A DNA stretch of 57,410 nucleotides from positions 1-57,410 of the IMG/VR virus record IMGVR_UViG_3300006026_000016; one strand, 5' to 3'. Origin of the DNA: a virus. A program made the translations under genes and the position numbers. Positions 1-57,410 of this stretch are shown here, piece after piece. The notes beneath the pieces were generated by a model that had not been told where the DNA came from, ran no database searches, and was given only the letters and a program-made list of their open reading frames with translations. Position 1 is the stretch's first letter. Each line of letters opens with the position of its first letter.

Positions 1-41
1 TCGTGATGCTCTAAAATTACTTTTGGTTTTGGTCTACTCAT
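1..41 (-). CDS. 5' end of a gene cut by the window edge
   Basis: Only the first 13 codons are present, reading MSRPKPKVILEHH. The start is well supported: an AGGAG ribosome-binding site at 48-52 lies 6 nt before the ATG at 41-39, and a late-promoter motif lies at 59-67. The product cannot be identified from so few residues. The N-terminus resembles that of small conserved proteins of T4-like marine phages, but this is recollection and not a demonstrated match. Confidence 0.7.
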   Translation of the reverse strand, partial: MSRPKPKVILEHH

Positions 42-58
42 GTATGTCTCCTGTACTT

Positions 59-67
59 TTATTTATC
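59..67 (-). promoter_or_regulatory. Late-type promoter motif GATAAATAA
   Basis: On the minus strand this reads GATAAATAA. The ATAAATA core ends 18 nt before the ATG at 41, with an AGGAG site between them. It matches the T4 TATAAATA and cyanophage NATAAATA late motif and starts the unit that leaves the window at its left edge. Confidence 0.55.
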
Positions 68-89
68 AAAAATACAGTTAAAACATACT

Positions 90-320
90 TTAACTAATTA
101 AATTTGATGTCAGAAGATGCTGGAAACCGCCTATTCTTTCTCCGTCTACAAATATTTGTGGTACAGTATTAACGTTTTCTCCACAACTTTCATAAAATTG
201 TGTGCGTTTATCATTGTCATCTAGTACTGTTTCTTTGAATTCATAGCCATTAAGTTCTAATACTTGTTTAGCCATTGTGCTATAAGGACATGTTGTTTTT
301 GTGTAAATATCAATTTTCAT
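90..320 (-). CDS. Glutaredoxin
   Basis: A 76-residue glutaredoxin, the usual length of phage NrdC/Grx proteins. It has an N-terminal beta strand MKIDIYTK, a CPYS active site at residues 11-14, the TVPQIF cis-proline motif and the GGF glutathione-binding loop. The second active-site position is Ser instead of Cys, so it may work by a monothiol (glutathionylation) mechanism and not as a classical dithiol reductant. Family members donate electrons to ribonucleotide reductase or reduce protein disulfides in the cytoplasm. The open frame runs 20 codons further upstream, but the internal ATG at 320 starts the domain exactly and overlaps the preceding gene by only 11 nt. Confidence 0.9.
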   Translation of the reverse strand: MKIDIYTKTTCPYSTMAKQVLELNGYEFKETVLDDNDKRTQFYESCGENVNTVPQIFVDGERIGGFQHLLTSNLIS

Positions 321-612
321 CTTGTTTAAGCATATACCATACAAATTTAGCATGATCCTCTTTGGTTTTAAAACTAACATAGGCTCTGTCGTCTTTGTGT
401 GGTTCAGTCACATACGGTACAGTACGTTTAAACCACCAACCATAACCATTTAGTATGTTATTCTCGCACCATTGCAAGTGTCCATGCCCAATGCCGTAAC
501 TTGGCATTTGGTAATTGTATTTATACTTGGCATTGTACTGGCCTATTTCAAATCCAGACTTTCCGTGTTGCTCAGTCAATGTATAACCTTTAAAATTTGC
601 CACCGTCAGCAT
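310..612 (-). CDS. Small conserved-looking phage protein, unknown function
   Basis: A 100-residue basic protein rich in Tyr, Trp and His, with a central YGIGHGHLQW segment and a C-terminal charged helix. No domain is recognised. It overlaps the upstream 56-residue gene by 23 nt and the glutaredoxin by 11 nt, so it belongs to the same unit. The ATG at 612 lacks a clear Shine-Dalgarno site, and a GTG at 603 is an alternative start. Confidence 0.7.
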   Translation of the reverse strand: MLTVANFKGYTLTEQHGKSGFEIGQYNAKYKYNYQMPSYGIGHGHLQWCENNILNGYGWWFKRTVPYVTEPHKDDRAYVSFKTKEDHAKFVWYMLKQDEN

Positions 613-760
613 CTAATGTTAAACTTTTCTTCGGCTTTATTTCGTCTACTTTAGATACATCATTTAATGCTTCTAGTAAATCACTGATATCTAATGTTAC
701 TTGAGTACTTCCAATAGACTTATAGTATTTGAGATTTTCAATCAGAGTATTTAATTTCAT
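590..760 (-). CDS. 56-residue protein, unknown function
   Basis: A short gene encoding a mostly helical, acidic protein that begins MKLNTLIENLKYYKSIG. It has an AAGAG ribosome-binding site just upstream of the ATG at 760. Its start overlaps the end of the 738-1259 gene by 23 nt, and its stop (TAA, 590-592) lies inside the next gene. The tight packing and good ribosome site support a real gene. No family is recognised. Confidence 0.7.
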   Translation of the reverse strand: MKLNTLIENLKYYKSIGSTQVTLDISDLLEALNDVSKVDEIKPKKSLTLDADGGKF

Positions 761-1259
761 TTCTCTTGATCTTATTAAGTTCTTTGAGTCTGAATCTTAA
801 CTCGTCTTTGGTATTGAATGGTCCTTCATAACCATATTGAAATAATGTACTTGCTTTAGGACAGTAACCATGTTTCCAACCTTTCTCAAAGTTAATAGCA
901 TACCAACCTGCGGCATACAATACATCACTGTTTGCTGTTTTACTGAATAATGGAATATCTCTAGTATACTCAGGGTGATCAGGTGATATAAGTTCTGGCG
1001 ATGGAAACGGTATTTCAAATCCAGCAATAAACATCTTATCTGGTTGTATTGCACTTTCAACAGTTTTCTGTTGAAACACTCTAGCACCAAAGTATTTTTC
1101 TACTGCTTTATCACTTTTAAATTTTTCTTTGATATCACTGGCGAGATATTCGTAATCACCTTGTATATTTTGATACAATACACCTACGTTTCCGCGGTGC
1201 TGATCTATTACTAACCAACTAGCATCATCTACCTTTTTAATTGTTGCTTTCTTATTCAT
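738..1259 (-). CDS. Conserved phage hypothetical protein
   Basis: A 173-residue cytoplasmic protein of unknown function. The N-terminal half looks beta-rich (a segment around SWLVIDQHRGNVGVLY) and the C-terminus is a Lys/Arg-rich helix. I chose the ATG at 1259 over the GTG at 1262 because AAGGAG lies 6 nt upstream of it. It sits in the operon with RNase H and glutaredoxin, so a nucleotide or DNA-metabolism accessory role is possible, but the sequence itself does not show one. Confidence 0.8.
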   Translation of the reverse strand: MNKKATIKKVDDASWLVIDQHRGNVGVLYQNIQGDYEYLASDIKEKFKSDKAVEKYFGARVFQQKTVESAIQPDKMFIAGFEIPFPSPELISPDHPEYTRDIPLFSKTANSDVLYAAGWYAINFEKGWKHGYCPKASTLFQYGYEGPFNTKDELRFRLKELNKIKRNEIKYSD

Positions 1260-1434
1260 CACATTCTCCTTCTTTAATCAACTCTCGTTGTCTTGTTATC
1301 CGTCCTGTTCTTTTATTTGTAGTTGAAGTACACTGGAATACTGTTTTACCTTTATCAGGTGATTCAAATGTAATTAACTTCTCTTCTGGTCCGTACTTAA
1401 TGGCATCCCATATCTTTCTTATTGTTTCTGACAT
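1252..1434 (-). CDS. 60-residue protein, unknown function
   Basis: A small charged protein that starts MSETIRKIWDAIKYG and has an acidic tail. It overlaps the RNase H gene upstream by 16 nt and the next gene by 8 nt, a typical phage operon arrangement. No motif is recognised. Confidence 0.7.
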   Translation of the reverse strand: MSETIRKIWDAIKYGPEEKLITFESPDKGKTVFQCTSTTNKRTGRITRQRELIKEGECDE

Positions 1435-2411
1435 GCGTTAAGTATTTCTCCAAATTCTGTTGCGGCATCTGTAAGTTTAGGCATATTCCATTTGTTACAA
1501 AACTTCATAAAATGAATACCTACGTTTGCTACTTTTTCTTTATCTGCTGATTCTACAAATACTTCTTTGATAGCAGTTTTAATCTCATCTGGTTGTTGTG
1601 TAAGATCAATAAGTATCTTATTGCGTTCATAGTCATCAATTACTCTGTGCTCTTCTTCATTGTGATCTACCCATCGTTGTAACATAAAGTTATTGTAATC
1701 AAACCCACCGCGATCCATATCAGCAAATGCTTCTAACATACCTGTTTTGTTCTTACTGCCTTTCTTTCTAGCACCTGGAAATGCACTAAATATATTATCT
1801 GATGTATCGCCTCTTACACACTTTTCAAACAGTAACCATTTAGGATCTGGTACTGCTTTAGGCTCTTGTGTCTTTTTATCAATAGCACGTTTCATAGTCT
1901 TTGCTTCGTATATGCCATCTATCTTTACTATTTGATCTGTTACACCATTATACTGACTAATGTTATTGCTTATAAGTTGATAAAAGTCACTGTCTGTGCT
2001 AACAATAATATGTTCGTCATTTGGGTGTTCTTGTGTCCACATTGCAATTAAGTCATCTGCTTCTGATTCTGGTTGTCTTAATACAGTACAATTAGTTTTA
2101 GTTTTTAAGTATTCAATAAAGTGTTCGTATGCTTCAAAGAATATTTCGTCTTCTTCTTGTTGATTAGGAGACCTTTGATCCATAGTAACCTTTCTATTCT
2201 TCTTATAAGGCTCATAGAAGTCTTTACGCCAACTTCTGCCTTCTAAGCAAAATACAACATGATCACCGTCAAACTCTCTCCACACTTTCTTAACACTATT
2301 AAACATAATGTGCATTGCCATACCAACTTTCATATCAATGTCGCTTGTACGAGCAGTTACATGCTTTGCTCTAAAAAACATGTTAAGTGTGTCAACTAAG
2401 ATATATTTCAT
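1419..2411 (-). CDS. rnh: T4 RNase H-like 5'-3' exonuclease / flap endonuclease
   Basis: A 330-residue member of the FEN-1/5'-nuclease family, close to T4 RNase H in length. The N-terminus (MKYILVDTLNMFFRAKH) carries the first metal-binding Asp in the LVDTLN motif. ESEADDLIA and STDSDFYQL hold the other acidic metal ligands, and RGDTSDNI with the following region forms the helix-hairpin-helix DNA-binding segment. It would remove RNA primers and flaps from lagging-strand fragments during phage replication, together with the polymerase, clamp and clamp loader found here. It starts with ATG in a one-base overlap with the stop of the preceding gene. Confidence 0.9.
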   Translation of the reverse strand: MKYILVDTLNMFFRAKHVTARTSDIDMKVGMAMHIMFNSVKKVWREFDGDHVVFCLEGRSWRKDFYEPYKKNRKVTMDQRSPNQQEEDEIFFEAYEHFIEYLKTKTNCTVLRQPESEADDLIAMWTQEHPNDEHIIVSTDSDFYQLISNNISQYNGVTDQIVKIDGIYEAKTMKRAIDKKTQEPKAVPDPKWLLFEKCVRGDTSDNIFSAFPGARKKGSKNKTGMLEAFADMDRGGFDYNNFMLQRWVDHNEEEHRVIDDYERNKILIDLTQQPDEIKTAIKEVFVESADKEKVANVGIHFMKFCNKWNMPKLTDAATEFGEILNACQKQ

Positions 2412-2818
2412 TATTTCTTCGCTTCTTTGTCTTCGTCTCTTACTGTTATAACATCAGCACCTGGTACGGCTTGTTCCATACCAAAGTCCATATCAGCCAT
2501 TTCTTGTTGTAGTATAGTTCTGCATAAATCGTTAAACCAACTGTTTACAATGTCGTCATCGCTTTTACCAGTGTATCCGTTTGTTTGTAACATTGTAACA
2601 AATTGCTCGTTAAAGTCAAGTTCAACAAAGCCTTTTTTAGGATTAATTGGATCGACATCCATTTGTAATACGTTTACATATGGTTTATCGTCAATTGTTG
2701 CTAGTTCTTTTTCTAACTCGCCACCTGTAAGGTCACGATTTGCAATAGCAATACGCCTATCCTTTTCACTCTTGAACCATAACTTAGGGTCCATCATATC
2801 TTTAAATTTATTCGCCAT
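2411..2818 (-). CDS. Conserved phage hypothetical protein next to RNase H
   Basis: A 135-residue acidic protein. The N-terminus contains MDPKLWFKSEKDRRIAIA and the C-terminus is an unstructured charged tail. It is preceded by an AAGGAG ribosome site at about 2828-2833 and ends in a one-base overlap with the RNase H start. The gene pair is translationally coupled. The function is unknown, and an accessory role in replication is only suggested by context. Confidence 0.8.
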   Translation of the reverse strand: MANKFKDMMDPKLWFKSEKDRRIAIANRDLTGGELEKELATIDDKPYVNVLQMDVDPINPKKGFVELDFNEQFVTMLQTNGYTGKSDDDIVNSWFNDLCRTILQQEMADMDFGMEQAVPGADVITVRDEDKEAKK

Positions 2819-2951
2819 CTTCTTTCTCCTTTAATTGTTGGTGGTATGTTAGGCTACAACTAGCACCACAGAATATTTTAGTTTTATCAGCAGTATGATA
2901 TTTTATATCTAAAAAGTTTACTATCTCACTGCAAATAAAACACTGATACAT
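2808..2951 (-). CDS. 47-residue zinc-ribbon-like protein
   Basis: A very small protein with two cysteine pairs, CFIC near the N-terminus (C4, C7) and CGASC (C28, C32), the spacing of a small zinc-binding fold. A GAGGA ribosome site lies just upstream of the ATG at 2951, and the stop overlaps the next gene by 11 nt. It could be a nucleic-acid-binding or protein-protein adaptor, but no specific family is assigned. Confidence 0.7.
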   Translation of the reverse strand: MYQCFICSEIVNFLDIKYHTADKTKIFCGASCSLTYHQQLKEKEDGE

Positions 2952-2956
2952 AAATA

Positions 2957-3373
2957 TTATTCCTCTACAGCCAAGTACATGCTTTTAATTGTACAAGGAT
3001 ATTTTCCTCTATTTGTCCAGCCTAAAGGTGTAATTTTATCTCCCTTACCAATAAAAGTAGTAGTAGTTCCTACCCATGAATTGAATTGCAAGGCCGAAGC
3101 ATACTTTATGTCCCAGCATCTATTGTAAAATCCTACATCTATTTTTTTGTTATTTGCAAATCTTAGAGTTAGTATATTTTCCTCATCATTGTATTCCCAA
3201 CCTCTAACTCTTGTGTAATTAAATGTGTTAATTTCTAAAGCATCTTTAGTAACAGGAATACCGTGCTCAGTATATCCTATAACTGTGTCATCTGCAAATG
3301 CCCATGCTACCCATAAAGGTAATGTGACTATAATTGTAAATTTAATAATATGTTTGTGAAAAAACTCTTCCAT
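2957..3373 (-). CDS. Exported DUF6491-like protein
   Basis: A 138-residue protein with an N-terminal hydrophobic segment (residues about 10-27, ending WAFADD) that looks like a signal peptide or anchor. The mature part has the layout of DUF6491 periplasmic proteins: a beta-rich GW...ILTLRF stretch, a conserved NRCW cysteine in the middle, a GKGDKI segment and a second cysteine near the C-terminus (PCTIKSMY). The two cysteines probably form a disulfide in the periplasm. DUF6491 is mainly known from bacterial envelopes, so this may be a host-derived gene acting on the envelope. It lies 1 nt downstream of queE. Confidence 0.6.
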   Translation of the reverse strand: MEEFFHKHIIKFTIIVTLPLWVAWAFADDTVIGYTEHGIPVTKDALEINTFNYTRVRGWEYNDEENILTLRFANNKKIDVGFYNRCWDIKYASALQFNSWVGTTTTFIGKGDKITPLGWTNRGKYPCTIKSMYLAVEE

Positions 3374-3374
3374 T

Positions 3375-4265
3375 CTATTTTCCTATTGCGTTACCGTATA
3401 TGTGTACGTGAACTCTGCTTGTATAATTGTAGCCACGTTGTATGGCTTCGTCGGCTATACTTGCCTCTGTTTGTACTAGGCCTTCAAAGGTGCCGCCAAC
3501 TCCCATAATCCATACAGGGAAGTCGCAACCGGCATCTCTAAATGCTTTAGTGTGTTCTTCTACTTCTCTCCAACTTTCATCTGTGCCATTTACCACATAC
3601 TTCAATTGACCATGTGGACTTACTTCAGCATATCTGCCTATTACTTCTGGCTTGATTGCTTTCTTGTTCTTCTCACCAGCAGTACTCCACAGTTTAGGAC
3701 TTAAACTCCAGTACCATTCAGAACCATTAGCCCATGCTGGATATTCACGTTGTATGTATTCAGCAAACTCGTCTGTAATAGGCTTTGTGCCATTTGTTTC
3801 CACAGTAACATTCATAGGTTGATTGTTTCTGCGTTTAAATTCTTCTATAACTTGCATCATACCAGGCTGTGTGTTTTTAAGCATTGGCTCGCCGCCTGTA
3901 AAGACCATGTGTGCGTTTTGTTGTGTAACTGGGTGTACAAACTTACCATGCGGTAGTAGTGCTGTAAGTTCGTCTACAGCCTCGTCTACAGTCTTATCAG
4001 TAATCAAATGCTTATATTTCTTGCTCCAAGTATAACTGCTGTCACAACCTTTTTCAAACACAGGCAAATCAAATACATTAGTAATGTCTGTGATATCTAA
4101 CTTCTCATATGGTAAATCATATGTGCTAGGATCAGTAGGATCGCTTTGACCAAAACCATTACATTGTAAATTGCATAGGAAGAATCTCATCCACAGACTA
4201 GGGATACCTACATACTGGCCTTCCCCTTGTGCTGAATAAAATGTTTCGCTATACTTTAATGTCAT
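3375..4265 (-). CDS. queE: 7-carboxy-7-deazaguanine synthase (QueE) with split cysteine motif
   Basis: A radical-SAM enzyme of 296 residues, longer than the usual 210-250, which converts 6-carboxy-tetrahydropterin into 7-carboxy-7-deazaguanine. Family marks are the SAQGEG start (residues 11-16), G-P-S near residue 22 and the TGGEP SAM-binding motif (123-127). C31 and C35 give the CX3C half of the iron-sulfur motif, but residue 38, where the third Cys belongs, is Phe. The expected C-D-S/T-x-Y-T-W sequence appears at C74, so the motif reads CX3CX38C. I infer a loop insertion inside the cluster-binding motif and not loss of the ligand. It follows folE directly (one-base overlap). With FolE, a QueD-like protein and DpdA it supports DNA deazaguanine synthesis. 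Confidence 0.88.
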   Translation of the reverse strand: MTLKYSETFYSAQGEGQYVGIPSLWMRFFLCNLQCNGFGQSDPTDPSTYDLPYEKLDITDITNVFDLPVFEKGCDSSYTWSKKYKHLITDKTVDEAVDELTALLPHGKFVHPVTQQNAHMVFTGGEPMLKNTQPGMMQVIEEFKRRNNQPMNVTVETNGTKPITDEFAEYIQREYPAWANGSEWYWSLSPKLWSTAGEKNKKAIKPEVIGRYAEVSPHGQLKYVVNGTDESWREVEEHTKAFRDAGCDFPVWIMGVGGTFEGLVQTEASIADEAIQRGYNYTSRVHVHIYGNAIGK

Positions 4266-4954
4266 TACTTATCGCAAGAATATTGTTGTTGTAATTTGAT
4301 GTTGTCCATAAACTCTTTCTTTGTACCTGCGTCATCTTTGAACGCACCTTTAAGAACAGTTGTTTGTGTAAGACTGCTATGTGCCTTAACACCTCTGTTC
4401 TCTACACAACCGTGTGTGGCTTGTACATAAACACCTAAGTGATCGGCACCAGTTGCCTTTTGTATTTCTCTAACAATGTCGTTAGCAAGTTCTTCTTGTA
4501 GTGTACCTCTACTCGCACACCATTGTGCGATTCTTGTGTACTTGCTTAATCCAATTAGTTTGTCTGCGGCAATAATACCAATGTATGCTACACCTCTAAC
4601 AATCTGGTGATGATGTGAACACATACTTGTAAGTTCACTACGCACAACCAACATGCCTTCGTATCTATCTTCGCTGTCATTAGGGAAAGCAGTAGCGGCT
4701 GGTATAGTTTCATACCTACCACTCATTAGTTCGTTGATATACATCTTAGCAAGGCGTCTGCCTGTACCGTTGCTGTTAGGATCGTTCTCAGTATCAATAA
4801 CAAGACCTTGCAAGACATCTTCAAACTTAACTGCAAGTTCGTCAATCAGTTGTTCTTTCTCACCTTCTTTAATATGTGCTGAGATATTATCTCCTGCCCA
4901 AAACCTATCGCCGGCTTCCTGTAGCCTTTGTTTAATTGTATCACTAACTGCCAT
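4265..4954 (-). CDS. folE: GTP cyclohydrolase I
   Basis: A 229-residue FolE. It opens the guanine ring of GTP to give dihydroneopterin triphosphate, the first step of both folate and 7-deazaguanine synthesis. Visible family features are the GRYETIP segment, the SMCSHHH motif with zinc ligands C112 and H115, the GLSKYTRI motif and HGCVENRGV with the third zinc ligand C183. It overlaps the downstream queE by one base and the upstream small gene by 11 nt. The pairing with queE indicates that the pterin goes to deazaguanine and not folate. Confidence 0.95.
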   Translation of the reverse strand: MAVSDTIKQRLQEAGDRFWAGDNISAHIKEGEKEQLIDELAVKFEDVLQGLVIDTENDPNSNGTGRRLAKMYINELMSGRYETIPAATAFPNDSEDRYEGMLVVRSELTSMCSHHHQIVRGVAYIGIIAADKLIGLSKYTRIAQWCASRGTLQEELANDIVREIQKATGADHLGVYVQATHGCVENRGVKAHSSLTQTTVLKGAFKDDAGTKKEFMDNIKLQQQYSCDK

Positions 4955-5144
4955 CTTCTAACTCCTTAATTTGTTCCTTCAGTTCTTCAATTTCTCTTTT
5001 AAGATTAAGTTTTTCAATCTTTTCGTTTGCTAATGCTGTATCATCCATATGATGATCGTAATCATCAGCAATTTTTTTATCTAACTCTCTGTGTCTTGTT
5101 TCTAAGACTTTAAGATGATTGCTCAGGCTTTTTAATGTACTCAT
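4944..5144 (-). CDS. DUF465/YdcH-like coiled-coil protein
   Basis: A 66-residue charged helical protein. The pattern NHLKVLETRHRELDKKI followed by EKIEKLNLKREIEELK matches the two-helix DUF465 (YdcH) layout, in which an H-x-x-L-D segment precedes an L-K-L-K-x-E-I helix. Such proteins have no established enzymatic role. It overlaps folE by 11 nt and the upstream gene by 35 nt. Confidence 0.65.
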   Translation of the reverse strand: MSTLKSLSNHLKVLETRHRELDKKIADDYDHHMDDTALANEKIEKLNLKREIEELKEQIKELEDGS

Positions 5145-5304
5145 TGTCGTCCCTCAAAATTCCATTTTCCCAATTCTCTGCTACGTCTTGTGCATAGTGA
5201 ATTGATTTATCTCTAACATCAATCTTACCAAATGCATTACCGTTCTTTAACAGATGTACTATATAACCAGTACCATCAATGTTTACTATTTCTGCTGTTC
5301 TCAT
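5110..5304 (-). CDS. 64-residue protein, unknown function
   Basis: A small acidic protein starting MRTAEIVNIDGTGYIV, probably a short beta-barrel-like fold. A GTG at 5313 would extend it, but the ATG at 5304 has GAGGAG 8 nt upstream and overlaps the phosphoribosyltransferase stop as ATGA, a classic coupled start. No family is recognised. Confidence 0.7.
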   Translation of the reverse strand: MRTAEIVNIDGTGYIVHLLKNGNAFGKIDVRDKSIHYAQDVAENWENGILRDDNEYIKKPEQSS

Positions 5305-5789
5305 CTCCACCACTCCTCATACGGAAACACTATCCAACGTTCTTGATCTGGTAATACATTATTAGCAGTAAATTCAACGTTATTAAAACTACTAGATTCT
5401 TTATCAAACAATGTAGAAAACATAATATCTTGATGTGCATGTTGCATCATGTTGCTATTATCTGCTACATAGTTTCTGATAACATTGTCAATACCTTGTA
5501 GTGTTGTTCCTGTATCATTAATATCATCTACGACTAAAACACGTTTATCATTGTATTTAGATAAAATGTGTCTTAATGTCTCTGAATCTTCGATTGCTCC
5601 GTCTCTTGTTTGCCATCTGAATGCTTCGAATGGCACTTCGAAGTAATGACTCATCATTACTCCAAACGGATATGCTCCTCTACCGGGACCAATAATAACT
5701 TCAGGCTTGTAACTTTCGTGTGCCATTTCTCGCACAATAATTCTACAATCTCTGTTTAAATCGTCCCAACTATAATATAGTTTTTCCAT
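5301..5789 (-). CDS. Purine/xanthine-type phosphoribosyltransferase
   Basis: A 162-residue type I phosphoribosyltransferase. The PRPP-binding motif VLVVDDINDTGTTL is complete. An upstream IIGPGRGAYPFG pyrophosphate loop and a C-terminal WIVFPYEEWW segment resemble xanthine-guanine phosphoribosyltransferases (Gpt). It would attach PRPP to a purine base. Substrate specificity cannot be read from sequence, and because it shares an operon with folE and queE a deazaguanine-related base is conceivable but unproven. The consensus promoter at 5796-5824 puts its predicted transcription start on the A of this ATG. Confidence 0.85.
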   Translation of the reverse strand: MEKLYYSWDDLNRDCRIIVREMAHESYKPEVIIGPGRGAYPFGVMMSHYFEVPFEAFRWQTRDGAIEDSETLRHILSKYNDKRVLVVDDINDTGTTLQGIDNVIRNYVADNSNMMQHAHQDIMFSTLFDKESSSFNNVEFTANNVLPDQERWIVFPYEEWWR

Positions 5790-5795
5790 GCTTTT

Positions 5796-5824
5796 ATTAT
5801 ACCACTTTTTCTGGTTGAAGTCAA
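5796..5824 (-). promoter_or_regulatory. Consensus sigma70-like early promoter (leaderless position)
   Basis: On the minus strand: TTGACT (5824-5819), 17 nt spacer, TATAAT (5801-5796). Exactly 6 nt separate TATAAT from the ATG of the phosphoribosyltransferase, so the predicted +1 is the A of the start codon. It heads the unit holding folE, queE, RNase H and glutaredoxin. Confidence 0.85.
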
Positions 5825-5825
5825 C

Positions 5826-6398
5826 CTATCTTTCAAAATCATTTTCTAATAGGATAAATTCTACTTTATCAAAATCATTTAAGTTAATTTTAGCGGCTTC
5901 TTCAACTATGTTTCTCTTAGTAAACTCTAAAAACAATTTAAGTTCTTTATAGAAACCAGCATCTAATACAGGATTTAACACATCGCTATCTCCTGATATA
6001 TTATATGTTTCGTCAAGTAACTTATTGCTTAGTTTTAAAACAACACCAAATGTCATTTTAAGACCGTCTGCCAGCATATCATCAAAGTCAGTTAGTTTCT
6101 TATATTTAAAAATATATCTGTTTAACATTCTTAAGTAAAATTCTGCAGATATCTCGTCAAGTTGCACTGATATTTTATCAGTATCAAATTCAACTGCTTT
6201 AAACACAGATAAATGACTTTGGTCAAAATCTACGTTATTGCAAAAGAAATGTATAACATCTATTATTTCCTTGTCGGTTATAGGAAATTTCTTTTTAATT
6301 AAATTTAACTCATCGCCTTTACCGATCGCACCCACAACTGCCATAACTGGGGTGCCTGTTCTATTAATAACATTTACAGATTTACGTTTTCCTATCAT
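5826..6398 (-). CDS. Hypothetical protein of 190 residues
   Basis: A predominantly helical acidic protein with an N-terminal basic segment (MIGKRKSVNVINR) and no recognisable catalytic motif. It overlaps the epimerase gene by 4 nt (ATGA) and is the last gene of the unit that starts at 11.7 kb. The early promoter for the next unit begins right at its stop codon. The function is unknown. Confidence 0.75.
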   Translation of the reverse strand: MIGKRKSVNVINRTGTPVMAVVGAIGKGDELNLIKKKFPITDKEIIDVIHFFCNNVDFDQSHLSVFKAVEFDTDKISVQLDEISAEFYLRMLNRYIFKYKKLTDFDDMLADGLKMTFGVVLKLSNKLLDETYNISGDSDVLNPVLDAGFYKELKLFLEFTKRNIVEEAAKINLNDFDKVEFILLENDFER

Positions 6399-7390
6399 TT
6401 ATTCTTAATAACCTTATTTTTATTGTCTACCCAAAACTTAGAATGTGCAAACATATCATCTAATGAATATGTTGGTTCCCAATCTAATAATGTTTTGGCT
6501 TTAGAAATATCTCCACATAAGTACGATGGGTCTCCTGCTCTTCTAGGACCTACTTCATATTTTAAACTTTTTCCAACAACGTTTTGTGCTGAAATTATTA
6601 AATCATGAATACTAAATCCTGTACCAGAGCCTAAGTTTACAATACCACTTTCACCGTCATTGCTTAAATGCTCTACTGCTTTTAGTTTAGCATTTGCTAT
6701 GTCTTGTATATGACAGTAATCTCTAATGCAAGTACCGTCTTTAGTATCGTAATCATCGCCACAAATATTAAATACCTCGTCATTTGTAATTTTATCAATA
6801 ATGATAGGCATTACATGAGTTGCTGGTTCTTGTGTATAACCATTTTTACCTTCTGGGTCTGCACCAGCGGCATTAAAATATCTTGTACTGATATAATTTA
6901 ACCCGTATGCTTTGCTGTAATCTTCTAACATAAGTTCTGTCATGTACTTACTCATTGCATACGGACTCATTGGCATTGGTGTAAGAGTCTCAGCAAATGG
7001 TTCTCTGCTTTCTCTTTCACCATACACACTACTAGAACCGCTAAAGATAAAGTTCTTAACTCCTGCTTTAACACACATATCTAGTAATGTTTGAGTACCT
7101 GACACATTATTTTTATAATACTTGCCAGGATCAATTATACTATCAGGAACAACATGGCTTGCCGCTAAATGAATAACCGCTTGTGGTTTCATCATTTCTA
7201 ATATGCCTGCCGTAGTTGTAGCCTGAAATTCATGTGGAAATAAAGTAGCACCTTCTGGTAATGCCCACTTCCTACTCGTATTGGAATCTATAACAATTAC
7301 GTCATATCCATTGTTAGCAAAAGTTTTACTTACCTGTGCACCAATAAAACCAAGACCACCTGTAATAACAACTGTTGGTTTATCACTCAT
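6395..7390 (-). CDS. galE: UDP-glucose 4-epimerase-like SDR
   Basis: A 331-residue extended short-chain dehydrogenase. The N-terminus has the NAD-binding GGLGFIG motif. SGSSSVYG with the catalytic Ser and YAMSK with the Tyr-Lys pair form the active site, and a C-terminal GSGTGFS/RRAGDPSYL segment binds the nucleotide sugar. Members interconvert UDP-glucose and UDP-galactose or related sugars. A glycosyltransferase and sulfotransferases share its transcription unit, suggesting that modified sugars are made for the phage or the host surface. Another nucleotide-sugar epimerase specificity is possible. Confidence 0.88.
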   Translation of the reverse strand: MSDKPTVVITGGLGFIGAQVSKTFANNGYDVIVIDSNTSRKWALPEGATLFPHEFQATTTAGILEMMKPQAVIHLAASHVVPDSIIDPGKYYKNNVSGTQTLLDMCVKAGVKNFIFSGSSSVYGERESREPFAETLTPMPMSPYAMSKYMTELMLEDYSKAYGLNYISTRYFNAAGADPEGKNGYTQEPATHVMPIIIDKITNDEVFNICGDDYDTKDGTCIRDYCHIQDIANAKLKAVEHLSNDGESGIVNLGSGTGFSIHDLIISAQNVVGKSLKYEVGPRRAGDPSYLCGDISKAKTLLDWEPTYSLDDMFAHSKFWVDNKNKVIKNK

Positions 7391-7547
7391 CTTTATTTTC
7401 CTCCTTTGGATCTAGTAATCCTCCCCAATCTTCTACCTCATCAACAACATCTGTTAAAGATCCTGCTGGTTTGGAGTTAGTAGGTTGAATTACTGTTTCC
7501 TTGTTTCCTCTCTTTTCAGTGAAAGGAATACGTTTAATGTTAGGCAT
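7383..7547 (-). CDS. 54-residue protein, unknown function
   Basis: A small polar protein beginning MPNIKRIPF and ending with an acidic EDWGG...KEENKDE tail. The ATG at 7547 overlaps the upstream histone-like gene by 8 nt. A GTG at 7571 would overlap more and is less likely. It overlaps galE by 8 nt. No family is recognised. Confidence 0.6.
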   Translation of the reverse strand: MPNIKRIPFTEKRGNKETVIQPTNSKPAGSLTDVVDEVEDWGGLLDPKEENKDE

Positions 7548-7722
7548 TATTTTTTGCGTCTTGAATCTCACCTCTTCTAACTTTCGCTAGTTTAGTAATT
7601 TCCATTAATGCCTTCCTTGCTCTTGTTGCCGATGCTTTTACGCCTTGGCCTTCTTTAAATTTTTCGTTTTCACTTACATACTCTTCAAAGAGTGCTTTGA
7701 TTTTTAAATGTGTCTCTGTCAT
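7540..7722 (-). CDS. Histone H1-like (Hc1 family) protein
   Basis: A 60-residue basic helical protein. The core ENEKFKEG...ATRARKALMEITKLAK...RRGEIQ follows the Hc1 pattern of chlamydial and other bacterial histone H1-like proteins, in which a RARKA-L segment is conserved. Hc1 proteins bind and compact DNA. A phage version might act on host nucleoid or phage DNA, but that is inference. It stands between the sulfotransferases and the epimerase in one unit. Confidence 0.65.
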   Translation of the reverse strand: MTETHLKIKALFEEYVSENEKFKEGQGVKASATRARKALMEITKLAKVRRGEIQDAKNNA

Positions 7723-7731
7723 AATTATCTC

Positions 7732-8322
7732 CTATATGTTTTTAAATTGTACAGATTTAATTAAATCGTAATCGGCTCTATATGCCTGCCTAACTACTGA
7801 TTCATTAACGTTATTAACAATATCTATTGATTGCATCAAACGTTTTGTTGCGTCAATGTTGAAACCATATTCATCATTGATTTGATTATAAATATTTTTG
7901 TTATAATAAAAATAATCTATGATAGGATTGGCATTATATTTTTTTATAATGTCAAACATATCAATTAAGAAACTTTTTTGTGGCTTAAAATGTGCATCGT
8001 TAGATTCTAAATAAAATCCTTCATCACTAAAATTAAAAGTAACATAGTTTGTCTGAGGTTCTACTTCTCTCCAACCTAAATACATATTAACAGTACTGAT
8101 AAATCTTTCTATTGGATCTCTTAATATCACAATAAACCTACTTGGGCATTTTTCTTCTTCCCATAATGTAATTCTAGTCCAGTCGTTGTTTGTTTTTTCA
8201 AAATCTCTAATTACACTTGTAGCACATTTAGGTACTAACAAGAATGCAATGTCCTCTTTTTTGTTGTATACACAATCACCTGGCATACAATTTGTATATT
8301 TGTTATCAATTGATGTTTCCAT
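7732..8322 (-). CDS. Sulfotransferase-family protein (pair 1, copy B)
   Basis: A 196-residue protein with both PAPS-binding signatures of carbohydrate sulfotransferases: a 5'-phosphosulfate loop LVPKCATSVI near residue 30 and a 3'-phosphate motif VILRDPIERFIS. It would move sulfate from PAPS to an acceptor hydroxyl. The gene is a diverged tandem paralogue of the next gene (8306-8881), with 17 nt overlap. Both share the RDP-ERFIS-VNMYL block. It is short for the family (usually 250-300), so the acceptor-binding part is reduced. The acceptor is unknown. Confidence 0.75.
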   Translation of the reverse strand: METSIDNKYTNCMPGDCVYNKKEDIAFLLVPKCATSVIRDFEKTNNDWTRITLWEEEKCPSRFIVILRDPIERFISTVNMYLGWREVEPQTNYVTFNFSDEGFYLESNDAHFKPQKSFLIDMFDIIKKYNANPIIDYFYYNKNIYNQINDEYGFNIDATKRLMQSIDIVNNVNESVVRQAYRADYDLIKSVQFKNI

Positions 8323-8881
8323 TGTCTACCTTATTAACAAACTTAACAGAATCAATTAACTCATAATCTTTTACATAGACATCTTTGATAATGTCAATGT
8401 CAACACTTTTTATTATTTTACTAAATCGATTTATGTAATTTTGCTCCATATTTAAATCATAAAAATCATTTAAATCATTGATTATATTATTGTTTAGCCA
8501 AAAGAAATCAATTTTACTTTTATCTAAACCCTCAATAAAAGTATTTTGCGAAAAAAAGTGGGCATCGTTGCTTTTAAATATACTATATTTGTTATCCTCT
8601 TTTCTAATATCTACATAATTAGATGTAATCGTTCTAGGGTGCAAATACATATTTACAGCACTTATAAATCGTTCTACTGGATCTCTTAATATTACACAAA
8701 ATTTATCTATAGTAAAATCTTTTAAAATTATTTCGGTTTTATTAGTAATTGGTTTTAATGCACGTTTTATTGACGAAGAAGCATTTTTTGGTAAATGTAA
8801 AATACCAAGATTATTTCTTTCTATATAAGCACCGCTGTATAGCGGATGTATAGAACCATTAATACCAATTACACTATTCAT
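8306..8881 (-). CDS. Sulfotransferase-family protein (pair 1, copy A)
   Basis: A 191-residue sulfotransferase-like protein with LHLPKNASSSIKRAL as the 5'-phosphosulfate loop and VILRDPVERFISAVNMYL as the 3'-phosphate motif. It pairs with its tandem copy downstream, and the duplication probably arose within a phage genome. The coding sequence is markedly AT-rich, with many Asn and Lys codons, more so than the replication genes. It overlaps the queD-like gene by 4 nt. Its neighbours, the epimerase and glycosyltransferase, suggest a carbohydrate acceptor. Confidence 0.75.
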   Translation of the reverse strand: MNSVIGINGSIHPLYSGAYIERNNLGILHLPKNASSSIKRALKPITNKTEIILKDFTIDKFCVILRDPVERFISAVNMYLHPRTITSNYVDIRKEDNKYSIFKSNDAHFFSQNTFIEGLDKSKIDFFWLNNNIINDLNDFYDLNMEQNYINRFSKIIKSVDIDIIKDVYVKDYELIDSVKFVNKVDNGNIN

Positions 8882-9315
8882 TTCAACAAATTATCAAATA
8901 CATCGTCTATTGCGTCTGTATCTCCAAAGTATGGACCATCCACATCTTCTAATGGATACTCCATTTCGCAACCGTTTTCATTATCTTCGGCTACTGAAAT
9001 CTTTATGTAACGACCAGGATATTTGTCCTGTATCGTTTCTGCTAAGTCATCTGCTATCATTTCGCATGACTTAAAATCAAGTTGAAGAATAGCATCTCTA
9101 TACTGATTCTCCAACCATCTCTTAAATTGTATGAATTCAATGTCTCTGTCATCATGAAACACCTCAATCCACACTTTAAAGTGGAATGTGTGTCTATGAG
9201 GATAACCTAGAAAACTAACGTCATACTCGTCGCCAGTTGCTAGATTAGGATCTTCTAATGCCGCAGGATACTTATGTATACCTTCTTTACTAAATGTTAC
9301 CCAAATACTTCTCAT
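8878..9315 (-). CDS. queD: QueD/PTPS-like protein
   Basis: A 145-residue protein with the tunnelling-fold layout of 6-carboxy-tetrahydropterin synthase. An N-terminal strand contains IHKYPAAL. It is followed by a His cluster (YPHRHTFHFKVWIEV), as in the zinc-binding H-x-H motif of QueD, then an acidic DIEFIQFKRWLE stretch, LDFKSCEMIADDLAETI and a C-terminal strand-glutamate region. The catalytic Cys normally found before the His pair is not clearly placed, so the assignment is tentative. In context it fills the step between FolE and QueE. Alternative: a T-fold protein of other specificity. Confidence 0.55.
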   Translation of the reverse strand: MRSIWVTFSKEGIHKYPAALEDPNLATGDEYDVSFLGYPHRHTFHFKVWIEVFHDDRDIEFIQFKRWLENQYRDAILQLDFKSCEMIADDLAETIQDKYPGRYIKISVAEDNENGCEMEYPLEDVDGPYFGDTDAIDDVFDNLLK

Positions 9316-9325
9316 ACAATACTCC

Positions 9326-9523
9326 TTATACTATATTTGTTGCCTGTGGTCCTTTCGCACCTTGCTCAACATCAAATGTTACTTCTTGGTTCTCTGATAG
9401 AGATTTATATCCCTCACCTTGTATTGCTGTATGATGTGCAAACACATCTTTACTGCCATCGTCTGGTGTGATAAATCCAAAACCTTTGCTGGTATCAAAC
9501 CATTTTACTTTTCCTGTCGCCAT
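9326..9523 (-). CDS. csp: Cold-shock domain protein
   Basis: A complete 65-residue CspA-type OB fold with KGFGFI (RNP1) and VFAHHTAI (RNP2) single-stranded nucleic-acid-binding motifs and the WFD start typical of the family. It would act as an RNA chaperone or single-stranded DNA binder during infection. It lies 10 nt upstream of the queD-like gene in the same unit. Such genes occur in marine phages and are probably host-derived. Confidence 0.95.
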
Positions 9524-9536
9524 TCTTTCTTCCTCG

Positions 9537-9632
9537 TTATGAAGTATTACCTTCGTTGTTTAATTCTAAAGGTACTTCCTTCAAAACTACATGTCCAATT
9601 GGACTATGTTCTTTAATTAATATTATTACCAC
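9537..9632 (-). CDS. Possible 31-residue protein with GTG start
   Basis: This short frame fills the otherwise empty gap between the outer-membrane protein gene and the cold-shock gene. It reads [19 protein letters not shown] and ends at a TAA at 9537-9539. The GTG at 9632 overlaps the preceding stop codon. Its protein-like composition favours translation, but the ribosome-binding site is weak and no homology can be tested here. It may instead be an untranslated spacer. Confidence 0.35.
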
Positions 9633-10288
9633 TTAACACCTATTGTAACACTTAATACATTATTGTTAACCGGGTCTTCAGTGTATGTATTACTAAATCC
9701 CAGCGACACTTTATCATTTAAACTGTAATTGATTGCTGTTTCATTACGCAAATATGTATCTGTTCCAGTTTCATTAAGTAGTTTGTTGGTAATATTTAAA
9801 CTGTCATTTAGTTTATAAAATATCCATAAACTATTTCTAAGTATTGCTTCGTCCACTTCATCAGTAGTTAAGTATGCAACTGACGTTTCGTGACTTATTT
9901 TCCAATTGTCATTTCTAAAAACTTTTATACCAAGGCCACCACCAGTTACTATTCTATCTCCAGATGCTCTTAATTTATCACTGTCATAACTTGTTACACT
10001 GAATGCATAATACTTAGATGTGATGTCTTTATTTGCTTTACCAATTATGCTAAACTTATCCATTTTAACTACATCTTCTTGTTCTTTGTAAACATAGTCA
10101 GTTTCAACTACATAGTCAATAATAGGATTATCCCACTCGTGATCTACACTGAATTTTAATGTAGTTGTATCACTATTAATCTGTGTCCAACCAAACTTGG
10201 CATTGCCTGTTGCATTTGCTGGTAACGTTATCAGCAATAATCCTATTGCTAAAATAAAAAATAATACAGCCTTTTTAATGTTACTCAT
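9626..10288 (-). CDS. Outer-membrane beta-barrel protein (DUF481/YdiY-like)
   Basis: A 220-residue exported protein. Residues 1-26 are a clear signal peptide (Lys-containing N-terminus, hydrophobic core, PANA cleavage site). The rest alternates polar and hydrophobic residues as amphipathic beta strands and ends in VTIGVKW, the aromatic C-terminal signature recognised by the Bam machinery. The layout resembles DUF481 salt-inducible outer-membrane proteins. A phage-made outer-membrane protein could alter receptor access or envelope permeability; that role is inferred. It is translationally coupled (4 nt overlap) to the small membrane protein upstream. Confidence 0.65.
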   Translation of the reverse strand: MSNIKKAVLFFILAIGLLLITLPANATGNAKFGWTQINSDTTTLKFSVDHEWDNPIIDYVVETDYVYKEQEDVVKMDKFSIIGKANKDITSKYYAFSVTSYDSDKLRASGDRIVTGGGLGIKVFRNDNWKISHETSVAYLTTDEVDEAILRNSLWIFYKLNDSLNITNKLLNETGTDTYLRNETAINYSLNDKVSLGFSNTYTEDPVNNNVLSVTIGVKW

Positions 10289-10485
10289 TGTGAATCCCTT
10301 CTTAATACTTCTTGTCTAGTAGTACCCATTTCTTTTAATTTTTCATCTATATCAAAGTCATAATATTCGCCAGTATACTTTCTTAGAATACTTCTTTCAC
10401 TTAACATAACACTACTAATCCAACAGCCATATGCCATGAAGCAAAGAAATACTATACCAAATGCTATCTGGATAATCTCAATCAT
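10285..10485 (-). CDS. Small single-span membrane protein
   Basis: A 66-residue protein with one N-terminal transmembrane helix (about residues 4-28) and a charged cytoplasmic tail (SERSILRKY...RRDSQ). It sits between a glycosyltransferase (8 nt overlap) and an outer-membrane protein (4 nt overlap). No family is recognised. Confidence 0.7.
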   Translation of the reverse strand: MIEIIQIAFGIVFLCFMAYGCWISSVMLSERSILRKYTGEYYDFDIDEKLKEMGTTRQEVLRRDSQ

Positions 10486-11701
10486 ATTTTGCCTTTGCTA
10501 CTTGTCTTCTGTAATGCTGTCTGTCTCTTTGTTGCTCTAGACCTAAACCAGATATTACTTTAAGTGTTCTTTCTATTGTACCATTTTGATAATCGCTTAT
10601 CTTACCTAAACTATATTCGCTTAGGTTATCTGTATTAATATCATCAAACATATTAGACAGTTTACTAATACAGTCTTCCATGCTCCAAGGAACGTACAAG
10701 TGTCTGCCATTGTTAGCAAACACTTCTGGGAAACTTCTATATGCTGGATATAATGTAAGTGTACCTAATGTATCTGCTTCGCTTACTGTATTGCTTACCC
10801 AGTCTTGCAAGGCACAATTAAATAATACTTGACTGTCTGCTAGTAAGTTATAGTAATCGTTTTTCTTTAAGCCTGTGTAGATCTTAAAGTTAGCAGTATT
10901 GCCTGCTTGTAATTCTAATGCTCTATCAACATACTCTTGATCTGAACTTTTTAGTTCTGGGTGTCCACAAAATATAGCAAACTCAACTTCAGGATCTATT
11001 TTGTAATAGGCTTCTGCTAAGTCCATATAAAAGTGTGGTTGCTTCTCATCATCCCAACGTGCCGCAAAACCAACTCTCTTTGTTCTTTCTTTCAATGGCT
11101 TAGGATTAGGAACCCGCTCTTGTACTTCGCTTTTACCAAACGGCAAACCTGTTACATATATAGGCTTTTTAAATCCTGCTGTTCTTAAGTGTGCAACAAA
11201 TTCTTCACTTGCTACACATATACCTGTAACAAATTCATCTACCATTTGCTCGTATCTACGCATCCAATCAAACATGCCTTCTCTAATAAGGAAGTCATCT
11301 GGGTCTGTTGTTTGTGCTAAGAATCTTAAGAATACTTTAGGTCTGTATTCAGGTGGAGATTGATCCATTATGTAAGGCAAACATTCTAAGCCTGGTGTAA
11401 ACATATCTTCATAAAAGATAACATCATCGCTAGTAATTTCACCGTTCTTCATTTTCTGTACTAAGTTCATTGTTTGACTTAGACTGTAATAACTTCTACC
11501 ATGTGCGTCTAACACACTACCTGTAACGATTGCTTTGCTGTTATCTAATTCTTCGCCTTCGATAATTTCATAATCAATGCCATGCTCTTTAAAAACACGC
11601 TCGTTCCATTCTTGTAATTGTAATGTATACCTTGCTTCATAAGACTCTAGTCCCATGTAGAACAGTTTACGCATGTTTATATCATAAACTCCATCACTCA
11701 T
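10478..11701 (-). CDS. GT-B fold glycosyltransferase
   Basis: A 407-residue glycosyltransferase-like protein. The C-terminal half has the family-4/GT-B pattern: RVGFAARWDDEKQPHFYMDLAEAY, then FAIFCGHPEL, YTGLKKNDYYNLLADSQVLFNCALQDWVSNTVSEAD and TLTLYPAYRSFPEVF, where the nucleotide-sugar is bound. The acceptor could be DNA, as for T4 glucosyltransferases, or an envelope glycan; the sequence does not decide. It is the first gene after the consensus promoter at 11722-11750 and is followed by membrane, cold-shock, QueD-like, sulfotransferase and epimerase genes. Confidence 0.8.
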   Translation of the reverse strand: MSDGVYDINMRKLFYMGLESYEARYTLQLQEWNERVFKEHGIDYEIIEGEELDNSKAIVTGSVLDAHGRSYYSLSQTMNLVQKMKNGEITSDDVIFYEDMFTPGLECLPYIMDQSPPEYRPKVFLRFLAQTTDPDDFLIREGMFDWMRRYEQMVDEFVTGICVASEEFVAHLRTAGFKKPIYVTGLPFGKSEVQERVPNPKPLKERTKRVGFAARWDDEKQPHFYMDLAEAYYKIDPEVEFAIFCGHPELKSSDQEYVDRALELQAGNTANFKIYTGLKKNDYYNLLADSQVLFNCALQDWVSNTVSEADTLGTLTLYPAYRSFPEVFANNGRHLYVPWSMEDCISKLSNMFDDINTDNLSEYSLGKISDYQNGTIERTLKVISGLGLEQQRDRQHYRRQVAKAKYD

Positions 11702-11721
11702 ATAGATTCTCCATAATGTTA

Positions 11722-11750
11722 ATTATATCATATTTTGTGGCCAATGTCAA
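11722..11750 (-). promoter_or_regulatory. Consensus sigma70-like early promoter
   Basis: On the minus strand: TTGACA (11750-11745), 17 nt spacer, TATAAT (11727-11722), both hexamers perfect. The predicted start is near 11715, leaving a short leader with GGAG before the ATG at 11701. It drives the glycosyltransferase-to-epimerase unit. Confidence 0.85.
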
Positions 11751-11752
11751 CC

Positions 11753-12259
11753 TCAATCTATCACCTCGTCTTTGGTATATTTGGTCCAGTCTGTGAAAGC
11801 CTTCCTGTCTTGTAGTTCATGTAAACTATGACACCACACTCCTGGATTAGTTGCTTTAAAGTCTTTGTCATCTAGTTTGAGTGTCGCATTGTAATTGAAT
11901 TGATTAATGTAAGGCAACTTAACACTTATCATTGGTATAAATGTACTATACTCAGTCCAACCACATTCTAATACTTGTTCTGCTAAAGTTACATCAAAGT
12001 CTAGTGTAATCCAAATATCATCTTTTAAAAGACTTGTAACTAGTTTGTCCCACCCCTGCCAATCTTTTTCAGTTGGTGGATTAAAACTTTGGTTAGCACC
12101 TAGATAAATGTGCGGACAACCGCTATTAAGTGCCCTAGCAAGTATTTCCTCTTTTGGTTGATACCCAACTACAAACAAAGTCTTTTGACTATAAGCAGGC
12201 GTATGCTCTACTTCAGTGCCTATAAAAAACTTTGTATCCTCGTGACCTTCTCTATTCAT
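11753..12259 (-). CDS. Hypothetical protein downstream of DpdA
   Basis: A protein of 168 residues (175 if a GTG at 12280 is used) with alternating beta-alpha character: KTLFVVGYQPKEEIL, PHIYLGANQSF and DIWITLDFDVTLAEQVLE resemble strands of a TIM-barrel-like or Rossmann-like fold. No catalytic motif is assigned. The ATG at 12259 overlaps the preceding TAA as TAATG, which favours it. It is the last gene of the polymerase-clamp-dpdA unit, so a link to DNA modification or replication is possible but only by position. Confidence 0.65.
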   Translation of the reverse strand: MNREGHEDTKFFIGTEVEHTPAYSQKTLFVVGYQPKEEILARALNSGCPHIYLGANQSFNPPTEKDWQGWDKLVTSLLKDDIWITLDFDVTLAEQVLECGWTEYSTFIPMISVKLPYINQFNYNATLKLDDKDFKATNPGVWCHSLHELQDRKAFTDWTKYTKDEVID

Positions 12260-12453
12260 TAGTAACTCGTATAACCCCACTTAATTAATTGATCTTGATA
12301 ATCTGCACCTTCATCAATGTTTACAACTTTAGTAGGTGTAGTTTTACCATCTTTAGTCTCTAGTATTTCCATTTCAGCACCATTCTCTAGTATATGAAAT
12401 TGTACATCATGTCCTTCGTATGTGTATGTGCCACTGTATGCTTTATTCGCCAT
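12259..12453 (-). CDS. 64-residue protein between dpdA and the terminal gene
   Basis: A small beta-rich protein (GTYTYEGHDVQFHILENG) of unknown function. It overlaps dpdA by 11 nt and shares a TAATG junction with the downstream gene. The position suggests coupled translation with dpdA. Confidence 0.7.
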   Translation of the reverse strand: MANKAYSGTYTYEGHDVQFHILENGAEMEILETKDGKTTPTKVVNIDEGADYQDQLIKWGYTSY

Positions 12454-13984
12454 CGAAATCTGCCCTCATTATGTCTTCTTGCATATCTGCTTCACTGTCA
12501 CCTGACTCGTATTCGTCAGTTTCAAATAAAGCACCAAATGTAGATTGTTCCGCACTACCATCTGAGAAACTAATCTCTTTTAAAAACTCTTTGTTATCTT
12601 CTAACATTTGCCTTGCATTTGTGTTATTAGGATCTAACACTTCTTCTGCAAAACTATCAAACATTAAAATAGTACCAGGTACATAAGGTGAAGTTTCATT
12701 GCTTACACTACTACCTTTTACCTTCTTCCAGTTCTTCCAATGTGTAGGTGTTCTATATTTTTCCATATCAGCAAGTCTATTTGCTTCTTGCGTTGCTGTA
12801 ATATGATTATAAACACTATGACCCATGTAAAGAGCATAACTTAGTGTGTCCCAACTAGTTGTGCATTCTTTACCATTCCTGTTTGTATCTCCATGTCCTA
12901 AAACACAGATATCACCAACAGTTAGTCTACTCATTATAGGGGAATGTGCAAAAGGCATAGGCATCTTTGATCCTTTCATGTCTTTGTTATCGAATGCTCT
13001 ATCCATAAAGTATCCAAATCGCTTGGCTCTGTACTCATTATGTGTGTAAGTCTGGCCATATGCTGTATTAACAAAAGGCGATGCCGCATCAAATGAAAGT
13101 GTTATATTAGGATTGTCGTGCTTTCTCAACTGTCTTTGGATACTAGTGAGGTGACATGCCCAATTAAGGCGTCCAGTACCTAAGAAGTGTATCCAATCCT
13201 TGCCTTCAAGTAAACCGTCTTCTCTAAGATCCAACAATCTACTTAGCACACTATACATGTGCTTCATATTGATACCAGCGAATGCGTAACCCTCTAAGGT
13301 TCTATTCTCATCACCGTATGCTTCTTGCACAAAACTTTTATTGGAAAAATGCTTTACTGCATCATACCATATTTTGCTATTCTCTTCGTTACTACCACTT
13401 AACACATTTAAAAACTTAGTAGCACCTGGTGTTCTGTTCCTCATAAAATAGTCTAAATTAAGTAGACTGATATCTAGTGTGTCTTGAAATTCTGTAAGTC
13501 CTGTCCTTTCGCTTAGTTTACCAACTGCCGCAAAAGCAGGAACATCTAATGTCATACTCCAGTCTGCTGTATGCTCTAACCATGTAAGTATCTTATTACA
13601 AAATGCTGTTCTTACAGGATCATTAGGATCTTTAGCATTGCTCCAGTCCATTTTAATAACACCTGTGGCAAGTTGGAAACCACCTGAGTCTCCTAGTATC
13701 ATAGTTTTACTACGATCTCTACCTTGTATCATTGGCTCACGTTCATCGCTTTTAACAGGATCTAAGTGAGCATGTCCACCTGAGTAAAGACCCCATGGGT
13801 AATGATAATAACTGTTCTCAGGATCAAGGAAGTTCATACCTTGTGTGCCTTTTTCAAAGCCTTCAGGGCATCTCCATTCACTTGGATTAGCATCCATTTT
13901 CTGTAATTGCGTTACATAGAACCCACTAATGGCGGGCAGGTAAACTGCCCAATCCTGGTGCTTCTTTCCTAAATCTTCTGTCAT
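12443..13984 (-). CDS. dpdA: DpdA-like DNA 7-deazaguanine transglycosylase
   Basis: A 513-residue relative of tRNA-guanine transglycosylase. GDSGGFQ (D99 to Q104) matches the TGT motif that holds the base, and later segments include TADWSMTLDVP, GYAFAGINMKHMYSVL, HFLGTGR and SFDAASPF, the last a likely position for the nucleophilic Asp. It is longer than bacterial Tgt (about 370) and lacks the C-terminal CXCX2C zinc site, as expected for phage DpdA proteins that exchange guanine in DNA for a 7-deazaguanine. It lies 2 nt downstream of the sliding-clamp gene and in one unit with the polymerase, consistent with modification coupled to replication. Confidence 0.85.
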   Translation of the reverse strand: MTEDLGKKHQDWAVYLPAISGFYVTQLQKMDANPSEWRCPEGFEKGTQGMNFLDPENSYYHYPWGLYSGGHAHLDPVKSDEREPMIQGRDRSKTMILGDSGGFQLATGVIKMDWSNAKDPNDPVRTAFCNKILTWLEHTADWSMTLDVPAFAAVGKLSERTGLTEFQDTLDISLLNLDYFMRNRTPGATKFLNVLSGSNEENSKIWYDAVKHFSNKSFVQEAYGDENRTLEGYAFAGINMKHMYSVLSRLLDLREDGLLEGKDWIHFLGTGRLNWACHLTSIQRQLRKHDNPNITLSFDAASPFVNTAYGQTYTHNEYRAKRFGYFMDRAFDNKDMKGSKMPMPFAHSPIMSRLTVGDICVLGHGDTNRNGKECTTSWDTLSYALYMGHSVYNHITATQEANRLADMEKYRTPTHWKNWKKVKGSSVSNETSPYVPGTILMFDSFAEEVLDPNNTNARQMLEDNKEFLKEISFSDGSAEQSTFGALFETDEYESGDSEADMQEDIMRADFDGE

Positions 13985-13986
13985 GT

Positions 13987-14730
13987 TTAACTCTTAGCAG
14001 GTAATATATATTTGTATTCGCCTAAGCCACTGTCAATCACAATTTGCATTGCACCTGCGTTAGCAAAACTAACAGTACAATTTGCACTATCGCTTAGTCT
14101 TAGAATACTTAATGCTTTGTCTATTTCCCATTTCCAGTTGCCAGACAGTTCGCCTTCAACATTATTATTAATAGGAAGTTTACCTTTATCACCGGCACCT
14201 TCACCAATGCTAAAATATAAAGCACCATCTTCTGTACTTGGAGAAAACACTGGTTCAAAGCCACCTAACACACCATTGAAGTAACCTAAGTCTTTTAAGT
14301 TCTTCTGTGACGGTGTAATAGTAACGTCCCATGGTATCTCTTTCATTGTAACAGATTTTAGTTGCTGATTAATAACATCTGCTAACATAAATCTATAACT
14401 ACCTGTGTGTCCTTCTGCACTTGTGAAACTAATCTGTACAGGAATATCGTCTCCATTCCTGCTTTGTGTTTCTACATTTACAGTAGAACCTTCATCTACA
14501 AATCCTGGAAACTTTAAGTATCCATCTAGTACACTCATTCTACTAAGACCTACTGTTTGGTCTACAAAGTCTGCTACAGGATTGTGTAGTTTACCTTGCA
14601 GGATAACAGTTTTGTCTGCATCCATGGCCTCTATAGTTGTACTTTCAGCAGTACCACTAATTTTAACCTGTTCAATAAAGCCTAAGGCGTGGGTGTGCCT
14701 TAGAATGTCTTTAAATATATCTTTTATCAT
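13987..14730 (-). CDS. 45: Sliding clamp (gp45-like)
   Basis: A 247-residue protein with the two-domain beta-alpha-beta clamp layout. The C-terminal portion (WKWEIDKALSILRLSDSANCTV...AMQIVIDSGLGEYKYILPA) fits gp45/PCNA-type clamps, and the length is near T4 gp45 (228). It would encircle DNA as a trimer and tether the polymerase encoded next upstream. Similarity is recognised from layout and context more than from any single invariant motif. In T4 the clamp, clamp-loader and polymerase genes lie together; here the gp44-like loader is 29 kb away. Confidence 0.75.
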   Translation of the reverse strand: MIKDIFKDILRHTHALGFIEQVKISGTAESTTIEAMDADKTVILQGKLHNPVADFVDQTVGLSRMSVLDGYLKFPGFVDEGSTVNVETQSRNGDDIPVQISFTSAEGHTGSYRFMLADVINQQLKSVTMKEIPWDVTITPSQKNLKDLGYFNGVLGGFEPVFSPSTEDGALYFSIGEGAGDKGKLPINNNVEGELSGNWKWEIDKALSILRLSDSANCTVSFANAGAMQIVIDSGLGEYKYILPAKS

Positions 14731-14770
14731 ATGTTGTCACCTCTTACATTAAAGTTATTATTTAGGCCTT

Positions 14771-14790
14771 TACACCTAAAAAGTTTATAA
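14771..14790. other. Short inverted repeat in the polymerase-clamp gap
   Basis: The gap 14731-14820 holds no gene. It contains TTTAGG and CCTAAA arms separated by 8 nt, which could form a 6 bp hairpin in the mRNA before the clamp gene. The minus strand also reads CCTAAATAA there, a weak relative of the late-promoter motif. Neither is followed by a T-tract, so a terminator is unlikely. Confidence 0.35.
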
Positions 14791-14820
14791 ATCCTGGCCG
14801 TTTGATACCTAACGACCAAG

Positions 14821-17526
14821 TTAATCATTAAAATTAAATAAACTATGGAATGTATTGCTGGTATCTGTTGCTGACAAATCCCATTTAAGTACATTCAATA
14901 AGTTTTCTACTTTCTTATCAACAACTGCTTCTTCCATTGAATCTTCATCAAAGGGTAGTTGTTTAAACCATTCTGGTATATGCATTTCATCTGTTGGATA
15001 TGCAATACTAGTATATCCCATAGCATTACTTTTAAGCCTGCATACAATAACTTTCATACCATCTGTTATTTGCATACTGTATTGATCGCTATTTGCTTTT
15101 AGCATATTATTCCAATTAATACTTGCTCTAACATGCCCGGGGATCATTATTTTCTTTTCGTCTTTGAGTTTTTCTAACTTGTATAAACTAGCACTTTTGT
15201 TCATACTAAATGCTTTATTATATGCTTCTGTGTAGTATGTTAAGTTGTTTACACGTTTTGGCATACCTTTACGCCAAGGGTCCATTGCTTTAAACTCTTT
15301 CTTAAACTCTCTAACATTTGCTAAAACCTTTGTTTCACCATCGCCATTTAGTGTTTGCCCTAATATGTCTGATAAAAAGTCTTGCACAAACTCTGGAGTA
15401 TCTGACCTCTTAAGGTCTAACCCCATTACTTTAAGTTTACCACCTTCGGGTTGATACCCTTCTAAATCTAATACATTAATAGCATATCTTTTCTTTGTAA
15501 TAAAGATGCCGGCTCTACCAACTACTTCTCTGCCGGCTTTAAGTATATTACCTTGGCTAGTTGAAATGTTAAATGAATTTTTTGCAAATAAAGGGAAAGA
15601 ATCACTAACGGTATCTGATATAGTATCATATAATTTAATTGCACTATCCATGTCTAATTCAATGTCTTGCTTTTTACTAATCTCATGAGCACTAAAATAC
15701 ACTGAGTCAGTATCACCATATACTATTGTATCTCCAGTATGATCATACTCGCCTGTGAGCATTTTGTTTGTCTCTGCTCCCATGTGTCTAGTGATTGCAC
15801 GACCAGTAAGTGTAGTACTTTGACCTATCCTGTGGTCAAAGAACCTACTACCTGGATTACAAATAGCACCATATGTACTGTTAAGTAGAATCTTTCTGAC
15901 TAACTGTCGCTTATCCCAAAATGCTATGTCTTCTGGCGTTGTTGCTTTTTTCTTTTTAGCCTGTAACTCTTGTCTTTCTGCATACCATCTCTCCAATAGT
16001 CCTGGTATAATACCTTGTACATCTGTTCTGTATATAGTACCATTTGCACTAATGCACCAAGGCTCATCACTGTTAAACAGCATGTTATATACATCAGCAC
16101 CTTTGACACTAACTTCTCTTTTATCTTCTAAATCTAATATAAGTGGCTTATCAATATCTTTAGCCATTACCATTTCATATTCATTTGTACCGAACTTACC
16201 TGCCCAGGCATCTGCAAATGACTTCTTCTCAATTTGCATTTTTTCTGTAATTTCTTTGTCTGTGTACTCTTGTCTTAGTTGCCCAACAATAGTTTCAGGA
16301 GCCATATTCAGTGCTCTAATAACACTTGGATACAGACTGTTTATATCCATTGATCCTATCCATTCATGCATACCTTTCTTAGGAAATGCCACATAGGCAC
16401 CTGCAACTGTATTCCCCCATGGATTCTCAGAATCTTTGTTTCGCTTTCTATCTGGTATAACCATACCGCGTCTGTGTGCTTCATTGATAATAGCAGAGTC
16501 AATTGTTTGTACCGCTCCCATTGTTACTGGAAGTAATACTGTATTCTGATGAGCAATCTCACTAGCAAGACTAATAAATTGTAACTTGTCGTCTAACTTT
16601 TTAAGTAGCATTGTGTCTTGAATATTGTATTCTAAAAACAATTCAAAGTCATGATTGTAAAGTCTATCAAGCGAACCATCATATACAACCTTCTTTTCAC
16701 CTACTTCCATTTCGCCAATGTAGTCTAGTCTATAACTATGGCGTTCTTCGTAGTTGTATTTTCTATACAGTTGCATATAGTCTAAATGCACACGACCTAC
16801 TAGATCATATGTTTGTGTTTCTCTACCGTGATTGATGTATTCTCTTTTAACAATATTCTTATCAAGTAAACACAGACGCCTTGTTTCGCTTTTACCTAGT
16901 ACTTTGATAATTCTGTTTACGGTATAAGGAATATCATAACCTTCACTGTTCCAACCACTTAGTATATCAGCATCATCAATGAGGCTAAGGAAAGCATCTA
17001 ACATTGCTTTCTCGCCACCAAATAGTATTGTATCGCCTACATTATCTGCAATCTTTTGTGCTTGTTCCCAATTAAGTGTTTTAGGTGGAACTGCTAAACA
17101 TACTATTTTATCCATCCAGTCTAAGTAAACACTGATACTAGTGATAGGCATAAATGCATCTTCAGGAGAACTATAACCTCTTTCAGGGTCAAAGTCTACC
17201 TCAATATCAAAAAAGCATTTGTGTAAGTCTGGTGCATCAACACCCAAGTAATGATCTGCTAATACTCTATTAACAGGCTTTAGGTCGCTTTCGTATGTTT
17301 GTTTGTTTTGATATAGTGCTACATTGCGTTTAAAGTCTTTCCAGTTGTTTGCTGTAATCTTGCTAACTGGGTCACCGAATACACTATGCTGTTTGCCTTT
17401 TGGATCATCTACATAAAAGTAGTACCGCATAGGGTGATCAATGATCTTACGTTCGCCTTCTTTTGTTCGCTCGACTACTCTTACTATGCCTTTGTTCTGT
17501 TCAAAAACTGCGTCAACGTAACTCAT
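14821..17526 (-). CDS. 43: Family B DNA polymerase (gp43-like)
   Basis: A 901-residue replicative polymerase with proofreading, the T4 gp43 size. Exonuclease motifs are CFFDIEVDFDPE (Exo I) and ILSGWNSEGYDIPY (Exo II), with the NIQDT region following. Polymerase motifs are MDINSLYPSVIRALN (motif A), KILLNSTYGA (motif B) and VYGDTDSVY (motif C, with both catalytic Asp residues). It copies the phage genome with the gp45-type clamp. It overlaps the small upstream gene by 14 nt and belongs to the unit driven from 17780-17807. Confidence 0.98.
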   Translation of the reverse strand: MSYVDAVFEQNKGIVRVVERTKEGERKIIDHPMRYYFYVDDPKGKQHSVFGDPVSKITANNWKDFKRNVALYQNKQTYESDLKPVNRVLADHYLGVDAPDLHKCFFDIEVDFDPERGYSSPEDAFMPITSISVYLDWMDKIVCLAVPPKTLNWEQAQKIADNVGDTILFGGEKAMLDAFLSLIDDADILSGWNSEGYDIPYTVNRIIKVLGKSETRRLCLLDKNIVKREYINHGRETQTYDLVGRVHLDYMQLYRKYNYEERHSYRLDYIGEMEVGEKKVVYDGSLDRLYNHDFELFLEYNIQDTMLLKKLDDKLQFISLASEIAHQNTVLLPVTMGAVQTIDSAIINEAHRRGMVIPDRKRNKDSENPWGNTVAGAYVAFPKKGMHEWIGSMDINSLYPSVIRALNMAPETIVGQLRQEYTDKEITEKMQIEKKSFADAWAGKFGTNEYEMVMAKDIDKPLILDLEDKREVSVKGADVYNMLFNSDEPWCISANGTIYRTDVQGIIPGLLERWYAERQELQAKKKKATTPEDIAFWDKRQLVRKILLNSTYGAICNPGSRFFDHRIGQSTTLTGRAITRHMGAETNKMLTGEYDHTGDTIVYGDTDSVYFSAHEISKKQDIELDMDSAIKLYDTISDTVSDSFPLFAKNSFNISTSQGNILKAGREVVGRAGIFITKKRYAINVLDLEGYQPEGGKLKVMGLDLKRSDTPEFVQDFLSDILGQTLNGDGETKVLANVREFKKEFKAMDPWRKGMPKRVNNLTYYTEAYNKAFSMNKSASLYKLEKLKDEKKIMIPGHVRASINWNNMLKANSDQYSMQITDGMKVIVCRLKSNAMGYTSIAYPTDEMHIPEWFKQLPFDEDSMEEAVVDKKVENLLNVLKWDLSATDTSNTFHSLFNFND

Positions 17527-17773
17527 TTAATTTGTCCGAATATTTTAACATAAATTTATATTTGCTTGCCTCTGTTATAAACTTTGCATATACTTTTGCA
17601 ACTGGTTTATAACTGCTTTCAAAGTCTACTTCTTTAGAAAAGGTTGCTTCTTCACCAAATGCAAAGAAAGGAATCATTGTGTCATGCAACCTATCTTCAA
17701 AGATGTGCTCATAATCAGCATCATCTGTCCATTGCATGTCAAATAAATATACCTTTTCTATAGTCAGACTCAT
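17513..17773 (-). CDS. Hypothetical protein preceding DNA polymerase
   Basis: An 86-residue acidic protein with aromatic-rich segments (YLFDMQWTDDADYEHIFEDRLHD). It overlaps the polymerase start by 14 nt and is the first gene after the promoter at 17780-17807. It could be a polymerase-associated factor, but no family is recognised. Confidence 0.75.
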   Translation of the reverse strand: MSLTIEKVYLFDMQWTDDADYEHIFEDRLHDTMIPFFAFGEEATFSKEVDFESSYKPVAKVYAKFITEASKYKFMLKYSDKLNELR

Positions 17774-17779
17774 ATTAGT

Positions 17780-17807
17780 AGTATAACAGATAGAACTATA
17801 TTGTCAA
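17780..17807 (-). promoter_or_regulatory. Sigma70-like early promoter for the replication unit
   Basis: On the minus strand: TTGACA (17807-17802), 16 nt spacer, TATACT (17785-17780). The -10 box starts 7 nt before the ATG at 17773, so here too the transcript would begin at or next to the start codon. It is slightly less perfect than the other early promoters. Confidence 0.7.
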
Positions 17808-17833
17808 CCTGTTTTTAGTTTATTGGTCCTGTT

Positions 17834-18100
17834 TTATAAGTGGTCTTTACCAACTGCGGCTAGAATAGTTTCTAGTGCATCAAACTTATCTGTTTCATCG
17901 GTAAATGATGCCTTATGAGCAACTTTAACTGCTTTCATAAGGACTGCTGGTTTAATATCCATTTCTTCTGCTATTGCCTTAACGGTTTCTCTTAAACCAA
18001 CTTGGAGTGATTCTACTTCATAAAGGACTTGGTCTCCTTCCTGAACTAGTTTTTTAAGTCTTGCGACTTCTTCTTGATTGAATGTTTTGTTGAACGCCAT
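17834..18100 (-). CDS. dsbA: DsbA-like double-stranded DNA-binding protein
   Basis: An 88-residue helical protein similar in size and pattern to T4 DsbA and its cyanophage relatives: NQEEVARLKKLVQEG, then ESLQVGLRETVKAIAEEM, DIKPAVLMKAVKVAHK and an acidic C-terminus. In T4, DsbA binds double-stranded DNA near late promoters and modulates late transcription. It stands alone between two early promoters, fitting a regulatory role before late expression. Confidence 0.7.
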   Translation of the reverse strand: MAFNKTFNQEEVARLKKLVQEGDQVLYEVESLQVGLRETVKAIAEEMDIKPAVLMKAVKVAHKASFTDETDKFDALETILAAVGKDHL

Positions 18101-18136
18101 ATAAATCCTGTGTGTATGTTAATAATTATCTAAAGT

Positions 18137-18165
18137 ATTATACTAGAAATAAGTAATGTGGTCAA
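18137..18165 (-). promoter_or_regulatory. Consensus sigma70-like early promoter for dsbA
   Basis: On the minus strand: TTGACC (18165-18160), 17 nt spacer, TATAAT (18142-18137), lying in the 68 nt gap upstream of the DsbA-like gene. The predicted start is near 18130, giving a leader of about 30 nt. Confidence 0.8.
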
Positions 18166-18168
18166 GTA

Positions 18169-18474
18169 CTAATATTCAGTACTGGCCTCAAAGTCCCAAT
18201 CAGGTACATCTAATTCCTCTGCAAGAATTTTCGCAATCTGCGTACCTTCTTCTGCACTAATGTCATCTTGTGTTAATACCTCATATACTTGAACATCATC
18301 TGATTCATAGTGGACAACTTCTGCTTTTACTTTGTTGCCACTGCCATCAAATGATGAAAATACTTTGGTTGGAACAACACTTTGTACTATGTCAAAGAAG
18401 TCTACAATATCATCACGTGATATTTCATCCTCTACGACTATTCTTACAAAATGTTTTCTTACCTTATCTACCAT
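18169..18474 (-). CDS. Hypothetical acidic protein of 101 residues
   Basis: A mixed alpha/beta acidic protein: VRIVVEDEISRDDIVDFFDIVQ, then KAEVVHYESDDVQVYEVL, ending in EELDVPDWDFEASTEY. No family is recognised. It lies 5 nt downstream of the EF-hand membrane protein gene, probably in the same late unit. Confidence 0.75.
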   Translation of the reverse strand: MVDKVRKHFVRIVVEDEISRDDIVDFFDIVQSVVPTKVFSSFDGSGNKVKAEVVHYESDDVQVYEVLTQDDISAEEGTQIAKILAEELDVPDWDFEASTEY

Positions 18475-18479
18475 AGTAA

Positions 18480-18806
18480 TTACTTACCTTTACTAAATGC
18501 TTGAGCACCAAAGAAGGCGGCAACAATACCTGCTACTGCTACAAAGTATGTAGCGGCCATGTCACCTAGTATTTCACTTGCTTGATTTAAGCCAGCCAAT
18601 ACTGCTATTACTACTGCAAAAGGATATAACAACATACCACTTAGTGCAAACCAAGCCATGCTACGTTGAGCATCTCTCATTGCATCTAAATCTTCCAGTT
18701 CTTTTCTTTTGAACTCTAGGTACATTTGCTCTTCTGCTTTTGAAACCTTTCCATCTCCATTTGTATCAGCCGGATGATGTATTGCTGTATTACTTTCGTC
18801 TGCCAT
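18480..18806 (-). CDS. EF-hand membrane protein
   Basis: A 108-residue protein with one canonical EF-hand calcium loop, DTNGDGKVSKAEE (about residues 14-26, acidic ligands at positions 1, 3, 5 and 12), followed by a charged helix and two transmembrane helices (about 50-70 and 84-104). A phage protein of this layout could be a calcium-responsive membrane or holin-like protein. That is speculation from topology only. It lies 13 nt downstream of a fibre gene and so is expressed late. Confidence 0.8.
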   Translation of the reverse strand: MADESNTAIHHPADTNGDGKVSKAEEQMYLEFKRKELEDLDAMRDAQRSMAWFALSGMLLYPFAVVIAVLAGLNQASEILGDMAATYFVAVAGIVAAFFGAQAFSKGK

Positions 18807-18819
18807 TTATGTTCTCCTA

Positions 18820-20901
18820 CTAACTTATGACTGCTCTGTCTGTTACTCTTCTCCAGTTAGTGCCATCACTAAATGCCATTACTGGACCCCCTGTGTCATT
18901 GGTTACATAAATCATATGCCCAATGTATGCAGATGCATCAGGTACTGATAGTACTGCATATCGTGGAAACTCAACTGGTCCTCCACTTGTTTCAACTACA
19001 CCGTAATCACTATTTACTAATGCTACAACGGTATCAGTTAATAAACCGTAGTCGATTGTGTTTGTTGTTGAACTAGTAATCAATCCGTAATCGCTTACTG
19101 TTTCAAATATAGGCGATGATACAATACTTGCATCAACTTCACCGAATGTTAAATTGCCAGTAAGTTTCGCATCTATGGCACTATTTGCTCTAGCATCAGT
19201 GTAGTAAAGATTAGTTGAACCTTCTTTGATATCATCTGAATCTTGTGTTGCTAATACAGAAGTAACTCTAGCATCAGTGTAGTATAAATTTGTTGAACCT
19301 TCTGATAAATCGTCTGAATTGTTATCATCTAAATCAACTTTTACTCCACTTTCTGATTTTGTATCTTTGGCTAATGCTTTTTGCTCAAACTTACCGCCTG
19401 CTCCTTTTCTCAAAACAACTTTGTCGTTGCCTGTTCCTAATTCAATTTCATCTACAACAAGTTTTCTTTTAATACTGGTGTTTGCACTATCTGAGAAATC
19501 TATTTCATTATCTGATGTCACACTAATTGCTGTTGTGCCTATATTGATAGTACTACCACTTAGGTATAAATCATTAAATCTGTTTGAACTTGTTCCTAAA
19601 TCGTAAACTTCGTTTGCTGTGGGAACAATATTACCTGTTATGCTTACATCTTTTACACTGAATGTGGTTCCTTGTTTTCTTGTAACCAATACCATGTCAT
19701 TAGCAGTATATCCTGTATCAACACTGGATTGCTCACTGTTTACAACTGTGTTCACAGTTACATTGTCTTTTTGTGAACTGGCTCTTGGAATAACTTCCAT
19801 ATCAATTGTAACAGACCCATAAATTGTGCCTAATGTTTTGAATGCAAAAATAAATCCTGCTGTGGTTGTTTCTTTGGTCCACAGTTGAGGATCTATATAT
19901 CTAGCACCATTGTATTCTTCATCATAGGTTATAGTCCAGTTGAGATCTGGTAACGTGTTACTTCTCAATGCGGCATTAAAATAAACTGTGTGAGTTTCAC
20001 CAGCATTTTGAGCCGTCATACGACCAACCACTTGATAGTTCTGGCTGGCACCACTTGGTATAATTGTTACTACTTTTTGATATTCACCATTACTAAAGTA
20101 ACTACCATTTGAAGCACCAGTGTATCTCTGGTTAAACTTCATTATGTTTGAATTTTGGAATTCAACAGTATTGTATGTTGCTGTTCCTGTGATGCTTAAA
20201 TCTGTAAATTCATTTGAGAATGTTAAGCCACCACTGCCATCAGTTTGTAAAAACTGTCCAGCAGTACCATCTGATGTTGGCATAGTGTAAGAGCCGTTTA
20301 CAATTAGTGTGTTTGCTCTAACAACATTAGGTGCTCCATTGGGTGCTATACTTCCTGTTACATTACCACTTAGGTTACCAACAAAAGCACCAGCACTAAA
20401 TGTTTGACCATTAACTGTCCATTCGCCTTCATCTTCGTCCCAACGAAGGTACACATTACTTTCGTTACCTCTGTTTACTAATATTCCTGCGTTAGCAGTT
20501 GCGGGTTGGTTGGAAGGAAGGTCGCTGTTTAAAACTATTTCATTGTCAGCAATATTGAGAGTTTCTGTATTGATTATAGATTGAGTACCGTTTACAATTA
20601 AATTACCTGTTATGGTAACATCATTTGTAAACGTATTATCTGTATCGACTCTGGCAAAACTTGTACTATTGATACCATCTAGTGTATCAGCATCGCCTAC
20701 AGTTAGTTTGCTCCATGCTACAGAACCTTCACTTACCGTTGCAATTTTTATTAGTGTATTGCTTGAATCGAACCAAAGATCACCTGTCGAGATATTATTG
20801 ACGTCACTGGGTGCGTCAGATGTCCCGTACAGTCTAGAACCGCGTTTGCCTATTCTAAAACTGCTTTGCGAGGTACCTTTGGCATTCATTATGATTGCCA
20901 T
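18820..20901 (-). CDS. Virion surface / tail-fibre-like protein
   Basis: A 693-residue beta-rich protein, Ser/Thr/Asn/Gly-rich, with typical marine T4-like fibre modules. These include DVTITGNLIVNGT...NTETLNIADNEIVLNSDL, the tandem repeat EGSTNLYYTDARV/EGSTNLYYTDARA near residues 545-590, and a C-terminal VTNDTGGPVMAFSDGTNWRRV segment. It probably forms part of a trimeric fibre or whisker. The 590-residue protein at 23816-25588 shares the ITGDLTVNGS...IADSLLELA module, so the two are paralogous. It is expressed from the late promoter at 20987-20995 through a structured leader. Confidence 0.8.
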   Translation of the reverse strand: MAIIMNAKGTSQSSFRIGKRGSRLYGTSDAPSDVNNISTGDLWFDSSNTLIKIATVSEGSVAWSKLTVGDADTLDGINSTSFARVDTDNTFTNDVTITGNLIVNGTQSIINTETLNIADNEIVLNSDLPSNQPATANAGILVNRGNESNVYLRWDEDEGEWTVNGQTFSAGAFVGNLSGNVTGSIAPNGAPNVVRANTLIVNGSYTMPTSDGTAGQFLQTDGSGGLTFSNEFTDLSITGTATYNTVEFQNSNIMKFNQRYTGASNGSYFSNGEYQKVVTIIPSGASQNYQVVGRMTAQNAGETHTVYFNAALRSNTLPDLNWTITYDEEYNGARYIDPQLWTKETTTAGFIFAFKTLGTIYGSVTIDMEVIPRASSQKDNVTVNTVVNSEQSSVDTGYTANDMVLVTRKQGTTFSVKDVSITGNIVPTANEVYDLGTSSNRFNDLYLSGSTINIGTTAISVTSDNEIDFSDSANTSIKRKLVVDEIELGTGNDKVVLRKGAGGKFEQKALAKDTKSESGVKVDLDDNNSDDLSEGSTNLYYTDARVTSVLATQDSDDIKEGSTNLYYTDARANSAIDAKLTGNLTFGEVDASIVSSPIFETVSDYGLITSSTTNTIDYGLLTDTVVALVNSDYGVVETSGGPVEFPRYAVLSVPDASAYIGHMIYVTNDTGGPVMAFSDGTNWRRVTDRAVIS

Positions 20902-20929
20902 TCGTTACTGCTCTCCAATATGTACTTGT

Positions 20930-20963
20930 CTAGCATTCTGCTAGTCTACATGTAAACATGTAG
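20930..20963 (-). promoter_or_regulatory. Two tandem hairpins in a fibre-gene leader
   Basis: Two perfect inverted repeats lie side by side in the roughly 80 nt leader before the ATG at 20901: CTAGCA/TGCTAG with a 3 nt loop (20930-20944) and CTACATG/CATGTAG with a 4 nt loop (20946-20963). A shorter TCCT/AGGA repeat follows at 20969-20979. They may stabilise the mRNA or tune translation. Confidence 0.5.
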
Positions 20964-20986
20964 TCAAATCCTATTAGGACTTAACT

Positions 20987-20995
20987 ATATTTATC
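20987..20995 (-). promoter_or_regulatory. Late promoter (minus) of a divergent pair
   Basis: On the minus strand this reads GATAAATAT, 86 nt upstream of the fibre gene start at 20901. It is one arm of a 9 bp inverted repeat whose other arm is the plus-strand late promoter at 21001-21008. Confidence 0.75.
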
Positions 20996-21000
20996 TTTTT

Positions 21001-21008
21001 TATAAATA
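21001..21008 (+). promoter_or_regulatory. Late promoter (plus) TATAAATA, leaderless position
   Basis: A perfect TATAAATA followed by exactly 5 nt and the ATG at 21014. With T4 late-promoter spacing, transcription would begin at the A of the start codon. Confidence 0.75.
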
Positions 21009-21013
21009 TATGT

Positions 21014-21682
21014 ATGAGTACAGAATATACTAAATGGACTGTAGATAGGATACTTGATACAGCACCAATAGAAACAGACAAACTACATGTAATGGATGTT
21101 GATAACTTTATGCATCCAGATTTGTACGCACAGGTACAAAATTGCATACCATGGAATAATTGGCAAAACGAAGAATTACCAGGCAGACACGGCTATCATA
21201 TTAGTCCAGATGAATCGCAAGAAGCATTACAAATAGCCACAGAATATGTATATAATAACCAAGAGGTTTTAGATGCAATAGGTAATGTTATGAATATGTC
21301 AAGTAATGTAAACATTAATCAACCTTTTATGTGGATGGACACAAACAAAAATTCTGTTCATGATGTGCATGTAGACCACCCTTCCTATTATTATACAGTT
21401 CAGCATTCATTAGCAGACAACGATGAATTTGCACATACTGGTACAATGTTTTGGGAGGTTGATTGTGCGTATGATCGGGCAATCGATGAAGGTCTAGATC
21501 CAACTTTTGGAGAAGACAGTACATTAGTACGAATGGGGCACCAAATGCCTTACATACCTAATAGGGCATATATACTACCAAGAAGCAGTAAAGGTTGGCA
21601 TAGTTGTCCGGACCTAACAGTAGAGCCAGATACTATGCAAAGGGTTATGGTTTATTTAATTGCTACTCTTAGGAAAACTTAA
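21014..21682 (+). CDS. 2-oxoglutarate/Fe(II) oxygenase-like protein
   Basis: A 222-residue protein, one of the few plus-strand genes. VHDVHVDHPSYYYTVQHSL holds a candidate H-x-D iron-binding motif. The downstream GWHSCPDL provides a possible distal His, and DTMQRVMVYLIA a following Arg for 2-oxoglutarate. This matches the double-stranded beta-helix oxygenase order but with low overall similarity. The substrate is unknown. The gene converges with the minus-strand gene at 21669 (14 nt overlap) and is transcribed from its own late promoter, apparently as a leaderless mRNA. Confidence 0.55.
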   Translation: MSTEYTKWTVDRILDTAPIETDKLHVMDVDNFMHPDLYAQVQNCIPWNNWQNEELPGRHGYHISPDESQEALQIATEYVYNNQEVLDAIGNVMNMSSNVNINQPFMWMDTNKNSVHDVHVDHPSYYYTVQHSLADNDEFAHTGTMFWEVDCAYDRAIDEGLDPTFGEDSTLVRMGHQMPYIPNRAYILPRSSKGWHSCPDLTVEPDTMQRVMVYLIATLRKT

Positions 21683-22412
21683 CTCTATTCAAGTAAGTTT
21701 CTTTACCACGTGACATCTTGCCTTGTGTATGATCTTTAACATACCCTGTAAGTGATACACTATCGCCTACCTCAGGACCGTTAGTAGATGAAAAGAATTT
21801 TACAATATTGTGATCACCTTCTTTGGCAACATACAAGTAACTGTTACTTCTCCATATAAATTTCTTGTGAAGTATTTCAAGATTAAATGTTTCACGATCA
21901 TGTAACGTTCCAACATACCGACTGTGTTGTGCAAGTTCTTTTTCCATTTTATTAAATGCACGTTGTTTCTGCCCATTTTCATAAACACTAGGCAAACTAG
22001 CAATAATACCAATATCTTTATATTGCACAAACTCTTTGTTAATAAGACCAAGTATGGTTCTTTCAAAGTCACTGATATCTCTTTTAATTGCTTTAAGACT
22101 TAGACCTTTGAAGTATTTAATCATGTGAGCAACATTGTCACTATCAGAATCAATAACTTCGACATCTTTATAATATTTAGATAAAGTGCTTTTAATACTA
22201 TTTGTTTTAAATTTCTCAATACCTAGATGGTTATTGATTATAAAAAGGTTAGGTAGTTTTATTTGAACATCATCTGCATCAGATTCAATGTTAGCATCTT
22301 TTTTGATGTAACCACCATTAACTCTGTTTACTGCTACTGACAATGAAAGAAGATCAGTAAGACTATACTGATCCTCAAACCATTTACCTGTTTTTGCTTT
22401 TTGTATATTCAT
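21669..22412 (-). CDS. Hypothetical protein of 247 residues with OB-like C-terminus
   Basis: An N-terminal alpha/beta region of about 170 residues is followed by a beta-rich C-terminus (EVGDSVSLTGYVKDHTQGKMS...TYLNRVKF) that resembles an OB-type nucleic-acid-binding barrel. It starts within a one-base overlap of the upstream gene and is the last of a three-gene early unit. DNA or RNA binding is plausible, but the family is not recognised. Confidence 0.7.
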   Translation of the reverse strand: MNIQKAKTGKWFEDQYSLTDLLSLSVAVNRVNGGYIKKDANIESDADDVQIKLPNLFIINNHLGIEKFKTNSIKSTLSKYYKDVEVIDSDSDNVAHMIKYFKGLSLKAIKRDISDFERTILGLINKEFVQYKDIGIIASLPSVYENGQKQRAFNKMEKELAQHSRYVGTLHDRETFNLEILHKKFIWRSNSYLYVAKEGDHNIVKFFSSTNGPEVGDSVSLTGYVKDHTQGKMSRGKETYLNRVKFS

Positions 22413-22669
22413 TAAGCGGCCTCTATCATTGAAAGTGGAACACTATATGAACGACCTCGCATATCTACAATGGCCTTCTTAACATTCACTTTGGTAATAA
22501 TACCAGGTGTGCGTTTTGTTTTTTGAACAACAAATACATTGTCACCAACACTTAGACTTGCTTTAGCATTAAGTGTTTTAACAGAATTAGTAAATGCACT
22601 TAGTTCGTTAAGTTCTGACAAACTAAAGTTACCGTTTTTGATTTCTTGTTTAATTGCTAAAAGTTCCAT
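22412..22669 (-). CDS. Small protein with KOW/SH3-like barrel
   Basis: An 85-residue protein with an N-terminal helix and a C-terminal barrel (SVGDNVFVVQKTKRTPGIITKVNVKKAIVDMRGRSYSVPLSMI) of the KOW/SH3 type that commonly contacts RNA or ribosomal components. One-base overlaps join it to both neighbours. The function is unknown. Confidence 0.7.
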   Translation of the reverse strand: MELLAIKQEIKNGNFSLSELNELSAFTNSVKTLNAKASLSVGDNVFVVQKTKRTPGIITKVNVKKAIVDMRGRSYSVPLSMIEAA

Positions 22670-23049
22670 TACACATTCCTCACTAAATTTTTATCATTGC
22701 CATGTTCGATAATGTTACCTTGCTTATCTCTACCAGGAGATGTTGTAGCATGTATAATGCTGTCAAAATCTCTAATATCAATACCAGTTCTGTTAAGAAC
22801 ACTATCAATTACTCTGTCTCTCATCACTTTCATGTGAGGGACATTTATACTTACAGGGTATTCTGAACCTTCTGGATGATCAATGTTCTCTTCATGACCA
22901 TACCACATTTCTTCTAAACTAGTTAGTTGGATATTTACTGACTTGCCGTCATCTTCGTTGGCATTATAGCAAGTAAAAGAACCAATATGATATCCTGGTA
23001 CAGATACAATTTTGTCCTTGTTTTGGTTAGTTGTGTTTAAGTTTTGCAT
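22669..23049 (-). CDS. Hypothetical protein of 126 residues
   Basis: A soluble protein with no recognised motif. It starts MQNLNTTNQNKDK and ends with a charged GNDKNLVRNV. It is the first gene behind the consensus promoter at 23090-23118 and is coupled to the two genes after it. GGAGG lies 7 nt before its ATG, a strong ribosome-binding site. Confidence 0.75.
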   Translation of the reverse strand: MQNLNTTNQNKDKIVSVPGYHIGSFTCYNANEDDGKSVNIQLTSLEEMWYGHEENIDHPEGSEYPVSINVPHMKVMRDRVIDSVLNRTGIDIRDFDSIIHATTSPGRDKQGNIIEHGNDKNLVRNV

Positions 23050-23089
23050 AAAGACCTCCTACCGTCTGTGTTTGCTAAATTATGTATAT

Positions 23090-23118
23090 ATTATAGCAAA
23101 TTATAGGGTCGAGGTCAA
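23090..23118 (-). promoter_or_regulatory. Consensus sigma70-like early promoter
   Basis: On the minus strand: TTGACC (23118-23113), 17 nt spacer, TATAAT (23095-23090). The -35 box overlaps the end of the nucleotidase gene. The predicted leader is about 35 nt and contains a strong AGGAGG ribosome site. Confidence 0.85.
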
Positions 23119-23711
23119 CCTTTATCTACAATTAAATTGTATATTTCTTCCCAAGTTTTGCATACATTTGCAGTACCATCATAGTGCATATTGTGTCCAT
23201 GCTCAACTAAGATACCTTTTAGACCGGCATCAATACCCCAATCTACGTTCTGTGGTTTGTCTTCTATCCAGTATGCTCCTGGATACTTTTTACCAAATTC
23301 TAACAGTATTTGGTCTTTGTCTGCGCCTGTGTCTAAACAAATAACTTCTTTAAAACAGTCATCACCAAACAGTTTATTTAAGTTCTTAGTTCTAAGTTCT
23401 TGTGCGTAAGGGTCTAAACTCAAACTTGTAATTGCTACAAATTGATATTGATGTTGCTCGTGTAACTTCTTAACAAAGTATTGAGCATCACGAAGTGGAG
23501 GAAGAAATCCTATTGCCGCACTTTCATTAAAGTTTTTAATTACTTGATCACCAGTAGAGTCGTTTCTTAGATCAAACTTTTCTCTAATGCTGTAATGTAA
23601 CCTGTGATTTTCTACTGGAAAGTGTCCTCTGTGTTCCATCCAATTATGGAATGCAAACTCCCAGTCCAATACTACGCCATCGCAATCTGTTAATATAATT
23701 TTATTTTTCAT
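23115..23711 (-). CDS. HAD-family 5'-nucleotidase-like phosphatase
   Basis: A 198-residue haloacid dehalogenase-type hydrolase. Motif I is LTDCDGVVLDW (nucleophile and acid Asp), motif II is VAITSLS, and motif IV is YWIEDKPQN with the metal-binding acidic pair. The size and cap layout resemble 5'(3')-deoxyribonucleotidases, so it may trim nucleotide pools during infection. The frame is open five codons further, but the ATG at 23711 starts the domain and sits exactly 6 nt after the TATAAT box, so the mRNA appears leaderless. Confidence 0.8.
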   Translation of the reverse strand: MKNKIILTDCDGVVLDWEFAFHNWMEHRGHFPVENHRLHYSIREKFDLRNDSTGDQVIKNFNESAAIGFLPPLRDAQYFVKKLHEQHQYQFVAITSLSLDPYAQELRTKNLNKLFGDDCFKEVICLDTGADKDQILLEFGKKYPGAYWIEDKPQNVDWGIDAGLKGILVEHGHNMHYDGTANVCKTWEEIYNLIVDKG

Positions 23712-23717
23712 ACATGT

Positions 23718-23746
23718 ATTATACATTCTTTTATCCTCTGTGTCAA
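23718..23746 (-). promoter_or_regulatory. Perfect sigma70-like early promoter (leaderless position)
   Basis: On the minus strand: TTGACA (23746-23741), 17 nt spacer, TATAAT (23723-23718), then 6 nt and the ATG at 23711. It lies directly after the terminator at 23753-23778, which insulates it from the fibre unit. Confidence 0.9.
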
Positions 23747-23752
23747 GTCAAA

Positions 23753-23778
23753 AGAAAAGCGACCGAAGTCGCTTTTCT
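23753..23778 (-). terminator. Rho-independent terminator with UUCG loop
   Basis: An 11 bp perfect stem (AGAAAAGCGAC/GTCGCTTTTCT) with a TTCG loop closed by C-G on the minus strand, followed by a T-rich TTTTCTTTT stretch. It ends the fibre-gene transcript 38 nt after the stop at 23816. In the plus direction the loop is CGAA and the T-run is weaker. Confidence 0.9.
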
Positions 23779-23815
23779 AAGTTGTTTTTGATTAGCCTAA
23801 ACTATTCAAATGATA

Positions 23816-25588
23816 TTATACATATTTGTATTCAACAACACCTGTTACAACACCACCAGTTGGTGTAGCCGCTGTAGATCCGTCTGCTTGTACAAACGCA
23901 ACTTCAACTGCCGCATTCTTGGTTAGTGAACTTGCAAAAGGTAAGTCAACAACATAAGTTCCAACAGCGATATCGTTAGTAGTTGCCGCCGCTAGTGTAT
24001 TACCAGCACCTGCATTATCTTTAACTAACATACCGTCTACTGAGCCACCTGCTAATAATGTAGTAACATTTAGAATAACTCTACTTGCGTAATAAGTTCT
24101 TCCTGCAACGTTAGGTACTGTACCTATATCAAAAGTTGAATCACTGCTGTTTGCTGTGAAACTTGCTCTTAATGTAAGGCCATCACCACCGTTATTTTCT
24201 ACATAGTCAACAACTGCCGCTGAAGTTGGAATAGTAGTATCGTTATCGTTACTGCCAATTCCATCTGCTTCGTCAACAAACTTAGTGATTGCAATGCTTT
24301 CACCACTGTCAGTTAATGTACCAAATGATACAATTCCTGATGCTGTGACATTTACTAATCCAGTAGCACTACCTGAACTGATAGAAGCAGTTCCGTCTGT
24401 TAATGTACCTGCTTGTACTTGACCACTAAATGTACCTGCTGTCATACCAGTAAGTGTAGTATCCATCGCAAAAGTAACGTCATCTGCTGAGTTACTTGAA
24501 GTAATGTTTAATCCACCTAATAGTTTAAGTTTGTCACTTGCTAATGCTACAACGTTATCTGCCGCATCATCTGACTGAATAGTTAATGATGTTGTGATAC
24601 TTGCTGTACCTGCCGCTGTAATTCTACCTTGTTGATCAACTGTAAAAGTTGGTACTGTAGAAGCGTCACCATATGAACCTGGAGTTACTGCTGTGTCATC
24701 AAGATCAACACTAATTGTTTGTCCTGATGCTGTAGTAGTAATACCTGTGTCACCTGAAATAGTAATAGACTGAGTGTCTAAATCTACTGTTCCAGTTCCA
24801 CTGTCACCTGCTATACCTAAGTCATCGTCTCTGTCTAAGCCATCGACGTATGCTTTCATATTAGTATTTGCAGTATTAACGTAGGTTAACATGTTACTAT
24901 TTGCTGTTGTAATTGCTGTATTTAGTGTTGATACTTCACCATCAACAAAAGCCTTAATACTTTGTTGTGTTGCTAGTTTAGTAGCACTATCTGAAGCCAT
25001 ATTGTCTTCATCAGCAATATCTGTTATTGTTACTGTACCATCTGATAAAGATCCAAACTGTACTGTGCCTGAGCCAGTAATGTCTGTACCATCAATCGCC
25101 GCCGCTTGAAAGTCTGCCGCTGTGATAGTTAATGCACCAGTACTAGAACCTGTGAAGGTTCCTGTTCCTGCTACAACTTTATCTTCTGATTCGTCCCATC
25201 CAATGAATACGTTATTGCTGTCACCACGTTCGATAATTAAACCGACATCGTTTGATGGTGTACCAGTTGTACCCGTTGCTAGTTCTAGCAATGAGTCAGC
25301 AATAGTTGTGTTCGTTGAAGAAACAGTGGTTGTAGAACCGTTAACAGTTAAGTCACCAGTGATGGTGGCATCGCCGTTAATGGAAATACTTGTTGATGTG
25401 ATGTCATTCGAAAGCAAACTTCCTTGTACGTCTACGTTGGCGGCTCTAATAGCCTTCAGTGTTGACCCGTCTGATCCAGTAAATTCGTAACGATCACTCG
25501 CACTCACCCACTTAAATCTTCCGCCACCTTTACCAAGTTGAACGTCATTGGAAATACCTTTTAGACCAAAATTCTTTACATCTGCCAT
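23816..25588 (-). CDS. Virion surface / tail-fibre-like protein
   Basis: A 590-residue, low-complexity beta-rich protein, Thr/Ser/Ala/Asp-rich with almost no Cys. N-terminal modules (SINGDATITGDLTVNGS...TIADSLLELATG...GLIIERGDSNNVFIGWDES) match those of the 18820-20901 protein. Repeated STVPTFTVDQQGRITAAG and SSGSATGLVNVTASG segments follow, and a compact C-terminal domain ends GGVVTGVVEYKYV. It is probably a trimeric fibre or virion decoration subunit. It is transcribed from the late promoter at 25685-25693 and terminated at 23753-23778. Confidence 0.8.
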   Translation of the reverse strand: MADVKNFGLKGISNDVQLGKGGGRFKWVSASDRYEFTGSDGSTLKAIRAANVDVQGSLLSNDITSTSISINGDATITGDLTVNGSTTTVSSTNTTIADSLLELATGTTGTPSNDVGLIIERGDSNNVFIGWDESEDKVVAGTGTFTGSSTGALTITAADFQAAAIDGTDITGSGTVQFGSLSDGTVTITDIADEDNMASDSATKLATQQSIKAFVDGEVSTLNTAITTANSNMLTYVNTANTNMKAYVDGLDRDDDLGIAGDSGTGTVDLDTQSITISGDTGITTTASGQTISVDLDDTAVTPGSYGDASTVPTFTVDQQGRITAAGTASITTSLTIQSDDAADNVVALASDKLKLLGGLNITSSNSADDVTFAMDTTLTGMTAGTFSGQVQAGTLTDGTASISSGSATGLVNVTASGIVSFGTLTDSGESIAITKFVDEADGIGSNDNDTTIPTSAAVVDYVENNGGDGLTLRASFTANSSDSTFDIGTVPNVAGRTYYASRVILNVTTLLAGGSVDGMLVKDNAGAGNTLAAATTNDIAVGTYVVDLPFASSLTKNAAVEVAFVQADGSTAATPTGGVVTGVVEYKYV

Positions 25589-25684
25589 TTTGTATTCTCC
25601 CTGAGAGTTTTTTGAGGGTATTCATATCCCCCTTTCAATTTTTACATTGTTCCGGAATAATGTGTACTGATGTGTTTTGTAATA

Positions 25685-25693
25685 GTATTTATC
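25685..25693 (-). promoter_or_regulatory. Late promoter GATAAATAC
   Basis: On the minus strand, GATAAATAC lies 96 nt upstream of the fibre ATG at 25588, within the 157 nt gap 25589-25745. The rest of the gap holds the untranslated leader with a CAGGGAG ribosome site and no gene. Confidence 0.8.
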
Positions 25694-25718
25694 TTACAGC
25701 CAATATTTATGGCTGTAA
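25694..25718. other. 9 bp hairpin abutting the late promoter
   Basis: TTACAGCCA and TGGCTGTAA form a perfect 9 bp stem with a 7 nt loop, directly upstream of GATAAATAC. There is no T-tract on the minus side, so it may mark a processed or stabilised 3' end of the upstream transcript and not a classical terminator. Confidence 0.6.
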
Positions 25719-25745
25719 ATACTCTATTAATTTATGTGCTTTTTT

Positions 25746-26459
25746 TTAAACGTATGTGACTTTTACAGTAGCATTACCGGCTGTTGCACCGTAATGATTG
25801 ATTCTGAAGTTTACTTCTAATTCATCTGTATTAGAAGAAGGCCATACATATTCTGGATTTGTTATGTATCCACCTGCTGAGCCAGGATCATTGTCGTCCT
25901 GTCCATGTAGGAAATCTGTATCTACTGTGGTACCAACTTCCATTGTGGTTTCTTGTGAACCACCTGTAAATGCTGTGTGTACTTCTACACTAACACTTTG
26001 TATTTTACCACCGGGTGATACATTACCTAAGTCATAATTTGTACTGTTACCAAATCCTCCTATAGGTGCTGTTACATTGTATGTGAGCGTCTGTGCGTCG
26101 GTATTAGCACTATCCTGATCACTTACCTTAGTCCAGGCACTACCATCCCATAAATACAATGCCCATTCACCTACACCGTTATCAATAACGTATGCTTGGT
26201 CACCTGTTGTAGGTGATAATGAATTTCTTGAACTTATATCTGAAACAACTGTAACACTAGCACTTCTAATACCTTGTTCAACATTCATTGCTAATGGAAA
26301 CATACCATTGTGTACACTGAATATACCTGCATTGTTTTCAAAATTACCTGTGCTATCAAATATATCAATTGGGCCACCATCTGTCCTAGTAAGTTTTAAT
26401 TTGCTACCTGTACTTGCTGATGTAAATGAAGGCAGTCCTGACACATTACTTGAACCCAC
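25746..26459 (-). CDS. Structural protein, probably the C-terminal part of a frameshifted gene
   Basis: A 237-residue beta-rich protein with a fibre-like composition. It opens GSSNVSGLPSFTSASTG, has a DQAYVIDNGVGEWALYLWDGSAWTKV module seen in phage baseplate/fibre proteins, and a C-terminal jelly-roll-like region ending NATVKVTYV. There is no ATG start; a GTG at 26459 is the first candidate, and the frame is open back to a TGA at 26480-26478. It overlaps the preceding gene by 64 nt in another frame. A single-base deletion separating it from that gene is the simplest explanation. Confidence 0.7.
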   Translation of the reverse strand: MGSSNVSGLPSFTSASTGSKLKLTRTDGGPIDIFDSTGNFENNAGIFSVHNGMFPLAMNVEQGIRSASVTVVSDISSRNSLSPTTGDQAYVIDNGVGEWALYLWDGSAWTKVSDQDSANTDAQTLTYNVTAPIGGFGNSTNYDLGNVSPGGKIQSVSVEVHTAFTGGSQETTMEVGTTVDTDFLHGQDDNDPGSAGGYITNPEYVWPSSNTDELEVNFRINHYGATAGNATVKVTYV

Positions 26460-27757
26460 ATAAGGATTCCATTGCTGTCATTGGTATTAGCAAAAATGTT
26501 TATAGCATTACCGTTTGCTTCACTCAGTGTTAATTCACTACTAGTAAATGTAGCAGTCAAATTAGGAATACTTGCGGCATTTATATCTGTTGCCATGTCT
26601 TCTGGAATAGCAACTGCTATACCGTAAGCGGCCTGCCCTGCGGCATTAGTAGTAAAGTTTACTGTTGTATTACCACTACCGCCATTAAAAATAGCACTAA
26701 AGGTTGTATAACCGCCAACTAGTCCGTATGCTGTTCCACTAGCACTCGAAGTCACAGTTGTTGGTGCTGGTGATTCACTTGCTACTATACTTGTTCCACT
26801 TAGTCCATTAATTTGGCTAACAGTTTCTGCTAATGTACTACTAAATCCTGCACCATTAAATGTATGACTGACACCATTAAATTTAACTACTGTACCGTCT
26901 GGTACTGTTGGATTGATTGCTGTACCAATTGTGCTTGTTTCTACAGCATTAGCAATCTTTAAGAACATTATTTTACCTGTATCGGATGTAGTTAAATCTC
27001 CATCCGTATCTGCGTAAATAAAGTCTCCTGCTGAACCAGGTATTGCTGGTACAAAGTCTATAATTCTATTGTTAGGTGATACCATAAACGCATCTGGACC
27101 CGGTCCGCTTTCAACTACAACACCAAAACTCTTACTAACAAGAGCGGCATTAGCCTTAACAAATGAACCGGTATCACTAACAGCAATAACATCACCTATA
27201 GAAAAACCATGTGCTGTCTTTTCTAGTAAGTAATTTAATTGTGGGTTTAAGTATTGAAATCTGCTATTAACGTTAGCATAGAAGTCTGAACTAACTATGC
27301 CACTTGGTAGTGGATCTAACATTGGATGTCCACTTTCGTTTAATGTGAATATAACACAACTACCAGTATTAAATATACCGTTACCTGTATTACTTTTAAA
27401 TGTGTTATAACGTGCAACATCTTCTACTTCGCATGTAACACTTGTAGAACTTTTAGAAGTTACTGAAATAATTTTAAGACATTGTCCAGATGTTGCTCCT
27501 GCTATCCAGTCGCCGACAGTAACATCAAGTCCGTTAAACTCTCTGTCTTTTCTTGTTAAGTGAGAACCATGTGCTTGTGATGTAACAGTAAATGTAATAG
27601 TCCATTGATAATTTTTTGGTGATGAACCACCTGAGTACCATCTGTCTGCTGAGCCATTTGCGTGTGCCCATAGTGTCTTACCAGTAATACTTGTTACATT
27701 AACACCTAAAACTTTGTTGGGTACATTGAGTTCTATTTGACTAGTCTTATAAGACAT
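26396..27757 (-). CDS. Structural protein, N-terminal part of a possibly split gene
   Basis: A 453-residue virion-type protein. The beta-rich N-terminus (MSYKTSQIELNVPNKVLGVN) includes a QYLNPQLNYLLEKTAHGFSIGDVIAVSDTGSFVKA segment common in phage fibre/needle proteins, then a module with VKFNGVSHTFNGAGFSSTLAETVSQING resembling small DNA-phage tail repeats. The last 20 or so residues (rich in Cys, Gln, His) are unlike the rest and are the out-of-frame reading of the next gene's start. The true C-terminus probably continues in the 25746-26459 frame. It starts 4 nt downstream of the collagen-like gene. Confidence 0.75.
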   Translation of the reverse strand: MSYKTSQIELNVPNKVLGVNVTSITGKTLWAHANGSADRWYSGGSSPKNYQWTITFTVTSQAHGSHLTRKDREFNGLDVTVGDWIAGATSGQCLKIISVTSKSSTSVTCEVEDVARYNTFKSNTGNGIFNTGSCVIFTLNESGHPMLDPLPSGIVSSDFYANVNSRFQYLNPQLNYLLEKTAHGFSIGDVIAVSDTGSFVKANAALVSKSFGVVVESGPGPDAFMVSPNNRIIDFVPAIPGSAGDFIYADTDGDLTTSDTGKIMFLKIANAVETSTIGTAINPTVPDGTVVKFNGVSHTFNGAGFSSTLAETVSQINGLSGTSIVASESPAPTTVTSSASGTAYGLVGGYTTFSAIFNGGSGNTTVNFTTNAAGQAAYGIAVAIPEDMATDINAASIPNLTATFTSSELTLSEANGNAINIFANTNDSNGILMWVQVMCQDCLHLHQQVQVAN

Positions 27758-27761
27758 AGTA

Positions 27762-30700
27762 TTACTCCGCCATCACAAACGTTATCCAAGCATGGGTGCT
27801 TGTTCCAAACGATCTACTTGCTCCTGTAATGGCTTCTGATACTTTTAAGTCAACATTAGCATCTGTAGAGAAACTACCAAATGCTGTTGGTGATCCGCTA
27901 CTTCCACCACCGTCTACAGTTCTAGTAGTCCAGTCTCCGCTTACTGCGTTCATGCTATACTTGTTTGAAGCATACTGATAACCATGAGCCATAATTGCTA
28001 CTGGCGGATAATCAAATCCTGTGAATTGAACTTCTAATTCAGCACCTGCGGCACTTGTAATTGTTGTAGCATTAATGCCTGCTGTGACATTTGATATACT
28101 TGTTAATTCGCCTGATGTGTTATAATTTAATTTTAATCTTTCGTATGTGTTACCACGTGTTACTGCGCCGCCACCGCCACCGCTAATTGTAATTGTTTTA
28201 GTTGCGCCTGATCCAGATGCAACAACACCCGAACCTACAAAATTAAGAGTTGAAGCCGCTGTTGCTAATGATGAACCTTCGTCTTGTACAGTAATAGCAC
28301 TACCACTACCTGCTGGTCCTGTTGGTCCAGTTGCACCTGCTGGTCCTGTTGGACCTGCTACTGTACTTGCTTCACCTTTTTGTCCTTTATCACCTGCTGG
28401 TCCTTGTGCACCATCTGATCCTGTAGAACCATCTGCACCTGCTGAACCCTGTGGTCCAGTATCACCTTTTTGTCCTTTATCACCTGTGGGTCCTGTTGGG
28501 CCACCTAATTCACCTTTGTCGCCCTTACTTCCTGTTGGACCAGTACCACCTACATTTCCTTGAGGTCCTGTTGGTCCAGTTGCTCCAACTGTTCCTTGTG
28601 GTCCTACCTCACCCTTAGTACCCTGTCCACCTTGTGGTCCAGTAGCACCTTGAGGTCCTAATTCTCCTTTTTGTCCTTTTGCACCATCATTACCAGCATC
28701 ACCCTGTGGGCCTTGTGGTCCTGTGGCACCTTTGTCTCCAGTGGCTCCTTGTGGTCCTGTTGGTCCTGCTACTGTACTATCAGCACCAGTATCTCCTTTG
28801 TCTCCTTGTGGTCCTGCTGGTCCAGTTACACCAACTTCGCCTTTTGCTCCTGCTGGACCTTGTGGTCCTGCTACTGTACTATCAGCACCAGTATCTCCTT
28901 TGTCTCCTTGTGGTCCTGCTGGTCCAGTTGGACCTGCTACACTACTATCAGCACCAGTGGCTCCTTGTTGTCCTTTATCACCTTGAGGTCCTGTTGGTCC
29001 TTGTGGTCCTGTTGGTCCAGTTGCGCCTTGTGGTCCAGTTACACCAACTTCGCCTTTTGCTCCATCGCTACCTACATTTCCTTGTGGTCCAATTTCGCCT
29101 TTTGCTCCATCGCTACCTGCTGGTCCAGTTGCACCAGTTGGGCCTGTAGCACCTGTATTGCCTTGAGCACCTTTATCTCCAGTATTACCAGCAACACCTT
29201 GTGCTCCTTGGTCACCCTTTTGACCTGCGGCTCCATCTGCTCCTGCTGGACCAGTATTACCTATAGTACCTTGTGGTCCAGTGGCTCCTGTTGCGCCAGC
29301 AACTCCTACTTCACCTTTTTGTCCTTTTGCTCCGTCACTACCTGCTGGACCAGTTGCTCCAGTATCGCCTTTAACGCCTGCGCCACCGCCCCCAGTAGCA
29401 TCGATTGTAATTGTTTGTGCATTGCTATCTGCTGATATTGTTGCATTAGCACCTGCTATAAATGTTAATTGGTCTGCGGCTACATTTGCTACTACACTAT
29501 TACCACCTTGTACACTAACAGTTTTAAATGCTTCGCTGACACTACCGCCACCGCCACCTGAACCTGTGTTATTAATTGTAATAGTATCAGTACTTGCATC
29601 AGCAGTAATTGAAATGCCACTACCTGCCGCAATGTTTAATGTATCTTGATTGTTTTCTGCAATAATTAAATCTTGACCAGCAACACTGATATTTTTAAAT
29701 ATACCGTCATTTAATTGAGTATTATTAATTGTTACTGTATCGCCAGTGACTACTGTTGTTATTCCTGTGCCACCAACAATATTAAATGTATCGTCTTTGG
29801 CACTAGCATCTGTAGAACCTGAATCGCCTGTAAAACTCTTATAATATCTTAATGCAGATACATTAGAACTAATTGCTGTATTAACTTCTGCTTTAGTATA
29901 CTTGTCAATGCTACTGTCGTTTAGTGTAGCATCTATTGTAATTGTATCTGTACCTGGGTTAGCAGTAAAACTTACATTACTACCGCTAACTAAATTAAGT
30001 GTATCGTTATTATTGTCTGCAATAAGAAGAGTGCCATCTGCACTAACGTTTTTAAATACACCTGTGATAGCATCTGTTTTTGAAATCTGTATAGTATTGT
30101 TAGCAGTATATTGATTTATACCAATACCTGTTCCACCTTCAAATCTAATTGCGTGGGTGGCACTTGCGGCACTGATTGTGTTTGCTGAACCAACACTAGT
30201 AACTGTGCTTATAGCATTTTGTAATTGTGCTGATGCAATATTGGCATCAACTTCTGCTTTGCTGTAAACACCTAAATTTGTTCTTGCTGTTGCGGCATTT
30301 GGTAAGTCACTTAAATTATTTGTTTTAATAACTGCGTTGGCTAATGTTGCCGCTGTAATAATAGTTGAGCCATCTTCTAATCTAATGGCCGCATCTGCTG
30401 TTCCTCTAAATCTGTTTGCAAATATATTTAAATATTTGTAATTGCTGTTTCCAATGTCATATGACATTGTGGTATCTGGTGCACTTGTGGCACTCTTAGG
30501 AATATAATTTGCTAAGTTGGCACTAAGTTGACTTGCACTTATACCACCTGTATTTAGAGTAGTCCAACTAACTGCACCTGAACCATTGGTTACAAGTACT
30601 TGCCCGTTTGTACCATCTGAAGTCGGTAATGTAAATACATTTGCAACTGTTAAACTTCTGTTTTGGTTTATCTTTAATGCAGGTGTTGTGCTACTTGCAC

Positions 30701-31277
30701 TACCTACATAAAATACAGTACTGTTTGCACTTCTAACTTCTATATGTCCATCACTGCTTTTTGTTTGTAATAATAAACTATGTTGTGAACTAAGTTCTAC
30801 ATCTGCGGCATCGTTTGAACTAATAACAAATCTTGTTTTAGAATCAAATCCTGCACTTTGACTGTGTGTAGGATAGTTTGCGTTATTTAATACACCTGCG
30901 TATGCTGTGATATTAGCATTATCACCAAAGTTTCTACCTGAGAAGATATTTGTATTGCCATTCACATTGTGAATGCTTAATGGTGTTGGTAGTGTATATG
31001 CTGTTGAGGAAACAGTAATAACGTTTGCAGATTCAGTTACAGTAGTTGCACCTGAGCCTTGTATCTTTTTAAAGTTTAATTGTGAACCGTCTTTTGCTGA
31101 GAATAAGCCTATTCCAGAAGCACCTACATTGCTACCACCTGTAACGGCGGCGTTTGCATCTGCAGAAACACTATCTTGTGCTACAAAAATTCCTTGCGTA
31201 GAATCGTAAACTAGGATCTGATTATCGGTGATCCCGTCTATATTAAAAGTTAAATTATCTCCTGTTACATTTGGCAT
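27762..31277 (-). CDS. Collagen-like fibre protein
   Basis: An 1171-residue protein. The N-terminal 600 residues are beta-rich fibre modules ([35 protein letters not shown], repeated [23 protein letters not shown]). About 130 Gly-X-Y triplets follow (roughly residues 635-1020), then a C-terminal globular domain of about 150 residues ending [11 protein letters not shown]. In the triplets Pro occurs only at X and Lys only at Y, often as KGE or KGD, which stabilises triple helices without hydroxyproline. Four short ADSTVA-type interruptions break the repeat. It probably forms a long trimeric receptor-binding fibre. The late promoter is at 31308-31316. Confidence 0.9.
28761..28929. repeat. 67 nt exact direct repeat in the collagen region
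   Basis: Two identical 67 nt copies (28761-28827 and 28863-28929) lie 102 nt apart, a multiple of 3. They encode the same triplets around an ADSTVA interruption. Recombination between them would remove or add 34 residues in frame and change fibre length. Shorter repeats fill 28.3-29.35 kb. Confidence 0.85.
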
Positions 31278-31307
31278 AGTATTCCTATTCTAATTTGCAA
31301 TTATAAT

Positions 31308-31316
31308 GTATTTATC
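31308..31316 (-). promoter_or_regulatory. Late promoter GATAAATAC for the collagen-like gene
   Basis: On the minus strand, GATAAATAC with the core ending 31 nt before the ATG at 31277. The short inverted repeat ATCAAC/GTTGAT (31314-31328) directly after the preceding stop codon overlaps the promoter. Confidence 0.8.
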
Positions 31317-31328
31317 AACAAAGTTGAT

Positions 31329-31688
31329 TTAATTGCTTAATAAAATTTGTGAGATACTACCGTATGATAAGTCATATGTACTGCCATCGCCGACTCCTGC
31401 TCTATCAAGAACGGCTCTTAGGTATACATAGTTACCTTTGAATGTGTGAATTTCTGTGCCTGTGGTTGCAGATGTCTTTTCAATTAACTTAATATCACCC
31501 CAATCGGCTGATCCTGGTGTTAATGATAGTGTACCTTGTAGTTTAATCTTACCTACAAAAGCATTTAATTTTACACTAACGGAATGAATACCGTCCGTGT
31601 AACCGAAATAACTGTCTGCTTTGATATTGTTGCCAGTTAAATCCATATTATCACTGGAGTTTCCTAGCATTTCTAATGTTCTTCTCAT
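31329..31688 (-). CDS. Small virion/fibre-associated protein
   Basis: A 119-residue beta-rich protein (KLNAFVGKIKLQGTLSL...FKGNYVYLRAVLDRAGVG...SYGSISQILLSN) of the jelly-roll-like type found next to fibre genes in marine T4-like phages. The ATG at 31688 is chosen over an in-frame TTG at 31700 because it has GAGG upstream and lies 15 nt after the late promoter at 31703-31711. It probably forms a fibre tip, chaperone or decoration; the exact role is unknown. Confidence 0.7.
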   Translation of the reverse strand: MRRTLEMLGNSSDNMDLTGNNIKADSYFGYTDGIHSVSVKLNAFVGKIKLQGTLSLTPGSADWGDIKLIEKTSATTGTEIHTFKGNYVYLRAVLDRAGVGDGSTYDLSYGSISQILLSN

Positions 31689-31702
31689 AAGTAGCCTCAA
31701 TT

Positions 31703-31711
31703 GTATTTATC
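31703..31711 (-). promoter_or_regulatory. Late promoter GATAAATAC
   Basis: On the minus strand, GATAAATAC just upstream of the 31688 start. A hairpin (CTCATAA/TTATTGAG with one bulge, 31710-31729) abuts it on the upstream side, the same arrangement as at 25.7 kb. Confidence 0.8.
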
Positions 31712-31737
31712 TCAATAAGGCTGTTATGAGAATGTTG

Positions 31738-32211
31738 CTAAACTTGTTCTAATCTTTCCATTAAACGTTCAGCACGGTTAGTAACTTGTTTATGCCATCT
31801 ACTATCTCTACCTTCTACTGCGGCAGTTTTCCAATCGCCTTCTACGATTGCGGCATGCATTTTTTTAAACTTACTAAGTCTTGTTCTGCCCATATTGAAC
31901 ATCATATTAACCAAGATTTGCTGGACTTCGTCTGGTAAGTCTCCAAATACCCCTTCTTCGTATAGCAACTCACACTCAGATATTGCTGTGTCGAGGTCTC
32001 TTTCAAAACATTCTTTAACACGTTCTTCTGATACTGGTGTGCCAACCTCCGCTCCATGCTCTGGATCGGTGTCGAGGACCAAATGGCCCACTCCGAAAGT
32101 CGGGTATCCCAAGTGGTCGAGGTAGACTTCATTGACTACTCCTTCATCTATTTTGAGTTGCTCAAATACAGCATCTCTATCTAACTTTGTGTCTCTTCCA
32201 AATAATCCCAT
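31738..32211 (-). CDS. e: T4-type lysozyme (GH24 endolysin)
   Basis: A 157-residue muramidase very close in layout to T4 gpe (164 residues). IDEGVVNEVYLDHLGYPTFGVGHL carries the catalytic triad E23, D32 and T38, and ILVNMMFNMGRTRLSKF and RDSRWHKQVTNRAERL match the conserved second half. It cleaves the MurNAc-GlcNAc bond of peptidoglycan at lysis. There is no signal peptide, so a holin is needed for release. It overlaps the SGNH hydrolase gene by one base. Confidence 0.95.
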   Translation of the reverse strand: MGLFGRDTKLDRDAVFEQLKIDEGVVNEVYLDHLGYPTFGVGHLVLDTDPEHGAEVGTPVSEERVKECFERDLDTAISECELLYEEGVFGDLPDEVQQILVNMMFNMGRTRLSKFKKMHAAIVEGDWKTAAVEGRDSRWHKQVTNRAERLMERLEQV

Positions 32212-32966
32212 TATAATTCCTCTGTTGTGATTTGTTCTAATTCACTTAGTATGTATTTATAAATTTCTTCATGACCTGCTTCATTAGGATGGTCATCACC
32301 ATTACCCTCTACTAGATGACCACTAGCAGTTAATTCTGGATCGCCTATAATATTACACAAGGGTTTTGCAAAATATGGAGTAATGTGTTCATACTGTGGA
32401 ATACATTTTTCACTCATTGCCATTAACAGTAACTTTATACCTTTTGCTTTACATAAACTTTTTAAGTTATTACATAGTCCTAATATATGCATGTCTCTGT
32501 CTGCAGAACTTGAAAGCATTTGGTCGTTGTAAATTCTTAGTTTATGATAATACTTGTCCTCAATTGTTTGACTTTCGTCATTTAGGTATGTAAAATCTTT
32601 TTGCAGTTTGAACCCTTCTCCTTCTATAATATCTTGTTGATTAGAAGTATAATCTAAAACAAACTTACGAGGGTTATAGTTTACATATATGTCATTATCA
32701 TACGATTCAAATTGATCTTTCTTTAAAACCATTTCGCCTCTATGTATTTCAGACAGTTGACAAATAACCGTATCTATATTATTGCCTTCTTGAGAGACTG
32801 CTTCTATGCACATACGCAATGCTCTAAAAGAACTACCACCATTTAGAGAATCATTAATAACATTTATATTATTATCAAATAAACTGGGCCATGGTTTTCC
32901 ATTGCGGTTTTCTAATGCTTTGTGACCAGCAGAGAAACTACATCCATTTACATAAATATTTTTCAT
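32211..32966 (-). CDS. SGNH/GDSL-like hydrolase
   Basis: A 251-residue protein with SGNH block I NGCSFSAG near the N-terminus, a GGSSFRALR block II Gly and the C-terminal block V DDHPNEAGHEE containing the Asp/His dyad. Members remove acyl or acetyl groups from lipids, polysaccharides or peptidoglycan. Next to lysozyme, de-O-acetylation of an envelope polymer is a reasonable inference. It starts in ATGA overlap with the preceding 47-residue gene. Confidence 0.75.
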   Translation of the reverse strand: MKNIYVNGCSFSAGHKALENRNGKPWPSLFDNNINVINDSLNGGSSFRALRMCIEAVSQEGNNIDTVICQLSEIHRGEMVLKKDQFESYDNDIYVNYNPRKFVLDYTSNQQDIIEGEGFKLQKDFTYLNDESQTIEDKYYHKLRIYNDQMLSSSADRDMHILGLCNNLKSLCKAKGIKLLLMAMSEKCIPQYEHITPYFAKPLCNIIGDPELTASGHLVEGNGDDHPNEAGHEEIYKYILSELEQITTEEL

Positions 32967-33106
32967 CTGTATACGAAAGGATCTTTTTTTCTTAATTCTT
33001 CGATCTTTTCTTTTAACTTTGCTTCATCCTTATCAGTTAAACGTAGATCTTCTTTGTTAATTTTTGTGATATCTTTTAAATGCTTTTCTGTTTCTTTATC
33101 AGGCAT
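32963..33106 (-). CDS. 47-residue charged helical protein
   Basis: A short Lys/Glu-rich protein (MPDKETEKHLKDITKIN...) likely to be a single long helix. GGAGGAAATATAA precedes the ATG at 33106 and the stop overlaps the next ATG, so it is well placed in the operon. The function is unknown. Confidence 0.7.
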   Translation of the reverse strand: MPDKETEKHLKDITKINKEDLRLTDKDEAKLKEKIEELRKKDPFVYR

Positions 33107-33658
33107 TTATATTTCCTCCAGTGTGACTACTTTAAATATTTCTTCACTACGGCCTGTTGCTAATTGCATCTTGGCAACATCTTTTTTACTGCCTAAGTAT
33201 ACTGTACTTTTCCAACCTTCTCCAGTATGAGAAACTTTTGCATCCATATTAAGTTTATTAACCTTTTTTACCCAAACATCGTTTGGCCAGTACTTATATG
33301 TTACATATCTATATTTATTAAAAAATAGTTGTCGTCTTAATATCTTATTGTTTGATGCAATTACATTGTATTCTTCTTGCGAACGTACACCTTCTGCACT
33401 AATAACACTATCTTTAAATTGTTTTATAAATTTTTTAGCAACTTTGCTGTCTGAGAAATATATAGTAAAGTCCTTATGCCATGCAAACTTCATTGTGTCC
33501 CAGCAGTACATATTTTGAAAATTATAGATATCGTTTAATACCATAGCATCGTGTATTAACCAATTGCCTTTAACTGATATTTTGATATGGTATTTGTTCC
33601 ACCAAAGTTTAAAAGACGGCTGTATATCTATGCCTGCAATACGTTTTCCTAAATTCAT
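33107..33658 (-). CDS. Hypothetical protein of 183 residues downstream of ClpA
   Basis: A basic, Trp/Tyr-rich soluble protein (WWNKYHIKISVKG, MYCWDTMKFAWHKDF, YVTYKYWPNDVWVKKV) without recognised domain. It overlaps the clpA stop by 4 nt, so it may be a ClpA adaptor or unrelated. Only its position suggests a link. Confidence 0.7.
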   Translation of the reverse strand: MNLGKRIAGIDIQPSFKLWWNKYHIKISVKGNWLIHDAMVLNDIYNFQNMYCWDTMKFAWHKDFTIYFSDSKVAKKFIKQFKDSVISAEGVRSQEEYNVIASNNKILRRQLFFNKYRYVTYKYWPNDVWVKKVNKLNMDAKVSHTGEGWKSTVYLGSKKDVAKMQLATGRSEEIFKVVTLEEI

Positions 33659-35832
33659 TTAACTGTAAATTCAAACTGCTCAATATAATCTACAAGTACA
33701 ACGCCTTCTTCTATTTTATCAAACAGTATTTTTTTACTGATAGGTTTTTTAACTACATCTTCAAACAGTCTTTTCAACGGCCTTGCTCCCATGCTAGGTT
33801 CAAATCCATTGTCTGCAATATACTTCTTAGCCGCTTTGGTTAGTTCTATACTAATTTTGCTGTCATTACTTAGTAGTAATTCATTTGTTTCTTTAACAAT
33901 TTTGTCAATGATAAGATTAACTTCTTTCATGCCAAGTTTATTAAACTTAACATAAGAGTCTATTCTATTTCTAAACTCTGGTGTGAAGAAACTTTTAACT
34001 GCTTTGATATCTGTATCAGTGTGTGTTGTTTCGCCAAAACCAATTTTACTTGTTTCTGACTTTGCGGCACCTAAGTTACTTGTCATTATAAGTGTAACAT
34101 TACTAAAGTCTACAGTTTTACCTGTAGCACCTGTAAGCCTGCCATCATCCATTACTTGTAACAATACTTGTAATACTTCTGGTGCGGCTTTCTCTACTTC
34201 GTCTAGTAGCAATACACAATTAGGATTCTTATCTATTTCAGATAGCAACATGCCTTGTCCTAGTTCTCCTTCTGCGTGTCCAACGTAACCTGGAGGAGCA
34301 CCAATAAGTTTGCTGACACTATGTCTTTCCATATACTCAGACATGTCAAATTTTACAAGTTTAATATCTAACTCATCTGCTAATGCTCTTGCTGTTTCTG
34401 TTTTACCTACACCAGTTGGTCCAACAAATAAGAATGTTCCAATTGGTTTATTAGGCTCTCTAAGTCCTGCTTTACTAACAAGAATACTTTCTACAAGTTT
34501 ATCTACTGCTTCGTCTTGACCAAACACTTTCTTTTTAATCTTTCTATCTAATTTACTAAAGCCTTTTGTGTCTTTAACGTCAACTACATCTTTTTTAATC
34601 TTAGCAATCTTTGATACCTGTGTTACTACTGAATCAAGATTTACAACTTTTTTTCCTAATACTTTAGAAACTGCACCTGCGGCATCCACAATGTCTAATG
34701 CCTTGTCAGGAAAGTATTTGTTTTTAATATATCTATCTGCCAGTTCACATGCTTTTTCTATAGCACCTTTTTCATACTTGACTTTGTGAAACTCTTCGTA
34801 GTATGGTTGTAGGCCTTCGCATATCTTAATTGTATCTTTAAGTGTGGTTTCTTCTATATCAAGTCTAGCAAATCTACGCATCAATGCTCTGTCTTTTTCA
34901 AATGTACTTGCAAATTCATCTGGTGTAGTTGCACCAATACACAATAGTTTACCTTTACCTAACAATGGCTTTAACATGTTTGCCGCATCTACTTGACTAC
35001 TACCAGCACTACCGGCTCCCATGATCATATGTATTTCATCAATAAACAAAATAGCCTTGTCATCTTTTTCAATTTGATCTAATACCGTTTTAAGACGCTC
35101 TTCAAAGTCTCCTCTAAATTTTGTACCTGCTAACATTGTACCAACGTCTATTTGATACACAATTTTATCTTCTAATGTTTTAGGAACTTGCTTGTTAATA
35201 ATCTTCCATGCCATGCCTTCTGCAATAGCAGTTTTACCTACACCAGGCTCGCCAACTAAACATACGTTATTCTTTTTACGCCTTGCAAGTATTTCGACAA
35301 CATCATTTACTTCTTCGCTTCTACCAATAAGTGGATCTATGCTACCATTCATTGCTTCTTCGTTTAAGTTTTTAATGTAATCTGCTGACTCTTCTACTAA
35401 TTCGCCTTCGTGTACGTCGCCTAATACATCTAATAAGTTTTCTCTATGGCATCCGTTTACTGCTAGAAAGTATGCACTATGCGAGTTATCTTCATTGGTG
35501 ATACTTACTAGTAAATCTATAGCAGATATTTTGTCTCTGCCATTAAAAATACTTTGTGCAAATGCTCTTTGAAATACTCTTTCAACTGCTACTGTTTTTT
35601 TAGGTTTGCCTGTGTTGCCTCCTTCTGACTTTAAATTATTAAATTCGTCGTCATTTAAATATGTAACAATATCTGCTTCTAGTTGCTTAATATCAACATT
35701 GCATTCACCTAGCACTTTTTTGATTTCTCTATCGTTAATAAGTGCTAATGCAACATGTTCAAGAGTCATATACTCATGACTAAATTGATTAGATATTTCG
35801 TAAGCCTTTTCTATAATTCCTTCAACATTCAT
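33655..35832 (-). CDS. clpA: ClpA-type AAA+ unfoldase
   Basis: A 725-residue protein with the full ClpA layout: an N-terminal double-repeat domain (residues about 1-140), a first AAA+ module with GEPGVGKTA and VLFIDEIH-type Walker motifs, and a second with GPTGVGKTE and LLLDEVEKA. KIGFGE is the IGF loop that docks ClpP. No ClpB-type middle coiled coil is present. It would unfold proteins and feed them to ClpP, which the phage also encodes at 50776-51366. It is transcribed behind dnaJ from the early promoter at 36651-36679. Confidence 0.93.
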   Translation of the reverse strand: MNVEGIIEKAYEISNQFSHEYMTLEHVALALINDREIKKVLGECNVDIKQLEADIVTYLNDDEFNNLKSEGGNTGKPKKTVAVERVFQRAFAQSIFNGRDKISAIDLLVSITNEDNSHSAYFLAVNGCHRENLLDVLGDVHEGELVEESADYIKNLNEEAMNGSIDPLIGRSEEVNDVVEILARRKKNNVCLVGEPGVGKTAIAEGMAWKIINKQVPKTLEDKIVYQIDVGTMLAGTKFRGDFEERLKTVLDQIEKDDKAILFIDEIHMIMGAGSAGSSQVDAANMLKPLLGKGKLLCIGATTPDEFASTFEKDRALMRRFARLDIEETTLKDTIKICEGLQPYYEEFHKVKYEKGAIEKACELADRYIKNKYFPDKALDIVDAAGAVSKVLGKKVVNLDSVVTQVSKIAKIKKDVVDVKDTKGFSKLDRKIKKKVFGQDEAVDKLVESILVSKAGLREPNKPIGTFLFVGPTGVGKTETARALADELDIKLVKFDMSEYMERHSVSKLIGAPPGYVGHAEGELGQGMLLSEIDKNPNCVLLLDEVEKAAPEVLQVLLQVMDDGRLTGATGKTVDFSNVTLIMTSNLGAAKSETSKIGFGETTHTDTDIKAVKSFFTPEFRNRIDSYVKFNKLGMKEVNLIIDKIVKETNELLLSNDSKISIELTKAAKKYIADNGFEPSMGARPLKRLFEDVVKKPISKKILFDKIEEGVVLVDYIEQFEFTVK

Positions 35833-35840
35833 AATAGTAT

Positions 35841-36644
35841 TTAATTGTTTCTCCTGCGTTCTTGTTTAATTCTTTGTATAAGATGAACATGCTCATGACT
35901 CAATGAATCAGGTGGCATAACTTCTACTTGTAATAAAAAGTTACCAACTATGCTACTGCGAGGATCTGTAAATCCTTCCCCTCTAAGTTTCAGTCTGCTA
36001 TTTGGTTCAGTAAGTGGCGGTATATGAACTGCCAACATTCTTCCGCTAATGTGCCTAACATCTATAGTTGCACCAGTTAATGCATCAAGGTAATCTATTT
36101 GTATAATACCAATAAGATCATTTCCGTTTTTTGCAAATTCTGGATGTGGTCGATATCTTACTCTTATAAATAAATCACCTGGCGGCAGGTTTGGGTCTTG
36201 CTGTGGACCTTTGCCGTGTACAGTAAACCGTGTACCTTCTTGTACACCTTTTGGTATTTTTAAATCTAACATACCAGTGCCTACATTGATTCGTTGTGTG
36301 GAACCGTTATATACATCTTCTAATGATAATAGTATATCAGTTTGTGCATCAAAATTTTGCTCTCTGCGTTGTTGTCCTCTTTGTCCAAATATATCTCTAA
36401 ATATTTCTTCAAAACGAGTGCCTGCGCCAAAGCCTTGTCCAAAACCTTCAAAAGGATTAGGATTATCATACTGATTACGTTTGTTTGGGTCACTAAGTGT
36501 ATCGTATGCTTCTTGTACTCTTTTGAATTCCTCTGGATTACCACCTTTGTCAGGATGATGCTTACTTGCTAATTTGCGATATGCTTTTTTGATAGTGGAG
36601 GCGTCAGCATCGCGGCCTACCCCCAATGTTTGGTAGTGATCCAT
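35841..36644 (-). CDS. DnaJ/CbpA-like Hsp40 co-chaperone
   Basis: A 267-residue Hsp40. The J-domain is complete ([16 protein letters not shown] with the HPD tripeptide at about residues 29-32), followed by a Gly/Phe-rich linker ([12 protein letters not shown]) and two beta-rich C-terminal substrate-binding domains. There is no zinc finger, as in CbpA/class B proteins. It would stimulate host DnaK. The consensus promoter upstream places the predicted transcription start on the A of this ATG. Confidence 0.92.
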
Positions 36645-36650
36645 TGTCTA

Positions 36651-36679
36651 ATTATACAGAGATATGACAGGAATGTCAA
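36651..36679 (-). promoter_or_regulatory. Perfect sigma70-like early promoter (leaderless position)
   Basis: On the minus strand: TTGACA (36679-36674), 17 nt spacer, TATAAT (36656-36651), then exactly 6 nt before the ATG of dnaJ at 36644. It drives the DnaJ-ClpA-SGNH-lysozyme unit. Confidence 0.9.
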
Positions 36680-36682
36680 GTA

Positions 36683-37132
36683 TTAATCGTCTTTATTAAA
36701 CGTTTTTGGCGCAAACTCTTTGTCAGTGCCAAAGTCTTTAAACATATTACTCTTGCCTTCTTGCTCTTCAGGCTCGTAATATTCTTTGTATGCTTCTATA
36801 ATTGCTCTAAGTTTTACAATTTGGTTACGCATTCTTACATTGTTTTTAGTTACAAGTTCCCAATCTTCATCACTGTAACCAAATACCACAGGATCAATAT
36901 TTGCTTCTTTCATTTTAGCAAACACTTCTTCTTGGTTCTTGCTTGTTACAATAATAACATTTACTTGCTCTAATGTTTCTACTGGTGGTAGTTCTAAGTT
37001 AAGAGGCATTCTCTCTACTTCTTTAGTAAAAATTTCTAATGACTTAGTTGTACTACATCCACTAATAAGGAGTATAGTTAGGATTGGCAATATTAGTACA
37101 TTCAGCATTGATCTGTGACTTCTTGGTTGCAT
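36683..37132 (-). CDS. Outer spanin-like lipoprotein
   Basis: A 149-residue exported protein. A hydrophobic signal ends in the lipobox LLISGC, so Cys26 should be lipidated and anchored in the outer membrane. The remainder is Pro-containing then helical, without enzyme motifs. The gene start lies inside the preceding Rz-like gene (71 nt overlap in another frame), the hallmark of Rz/Rz1 spanin pairs. It is longer than lambda Rz1 (60 residues), with an extra soluble domain. Together the two would fuse inner and outer membranes at lysis. Confidence 0.75.
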   Translation of the reverse strand: MQPRSHRSMLNVLILPILTILLISGCSTTKSLEIFTKEVERMPLNLELPPVETLEQVNVIIVTSKNQEEVFAKMKEANIDPVVFGYSDEDWELVTKNNVRMRNQIVKLRAIIEAYKEYYEPEEQEGKSNMFKDFGTDKEFAPKTFNKDD

Positions 37133-37547
37133 TTAATTCCTCCTCCGTTAGTGGCGAGCCTTGTGCTATTTCAAAACACCTTGCTCTTTGTGATTCTCTT
37201 TTACGTTCTATTCTTTCTATGCTTCTAGGTTTACTTAGAGCCAAGTTACCTACGTCTCTTCTTTCACCTGATGCATTTACTTTGTTAAACTTTTCATTTG
37301 CTAAGTTTAAGTCTGCTGTTAGTTTAGCATTATTTTCACTTAATACTTTATTGATTGCGGTCTTAGACTCTATATCTCTTAACTGTTGCTGTATGAGTGC
37401 CTGCTGTTGTTCTACAGCACCATTTAGTTTCTCATTGTTAAGTGTAAGGATTTCGTTTTCTGCTTTTAGATGTTGCACATACCACAAGCCTCCAGCGGCT
37501 CCTGATAACAACATAAAAAAGAAAACTAGTTTAATTTGACCCAACAT
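37062..37547 (-). CDS. Inner spanin-like (Rz-type) protein
   Basis: A 161-residue protein with one N-terminal transmembrane helix (about residues 6-24) and a long periplasmic coiled coil (EILTLNNEKLNGAVEQQQALI...), the topology of an i-spanin. Two C-terminal cysteines (in RCFEIA and AECTN) could form intermolecular disulfides as in lambda Rz. Its 3' end overlaps the outer-spanin gene by 71 nt. It overlaps the upstream acyl-carrier-like gene by 17 nt. Confidence 0.78.
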   Translation of the reverse strand: MLGQIKLVFFFMLLSGAAGGLWYVQHLKAENEILTLNNEKLNGAVEQQQALIQQQLRDIESKTAINKVLSENNAKLTADLNLANEKFNKVNASGERRDVGNLALSKPRSIERIERKRESQRARCFEIAQGSPLTEEELNATKKSQINAECTNIANPNYTPY

Positions 37548-37761
37548 GTCTCTCTACTACTTCACATAGTGCAGACACAGTCATAATATCAAATGTTTCT
37601 TCTTCTGGTATGGAAATACCTAGTTTGGATTCTATTTGAACAAACACGTCAACTATATCAAATTCGTCACCACCTAAGTCGTCCATCATATGACTATCTT
37701 GTGTAATGCCTTTGTCTTTACCAAAATGTGATTCTAATACTTCTAAAATTTCTACTCTCAT
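37531..37761 (-). CDS. Acyl-carrier-like protein lacking the attachment Ser
   Basis: A 76-residue four-helix acidic protein with the ACP sequence pattern (DDLGGDEFDIVDVFVQIESKLGISIPEEE compared with the usual D-L-G-A-D-S-L-D...L-E-E-x-F-G-I-x-I-P). The Ser that carries phosphopantetheine is Glu33 here (DEF in place of DSL), so it cannot be loaded as normal ACP. It may bind ACP partners as a mimic. It sits in a late unit between a conserved phage protein and the spanins. Confidence 0.75.
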   Translation of the reverse strand: MRVEILEVLESHFGKDKGITQDSHMMDDLGGDEFDIVDVFVQIESKLGISIPEEETFDIMTVSALCEVVERHVGSN

Positions 37762-38513
37762 ATTTTCCTCAATAATAAAACATCATCGCTACCTTCTTTA
37801 GAAAGTGTAAATCTACCTTCGCTAAAATTGTTGACTACATATGATTTGCCAATTGCATCAGCAAATGCTAAGTCATCACTTAACATACTTCTAATAGGTT
37901 CTGACGAAATGTCTTCTAATATATCTTTTTGACCAAAGTTGACTAATTCAAATTCAAATACTCTCTTGCCTCTTTGAAATTGTATTCTATCTTTATCTGT
38001 GTCTTTATCTAAATTAACGTTTGACATCAAACTGTCAATTAAAAAGTTTCCTAAGTTTTCTTTATACTCGCTTTCTTGTGCTTCAACTTTATTTTGTTGA
38101 AATGTTTTTTTATCTACATACATATCTGGGTCCACTATTACAAAACTTTTCCATGTATCTTCGTGTAGTTTAAAGTCTTCATCTGCATAGTATGGCTTTA
38201 CAGTCCATGCTAGTTTACCAGACAAGTTCTCTACATCATGTAAAATTTTATCTATTTTTTCAAAGACTTGGTTGTCTCTTTTCATTTCTACAAACACCAT
38301 GTAGTGTCCGTCATCGTTTGCGGCTGGGGAAGCCTCGCAATCTAATGTTTCATATGCACCTGACTCTACAAAGTTTGATAAGTCTTTAGCAGGAGCCAAA
38401 TCGTCTACATAAAACCCCACTACAATTACATCTTTATTATCACCTGTCTTTGGTGAAAATTCATCTAAACTGATTTTAGGAATAACTAGATCGACAAGGT
38501 CGTGATGTTTCAT
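37758..38513 (-). CDS. Conserved phage protein, unknown function
   Basis: A 251-residue acidic protein of mixed alpha/beta content (VIVVGFYVDDLAPAKDLSNF, HYMVFVEMKRDNQVFEKI, KSFVIVDPDMYVDKK). It overlaps the ACP-like gene by 4 nt and the upstream gene by one base and is transcribed late. A virion or assembly role is suggested by timing and neighbours only. Confidence 0.75.
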   Translation of the reverse strand: MKHHDLVDLVIPKISLDEFSPKTGDNKDVIVVGFYVDDLAPAKDLSNFVESGAYETLDCEASPAANDDGHYMVFVEMKRDNQVFEKIDKILHDVENLSGKLAWTVKPYYADEDFKLHEDTWKSFVIVDPDMYVDKKTFQQNKVEAQESEYKENLGNFLIDSLMSNVNLDKDTDKDRIQFQRGKRVFEFELVNFGQKDILEDISSEPIRSMLSDDLAFADAIGKSYVVNNFSEGRFTLSKEGSDDVLLLRKI

Positions 38514-39076
38514 TATACGCCGCCTCCTAGTGGATCTGCTGGCATTTCTGCTGGCATTGGTGCAGTTGGATCAACTCCTTGTTGCAACATTGCACCTGCT
38601 TCGGCATCCTGTGTAGATATTACTTCGTCGTTCATTTTAGTTTCTGCTTCATCATAATGCTCTAAATACTTTCTTGGCACTCGTAATTCAACTAACCATA
38701 CAGGATCGCTTTCTGTTTTAGTTTTTCTGTAGACCCTATTGCGTGTGATTTCAACTTCTATATCGTCTGGACTCATAATCTTTTTAGGATATTCAAATAC
38801 ATCTTCATTGAACTTAACTTGACATTTTTTGTTAGTTAATCGCAATGCACCTTCTGGATCTGGCATTTCTGCTTTGTCGTACATTAGTGTTAGGTCAATC
38901 CAGTATTTACTAGGACGGCCTACTTCAACTATCTTACCCTTTTTCCAGTTCTTAAATGCATAAATACCTAGGTGCTCAAAGAGTCCGTCTAGTTCTAGTA
39001 GCATATCAAGAAGTGTTCTATCTTGGTTAATAGCCTTTATGGTATTATTGATATCTTCTGAAGTATATTTTGACAT
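38513..39076 (-). CDS. Conserved T4-like marine phage protein, probable virion component
   Basis: A 187-residue protein whose central part (YAFKNWKKGKIVEVG...YWIDLTLMYDKAEMPDPEGALRL) and late WLVELRVPRKYLEHYDEA segment look like a protein conserved in cyanophage-type myoviruses, but I cannot name it. The C-terminus is Pro/Ala/Met-rich and flexible. The open frame begins at a TTG at 39091, but the ATG at 39076 fits the domain start and lies exactly 5 nt after the late promoter core, implying a leaderless mRNA. Confidence 0.75.
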   Translation of the reverse strand: MSKYTSEDINNTIKAINQDRTLLDMLLELDGLFEHLGIYAFKNWKKGKIVEVGRPSKYWIDLTLMYDKAEMPDPEGALRLTNKKCQVKFNEDVFEYPKKIMSPDDIEVEITRNRVYRKTKTESDPVWLVELRVPRKYLEHYDEAETKMNDEVISTQDAEAGAMLQQGVDPTAPMPAEMPADPLGGGV

Positions 39077-39080
39077 ACAA

Positions 39081-39089
39081 GTATTTATC
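39081..39089 (-). promoter_or_regulatory. Late promoter GATAAATAC (leaderless position)
   Basis: On the minus strand the ATAAATA core ends at 39082, exactly 5 nt before the ATG at 39076. It drives the unit of two conserved phage proteins, the ACP-like protein and both spanins. Confidence 0.8.
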
Positions 39090-39116
39090 AAAGTTATTAA
39101 ATGAGTTGTTTTAACA

Positions 39117-39143
39117 TTGACGTTAAATACTAAATAATATTAC
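39117..39143 (+). promoter_or_regulatory. Possible promoter for phoH
   Basis: On the plus strand TTGACG (39117-39122) is followed, after 15 nt, by TATTAC (39138-39143). The spacing is short and the -10 imperfect. A late-like CTAAATAAT also lies at 39130-39138. Either would place the start about 100 nt before the phoH ATG. Confidence 0.4.
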
Positions 39144-39193
39144 ATGATGATTAACAACCATTCAAAAAGTTGTAGACAACATATACAGAACCC

Positions 39194-39224
39194 AACCGTT
39201 CATGGATCCATGCACGGTTTTTTT
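39194..39224 (+). terminator. Terminator-like hairpin in the phoH leader
   Basis: AACCGT and ACGGTT form an outer stem, a T-C mismatch follows, then CATG/CATG with a GATC loop, and a run of 7 T closes the structure. This is a complete intrinsic terminator on the plus strand, located 25 nt before the phoH start codon. Confidence 0.75.
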
Positions 39225-39248
39225 ATGGCTTCACAAAAAGGAGATACC

Positions 39249-39998
39249 ATGTCAAGAAAGAAACGCAAAGAACGAGAATTCAAGGCGAGCATACGCCAAT
39301 TACAAACGGAGGATTTAATATTGAAACTTGATAACAGATATAACACTAAGACGGCTAATTGTACAGTAGTACCTAGAAACATAACCCAAGACAATTTACT
39401 TGCATCGCTAGAGCATACTAATACGTCTATTACATTTGCTGTAGGACCAGCAGGTACGGGTAAAACGTATATTGCTACAAAGAAAGCCATTCAGTCGTTA
39501 TCATCTGGTATGGTGTCAAAAATAGTTATTACAAGGCCAGCGATCAGTGTCGATGAGCAACACGGCTTCTTACCTGGTACATTACAGGATAAGATGGCTC
39601 CATGGACTAGGCCAATTATAGATATTTTTGAGGAACACTTTACAACCAGTCACATTGAAAACATGATAGATGCAAATATTATTGAGATTGCGCCATTGGC
39701 GTATATGAGAGGTAGAACATTTAAAAACTCTTTTATTATTGCTGATGAGATGCAAAATGCAACTATTGAACAAATGAAAATGCTTTTAACTAGAATAGGC
39801 GTAGGCAGTAAAATGGTTATTACTGGTGACTTACGTCAGCATGATAGAGGCTTTGGTGACAATGGATTAAAGGATTTCTTAGAGAGATTACAAGACAAAG
39901 ATTACGAATTTATTAGAACAGTCGAGTTTACTAGCAAGGATATTGAAAGACATCCTGCTGTAGCAGAAGTACTCGGTGTATATGATGATTTAAACTAA
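39249..39998 (+). CDS. phoH: PhoH-like ATPase
   Basis: A 249-residue PhoH-family P-loop protein, common in marine phages. It has a Walker A GPAGTGKTY, a FIIADEMQNATIEQMKMLLTR segment holding Walker B and the PhoH-specific glutamine region, and VITGDLRQHD as sensor motif. Its role in infection is unresolved; host PhoH is a phosphate-starvation protein with RNA-related activity in some bacteria. I chose the ATG at 39249, which has AAGGAG 5 nt upstream. The frame is open 35 codons further but that stretch covers the terminator hairpin. Confidence 0.93.
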   Translation: MSRKKRKEREFKASIRQLQTEDLILKLDNRYNTKTANCTVVPRNITQDNLLASLEHTNTSITFAVGPAGTGKTYIATKKAIQSLSSGMVSKIVITRPAISVDEQHGFLPGTLQDKMAPWTRPIIDIFEEHFTTSHIENMIDANIIEIAPLAYMRGRTFKNSFIIADEMQNATIEQMKMLLTRIGVGSKMVITGDLRQHDRGFGDNGLKDFLERLQDKDYEFIRTVEFTSKDIERHPAVAEVLGVYDDLN

Positions 39999-40199
39999 TT
40001 TTTTTAAGATAATTTCACTTACTTGGCCGACTTGGCTATGTTCTAAATCATACAAGTCGGTCATTCTATCTACTGCACTTTTAATAGCAACCAAAGGATC
40101 ACTTTTGTTTTGCTTGATATGTGTGTGGACAAACCCACCTTCTTTAAATTCGGGTTCGAAACGCATCATTTCTTCTGCTACTGTAACCAGGTCGACCAT
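39990..40199 (-). CDS. 69-residue protein, unknown function
   Basis: A small soluble protein (VTVAEEMMRFEPEFKEGGFVHTH...) without recognised family. It overlaps the SDR gene by 22 nt upstream, and its 3' end overlaps that of convergent phoH by 9 nt. It is the last gene of the unit that starts at 43.7 kb. Confidence 0.65.
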   Translation of the reverse strand: MVDLVTVAEEMMRFEPEFKEGGFVHTHIKQNKSDPLVAIKSAVDRMTDLYDLEHSQVGQVSEIILKKLV

Positions 40200-40717
40200 A
40201 TTGATAACTCATTGATTTCTATTTCTTGTGGCTTATCTAAACACCACTTAATTGTTTCTGCTACAGTTTCAGGCGATAGTTTATTATAGTCCTTGGCACG
40301 TGGAGGCACCATATCTGTATCTACATAGCCTGGATTTATATTAATTACTCTGACCCTTTTATTCATATCACTAAACACATTTGATTGTGCTATGTGATCT
40401 AAATGCTTTTTGTCTGCTCCGTAGAGTGATGTTCTAACACCGTCGTACTTGCTTCTGCTGTTTATATTTACAATAGTTTTAGTATCATCTGTTCTCCACA
40501 AGTTAAACAATTGATCAAATAATTCTGATTGCTTAGTACCTGAGTATGCATTATTAATAAACACATCGCATGAGTTGGCTGTCATTATAATAGGTTTAAT
40601 TTCATTTATATCAAATCCATTACTTCTACTCATACCAACGACATCATGCTCTTTACTAAGTAAATCAAAACATGCTTTACCTATGCCTTTGCTATGTCCT
40701 GTAATTGCTATTTTCAA
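40178..40717 (-). CDS. Short-chain dehydrogenase/reductase
   Basis: A 179-residue classical SDR, shorter than the usual 250. Features are TGHSKGIGK (cofactor-binding TGxxxGIG), VFINNAYSG (NNAG-type), SRSKYDGVRTSLYGADKKHLD with the catalytic Tyr-x3-Lys and INPGYVDTDM. The start codon is TTG at 40717, overlapping the preceding TGA as TTGA; no ATG is available before the Rossmann motif. The substrate is unknown. It shares a late unit with a UDP-sugar dehydrogenase-like protein and a radical SAM enzyme. Confidence 0.82.
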   Translation of the reverse strand: MKIAITGHSKGIGKACFDLLSKEHDVVGMSRSNGFDINEIKPIIMTANSCDVFINNAYSGTKQSELFDQLFNLWRTDDTKTIVNINSRSKYDGVRTSLYGADKKHLDHIAQSNVFSDMNKRVRVININPGYVDTDMVPPRAKDYNKLSPETVAETIKWCLDKPQEIEINELSIWSTWLQ

Positions 40718-40962
40718 CTGTTCTTCCTTTTGAAATACATATAAATTCCAAAGGCACTAATAATAAACCAAAAGAATTCTATTACTAAACTTGCTAGGTT
40801 AGGTGTGTAAACCAAACTAACTGTAACAAGTATTGCTACAATTAAGTTATTGAAACTGTACCAAAAACCTTTAGGGTCTATGCGTTCTAATTGTAGTAAT
40901 GCGTATGTGACTATTAGTAATGCCACACCTGTGAATCCTATTATATCGGGTATTGTAATCAT
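40714..40962 (-). CDS. CBU_0592-like small membrane protein
   Basis: An 82-residue protein with three transmembrane helices. The pattern DIIGFTGVALLIVTYALLQ, then FWYSFNNLIVAILVTVSLVY and LASLVIEFFWFIISAFGIY, matches the bacterial CBU_0592 family of unknown function. It is a likely host-derived gene. It is coupled to sufE upstream (4 nt overlap) and to the SDR downstream. Confidence 0.75.
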   Translation of the reverse strand: MITIPDIIGFTGVALLIVTYALLQLERIDPKGFWYSFNNLIVAILVTVSLVYTPNLASLVIEFFWFIISAFGIYMYFKRKNS

Positions 40963-41378
40963 GCTGATGCTGTATATTGTTTTGATATGTATTTCATTTT
41001 ATTAAAAACGCTCATCATACCAATTTGTCTTTGCATACTAAGTTGAGCACCTAACGGTATCTTTTGTACAGAAGACGAGTTAAAATTTAGCATATCATTT
41101 GGCTGGTAACCACTGAATGCCTCTACTAAAATATGTAATAAACCTTTAACAAGTTTACTGTCTGAGTGTGCATAGAACTGCAATGTATTGTTTTCGTCTA
41201 GTATATGTGTTAACCACACATCACTTTGGCAACCTGCAACATAGTTTTCTTCATTGAGCATTTCTTCTACGCCTATACCTGCTAAGTCGTCTCCTAATTC
41301 AATTAAGTATTCATAACGATCTAAATCAGTTTCTAGTGCTTCTAGTGTTTCTACGATTGGTTCTATTGTTGCTATCAT
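40959..41378 (-). CDS. sufE: SufE-like sulfur acceptor
   Basis: A 139-residue SufE protein of full length. The sulfur-accepting Cys50 lies in VAGCQSDVWL, and DSKLVKGLLHILVEAFSGY matches the second conserved block. SufE takes persulfide sulfur from SufS and passes it to the SUF machinery for iron-sulfur cluster assembly. It stands two genes downstream of a radical SAM enzyme that needs a 4Fe-4S cluster, in one late unit, so the phage may be supporting cluster supply. Confidence 0.88.
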   Translation of the reverse strand: MIATIEPIVETLEALETDLDRYEYLIELGDDLAGIGVEEMLNEENYVAGCQSDVWLTHILDENNTLQFYAHSDSKLVKGLLHILVEAFSGYQPNDMLNFNSSSVQKIPLGAQLSMQRQIGMMSVFNKMKYISKQYTASA

Positions 41379-42172
41379 CTTAACTTCTTATTTTTGCTAA
41401 CTGCTTTTTCTAACAGAGATAGTTTGATATTTTTACCTTGTGCATAATTAATCAATGCTTCTGTATCCTTAGGAAAACAATGGCCACCAAAACCATGCTC
41501 GCCATCAGTACCGGGTACTTTCATATGACTGTTGCCCATACGTGGATCTCTAGTTAGCATATCTGTAAACTGGTCCCAACTTACCATACTACTACTTGCT
41601 TGTTGTAGGTTGTACAGTTCATTAAAGAAAACAACCTTAGTTGCTAACCAACTATTAATAGTGTACTTGATCAAACTTGCAGTACTCAGGTCTACTTTGA
41701 ATGTCGGAACCACTCTCACGTTGCTATACCTATTGTAGGCTTTTTCAACTGTGTCGCAGTCTTTCCATTTCCCTCCGAGTACTTGCATGTTTGGATTCAC
41801 AAAGTCTTGTGATGCATTTGCTTCAGTAAGAAACTCTGGGTTATAAACTATTTTTAATTTATAACTCTTTTTGAATACATGTAAGTAGTCAGGTATAATT
41901 GTGCTTTTAACAACAACTATACCTTTGTACTCACAATCGTTTAATTCCTGCAGAACGTTAGTAACAATGTCTACATTAACACTCCCATCTTCGTTGGGTG
42001 GCGTTGGAACACAAACGAAAGTAAGTGGTGGATCAAAGTCATTGACAAGTTTATCAATTGTGTTGTCCTCTGAAATTTTAGGATCCACCACGTACTGTTC
42101 TATTTTGGAAAAGCCATCGCTGACAGCACTTCCTACAAAACCTTTGCCTATTATTCCTATACTATACTTCAT
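41375..42172 (-). CDS. UDP-glucose/GDP-mannose dehydrogenase-like protein, short form
   Basis: A 265-residue protein with the N-terminal NAD-binding domain (GIIGKGFVGSAV), the VCVPTPPNEDGSV motif, VVKSTI, NPEFLTEANA and GFGGHCFPKD with the catalytic Cys, all of UDP-glucose 6-dehydrogenases. The C-terminal nucleotide-sugar domain (about 120-150 residues) is missing, so the substrate or activity may differ. It overlaps the radical SAM gene by 11 nt and sufE by 4 nt. Confidence 0.85.
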   Translation of the reverse strand: MKYSIGIIGKGFVGSAVSDGFSKIEQYVVDPKISEDNTIDKLVNDFDPPLTFVCVPTPPNEDGSVNVDIVTNVLQELNDCEYKGIVVVKSTIIPDYLHVFKKSYKLKIVYNPEFLTEANASQDFVNPNMQVLGGKWKDCDTVEKAYNRYSNVRVVPTFKVDLSTASLIKYTINSWLATKVVFFNELYNLQQASSSMVSWDQFTDMLTRDPRMGNSHMKVPGTDGEHGFGGHCFPKDTEALINYAQGKNIKLSLLEKAVSKNKKLR

Positions 42173-43703
42173 TAAGTAACCAATTTAATTTTTTATTTAC
42201 ATATCTATTTACTGTTTGATCTGTAATAAAAGTTGCTTTTTGAACTAGACCTAATCCTGACAGAGTTTCTTTTTGCTCATACCAGTCGTTTCTTGATGAG
42301 GCTATGCCTTGTGACATAACACTTTGCCAAGTAAATGCTTCAATGTGATTTGTTATAACATTTCTTTTTTGTATTGCTTTTGAGAATATGTCAGTGCGTT
42401 CTTTTGCTTCTGATTTGTTAGTGTATTCGTTTGACCATTCTAATGTATTTTCGTCTATGGTGTAACCAAATCTTTCTGGGTATATATCTATATCAGCAAA
42501 GGCACCTTCGTCCCATGCTAACCATTCTCCACCAAAGTCCTTGTAGCCAGGATGATTCTTTTTAGGCTCAATTATTAATGTTATTGTACCAGCATTATCA
42601 ACAAGTAAATTGTCTTCACAGTATCTTAAATTTTTTTCAAACTCTGCGTAACTGTCGTTTGCTAATCCAAATATAAAACCTGAACTAATCCAAAAGTCAT
42701 CTATTTCTTTTCTTAACCTTTGAGAAACATACACAAGATCTTCTATTGTGCTTTTCTTTCTTGTGGCTTTTATTGCGGTATTACCAAAACTTTCTATACC
42801 AAAGTTAGCACCATTCATTCCAATTTCTTTATACAAATCTATCTGGTGAGGTCTTTTTGCCATAACATCAAGTCTAGCAAAAGATGTTATTCTAGGTTTA
42901 AAACTTAATCTATTAACAACTTTAGCAAGTAACTCTAGTTTTTCATCTGATTCATTAAGTGTATCATCTGCGGCATAGAAATGTGTAATTCCGTATGTAT
43001 CGTATGCATGTTGCATTGTGTAATAAAGTTGCTCTTCGCAATTCATATAAAGAGTCTTAGATGCTCGTAAAGGATAATTGCAAAAACTACAATTAAATTT
43101 ACAGCCTAGTGCAACTTCAAATCCTATCACATCAGTGGATTCTAAGAAGTCGTCTTCTTTGAATAAACCATATGTTATGGGTTTCTCTATATCATAATTA
43201 TAATTATGGTTAGCAAAAATGTTTGTAAACTCTGGATTTTGTACAAACCTTGACATGTCTTTTCCAGCAACAAAATCTGTTAGCATTTCAGTACATCTAC
43301 CTAAGAAAACACCATCACAGTATTTCATATAGTCCATGTCATTGCGTTGTACTCTTCTATTGCCTCCATATAATATTTTTGCATTAGGTAGTTTGCTTTT
43401 AATTTGTCGAGCAAGTTGAATATACTCTTTTTCTAAACCCATAGATAGTGTAGCACTTATACATATAAACTGTACTTCTGAGTTACGAAAATAATTTATT
43501 ATACCTTTGATTAAATCTTCTTTATCAAAATGAAAACAATAATCTATAACAGTTGCCTCTACACCTAACTTTTCAAACTCATGTTTAATAACATGGGCAC
43601 CCAACGATCTGTAATTTGCTGGGAATGTAGAACGAATTATTTCTTTAGATATTCTTGGTTTTTGTTTGTTAGATTCAGATATAACAACGGCTTTGTTTTT
43701 CAT
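42162..43703 (-). CDS. B12-binding-type radical SAM protein
   Basis: A 513-residue enzyme. Residues about 1-150 are a Rossmann-like B12-binding-type domain (GAHVIKHEFEKLGVEATVIDY, VQFICISATLSMG, AKILYGGNRRV) but lack the classic DxHxxG motif, so cobalamin binding is unsure. The radical SAM core follows with GCKFNCSFCNYPLRAS (CX3CX2C). FYAADDTLNES and FGIESFGN are typical of this superfamily. Substrates in the family include lipids, tetrapyrroles, peptides and sugars. It is the first gene of a late unit and its ATG lies 5 nt after the ATAAATA core. Confidence 0.85.
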   Translation of the reverse strand: MKNKAVVISESNKQKPRISKEIIRSTFPANYRSLGAHVIKHEFEKLGVEATVIDYCFHFDKEDLIKGIINYFRNSEVQFICISATLSMGLEKEYIQLARQIKSKLPNAKILYGGNRRVQRNDMDYMKYCDGVFLGRCTEMLTDFVAGKDMSRFVQNPEFTNIFANHNYNYDIEKPITYGLFKEDDFLESTDVIGFEVALGCKFNCSFCNYPLRASKTLYMNCEEQLYYTMQHAYDTYGITHFYAADDTLNESDEKLELLAKVVNRLSFKPRITSFARLDVMAKRPHQIDLYKEIGMNGANFGIESFGNTAIKATRKKSTIEDLVYVSQRLRKEIDDFWISSGFIFGLANDSYAEFEKNLRYCEDNLLVDNAGTITLIIEPKKNHPGYKDFGGEWLAWDEGAFADIDIYPERFGYTIDENTLEWSNEYTNKSEAKERTDIFSKAIQKRNVITNHIEAFTWQSVMSQGIASSRNDWYEQKETLSGLGLVQKATFITDQTVNRYVNKKLNWLLNEV

Positions 43704-43708
43704 GCTAA

Positions 43709-43716
43709 TATTTATT
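43709..43716 (-). promoter_or_regulatory. Late promoter AATAAATA (leaderless position)
   Basis: On the minus strand, AATAAATA with the core ending exactly 5 nt before the ATG at 43703, inside the short gap after the clamp-loader stop. It drives the radical SAM to SDR unit. Confidence 0.7.
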
Positions 43717-44641
43717 AACTCATCGCATTCATTTCTAATTCGACTAATGTTGCACTAAGGTTAATCTCTGGGTCAGCACATGATACACTTTTAACCATAC
43801 CATCTCTAATGATAACAATACTTTGATCTTGCTTCAATGGATCAGTACCCCAAAGTTCTAAGTTCCTATACAAAAACTTAAACACATCTTCATACTCTTC
43901 TGGTCTTGCCTGATCACAAATAAGTGTTCTTGCTTCTTTGTACTTGCCTGCTTTAAACAAGTCTACCATGGACAGCATCCAGTCGCTTTGTGCGGCATCG
44001 CCGTCCTGAGGACTTTGTAAAACTCCGTCTACCACATTTTGCTGTACCAAGTTGATGCTCTTACGAAGATCTGGATAACTTGCTTGTACATAAGTGTCGA
44101 GAGTTTCTAAATCTATCTGTACGTCCTCCTCTACACAGATAGTTGCTATCCTGGCCGTAAATTCATTTACGTCTAGTTTCTCAATATGGAAACCTTGGGA
44201 CCTACTATGAAGGGCCGGGATAATTCTTTGTGGGTAGTTACATGTTAGTATGAACCTAGCAGTTGTGTGATACATTTCCATCATACCACGTAACGCCGCC
44301 TGCCCATTGGGAGTAATGTAATCTGCTTCATCTAGCAATACATACTTAAACTCACCAAACGGCATAGTACTCACAAAGTTTGTGATTCTATCTCTAATAA
44401 CATCAATGCCGTTTTCGTTACTAGCATTAATTTCAAGTACATCAAATTGATCTACTTTTAAACTGTGTAGCAATAGTTTTGCTAATGTTGTTTTACCTGT
44501 ACCAGGTGCTCCGCTAAACAGTAAGTGAGGCAATGCTCCGTCACTAATCCAGCCTTCTATTTGCTTACGTTGATTAACATCTCTAAACACATAGCCGTCT
44601 ACGGTGTTAGGTCTATATTTCTCTACCCATAATTCTTTCAT
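43715..44641 (-). CDS. 44: Clamp-loader ATPase (gp44-like)
   Basis: A 308-residue AAA+ protein of the T4 gp44/RFC-small type. LWVEKYRPNTVDGYVF opens it, GAPGTGKTTL is Walker A and VLLDEADYITP Walker B. AALRGMMEMYHTTARFILTCNYPQRIIPALHSRSQGF carries the SRC-type and sensor region, and a helical collar domain follows. It loads the gp45-type clamp. A gp62-type small subunit is not obvious in this window. It is coupled (4 nt overlap) to the upstream 79-residue gene. Confidence 0.94.
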   Translation of the reverse strand: MKELWVEKYRPNTVDGYVFRDVNQRKQIEGWISDGALPHLLFSGAPGTGKTTLAKLLLHSLKVDQFDVLEINASNENGIDVIRDRITNFVSTMPFGEFKYVLLDEADYITPNGQAALRGMMEMYHTTARFILTCNYPQRIIPALHSRSQGFHIEKLDVNEFTARIATICVEEDVQIDLETLDTYVQASYPDLRKSINLVQQNVVDGVLQSPQDGDAAQSDWMLSMVDLFKAGKYKEARTLICDQARPEEYEDVFKFLYRNLELWGTDPLKQDQSIVIIRDGMVKSVSCADPEINLSATLVELEMNAMS

Positions 44642-44874
44642 TTAAAAACCTCAATAGTTGTTGTGTCGTTATGATCATTTAAAAGAAAGTTGCGTGACTT
44701 TGTTACTTTCTTAACAGCACCTTCAACTCTATAATATGTAACTAACTCTTGCTTAATCACATCTTTACTTGCTATAGGATATAATCCGTTTGCATTTGCA
44801 TGATTAGAGTCATCTGTATAGTCATCAGTTTCCTGTGCATCGTACAGTTCGTCAAATAAGTTACCTTGTTTCAT
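44638..44874 (-). CDS. Small protein upstream of the clamp loader
   Basis: A 78-residue acidic protein (MKQGNLFDELYDAQETDDY). The N-terminal Q-x-x-L-F-x-E pattern resembles a clamp-binding (PIP-like) peptide, a tentative observation. An ATG at 44880 is possible, but 44874 has AAGGA at the right distance. It overlaps the clamp loader by 4 nt and is the first gene behind the promoter at 44892-44920. Confidence 0.65.
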   Translation of the reverse strand: MKQGNLFDELYDAQETDDYTDDSNHANANGLYPIASKDVIKQELVTYYRVEGAVKKVTKSRNFLLNDHNDTTTIEVFK

Positions 44875-44891
44875 ATGCATTCCTTTTGTGT

Positions 44892-44920
44892 ATTATAAAC
44901 TATTTGTGGAGAGAAGTCAA
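44892..44920 (-). promoter_or_regulatory. Consensus sigma70-like early promoter for the clamp loader
   Basis: On the minus strand: TTGACT (44920-44915), 17 nt spacer, TATAAT (44897-44892). It occupies the 40 nt gap between the sulfotransferase stop and the small gene before gp44. Confidence 0.85.
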
Positions 44921-45679
44921 CTATTTTTCGTATCCAAAGCATTCAAAGTCTTGTTTCCAATATTCTGCAATTTTTTCTCTATTGTTATTATGATCTAGTA
45001 ATTGCATAAAATCTGCTGTTGTTCTATTGTCACTTGGATGTCTAGCATGAAAATTATTTGCTCTATATATTTGTGTTTCCTTGCCTATAATTAATTTTGA
45101 TACCTCTGGCCAACGTTCTACAAGTTCTTCTTGTTTTAAAACAAAATCAAAGAATTCTATGTTAGACGGGTCATTGTCTAAGACTGTGTGGATCAAAGGT
45201 TCGTTGACCAATGTAACTTGCCACCAATGTTTTGCCTGGTTACCTCCTAAGTAATCACACATTTCATCTAAGAAAAATGTAAATGCGTCTATGTGCTTGT
45301 CCATATCGTCAGTCATTTTATACATAGACATATCTATTTGAGTAGAATGATCTGCATTAGGTGGCGGCTGATTAGGGTGATCCGGATCACTTACATTTAC
45401 AGGAAATGCAGGAGCATAATGCCAAATGTCTGCTAGATATCCTGCTACTACTCTTGTGTATGGGTTACGACAAAATGTTACTTTAGGTGCATCTAGTATA
45501 TCATTTTCTACTACGTCAAACAAATCATAGTTTATAGACCAATTGTCGCCTGACAAGTCCAGATAGTTTTCTCTACCTATGTATGTTTGAAGCCATAAGT
45601 TTAATGAGTTTGATCCGCAACGTCTACCTTTAACAAACACAAACGGATGTGCTTGTTTTTTACCAATTAAAATTTCCAT
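44921..45679 (-). CDS. Sulfotransferase-like protein (pair 2, copy B)
   Basis: A 252-residue protein with FVFVKGRRCGSNSLNLWL as the likely PAPS 5'-phosphosulfate loop and VTFCRNPYTRVVAGY as the 3'-phosphate motif. It is closely related to its upstream neighbour (the same C-terminal IEYW...DFECFGYEK-type ending, the same HYAPAFP/HMAQDFP spacing), so this is a tandem duplication. The acceptor substrate is unknown. It is the last gene of the late unit starting at 50755. Confidence 0.75.
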   Translation of the reverse strand: MEILIGKKQAHPFVFVKGRRCGSNSLNLWLQTYIGRENYLDLSGDNWSINYDLFDVVENDILDAPKVTFCRNPYTRVVAGYLADIWHYAPAFPVNVSDPDHPNQPPPNADHSTQIDMSMYKMTDDMDKHIDAFTFFLDEMCDYLGGNQAKHWWQVTLVNEPLIHTVLDNDPSNIEFFDFVLKQEELVERWPEVSKLIIGKETQIYRANNFHARHPSDNRTTADFMQLLDHNNNREKIAEYWKQDFECFGYEK

Positions 45680-46461
45680 TATTTTTCATATCCAAAACAT
45701 TCAAAGTCATTGCTCCAACAGTCTGCAATCTTTTCTCTGTTATTGTTATGATCTAACACATAACTGATGTCTGACTTTGAATATGGGTGCCTGTAACTAA
45801 ATGTGTTTACCTTGTTTAACGGCACTTCCTTGCCTAATATTTTATTACTTATTGCTGGAAAAGTTGTTGCTATTTCTTCTTGCTTGATTATATGATCAAA
45901 GAATTGTATATTGTGTTTATCATTATCTAATACTGTGTGAAACAAGGGCAATGTAACACTTGTATTCTGCCACCAGTACCTGTTAGGTGTATACACATAG
46001 GAATCAGACTTTGTAGGGTCTACTCTTTGATGATATTCTATAAGTGTATCTACAAAGAAAGTAAAGTTTTCTATATGAATATCTTTGTCCTCTGTAATCT
46101 TATATGTTCCTGGGTCAACAGGAACATCAGGATTCATTGGTTCTGGTTGAATAGGGTGTGTAAGGTCACTTGGATTGGCTGGAAAATCTTGTGCCATATG
46201 CCAAATGTCTACATGGTAACTTGCTATTAGTCTTGAATAAGGATTACGACAAAAAGTTACTTTAGTTCCTGCAAGTATATCGTCTTCGACAATATTGAAT
46301 AGACTGTAGTTGTTACACCAGTTATCACCTGCTATAAGAACATAGTTATCTTTGCCTACATTATCATCTAGCCAACGGTCTAGGCTATTACTACCGCATC
46401 TTCTTGCTTTGATAAAAATGAAAGGATTAGGATAATCCTTATTGCTAACAATAATTTCCAT
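45679..46461 (-). CDS. Sulfotransferase-like protein (pair 2, copy A)
   Basis: A 260-residue paralogue of the downstream gene, joined to it by a one-base overlap. The PAPS motifs are FIFIKARRCGSNSLDRWL and VTFCRNPYSRLIASY. Both proteins of the pair end in DFECFGYEK. They differ from pair 1 (7732-8881) in motif wording and length, so the two pairs probably have separate origins or diverged early. Pair 2 is transcribed late, pair 1 from an early promoter. Confidence 0.75.
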   Translation of the reverse strand: MEIIVSNKDYPNPFIFIKARRCGSNSLDRWLDDNVGKDNYVLIAGDNWCNNYSLFNIVEDDILAGTKVTFCRNPYSRLIASYHVDIWHMAQDFPANPSDLTHPIQPEPMNPDVPVDPGTYKITEDKDIHIENFTFFVDTLIEYHQRVDPTKSDSYVYTPNRYWWQNTSVTLPLFHTVLDNDKHNIQFFDHIIKQEEIATTFPAISNKILGKEVPLNKVNTFSYRHPYSKSDISYVLDHNNNREKIADCWSNDFECFGYEK

Positions 46462-46706
46462 TATTTGTTTTTTCTTTTAAGTTTTTGTTCTATTTCTTTT
46501 TTGTTGTGTTCGTGTAAGAATTTATCTTCATCTACATAAGTAGGCGCATTCTCTAATGCTTTTTTGGCTTGCCAGTATACTTGATAGATCTTTTTCTTAC
46601 AACCCCAACCGTTGTATCCATCAATGTTTGGATCATGCATAACACCTTCCCATTGCCATAGTTGTTCTGCTATTGCTTTGTTACCTGTTTTTTCAATGTA
46701 CGGCAT
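46461..46706 (-). CDS. 81-residue protein, unknown function
   Basis: A basic protein rich in Trp and Lys (EQLWQWEGVMHDPNIDGYNGWGCKKK...) with a C-terminal charged helix. It overlaps its neighbours by 14 and 1 nt. No family is recognised. Confidence 0.65.
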   Translation of the reverse strand: MPYIEKTGNKAIAEQLWQWEGVMHDPNIDGYNGWGCKKKIYQVYWQAKKALENAPTYVDEDKFLHEHNKKEIEQKLKRKNK

Positions 46707-46953
46707 GTGCTTTTCTTAATTCTTTATTTTTAAACCAAACTCTTACAAAATATTTTCTTGTAATAGCAACCAGTGTGAACCAAAATGTTAAGAACACAGA
46801 AGTCCAAAAGATAATGTCTCCTTCACTTTCTAAATTAGGTATGAATGTTCTATTGGCAATATATAATAACAACATGTTTAGCGGAAAGTTAATAACTAAT
46901 GCTATTGCTGTATCGCCTACTGACTCTTTTAATGATTGTGTATCTATGCTCAC
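46693..46953 (-). CDS. DUF7220-like small membrane protein
   Basis: An 86-residue protein with two transmembrane helices (about 17-33 and 48-65). The layout TQSLKESVGDTAIALVINFPLN...FWTSVFLTFWFTLVAITRKYFVRVWF fits small phage membrane proteins of the DUF7220 type. It uses a GTG start at 46953 that overlaps the preceding TGA as GTGA. The function is unknown. Confidence 0.65.
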   Translation of the reverse strand: MSIDTQSLKESVGDTAIALVINFPLNMLLLYIANRTFIPNLESEGDIIFWTSVFLTFWFTLVAITRKYFVRVWFKNKELRKAHAVH

Positions 46954-47468
46954 ACTTCACCAGATTCAGTGTAAATTTCTTGTTTGGCAGTCTGTTTAGC
47001 AGTAAACACTCTTTGATCATCTCTTAATGAAGATGTGACTTGCTGGCTTTCATAGTATTCTGTTGGCAGTACACTTCCTGGGAAATACCCAAGTACACCG
47101 TCATGATAGTCTACTTTCCAAAACATAAATTTATCATTGTATCTGGCTCCTGAAGAAACATGTTTGTCTACATCTTCAGGCATCACACCAATTGTTTCTG
47201 AGAGTTGCTCTCGATATTCATCAATTGGTAATTGTATATTAGGTGTCCATCTACCGTGTTTAACTACTACCCAGTAACCCGGCTTGAGTTCGTCTCCAAA
47301 CTTTTCTCTGATAGTTGGTCCTACACTAAACACCTGGAACCATCTGCTTCTCACACCTGATTCCTTGCTGTCATCGTTTGGTATAATAATACCACTGGCT
47401 AGTTTCTTCTCTCCGAAGTCGCCATTTATACATAAAAGGTTGTCACCTATTGCTTTTAATCTAGTCAT
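46950..47468 (-). CDS. GroES/gp31-like co-chaperonin
   Basis: A 172-residue protein whose first 100 residues follow the GroES layout: MTRLKAIGDNLLCIN, KKLASGIIIPNDD, FQVFSVGP, ELKPGYWVVVKHGRWTPNI. The rest is an extension with a DKFMFWKVDYHDGVLGY strand region. T4 gp31 (111 residues) replaces GroES for folding of the capsid protein, and this is a plausible counterpart. The ATG at 47468 starts the domain; an upstream TTG would add seven residues only. It overlaps the preceding stop by 8 nt. Confidence 0.65.
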   Translation of the reverse strand: MTRLKAIGDNLLCINGDFGEKKLASGIIIPNDDSKESGVRSRWFQVFSVGPTIREKFGDELKPGYWVVVKHGRWTPNIQLPIDEYREQLSETIGVMPEDVDKHVSSGARYNDKFMFWKVDYHDGVLGYFPGSVLPTEYYESQQVTSSLRDDQRVFTAKQTAKQEIYTESGEV

Positions 47469-47979
47469 CTTCTTCCCAGTCGTCTTCAAATAACGGCACC
47501 ATTTCTATATCTCCATTGGGCAATTCCACCTCCTTATACCCTATTGGTTCTTTACTTTGTGCTTGTGCTTTTGATTTTGCAACCTGTGTTTTAGTAAGTT
47601 CTTCTACATCTTTTTCTTCTTGCATCTTAATTGGTTCTACAGGTTCTTTTTTAACTACTGGGTCTGGCTGTACTTTAGCCTCTGACTTGCCTGTGGCGGC
47701 AGTCTTTACTTCTGGTGATAAATCAGATGGTTCTGCATTTACGCCACTAAATGATGGTTGTGCGTTTTTAATGCTGACTTGCCCTGATTCGGAACCATCA
47801 GCATTTTTATAATGATCTCTTGCTCTTTGATCGGCAGTCTTTATTATTTGACCACCAGGGCCAATGAGGTCGCCTTTACCGTTCACAGACATATTGCCAA
47901 TAGCAGGAGCATCGCCTTGTTGAGCGATAATAGATTCCATGTCTATGACTTTGCCTTTACTTGTTAAATGTTTACTCAT
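47461..47979 (-). CDS. Hypothetical, largely disordered protein
   Basis: A 172-residue protein rich in Lys, Glu, Pro, Gln and Ser (DPVVKKEPVEPIKMQEEKDVEEL). It has a short ordered N-terminus (MSKHLTSKGKVIDMESI) and an acidic Trp-containing tail (PLFEDDWEEDD). It may be an internal virion or scaffold-type protein; the sequence gives no direct clue. It is coupled to both neighbours by 8 nt overlaps. Confidence 0.7.
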   Translation of the reverse strand: MSKHLTSKGKVIDMESIIAQQGDAPAIGNMSVNGKGDLIGPGGQIIKTADQRARDHYKNADGSESGQVSIKNAQPSFSGVNAEPSDLSPEVKTAATGKSEAKVQPDPVVKKEPVEPIKMQEEKDVEELTKTQVAKSKAQAQSKEPIGYKEVELPNGDIEMVPLFEDDWEEDD

Positions 47980-48508
47980 CTTTTAAAAATTCCTTAATAT
48001 CTAAATTGTATTTAAGGCTATCAACCTTGTGTACACCAAGTAAGTATAATACATAACTTGCTACACTACTGCCTCTACCAACACCCCAGACTATTTTATG
48101 CTTTCGCATGGTATCAATAATATATATCAACGCCCTTAGAATGGGATATAGGTTCCTGGACCTATATTGTTCTAATTCTTCTACTACTCTATTTATTTGT
48201 TCTTGGGTAGGCTCAGGTGGTAGTTCGTGGACCACATACTCATCAATGTCTATGTCTTTGTAGTGATCTGGTATCATCCATTGAGATTGCATACTGCTAT
48301 GGTATGTATCTACATCAATGCCCATGTTGGCTAATAGTTGCAATGCATCTATTCCTAGTTCATTGCAATTACTATTAAAAGTGTTTATGTCATTGGTAGA
48401 TATAAAGTCTATACCATCCAACACTTTGTTATTATATAGCAACTCAATGCCAGTGTTTTCGCAGTTTTGACTTCTACTAAATTTATCTAAACTATCTTTG
48501 GTTTCCAT
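47972..48508 (-). CDS. DnaE-like (Pol III alpha) fragment protein
   Basis: A 178-residue protein whose C-terminal 50 residues (WGVGRGSSVASYVLYLLGVHKVDSLKYNLDIKEFL) clearly match the palm entry of bacterial DNA polymerase III alpha, where V-G-R-G-S-A precedes the P-L-x-Y-x-L-x-x-E-R-F motif. The catalytic Asp motif that should follow is absent because the protein ends there, so it is not a polymerase. It could be a decoy that binds host replisome parts, or a repurposed domain. It lies in a late unit. Confidence 0.7.
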   Translation of the reverse strand: METKDSLDKFSRSQNCENTGIELLYNNKVLDGIDFISTNDINTFNSNCNELGIDALQLLANMGIDVDTYHSSMQSQWMIPDHYKDIDIDEYVVHELPPEPTQEQINRVVEELEQYRSRNLYPILRALIYIIDTMRKHKIVWGVGRGSSVASYVLYLLGVHKVDSLKYNLDIKEFLKDE

Positions 48509-49176
48509 GCTTTCTTTTTGTATTCGTCTAAATTAATAATTTCGCCTGTGTCTCTGGATTCTGGATCAAGTATTGTTCTAACTTTGTTTGCTATAGTTTC
48601 AAATGGCTCTGTTACATGATGCTGTGTATTTTCAAAATGGTTTGCCATAAAGTCGTCATACTCTTCCTGATCTTTTGCACTACCATCATATGTGGATATA
48701 TCATTTCTAAACCACCATGCTATTTCATTAAACTTTATACCATCTATCATTGTATCAATACCAGGCAAATACTCATAATTTAATTCATCATCTGTATAAG
48801 TATAACTGGTTTTTGTTCTTAAGTCAATGATTTCTACATTACCTATGTAACAATGTTCTGTAATTGCATTAAACTTAGAGTGCAAAATTACATTTAGACA
48901 TGCATCACCTGTGCTAGGCACATATACTAATGGATTATCAACATCCATGCAATTCTTTAATACAAAATTAGCACCATTAGGATCAAACACTATTGCATTA
49001 TCAAATACTGCTTCTAGCATAAAGTTCATTTTGTGAAAGTTTAGTGAATGATAGAATGAAACTTCTTTTTCTTTGAACCCTTCTTCTGGTATTGATGTAA
49101 ATTCTATATTGATTGTGTATGGTATTATATCTAAAGAGTACATAGTATCTTCTGCGTTAGATATTACTTTTATCAT
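48487..49176 (-). CDS. Hypothetical protein of 229 residues
   Basis: An acidic, beta-rich protein (SLDIIPYTINIEFTS, HYHSL-type strands, YEYLPGIDTMIDGIKFNEIAWWF). The frame extends to an ATG at 49227, but that start lies inside the upstream gene without ribosome site, so the ATG at 49176 is preferred. A virion or assembly role is possible from late expression. No family is recognised. Confidence 0.7.
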   Translation of the reverse strand: MIKVISNAEDTMYSLDIIPYTINIEFTSIPEEGFKEKEVSFYHSLNFHKMNFMLEAVFDNAIVFDPNGANFVLKNCMDVDNPLVYVPSTGDACLNVILHSKFNAITEHCYIGNVEIIDLRTKTSYTYTDDELNYEYLPGIDTMIDGIKFNEIAWWFRNDISTYDGSAKDQEEYDDFMANHFENTQHHVTEPFETIANKVRTILDPESRDTGEIINLDEYKKKAWKPKIV

Positions 49177-49204
49177 ATAGATATCTTTTGTTATTGTGGT
49201 GTAA

Positions 49205-49534
49205 TTATTTCTTGTTGTTATATACATAATGTTGTGCTAATAATTTTGTAATTGCTGTTTGTCTTAATTCTTCTTTAACTTCTTCTGGTACAGGATCAGG
49301 TTGCACTTGCATTTCACCTTCGCCTATTTCGTACACACCAACACCTTCTTCAATATCTTTTTTAGCCATTGCTAATTGCATACGTTCTCTATATTCAAAA
49401 TTTGCTTCGTTAATATATTCTTCTAATTGCCTAAATGCAGGATAGTTTGGATTTGCAGTTAGCAACTTCTTAGACAACGTATCAATATGGTTAAGAAGTG
49501 CTTCGTCATCGTAGTTACTAAAATCGTTAAACAT
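49205..49534 (-). CDS. Hypothetical acidic helical protein
   Basis: A 109-residue protein starting MFNDFSNYDDEALLNHIDTL, with two long helices and an acidic loop (EVKEELRQT). It overlaps the upstream gene by 8 nt. The function is unknown. Confidence 0.7.
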   Translation of the reverse strand: MFNDFSNYDDEALLNHIDTLSKKLLTANPNYPAFRQLEEYINEANFEYRERMQLAMAKKDIEEGVGVYEIGEGEMQVQPDPVPEEVKEELRQTAITKLLAQHYVYNNKK

Positions 49535-49817
49535 TCTTTACCTTTAGTAGATACTTGTAGTAATCTTTTTTGTTCTTAAAACCTATTTGTCTTCCTCTAA
49601 TCATTACATTATATATCTTTAACTTTTCTTTTTTACAAAACTCTCTTGATAAATGTTTGTGTTCATTACTATTTATGGGGGCCTTGTACTCAAAGGACTC
49701 CCATAGTGATATCATTCCAGCGGTACGCTCTTCAAGTGTAGCATCTAATTTACCAAAGATAATATTGCTTTCTTCGTCAGAGTAAACTTGACTCAGTTGT
49801 TTCGTAAAATTTGTCAT
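49527..49817 (-). CDS. Hypothetical 96-residue protein
   Basis: A small basic protein. The N-terminal half (MTNFTKQLSQVYSDEESNIIFGKLDA) is helical and the C-terminal part KNKKDYYKYLLKVKNV is Lys-rich. It overlaps the VOC-like gene by 41 nt, the largest overlap in this unit. No family is recognised. Confidence 0.65.
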   Translation of the reverse strand: MTNFTKQLSQVYSDEESNIIFGKLDATLEERTAGMISLWESFEYKAPINSNEHKHLSREFCKKEKLKIYNVMIRGRQIGFKNKKDYYKYLLKVKNV

Positions 49818-50610
49818 AGTTAGTTTGACTCAATGTATTAAATGCAAAACGTTGGCTAAAGATCATGTCTAAGTTTGGTAAGGCATTCTTAACACAAAAC
49901 TCAATAGCAAAATTTTGATTCCGGCCTCCTATAGATAGTTGGTAATTATTAATAATACTTTCTGTAAATCCTGCAGGTAATTTGTAATTATTTAACTTTG
50001 ATCTACCTGGATTGACTATGTTATAGTCTTCAAAAGACAGTTGTGACCTAAGGTGTTTAATGTCCCTTACGCCTACATACGCCGTCTGTAACGCATTATA
50101 ATCTGCCTCTACGAACTTGATAATGCTTCTGTTGTTAGGACTTGTTAAAAGGGTGTATTTTTCCTCTTGTTCCTGGATTTGCCATTCCCAATTAGACATA
50201 TAAAAGTTTATAGTTTCTTCCATATTATTTGTATGATACACTAGACCATAAAAATTAATTAGTTCACTTGGAGTAACTTGACGAACATTTTTTCTATCGA
50301 AGGAGTCATTAAGATATGATTCCATTGCATGTTCGCCGGCAACTGTTAATGAAAAACCATTTGGATCTTCTAATTCTTGGAACCCATCGGGTTCATCACT
50401 GTAAAATCCTAATCCATATATACCACTGCTTTCATTTATAACTGTTTTTACATGCAGTATTACGCCACCAGCGGTATGCCAAGATGATATATCTTCCAAA
50501 CTTTCGTTTGCTTGTCTAAAGCCTAGTGATAAAAAGTTGTCAAATATGTCAGGATCTTGTATTGAATTTTTATATTTTAAGAATGTTAGATCAATCGATG
50601 GTTTTGTCAT
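49777..50610 (-). CDS. VOC/glyoxalase-fold-like protein
   Basis: A 277-residue protein. The middle (LINFYGLVYHTNNMEETINFYMSNWEWQIQEQEEKYTLLTSPNN...IIKFVEAD) has the beta-alpha-beta-beta-beta pattern of vicinal-oxygen-chelate domains, and the N-terminal third may be a second diverged copy. Metal ligands are not certain (H151 and E183 are candidates). The ATG at 50610 is preferred because GGAG lies 7 nt upstream; the longer frame to 50679 overlaps the preceding small gene further. The substrate is unknown. Confidence 0.5.
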   Translation of the reverse strand: MTKPSIDLTFLKYKNSIQDPDIFDNFLSLGFRQANESLEDISSWHTAGGVILHVKTVINESSGIYGLGFYSDEPDGFQELEDPNGFSLTVAGEHAMESYLNDSFDRKNVRQVTPSELINFYGLVYHTNNMEETINFYMSNWEWQIQEQEEKYTLLTSPNNRSIIKFVEADYNALQTAYVGVRDIKHLRSQLSFEDYNIVNPGRSKLNNYKLPAGFTESIINNYQLSIGGRNQNFAIEFCVKNALPNLDMIFSQRFAFNTLSQTNYDKFYETTESSLL

Positions 50611-50755
50611 TGTCCTGCTCCTCAGCAGTATCGCAAGACTGGCAACATTCTGGTGTTCCGCATTTGTCATGGAGCACACCGTCTTCGTCGTAGCCTTCTT
50701 TGTTTACTTTCTTAGGTGTATAGATTTTTGGTTGAAATTCTTTTAATTGGTCCAT
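50591..50755 (-). CDS. 54-residue Cys-containing protein
   Basis: A small acidic protein (MDQLKEFQPKIYTPKKVNKEG...) with a compact Cys cluster CGTPECCQSC (residues 32-41), a likely zinc or metal site. The start codon at 50755 lies exactly 5 nt after the ATAAATA core at 50761-50767, and its stop overlaps the VOC-like gene by 20 nt. The gene is real by position although short. The function is unknown. Confidence 0.75.
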   Translation of the reverse strand: MDQLKEFQPKIYTPKKVNKEGYDEDGVLHDKCGTPECCQSCDTAEEQDNDKTID

Positions 50756-50760
50756 ACAGA

Positions 50761-50768
50761 TATTTATC
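50761..50768 (-). promoter_or_regulatory. Late promoter GATAAATA (leaderless position)
   Basis: On the minus strand, GATAAATA followed by 5 nt and the ATG at 50755. It drives a long late unit (50755 to 44921) that includes the GroES-like protein and the second sulfotransferase pair. Confidence 0.8.
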
Positions 50769-50775
50769 TGTTTTA

Positions 50776-51366
50776 TTATGGACGTTTGTCAACAATCTCG
50801 TCTATCAACCCATACTCTAATGCCTCAGTGGCAGTCATAAAGTTATCACGTTCAATATCCTTATTAACTTCATCAAACGTTTTACCTTTACTATTATGCT
50901 TTACATAAATCTCTGTTAATTCTGTTCGCATTCTGCGTATTTCTTGTGCCGCAATTTCGATGTCTGTTTGCTGTCCTCTTGCACCACCACTTGGTTGATG
51001 TATCATATGTCTTGCTTTTGGTAGCATATATCTTTTACCAGGTGCTCCTGCTGTTGCAAGTAAACTGCCCATACTACATGCCTGTCCCATCACAATAGTT
51101 GATACATCTGATTTAATGTATTGCATTGTGTCGTACATTGCCATACCACTTGTAACTACTCCGCCTGGAGAGTTGATATAAAAATTAATATCTTCACTGC
51201 TGTCTTCTGCTTCTAAGAATAGTAACTGAGCACAAATGCTATTTGATACTTGGTCGTTTACTTCGCCGTTTAAAAATACAATTCTTTCTTTTAAAAGTCT
51301 GCTGTAGATATCGTAACTACGCTCTCCGCCTGCTACTTTCTCTACTACATAAGGTATAAAATTCAT
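50776..51366 (-). CDS. clpP: ClpP protease subunit
   Basis: A complete 196-residue ClpP without propeptide. The catalytic triad is visible: S98 in QACSMGS, H123 in HMIHQP and D174 in [15 protein letters not shown]-type and [12 protein letters not shown] handle-region motifs are intact. It assembles as a tetradecamer that degrades substrates fed by ClpA or ClpX. The phage also encodes a ClpA at 33655-35832, so a dedicated protease pair is possible. In T4-like phages Clp-type proteases have been proposed for virion maturation or host takeover; the role here is not shown. Confidence 0.96.
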
Positions 51367-51374
51367 TGTTGCTC

Positions 51375-52505
51375 CTAGTTAATATCTCCCCACCTTCTTT
51401 TGTTTGGCGGGAATGCTTTGTAGTTATTTATAGATTCATATTTTTGATCTGGTACCATTTTGATGATATCAGGAAAAGTGTTTTCTATAATAACTTTGTG
51501 TATTGTACTATGAAATGTTTGTTGCGTCAAGTCATTAACAGATAGACCTAACATTAATTGTGGTATTTCTGGCACTCGCCATGGTGATATTATATTGTGA
51601 TAGTCTATAGAAAGTATTTCTTTGTTGTGTAATATTTGATTAAGTACAAATTTCTTTGCTTCAATTAAATCTGTACCTTCGTATATAGGAAAGTCGTCAG
51701 GTATAGTTTCGCTGATATGAAAATTATACAGGTAGGAGCCAGAATGTTTATTTAATTCTTCATGATAGTCTAAACCAAAGCAATTCATTATAGAACTAGC
51801 ATGGTGCGGAAACCTCAATGTTTCAATGCCTCCTGCAAATCCTGTTAGCATTGCTGTAAAAGGTTCACCAACTAAACATTCTTTATAGGCAATATATTTG
51901 TTTAAGTACTCATTATACAATGGTGTTCTATAATTTTTTGTGTGTATTTTAACAAGGTCAGGTATTTCTAATCCACTTGTAGAATAATTTATAGGTATAG
52001 GAAATTTATATTTTTTGATAATTGCTAGGACTACTGCTGTATCTAACCCTCCACTAAAAAACAATAAAGATTTATTATATTTAGAACAAGCAGATGATAT
52101 TCTTTCTGCTATTTTTTCCTCTATTATATTTGCGGCTGATTCAAATGTTACATCTTTAAATTTAAAATCAGGAATAATTGATTCAGTGAAATGAGATTCA
52201 CCGTCGTATTTAAAATGATCTATACTGCAAGGTGAGTTATTATTGTAGAAGCAATGATTATTAGTTAATAATAATCCTGTGTTATTATTAAAATATGTTT
52301 TACTTTGATGATAAAAAGGCATAGATATATCTATAGTGTTATCAGCAATATCAATTTTTACATATTCATGCTCATGCCCTTTATAAAAACCTGTGTCAGT
52401 TGTTTTCCAATGACTATCTAGATAAAGGCAAACATTGTCATTCTTGTACATGCATGTTAAGAATTTTGGTTTAGGATAATCTTTCTTAGCAAGTAAGAAT
52501 ATCAT
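51375..52505 (-). CDS. Asparagine-synthase-like PP-loop ATPase
   Basis: A 376-residue protein with a PP-loop [17 protein letters not shown] around residue 150 (ATP-pyrophosphatase SGGxDS/T motif) and an asparagine-synthetase-like C-terminal part. The N-terminal glutaminase half lacks the required Cys2, so it must use ammonia or another nucleophile. Such short B-domain-like enzymes make amide bonds in natural-product and surface-glycan pathways. It is not QueC: the C-terminal four-Cys zinc site of QueC is absent. It lies directly upstream of clpP (8 nt). Confidence 0.7.
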
Positions 52506-53041
52506 CTTCCCTCAATAGACCAGTGTTGATAAACACCTTGTACACATACTGCTTGGTAGTATGCGTCTTCGTCTGCACTATGTAAATTTTGTTGTATGGC
52601 TTTACGAGGATCAACAGGCATCATATTAAATATTGTTCTGCAATCCATTACTTGCCAGAAGGCCCAATTCATGTGATGACCAAACTGCTTGTATAAATTC
52701 TCTAATATTACCATATCGAACTGAGGACCTTGACACCATATTTTATCAACACCCACTAAATATTTATTGAGATCTTTAAAAAACACTTCAAGTGGTACCC
52801 TACCTTCCTCTGTGAATGCTTCGTCTTGAATATGTTGTGGTTGTCCTGCCCACCATTGCAATGTACTTTCAAGCACACTTCTATCAGCAGTCATTTGCTC
52901 ATCAGCACTAGGTCGCCATAGTGTTTTAGCATGTGGGTCTGTTAGTTTATACGGATCAAACTTTACTGCACCTACAGACAATACAACACAATCAGGCTCA
53001 GTGCCTAGTGTTTCTATATCTATCATTGCATGTGTGGCCAT
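52502..53041 (-). CDS. dexA: DnaQ/DexA-like 3'-5' exonuclease
   Basis: A 179-residue DEDD-family nuclease. MIDIETLG holds the Exo I DxE, WCQGPQFDMVILENLY the Exo II Asp and HSADEDAYYQ the Exo III H-x4-D, giving DEDDh type. It resembles T4 DexA and RNase T-type exonucleases, likely acting on single-stranded DNA or RNA ends. It is the first gene behind the consensus promoter at 53064-53092, with a GGAG ribosome site. Confidence 0.85.
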   Translation of the reverse strand: MATHAMIDIETLGTEPDCVVLSVGAVKFDPYKLTDPHAKTLWRPSADEQMTADRSVLESTLQWWAGQPQHIQDEAFTEEGRVPLEVFFKDLNKYLVGVDKIWCQGPQFDMVILENLYKQFGHHMNWAFWQVMDCRTIFNMMPVDPRKAIQQNLHSADEDAYYQAVCVQGVYQHWSIEGR

Positions 53042-53063
53042 ACGAATACTCCAGTAAAGTACT

Positions 53064-53092
53064 ATTATATGGAATTTTTATAGAAAAGTCAA
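53064..53092 (-). promoter_or_regulatory. Consensus sigma70-like early promoter for exonuclease and clpP
   Basis: On the minus strand: TTGACT (53092-53087), 17 nt spacer, TATAAT (53069-53064). The -35 lies inside the end of the oxygenase gene. The leader is about 16 nt. Confidence 0.85.
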
Positions 53093-53707
53093 GTCTTTTT
53101 TGCTTAACCAAGTAATAAATGATCTGCGTTCGCCGGAAGTTACTTCGGTGATCTCATGTGGAACATGACCGCCATTAAATAAACACACAAAGCCTTTTAG
53201 TTTAGGCAAAATCCAGTCACCTATAACAACATCTCCGCCAGTATATTCGTTTTCATCTGATAATTGAATAATCAATGTCCATTCACGTTTTTTAAGTATT
53301 TCAGTATCACCGGAATCAATGTGGTTTTTCAAAAAGTCACCTGTTTGATATCTAATAACTTTTGCCCATTGATCAAAGTTACCACATACCCAATGATCCA
53401 ACTTACTTTTTAAAAAGTCTCTAGCAATAATAACATTATTACCAAAGTAAGGATTTGAATGGGAATCAGCAAGGTCAACTCTGGTTTCAGTTCTTTTACT
53501 CATATCTGGTCTGTATTTTTCCTCAACCTCAACAATTTTGTTGTCTTCCATAGAGATATTAAATACAGTTGCTTGATGAAAAGGATGTTTGGGAAATTGA
53601 TTATAAATTATATCACACTCTTCTGGTGTAAATATTTGACCTTGTACTCTGTTAAGAACTCTGCGTTCAGGATTATGTTTAAAAAATTCCTCTTTAGAGG
53701 TAAACAC
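53078..53707 (-). CDS. Prolyl-4-hydroxylase-like 2-oxoglutarate/Fe(II) oxygenase
   Basis: A 209-residue enzyme of the P4H/PKHD type. KNHIDSGD supplies the H-x-D iron ligands. The distal ligand is H in HVPHEITEVTSGERRSFITW, and the Arg in the same segment binds 2-oxoglutarate. YTGGDVVIGDWILPKLKGFVCLFNGG is the typical core. Substrates in the family include Pro, Lys and nucleic acids. The start is GTG at 53707, overlapping the previous TAG; no ATG is nearby. It is the last gene of the late unit from 55095. Confidence 0.85.
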   Translation of the reverse strand: MFTSKEEFFKHNPERRVLNRVQGQIFTPEECDIIYNQFPKHPFHQATVFNISMEDNKIVEVEEKYRPDMSKRTETRVDLADSHSNPYFGNNVIIARDFLKSKLDHWVCGNFDQWAKVIRYQTGDFLKNHIDSGDTEILKKREWTLIIQLSDENEYTGGDVVIGDWILPKLKGFVCLFNGGHVPHEITEVTSGERRSFITWLSKKDLTFL

Positions 53708-54615
53708 TATTCTTCCTCGTATTCTAGTTCGTCTATTTGATTTTGAATGTTGCGGATTGCGTCTTCGAATGGTTCTTCTAATTGATATATAGCAGACTCT
53801 AATTCATTTTTTAATTCTGATACTTTGCTTTCATCGTATTTGTCTAACTCTAAACCTACATCTTCTGCTATGCCGGCCAACTTAGACATAATTTCAATAT
53901 GTGTATCTACATACTTGATAGTTTTGGTTGTATCTCTTGCCATACCCAAAGCACCTTCTAACTTGTAAAGTTTATCTTCTAATGCTTCTTTACTAGGTTG
54001 CTCTTGTAAGTTATTAATGTTTTCTGTGATACCAAACTCAGGCATATTAATAAACTTACCATTAAATTCTACTTTGATATGCTCAGGCTTAACACCGTTT
54101 TTTAACTGAGACGTTATGTTTCTACTTACCTCATATTGATCTCTAAATCTAAATGGATTAATCCAATCTGATTTACCAGATGCATCTGTTGTGTATATAT
54201 GTATAGCAAATATATCGCTTTTTGTTTGCTTTTGCTTAAACTTATCTTGTGCATCAATTACATCGCCCTCATAGATACCGTCTTTGACTGTACCTACTTT
54301 TGCTTTTTTCTTTTTCTTTTTCTTTGATGAACCTTTTGAACCCCAGTAGCCTCCGTAACCTGCAAAGTAACCGCCTCGTGATGTAGTAGGTTCTGAAGAA
54401 GTGGAGTCAGCGGATGGAGTAGCATCAGAGCCACCACCTTCTGCAGACCCACCGTCTCCACTTGAACTTGTTGCACTACCACCAGCAGTTGCACCACCAG
54501 AGCCACCAGCGGCTCCGCCACCTGCTCCAGCACCACCGCCACCTCCGGCGTCTGCCATTAATTTCTTGTACTTGATACTATCCTTAATGGCTTCTATTAC
54601 TTCGTCGTATTTCAT
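53707..54615 (-). CDS. Low-complexity Gly/Ser-rich protein with coiled-coil C-terminus
   Basis: A 302-residue protein in three parts. A short helical start is followed by about 70 residues that are almost only Gly, Ala, Ser and Thr. A GGYFAGYGGYWGSKG segment and a run of seven Lys (poly-A tract in the mRNA) come next. The C-terminal 150 residues are a folded region (IFAIHIYTTDASGKSDWINPFRFRDQYE) ending in a coiled coil. The flexible linker type suits a virion tail or internal protein, but no family is recognised. Confidence 0.7.
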   Translation of the reverse strand: MKYDEVIEAIKDSIKYKKLMADAGGGGGAGAGGGAAGGSGGATAGGSATSSSGDGGSAEGGGSDATPSADSTSSEPTTSRGGYFAGYGGYWGSKGSSKKKKKKKAKVGTVKDGIYEGDVIDAQDKFKQKQTKSDIFAIHIYTTDASGKSDWINPFRFRDQYEVSRNITSQLKNGVKPEHIKVEFNGKFINMPEFGITENINNLQEQPSKEALEDKLYKLEGALGMARDTTKTIKYVDTHIEIMSKLAGIAEDVGLELDKYDESKVSELKNELESAIYQLEEPFEDAIRNIQNQIDELEYEEE

Positions 54616-54616
54616 A

Positions 54617-54928
54617 TTAGTACGTTGCGTCTAATGTTTCTATTTCTTCTCGAGTTAGATCTGAATCTGCTAATGTACTTGCATCGTATCCTGTTGCTTT
54701 ATGTAAAGTTTCATTCTCGATATGCTCAAAGTATTGTGTTGTAGTTCCTGAAACATCTCTACAAAAAATACATTTGTATACTGTTTCATCAACCGGTGTA
54801 TTACCAGTTGCCGCTGGTGATTCTTTAGCGGCCGCTAATGCTACATCTGGATCTACTCCTTTTGCAACCATGTCATCTCTAATCTTTTGCCATGTATCTA
54901 ATGGCGTTGCTAATGTATAGTGACTCAT
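54617..54928 (-). CDS. Small protein with CxxC...H...H zinc-finger-like motif
   Basis: A 103-residue acidic protein. KCIFC is followed 15-20 residues later by HIENETLH, a spacing that could form a C2H2-type zinc site. The remainder is Ala/Asp-rich. It lies one base before the next gene (54615 end) and 2 nt after the small membrane gene. The function is unknown. Confidence 0.65.
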   Translation of the reverse strand: MSHYTLATPLDTWQKIRDDMVAKGVDPDVALAAAKESPAATGNTPVDETVYKCIFCRDVSGTTTQYFEHIENETLHKATGYDASTLADSDLTREEIETLDATY

Positions 54929-54930
54929 TA

Positions 54931-55095
54931 TTATTCCTCTTTATAAACAGTCCAGGCACCATATGCAATCATGCCCCAACCTATTAAACTTGTTGGTATT
55001 AATATCATTACAATACCTCCACCTATTAGGACTGCTCCGTCCCAACTGGTTCTCTCTTGTGTTCTGTCAAATATCCAATCTTTAAGTTTATCCAT
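54931..55095 (-). CDS. 54-residue membrane protein
   Basis: A small protein with a charged N-terminus (MDKLKDWIFDRTQERTSW) and one or two hydrophobic spans (AVLIGGGIVMILIPTSLIGWGMIAYGAW). AGGAG lies 8 nt before its ATG at 55095 and a late promoter at 55117-55125. It might be a holin-like or virion membrane peptide; the topology alone cannot decide. Confidence 0.75.
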   Translation of the reverse strand: MDKLKDWIFDRTQERTSWDGAVLIGGGIVMILIPTSLIGWGMIAYGAWTVYKEE

Positions 55096-55116
55096 TGTGA
55101 TCTCCTATTTGTAATA

Positions 55117-55125
55117 GTATTTATC
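55117..55125 (-). promoter_or_regulatory. Late promoter GATAAATAC
   Basis: On the minus strand, GATAAATAC, with its core ending 22 nt before the ATG at 55095 and directly after the lipase stop codon at 55125. Confidence 0.8.
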
Positions 55126-55940
55126 TACTTACCCTGTGGAGACTCTTCATCTAGGTTATCTACATGCTGAACATAATGTGGCATACCGTGATCTGCTACA
55201 AAATCAAAGAATTTAAACTGTTTACAAGCGGCCCAAAAGCCTCTCCAGCCGTCTTTGATCCTTTGCCATATAGTTAAATTTCTAATATTACCAAAACTAT
55301 TGATATACATTAGTTTACCGCCATGTACAAACCCAAATAAAGCAGGTGGTACTCTTGGTACTATATCATTATTATTAACATATCTGTGATAAGAACCAAT
55401 CTTACATCCTTCCAGGTGTCTTCTAAACTTTCTAGTTCCTACTCTAGGTTGACCGAACGTTTTTAATTCCTCTACAGGTATTTTATCATGGCATAGCATC
55501 TCTGCTACTAATACTGCCATTGCTCCACCTAAACTGTGTCCACACACATATACTTTTTCTTTATTCTTTCTGCCGTCTTTGACTGCTTTAAGAATACCTG
55601 GATAGACTTTGTTAGCCTCTTCCCAGAATCCTGAATGCACCATGCCGTTTCTATCATGTCTTACAGGTATTGTTTTTAAGTCTGCTAACACATCTGCAAA
55701 CTGAGATGGCTCAGTTCCTCTACATGCTACAACTATTTTACCTGTTCCAAAATAAACCCATGCTTGAGCATTTTCTACAGAAACAAATACAGGATTCTTT
55801 TTACCAAATCCAGGAGGTCGTTTCTTTTGTCTTTCAGGATCATCTGGATCAAGGTAACTACGCCCTGCCAGTCTTGCCATTACTTTGGCTTGTGATATCT
55901 CTTCCAGATTATCACTAATAAGTTTGTTTTCATTGCTCAT
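55125..55940 (-). CDS. Class-3 lipase family protein
   Basis: A 271-residue alpha/beta hydrolase. VYVCGHSLGGAMAVL holds the nucleophile Ser in GHSLGG. RYVNNNDIVPRVPP carries the Asp, and FVHGGKLMY the catalytic His. FGQPRVGTRKF is the conserved GxPRVG motif of fungal and plant class-3 lipases. No signal peptide is seen, so it acts inside the cell or on the membrane from within. It could break host phospholipids or triglycerides at lysis. It is late-expressed. Confidence 0.9.
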   Translation of the reverse strand: MSNENKLISDNLEEISQAKVMARLAGRSYLDPDDPERQKKRPPGFGKKNPVFVSVENAQAWVYFGTGKIVVACRGTEPSQFADVLADLKTIPVRHDRNGMVHSGFWEEANKVYPGILKAVKDGRKNKEKVYVCGHSLGGAMAVLVAEMLCHDKIPVEELKTFGQPRVGTRKFRRHLEGCKIGSYHRYVNNNDIVPRVPPALFGFVHGGKLMYINSFGNIRNLTIWQRIKDGWRGFWAACKQFKFFDFVADHGMPHYVQHVDNLDEESPQGK

Positions 55941-55964
55941 AATTACTCCTACCTAATTATGCTA

Positions 55965-55973
55965 GTATTTATC
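55965..55973 (-). promoter_or_regulatory. Late promoter (minus) of a divergent pair
   Basis: On the minus strand, GATAAATAC, 25 nt upstream of the lipase ATG at 55940. It is one arm of a 9 bp inverted repeat (55966-55974 and 55978-55986, 3 nt apart) shared with the plus-strand promoter. Confidence 0.8.
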
Positions 55974-55978
55974 GTATC

Positions 55979-55986
55979 GATAAATA
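55979..55986 (+). promoter_or_regulatory. Late promoter (plus) of a divergent pair
   Basis: On the plus strand, GATAAATA, 26 nt upstream of the ATG at 56013, with GGAG in between. It faces away from the lipase promoter. Confidence 0.75.
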
Positions 55987-56012
55987 AGAATATTACTGTA
56001 GGAGTAATTTAA

Positions 56013-56114
56013 ATGGTAACTGAATTAGTTCCGTATTCTTTTAAGAAAGATATGTTGTTGGTCTGCTCTATAGGACTCAACATAGGATTTATTATAGGCA
56101 TTCTGCTTATATAA
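56013..56114 (+). CDS. 33-residue membrane peptide
   Basis: A very short plus-strand gene, MVTELVPYSFKKDMLLV..., with one C-terminal hydrophobic span (LLVCSIGLNIGFIIGILLI). It has its own late promoter, an AGGAG ribosome site 8 nt before the ATG and a terminator right after the stop codon at 56112-56114, so the unit is complete. It could be a small lysis regulator or envelope peptide, which is inference. Confidence 0.7.
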   Translation: MVTELVPYSFKKDMLLVCSIGLNIGFIIGILLI

Positions 56115-56116
56115 GA

Positions 56117-56140
56117 AAAGCCCCACTAAAGTGAGGCTTT
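56117..56140. terminator. Bidirectional intrinsic terminator
   Basis: An 11 bp stem with one mismatch (AAAGCCCCACT/AGTGAGGCTTT, 2 nt loop) between convergent genes. On the minus strand the stem is followed by TTTTC, which would terminate the 56374 membrane-protein transcript. On the plus strand it ends the 33-residue gene. The rest of the gap 56115-56188 holds no gene. Confidence 0.8.
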
Positions 56141-56188
56141 ATAATTGTATCTGATATAACCTTTGCTCTGGGCAAGAGTGATATTACT

Positions 56189-56374
56189 TTAGAATCTTAA
56201 GATAGGTTCCATTGCGAGGTACATAAACCAGACCATAAAGGCTAAGCCACCAAACGTGAAAATATCATTGCACGTCTGTCCGTCTGGACAATACTTCTCT
56301 TTGAAGTCTGCCAAAAATTTGGGTAAATCTGTAAAGGTTTCAGAAACAAAACTTTTAATTGTATCTGTTGTCAT
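56189..56374 (-). CDS. 61-residue single-span membrane protein
   Basis: A small protein with an amphipathic N-terminus (TIKSFVSETFTDLPKFLADFKEKY), two cysteines (CPDGQTC) and a C-terminal transmembrane helix (FTFGGLAFMVWFMYLAMEPILRF). AGGAG lies 7 nt before its ATG. An unusually long structured leader (56375-56567) separates it from its late promoter. The function is unknown; a holin or spanin-type lysis role is conceivable. Confidence 0.75.
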   Translation of the reverse strand: MTTDTIKSFVSETFTDLPKFLADFKEKYCPDGQTCNDIFTFGGLAFMVWFMYLAMEPILRF

Positions 56375-56567
56375 TATATTCTCCTAGTCTAATTACAATT
56401 AGCACTAGTCATTCACAGATTCTTACGAACTCTGCTCGGGGGTTAAAGTTCCTTAACTTTTGTGATTTCGTATGTTGTATCTTCGCATTGAGACCTACAG
56501 CGGATACTTACCGCTACAACCGACAATCAATCAACCGTCCCGTTGTGGAAGAGACCAATGATCTTCC
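56375..56567 (-). ncRNA. Long structured leader RNA, candidate regulatory RNA
   Basis: About 190 nt without a gene, transcribed from the late promoter at 56573-56581. It is more GC-rich than its surroundings. On the minus strand it contains several inverted repeats: GGAAGA/TCTTCC near 56553-56573, AGCGG/CCGCT (56499-56515), and GTTAA/TTAAC (56444-56459) before a CCCCC run. No open frame of note, tRNA or known riboswitch is recognised. It may be a cis-regulatory leader or a separate RNA. Confidence 0.5.
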
Positions 56568-56572
56568 AAAGA

Positions 56573-56581
56573 GTATTTATC
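56573..56581 (-). promoter_or_regulatory. Late promoter GATAAATAC
   Basis: On the minus strand, GATAAATAC, about 200 nt before the ATG at 56374, in contrast to the 5-100 nt spacing of the other late promoters. Confidence 0.75.
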
Positions 56582-56615
56582 TATCATTAACACATCAGTT
56601 AAGTTTTATGGTATT

Positions 56616-57401
56616 TTAAGTCGAAATTAAAACTTTGCCCCAACCTTGTCTTCTTTTGTAATACATTCTGTCCATGTATTCTTCTTCGCTATCACAGGGC
56701 ATGATTAGATCAAGTGTGTATTCTGTTTTGTCTTTGACTAACTCTGCTTCTTCGTCATTGATGTATTCCATAAAGTTATAACCAAAGTTCATTTGAGTTG
56801 GGTAACTCACATTAAGGTGTGTCACATAGAATGTTTGTAGTTTCATAAGTTGCGGATAATACTTCTCTGGTAAGTCTAACCATTCTCTGCTGTAGTGTTT
56901 GTCAATGAACTCAAATATCTTTAATGGTTCCTTGTGGAAGTCGCTTTGTGCTGACCACATAAGTGTATGTCCGCTAAAGCCATCTGCTATTCCTGTTTCT
57001 AAGTATTCAGTTAGTTGTGCTTTTGCTGTGTCGAACAACTGCTTTACATAGCCATCGTCTTCTTGTATAATCACCCACAGTCTATTGTAAAACTCAAAGT
57101 AACTCATGTCTTTGTACTTGCGTAGGAACCTACTTAATATTTGTGTCCAACCGTAGTTGTGAAAATTATTGATCATCCAAGCATACATCCAACTGTCTAT
57201 AAACTTAGGCATAGGCATGTCCTTGGTACCGCGGACCAACGTAACACTTTCACTGATGCCATCTTCTTCCTCAAAGCCTGATATATAATCTTTCACAACC
57301 ACTGTATCTATTTCATGTTCTGTTCTTTGGCCAGGTGTGTTAAGGTGTGCGTTCTCTAGTAATTGTGCTAACCAACTTTCAATAGCATTGTGTTGGCCCA
57401 T
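56616..57401 (-). CDS. Conserved-looking hypothetical protein at the window edge
   Basis: A complete 261-residue soluble protein rich in Trp, Tyr and Phe (SWMYAWMINNFHNYGWTQILSRFLRKYKDMSYFEFYNRLW), mostly helical with an acidic central loop and a C-terminal YKRRQGWGKVLIST. No domain is recognised. Its gene has no visible promoter in the remaining 9 nt and is followed by the late promoter at 56573-56581. Confidence 0.7.
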   Translation of the reverse strand: MGQHNAIESWLAQLLENAHLNTPGQRTEHEIDTVVVKDYISGFEEEDGISESVTLVRGTKDMPMPKFIDSWMYAWMINNFHNYGWTQILSRFLRKYKDMSYFEFYNRLWVIIQEDDGYVKQLFDTAKAQLTEYLETGIADGFSGHTLMWSAQSDFHKEPLKIFEFIDKHYSREWLDLPEKYYPQLMKLQTFYVTHLNVSYPTQMNFGYNFMEYINDEEAELVKDKTEYTLDLIMPCDSEEEYMDRMYYKRRQGWGKVLIST

Positions 57402-57410
57402 TTCAATTAC

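Follow-up and report, generated by a model that had tools for sequence, protein, structure and literature searches.

Two classes of promoter in this viral DNA, sigma70-type early promoters and T4-type late boxes, stand at exact distances from start codons more often than chance allows, and we give a probability of roughly 0.86 to the reading that the genes behind them produce truly leaderless mRNAs, transcribed from promoters of the sigma70 and gp55 types. The DNA, from a large marine phage, is a 57,410-nucleotide stretch of IMG/VR record IMGVR_UViG_3300006026_000016 (the window), and we infer the transcript 5' ends, the use of gp55 here and the mode of ribosome binding from its sequence. Host RNA polymerase would transcribe the early genes with sigma70 and the late genes with a sigma factor of the T4 gp55 type. 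Transcription would begin at the start codon's A in both cases, since the ATG follows the sigma70 -10 element by 6 nt and the late box by 5 nt. Translation would then proceed from the 5'-terminal AUG without a Shine-Dalgarno (SD) sequence. The phage would thereby carry two late classes side by side, one leaderless and one SD-led, with selection maintaining the exact spacing of the former.

Promoter spacing in the window

The original prediction named seven promoters of this geometry, and all seven are literally present in the sequence (Table 1): ATAAATA, 5 nt and ATG at 21014 on the plus strand and at 39076, 43703 and 50755 on the minus strand, and TATAAT, 6 nt and ATG at 5789, 23711 and 36644, all on the minus strand. 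At these three early sites a -35 element (TTGACT or TTGACA) lies exactly 17 nt upstream of TATAAT. We identified an eighth site that had been overlooked, at 17773 on the minus strand, with TTGACA-16-TATACT and again 6 nt before the ATG. The sigma70 consensus (TTGACA, 16-18 nt, TATAAT) is found at 4/4 early sites, one with the spacer of 16 and TATACT and one with TTGACT, and the ATAAATA of a TATAAATA-like late box at 4/4 late sites, the first base of the 8-mer being T at 21014 and G or A at the other three. In T4, the first base of the eight-base late box is numbered -13 according to an excerpt of PMC2988020, so a 5-nt spacer puts +1 on the A of the ATG.

Table 1. Promoters and predicted leaderless genes of the window, with three leadered late promoters for contrast
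Feature	Position	Strand	Remark
Sigma70-type promoter TTGACT-17-TATAAT	5796..5824	-	6 nt before ATG 5789
Phosphoribosyltransferase-domain protein, predicted leaderless early mRNA	5301..5789	-	
Sigma70-type promoter TTGACA-16-TATACT	17780..17807	-	6 nt before ATG 17773
ORF 86 aa adjoining DNA polymerase gene, predicted leaderless early mRNA	17513..17773	-	
Sigma70-type promoter TTGACA-17-TATAAT	23718..23746	-	6 nt before ATG 23711
NT5C-like nucleotidase (phrog_420; PF06941 just below cut-off), predicted leaderless early mRNA	23115..23711	-	
Sigma70-type promoter TTGACA-17-TATAAT	36651..36679	-	6 nt before ATG 36644
DnaJ-like chaperone, predicted leaderless early mRNA	35841..36644	-	
Late box TATAAATA	21001..21008	+	5 nt before ATG 21014; divergent from minus-strand late box at 20994
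ORF 222 aa, predicted leaderless late mRNA	21014..21682	+	
Late box ATAAATA	39082..39088	-	5 nt before ATG 39076
Virion structural protein (phrog_12928), predicted leaderless late mRNA	38513..39076	-	
Late box ATAAATA	43709..43715	-	5 nt before ATG 43703
Radical SAM protein, 513 aa, sub-threshold B12-binding match, predicted leaderless late mRNA	42162..43703	-	
Late box ATAAATA	50761..50767	-	5 nt before ATG 50755
ORF 54 aa, predicted leaderless	50591..50755	-	overlaps 300-aa ORF 49777-50679
Contrast late box	55966..55972	-	25-nt spacer with SD (AGGAG), ATG 55940
Contrast late box ATAAATACTATT	55118..55124	-	22-nt spacer with SD, ATG 55095
Contrast late box	31309..31315	-	31-nt spacer with SD-like AGGA, ATG 31277 (tail fibre gene)

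A count of spacer lengths, suggested along with the original prediction, gave exact-spacing peaks in both classes; each promoter was paired with the closest ATG, up to 45 nt away, that begins an ORF of 40 aa or more. ATAAATA occurs 28 times in the window, and 11 late boxes precede an ORF, four of them at exactly 5 nt and the rest at 10, 15, 22, 22, 25, 31 and 42 nt. Among 15 sigma70-like promoters, four stand at exactly 6 nt and none at 2-5 or 7-10 nt. Under a binomial null of flat spacing over 46 values, p is 6.5e-5 for the late and 2.5e-4 for the sigma70-like promoters. The exact box-to-ATG spacing is beyond chance, and a -10 element at a fixed distance from the ATG, as a test for leaderless mRNAs looks for, is found above chance frequency.

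A further six late boxes in the window stand 15-42 nt before their ATG, five of them with an SD, so the leaderless genes would form one of two late classes. With this 5/6, and with an SD core in about 41% of the 68 ORFs called in the window, the further proposal of a wholesale escape from SD control is not supported. Leadered late genes normally carry an SD in the window's lineage, in HTVC008M and in T4 (core in 23/32); those of cyanophages mostly do without it (SD in 5/38 in P-SSM2, 4/20 in Syn9 and 4/33 in S-SKS1).

Conservation and recurrence in other phages

Across orthologous sequences, close relatives mostly retain the spacing even where bases differ, with exceptions. Among the late genes, box and spacing are kept at 21014 in four relatives (L005, L014, L015 and L020; 84-100% amino acid identity), at 39076 in L204 and L209 (97% and 90%) and at 43703 in the same two (100% and 95%), and at 50755 the ORF, promoter and spacing are kept in two close relatives, L205 and L210 (96% and 91%). 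The early promoter at 5789 is kept in L002, L208 and L017 (85-100%) with changed spacer bases, that at 23711 in L015 (86%) with bases changed, and a spacer of 6-7 nt at 17773 in L002, L009, L011, L013, L014 and L015 (70-100%); at 36644, relative L209 (80%) has a spacer of 8 nt. The arrangement is often missing from more distant orthologues, which counts against the leaderless reading. The 39076 box and spacing are absent at the 36%-identical orthologue in G009 (L253), which appears leadered, with an SD; the 5789 promoter is absent at L023 (35%) and L068 (27%), and none of the 23711 type was seen at L023 (62%) or L027 (60%). TTGACA-17-TATAAT-6-ATG, as at 36644, also occurs in the 42%-identical orthologue in G009 (L253). 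The 5-nt spacing is common to five gp2 orthologues, from three cultured phages and two contigs, and two other gp2 relatives have spacers of 6 and 8 nt. The orthologues that share the exact spacing are 32-39% identical to HTVC008M gp2, which bears out the earlier suggestion of "deliberate use", in the sense of selection.

Late boxes stand at exactly 5 nt in 8/16 and 8/18 cases in the close relatives G002 and G004, counts that include the window's own four genes again, and in 9/19 and 7/35 in the T4-like SAR11 phages HTVC008M and Mosig. The genomes compared, for spacing and purine counts alike, were of our choosing; in the others the figures are 0/32 in T4, 0/22 in Syn9, 0/34 in S-SKS1 and 2/41 in P-SSM2. 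Neither G002 nor HTVC008M has a late box at 0-4 or 6 nt. ATAAATA-5-ATG falls on annotated CDS starts at 9/9 sites in HTVC008M (ATGs at 6280, 7562, 19456, 31132, 49760, 75559 and 142360, and on the minus strand at 16007 and 18916) and 7/8 in Mosig; the gene finder cited in the Mosig paper includes leaderless starts in its model, so this annotation is not fully independent. When the letters of ATAAATA are permuted (21 orders in all), the true order scores 8 in G002 and 9 in HTVC008M, where the remaining orders average 0.20; another permutation reaches 4 in Mosig (mean 1.05), and in P-SSM2 another (3) stands above ATAAATA (2). One-base variants of the late box give at most 3 cases at spacing 5 per genome, so counting was restricted to ATAAATA. 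Salicola phage SCTP-2 (10 matches versus 8 in the reversed control) and Agrobacterium phage Atu_ph07 (5 versus 2) were set aside, the 5-nt excess not being clear in either.

We also scanned IMG/VR in samples of 119-120 stretches each. Among the matches listed, the spacing is exactly 5 nt for TATAAATAGTA in 17/68 and for ATAAATACTATT in 15/49 (nearest ATG, duplicates dropped; 15/54 when every ATG is counted), and TTGACA-17-TATAAT lies at 6 nt in 14/86 and at 7 nt in 10/86; loci already obtained in earlier scans are left out of these counts, namely L094 for one pattern and L082, L084 and L519 for another. With ATTAACATTATA, the first scrambled sequence, 6/24 fell at 6 nt, so we treat the IMG/VR samples as weaker evidence than the per-genome counts; it proved a poor control, containing a TATA-like end. 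A second one was flat (n=55), with no more than 4 at any spacing up to 6 and a maximum of 6 at 15 nt.

At the leadered late promoters, a purine excess at the predicted +1 is clear in 5/11 genomes (T4 24/32, Melnitz 20/20, Mosig 20/24, Syn9 19/20, G009 11/12), and the window, G002, G004, HTVC008M, P-SSM2 and S-SKS1 show a weak peak or none. Together with the spacing statistics, the conservation in close relatives and the recurrence in cultured T4-like phages, this excess gives good support to the core of the original prediction, a +1 on the A in both promoter classes, if not the SD escape attached to it.

Other explanations of the spacing

Translation might come mainly from longer readthrough mRNAs, coupled to the upstream gene, with the leaderless transcript a minor by-product. 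We consider this distinctly unlikely: 43703 and 50755 do follow a same-strand ORF within about 11 and 20 nt, but 21014 and 39076 are divergently oriented and have no same-strand gene adjoining upstream.

Less likely still, the promoters could be real and the true starts lie downstream, behind ordinary leaders, the upstream ATG being part of the promoter tail. ATG 39076 lies 15 nt inside a TTG-started frame, and one other ATG precedes ATG 23711 in its frame; neither being a longest-frame start, start choice is uncertain in general, and four of the eight window genes have no informative PHROG match at the N-terminal end to fix it. In the other four (5789, 23711, 36644 and 39076), however, PHROG matches begin at or near the ATG. 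In the longer frame ATG 23711 is residue 6, and there the phrog_420 match begins; the phrog_12928 match has profile position 4 at residue 7, which backs ATG 39076. An in-frame, SD-bearing restart within 90 nt occurs in only 1/39 leaderless ORFs from six genomes and in none of the window's four late ORFs, and for gp2 the alignment of Mosig with HTVC008M reaches the first residue.

Mere compact packing, with short intergenic space and no selection for +1 on the A, is scarcely credible despite the tight space before 43703 and 50755, since packing predicts a spread of spacings rather than the 5-nt peaks of G002 (8/16) and HTVC008M (9/19) with nothing at 0-4 or 6 nt and 0/32 in T4, and the spacing is kept in close relatives and gp2 orthologues.

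On the leaderless reading, SAR11 phages and uncultured relatives of jumbo phages appear to have had the T4 late promoter type shifted, to the exact base, onto their start codons. If so, gene finding guided by ribosome-binding sites may put starts in the wrong place in these phages, and genes that occur naturally in both forms, such as gp25, with a leader in one phage and without it in another, could be used to probe why the leaderless form is chosen.

Sigma factor, ribosome and known leaderless systems

Genes for a gp55-type sigma occur in five PolB-related contigs, and gp55-type matches are also present in Phosso and Atu_ph07, both with stops inside the matched frame; none is detectable in the window or its closest relatives, all of them fragments. 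A broader proposal, which we think rather unlikely, is that marine T4-superfamily phages combine a leaderless late programme for core virion genes with a phage-encoded ribosomal protein, bS21, such that late, phage-modified ribosomes would favour leaderless phage messages. The protein is encoded by the cultured phages with a 5-nt excess, HTVC008M and Mosig, and by Melnitz, where the excess is weak. It is absent from T4, KVP40, GAP32, phiM12, Cr30, DLP_6, P-SSM2, Syn9 and S-SKS1, and none was found in the window's contig or close relatives; Phosso and Vibrio phage 2.275.O have bS21 and no 5-nt sites. The association is only loose, and we rejected bS21 as the cause of the leaderless class. A word search of the accessible part of PMC9723584, on phage bS21 and late replication, did not find "leaderless".

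Host genomes were scanned for the early arrangement. Exact TTGACA-16/18-TATAAT before an ATG gave 0 matches in four Pelagibacteraceae (SAR11) and two Albidovulum genomes, and a TTGAC version gave 0 in the four SAR11 genomes versus 6 in the reversed control; a loose TTGA version, with 39 matches against 53 in its reversed control, was discarded. These scans therefore do not bear on whether the host itself makes leaderless mRNAs.

Late transcription in T4, a textbook system, yields messages with leaders. The T4 late promoters (TATAAATA, gp55/gp33/gp45) share with the window both the box and the predicted box-to-+1 distance, and the window phage belongs, like T4, to the T4 superfamily (PolB phrog_262); T4 late genes, unlike the window's class, are leadered, with 32/32 spacers of 12-35 nt. 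HTVC008M and Mosig resemble the window in their 9 and 7 annotated starts of the ATAAATA-5-ATG form, which in HTVC008M include gp2, baseplate wedge, tail tube cap and tape measure genes, but differ in being phages of 141-147 kb that are only distant kin of the window. In the portions of the literature covered by our search, we found no published statement of the 5-nt geometry for HTVC008M, Mosig or T4-like late genes. Leaderless mRNAs are familiar from lambda cI and actinobacterial genes, and mycobacteria reportedly have them as well. Phage transcripts "are often leaderless" in the words of an excerpt of PMC5312081, and leaders measured in Lactococcus cremoris, as given in part of PMC10986495, have a two-class distribution with none of 4-14 nt, the same gap as in the spacings here. 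Like the leaderless mRNAs of bacteria and phages, those of the window are predicted to be AUG-first and without an SD; unlike the known cases, they would share a phage-specific late promoter with a second, parallel class and recur in virion genes.

Promoter spacing in the window

To judge from its DNA polymerase, which matches phrog_262 across nearly its full length, this 57,410-base IMG/VR virus record (G+C 35.7%) is a T4-superfamily phage. The nearest cultured polymerases are those of two jumbo phages, Sinorhizobium phage Phosso (48.7% amino acid identity) and Agrobacterium phage Atu_ph07 (43.7%); in IMG/VR, 108 related stretches were found and 79 loci kept, with about 20 at 90-100% identity. 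The original prediction held that three early and four late promoters stand at a distance from the ATG that would start transcription on its A. All seven geometries are present exactly as claimed, the three early promoters each having a -35 element exactly 17 nt 5' of TATAAT, and we identified a fourth early site at 17773.

Predicted leaderless sites and other late-promoter features of the window (numbers between motifs are nt)
Feature	Position	Strand	Arrangement
Early site	5789	-	TATAAT-6-ATG
Early site	17773	-	TTGACA-16-TATACT-6-ATG
Early site	23711	-	TATAAT-6-ATG
Early site	36644	-	TATAAT-6-ATG
Late site	21014	+	ATAAATA-5-ATG
Late site	39076	-	ATAAATA-5-ATG
Late site	43703	-	ATAAATA-5-ATG
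Late site	50755	-	ATAAATA-5-ATG
Divergent late box	20994	-	about 90 nt before 693-aa ORF
Divergent late box	21001	+	box of predicted leaderless 21014
693-aa ORF	18820-20901		
Tandem late boxes	25692, 25710	-	18 nt apart, about 100 nt 5' of ATG of 590-aa ORF
590-aa ORF	23816-25588		
54-aa and 300-aa ORFs	49777-50755		overlapping, different frames

The window holds 28 copies of ATAAATA; for 11 of them, an ORF of 40 aa or longer starts within 45 nt. Spacer counts confirmed the spacing in both classes: four of these 11 late boxes lie at exactly 5 nt, and four of 15 sigma70-like promoters, paired with ORFs by the same rule, at exactly 6 nt, with none at 2-5 or 7-10 nt (binomial chance against flat spacing 6.5e-5 and 2.5e-4, respectively). 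A second late class, absent from the prediction, comprises the six boxes lying 15-42 nt from the ATG. PHROG matches start at or near the promoter-adjacent ATG in four of the eight window genes, and among 39 ATAAATA-5-ATG ORFs from six genomes only one had an in-frame restart bearing a Shine-Dalgarno (SD) sequence within 90 nt.

We also observed several further arrangements (see table). Two late boxes stand back to back, and the tandem boxes would give an unusually long leader. A conserved 54-aa ORF, predicted to be leaderless, overlaps the beginning of a 300-aa ORF, and inspection by eye shows no clear ribosome-binding site belonging to the longer frame.

Late-box spacing in other phages

Taking the nearest ATG to open an ORF of 40 aa or more, exact 5-nt spacing was found in the related viral genomes G002 (8/16), G004 (8/18) and G009 (2/17) and in the cultured phages HTVC008M (9/19), Mosig (7/35), Melnitz (3/26) and P-SSM2 (2/41), and in none of the late boxes of T4 (0/32), Syn9 (0/22) or S-SKS1 (0/34). 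Four of the eight sites in each of G002 and G004 are the window's genes again. Among 21 letter orders of the motif, the real one included, ATAAATA scored 8 in G002 and 9 in HTVC008M against an average of 0.20 for the other twenty, 7 in Mosig (best other 4, mean 1.05) and 3 versus 1 in Melnitz; in P-SSM2 another order (3) beat it (2). All nine sites in HTVC008M, a cultured SAR11 phage, are annotated start codons, and the genes include DNA end protector gp2, baseplate wedge, tail tube cap, tape measure, CsgF and a 2OG-Fe(II) oxygenase. In Mosig, seven of eight sites are annotated starts (the exception is at 73459), an annotation not fully independent, since among the references of PMC7892664 is gene-finding software with a model for leaderless starts.

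The exact pattern occurs 56 times in 17 of 21 IMG/VR relatives, several of which overlap in content, versus six for the reversed pattern. In pattern scans of at least 119-120 IMG/VR stretches each, among the matches listed, ATAAATACTATT lay at exactly 5 nt in 15 of 49 cases and TATAAATAGTA in 17 of 68, while TTGACA-17-TATAAT lay at 6 nt in 14 of 86 and 7 nt in 10 of 86, plus another, broad cluster spanning 21-30 nt. One scrambled control, ATTAACATTATA, showed a peak at exactly 6 nt (6/24 ORFs among the matches listed) and a second was flat (n=55), so the case rests on the per-genome counts. The six ATTAACATTATA-6-ATG loci (L437, L449, L455, L465, L481, L498) are perhaps another promoter-like leaderless arrangement. 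Separately, 80 loci related by DNA polymerase gave a 5-nt peak (8/51) and a smaller 7-nt peak (5/51), the latter implying a two-base leader. In a sample of viral contigs (L633-L733), TTGACA-17-TATAAT-6/7-ATG precedes 24 of 86 ORFs among the matches listed, one by eye resembling a clamp loader, and early leaderless genes may thus be common in such phages.

Conservation among orthologues

In close relatives, box and spacing are retained and neighboring bases altered. At 5789, the six-base spacer is changed in relatives at 87% and 85% amino acid identity; spacing of 6-7 nt persists at 17773 (70-76%), as does an altered 6-nt spacer at 23711 (86%). TTGACA-17-TATAAT-6-ATG recurs in the G009 orthologue of 36644 (42% identical), with an exception at 8 nt in one relative (80%). 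At 21014, box and five spacer bases are unchanged at 84%. The 39076 orthologue at 36% appears leadered with an SD, and no such promoter was found at the matching start of orthologues of 23711 (60-62%) or 5789 (27-35%).

The gp2 genes of HTVC008M, Mosig, Melnitz and contigs L193 and L198 all have ATAAATA-5-ATG, the four besides HTVC008M sharing only 32-39% identity with HTVC008M gp2; L193 is not an unbiased case, having been fetched through that very site, and L198 was fetched through another. Two further contigs have spacings of 6 and 8 nt, and in T4 the 40 nt shown for gp2 contain no such box. Leaderless-spaced gp25 occurs in HTVC008M, L101 and L198, both contigs having been fetched through it; Mosig has 8 nt, Melnitz an SD leader, and P-SSM2 and S-SKS1 a longer leader, so this gene can switch class.

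Transcription start and known systems

At sigma70 promoters, six bases after the -10 hexamer is the usual distance to +1. A T4 review (PMC2988020) assigns -13 to the opening base of the eight-base late box, so ATAAATA ends at -6, leaving five bases before +1. In leadered late promoters, base 6 after ATAAATA is the most often purine of twelve in T4 (24/32), Melnitz (20/20), Syn9 (19/20) and G009 (11/12), and is also high in Mosig (20/24); counts are small or near flat in the window, G002, G004, HTVC008M, P-SSM2 and S-SKS1. This peak is an independent sign of the +1 position. Leaderless transcription is the best reading of these promoters, and a probable one (0.86), a confidence reduced slightly by the distant orthologues without the arrangement.

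An SD core precedes most leadered late genes in the window (5/6), G002 (6/6), G004 (7/7), HTVC008M (6/7) and T4 (23/32), with 13/24 in Mosig and few in the cyanophages P-SSM2 (5/38), Syn9 (4/20) and S-SKS1 (4/33). A T4 gp55-type sigma was found in 11 of 27 records (five related contigs, G011, G013, G014, G020 and G021, with Phosso, Atu_ph07, T4, HTVC008M, Mosig and Melnitz); neither the window nor the relatives closest to it, all fragments, gave a match. Ribosomal protein bS21 is encoded in eight of 38 (HTVC008M, Mosig, Melnitz, G020 and the four jumbo phages Phosso, Atu_ph07, SCTP-2 and Vibrio phage 2.275.O), and its tie to leaderless spacing is a loose lead. Among 80 genome loci kept, HTVC008M bS21 (91228-91431, L258) has its closest counterparts in Albidovulum and Pelagibacteraceae (54-57%).

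The prediction thus extends to other phages. New here is that SAR11 phages and jumbo-phage relatives couple late promoters of the T4 type to predicted leaderless starts and, in parallel, have late genes with an SD leader. Among the matches listed from openly licensed PMC literature, seen as excerpts, no description of leaderless late genes in T4-like phages was found; PMC5312081 notes that transcripts of phages frequently lack a leader, and in PMC9004378 (Melnitz) and PMC7892664 (Mosig) "leaderless" stands only inside a reference title. In Lactococcus cremoris, measured transcripts are leaderless or leadered, with no leaders of 4-14 nt (PMC10986495), a gap much like that between the 5-nt and long spacings here.
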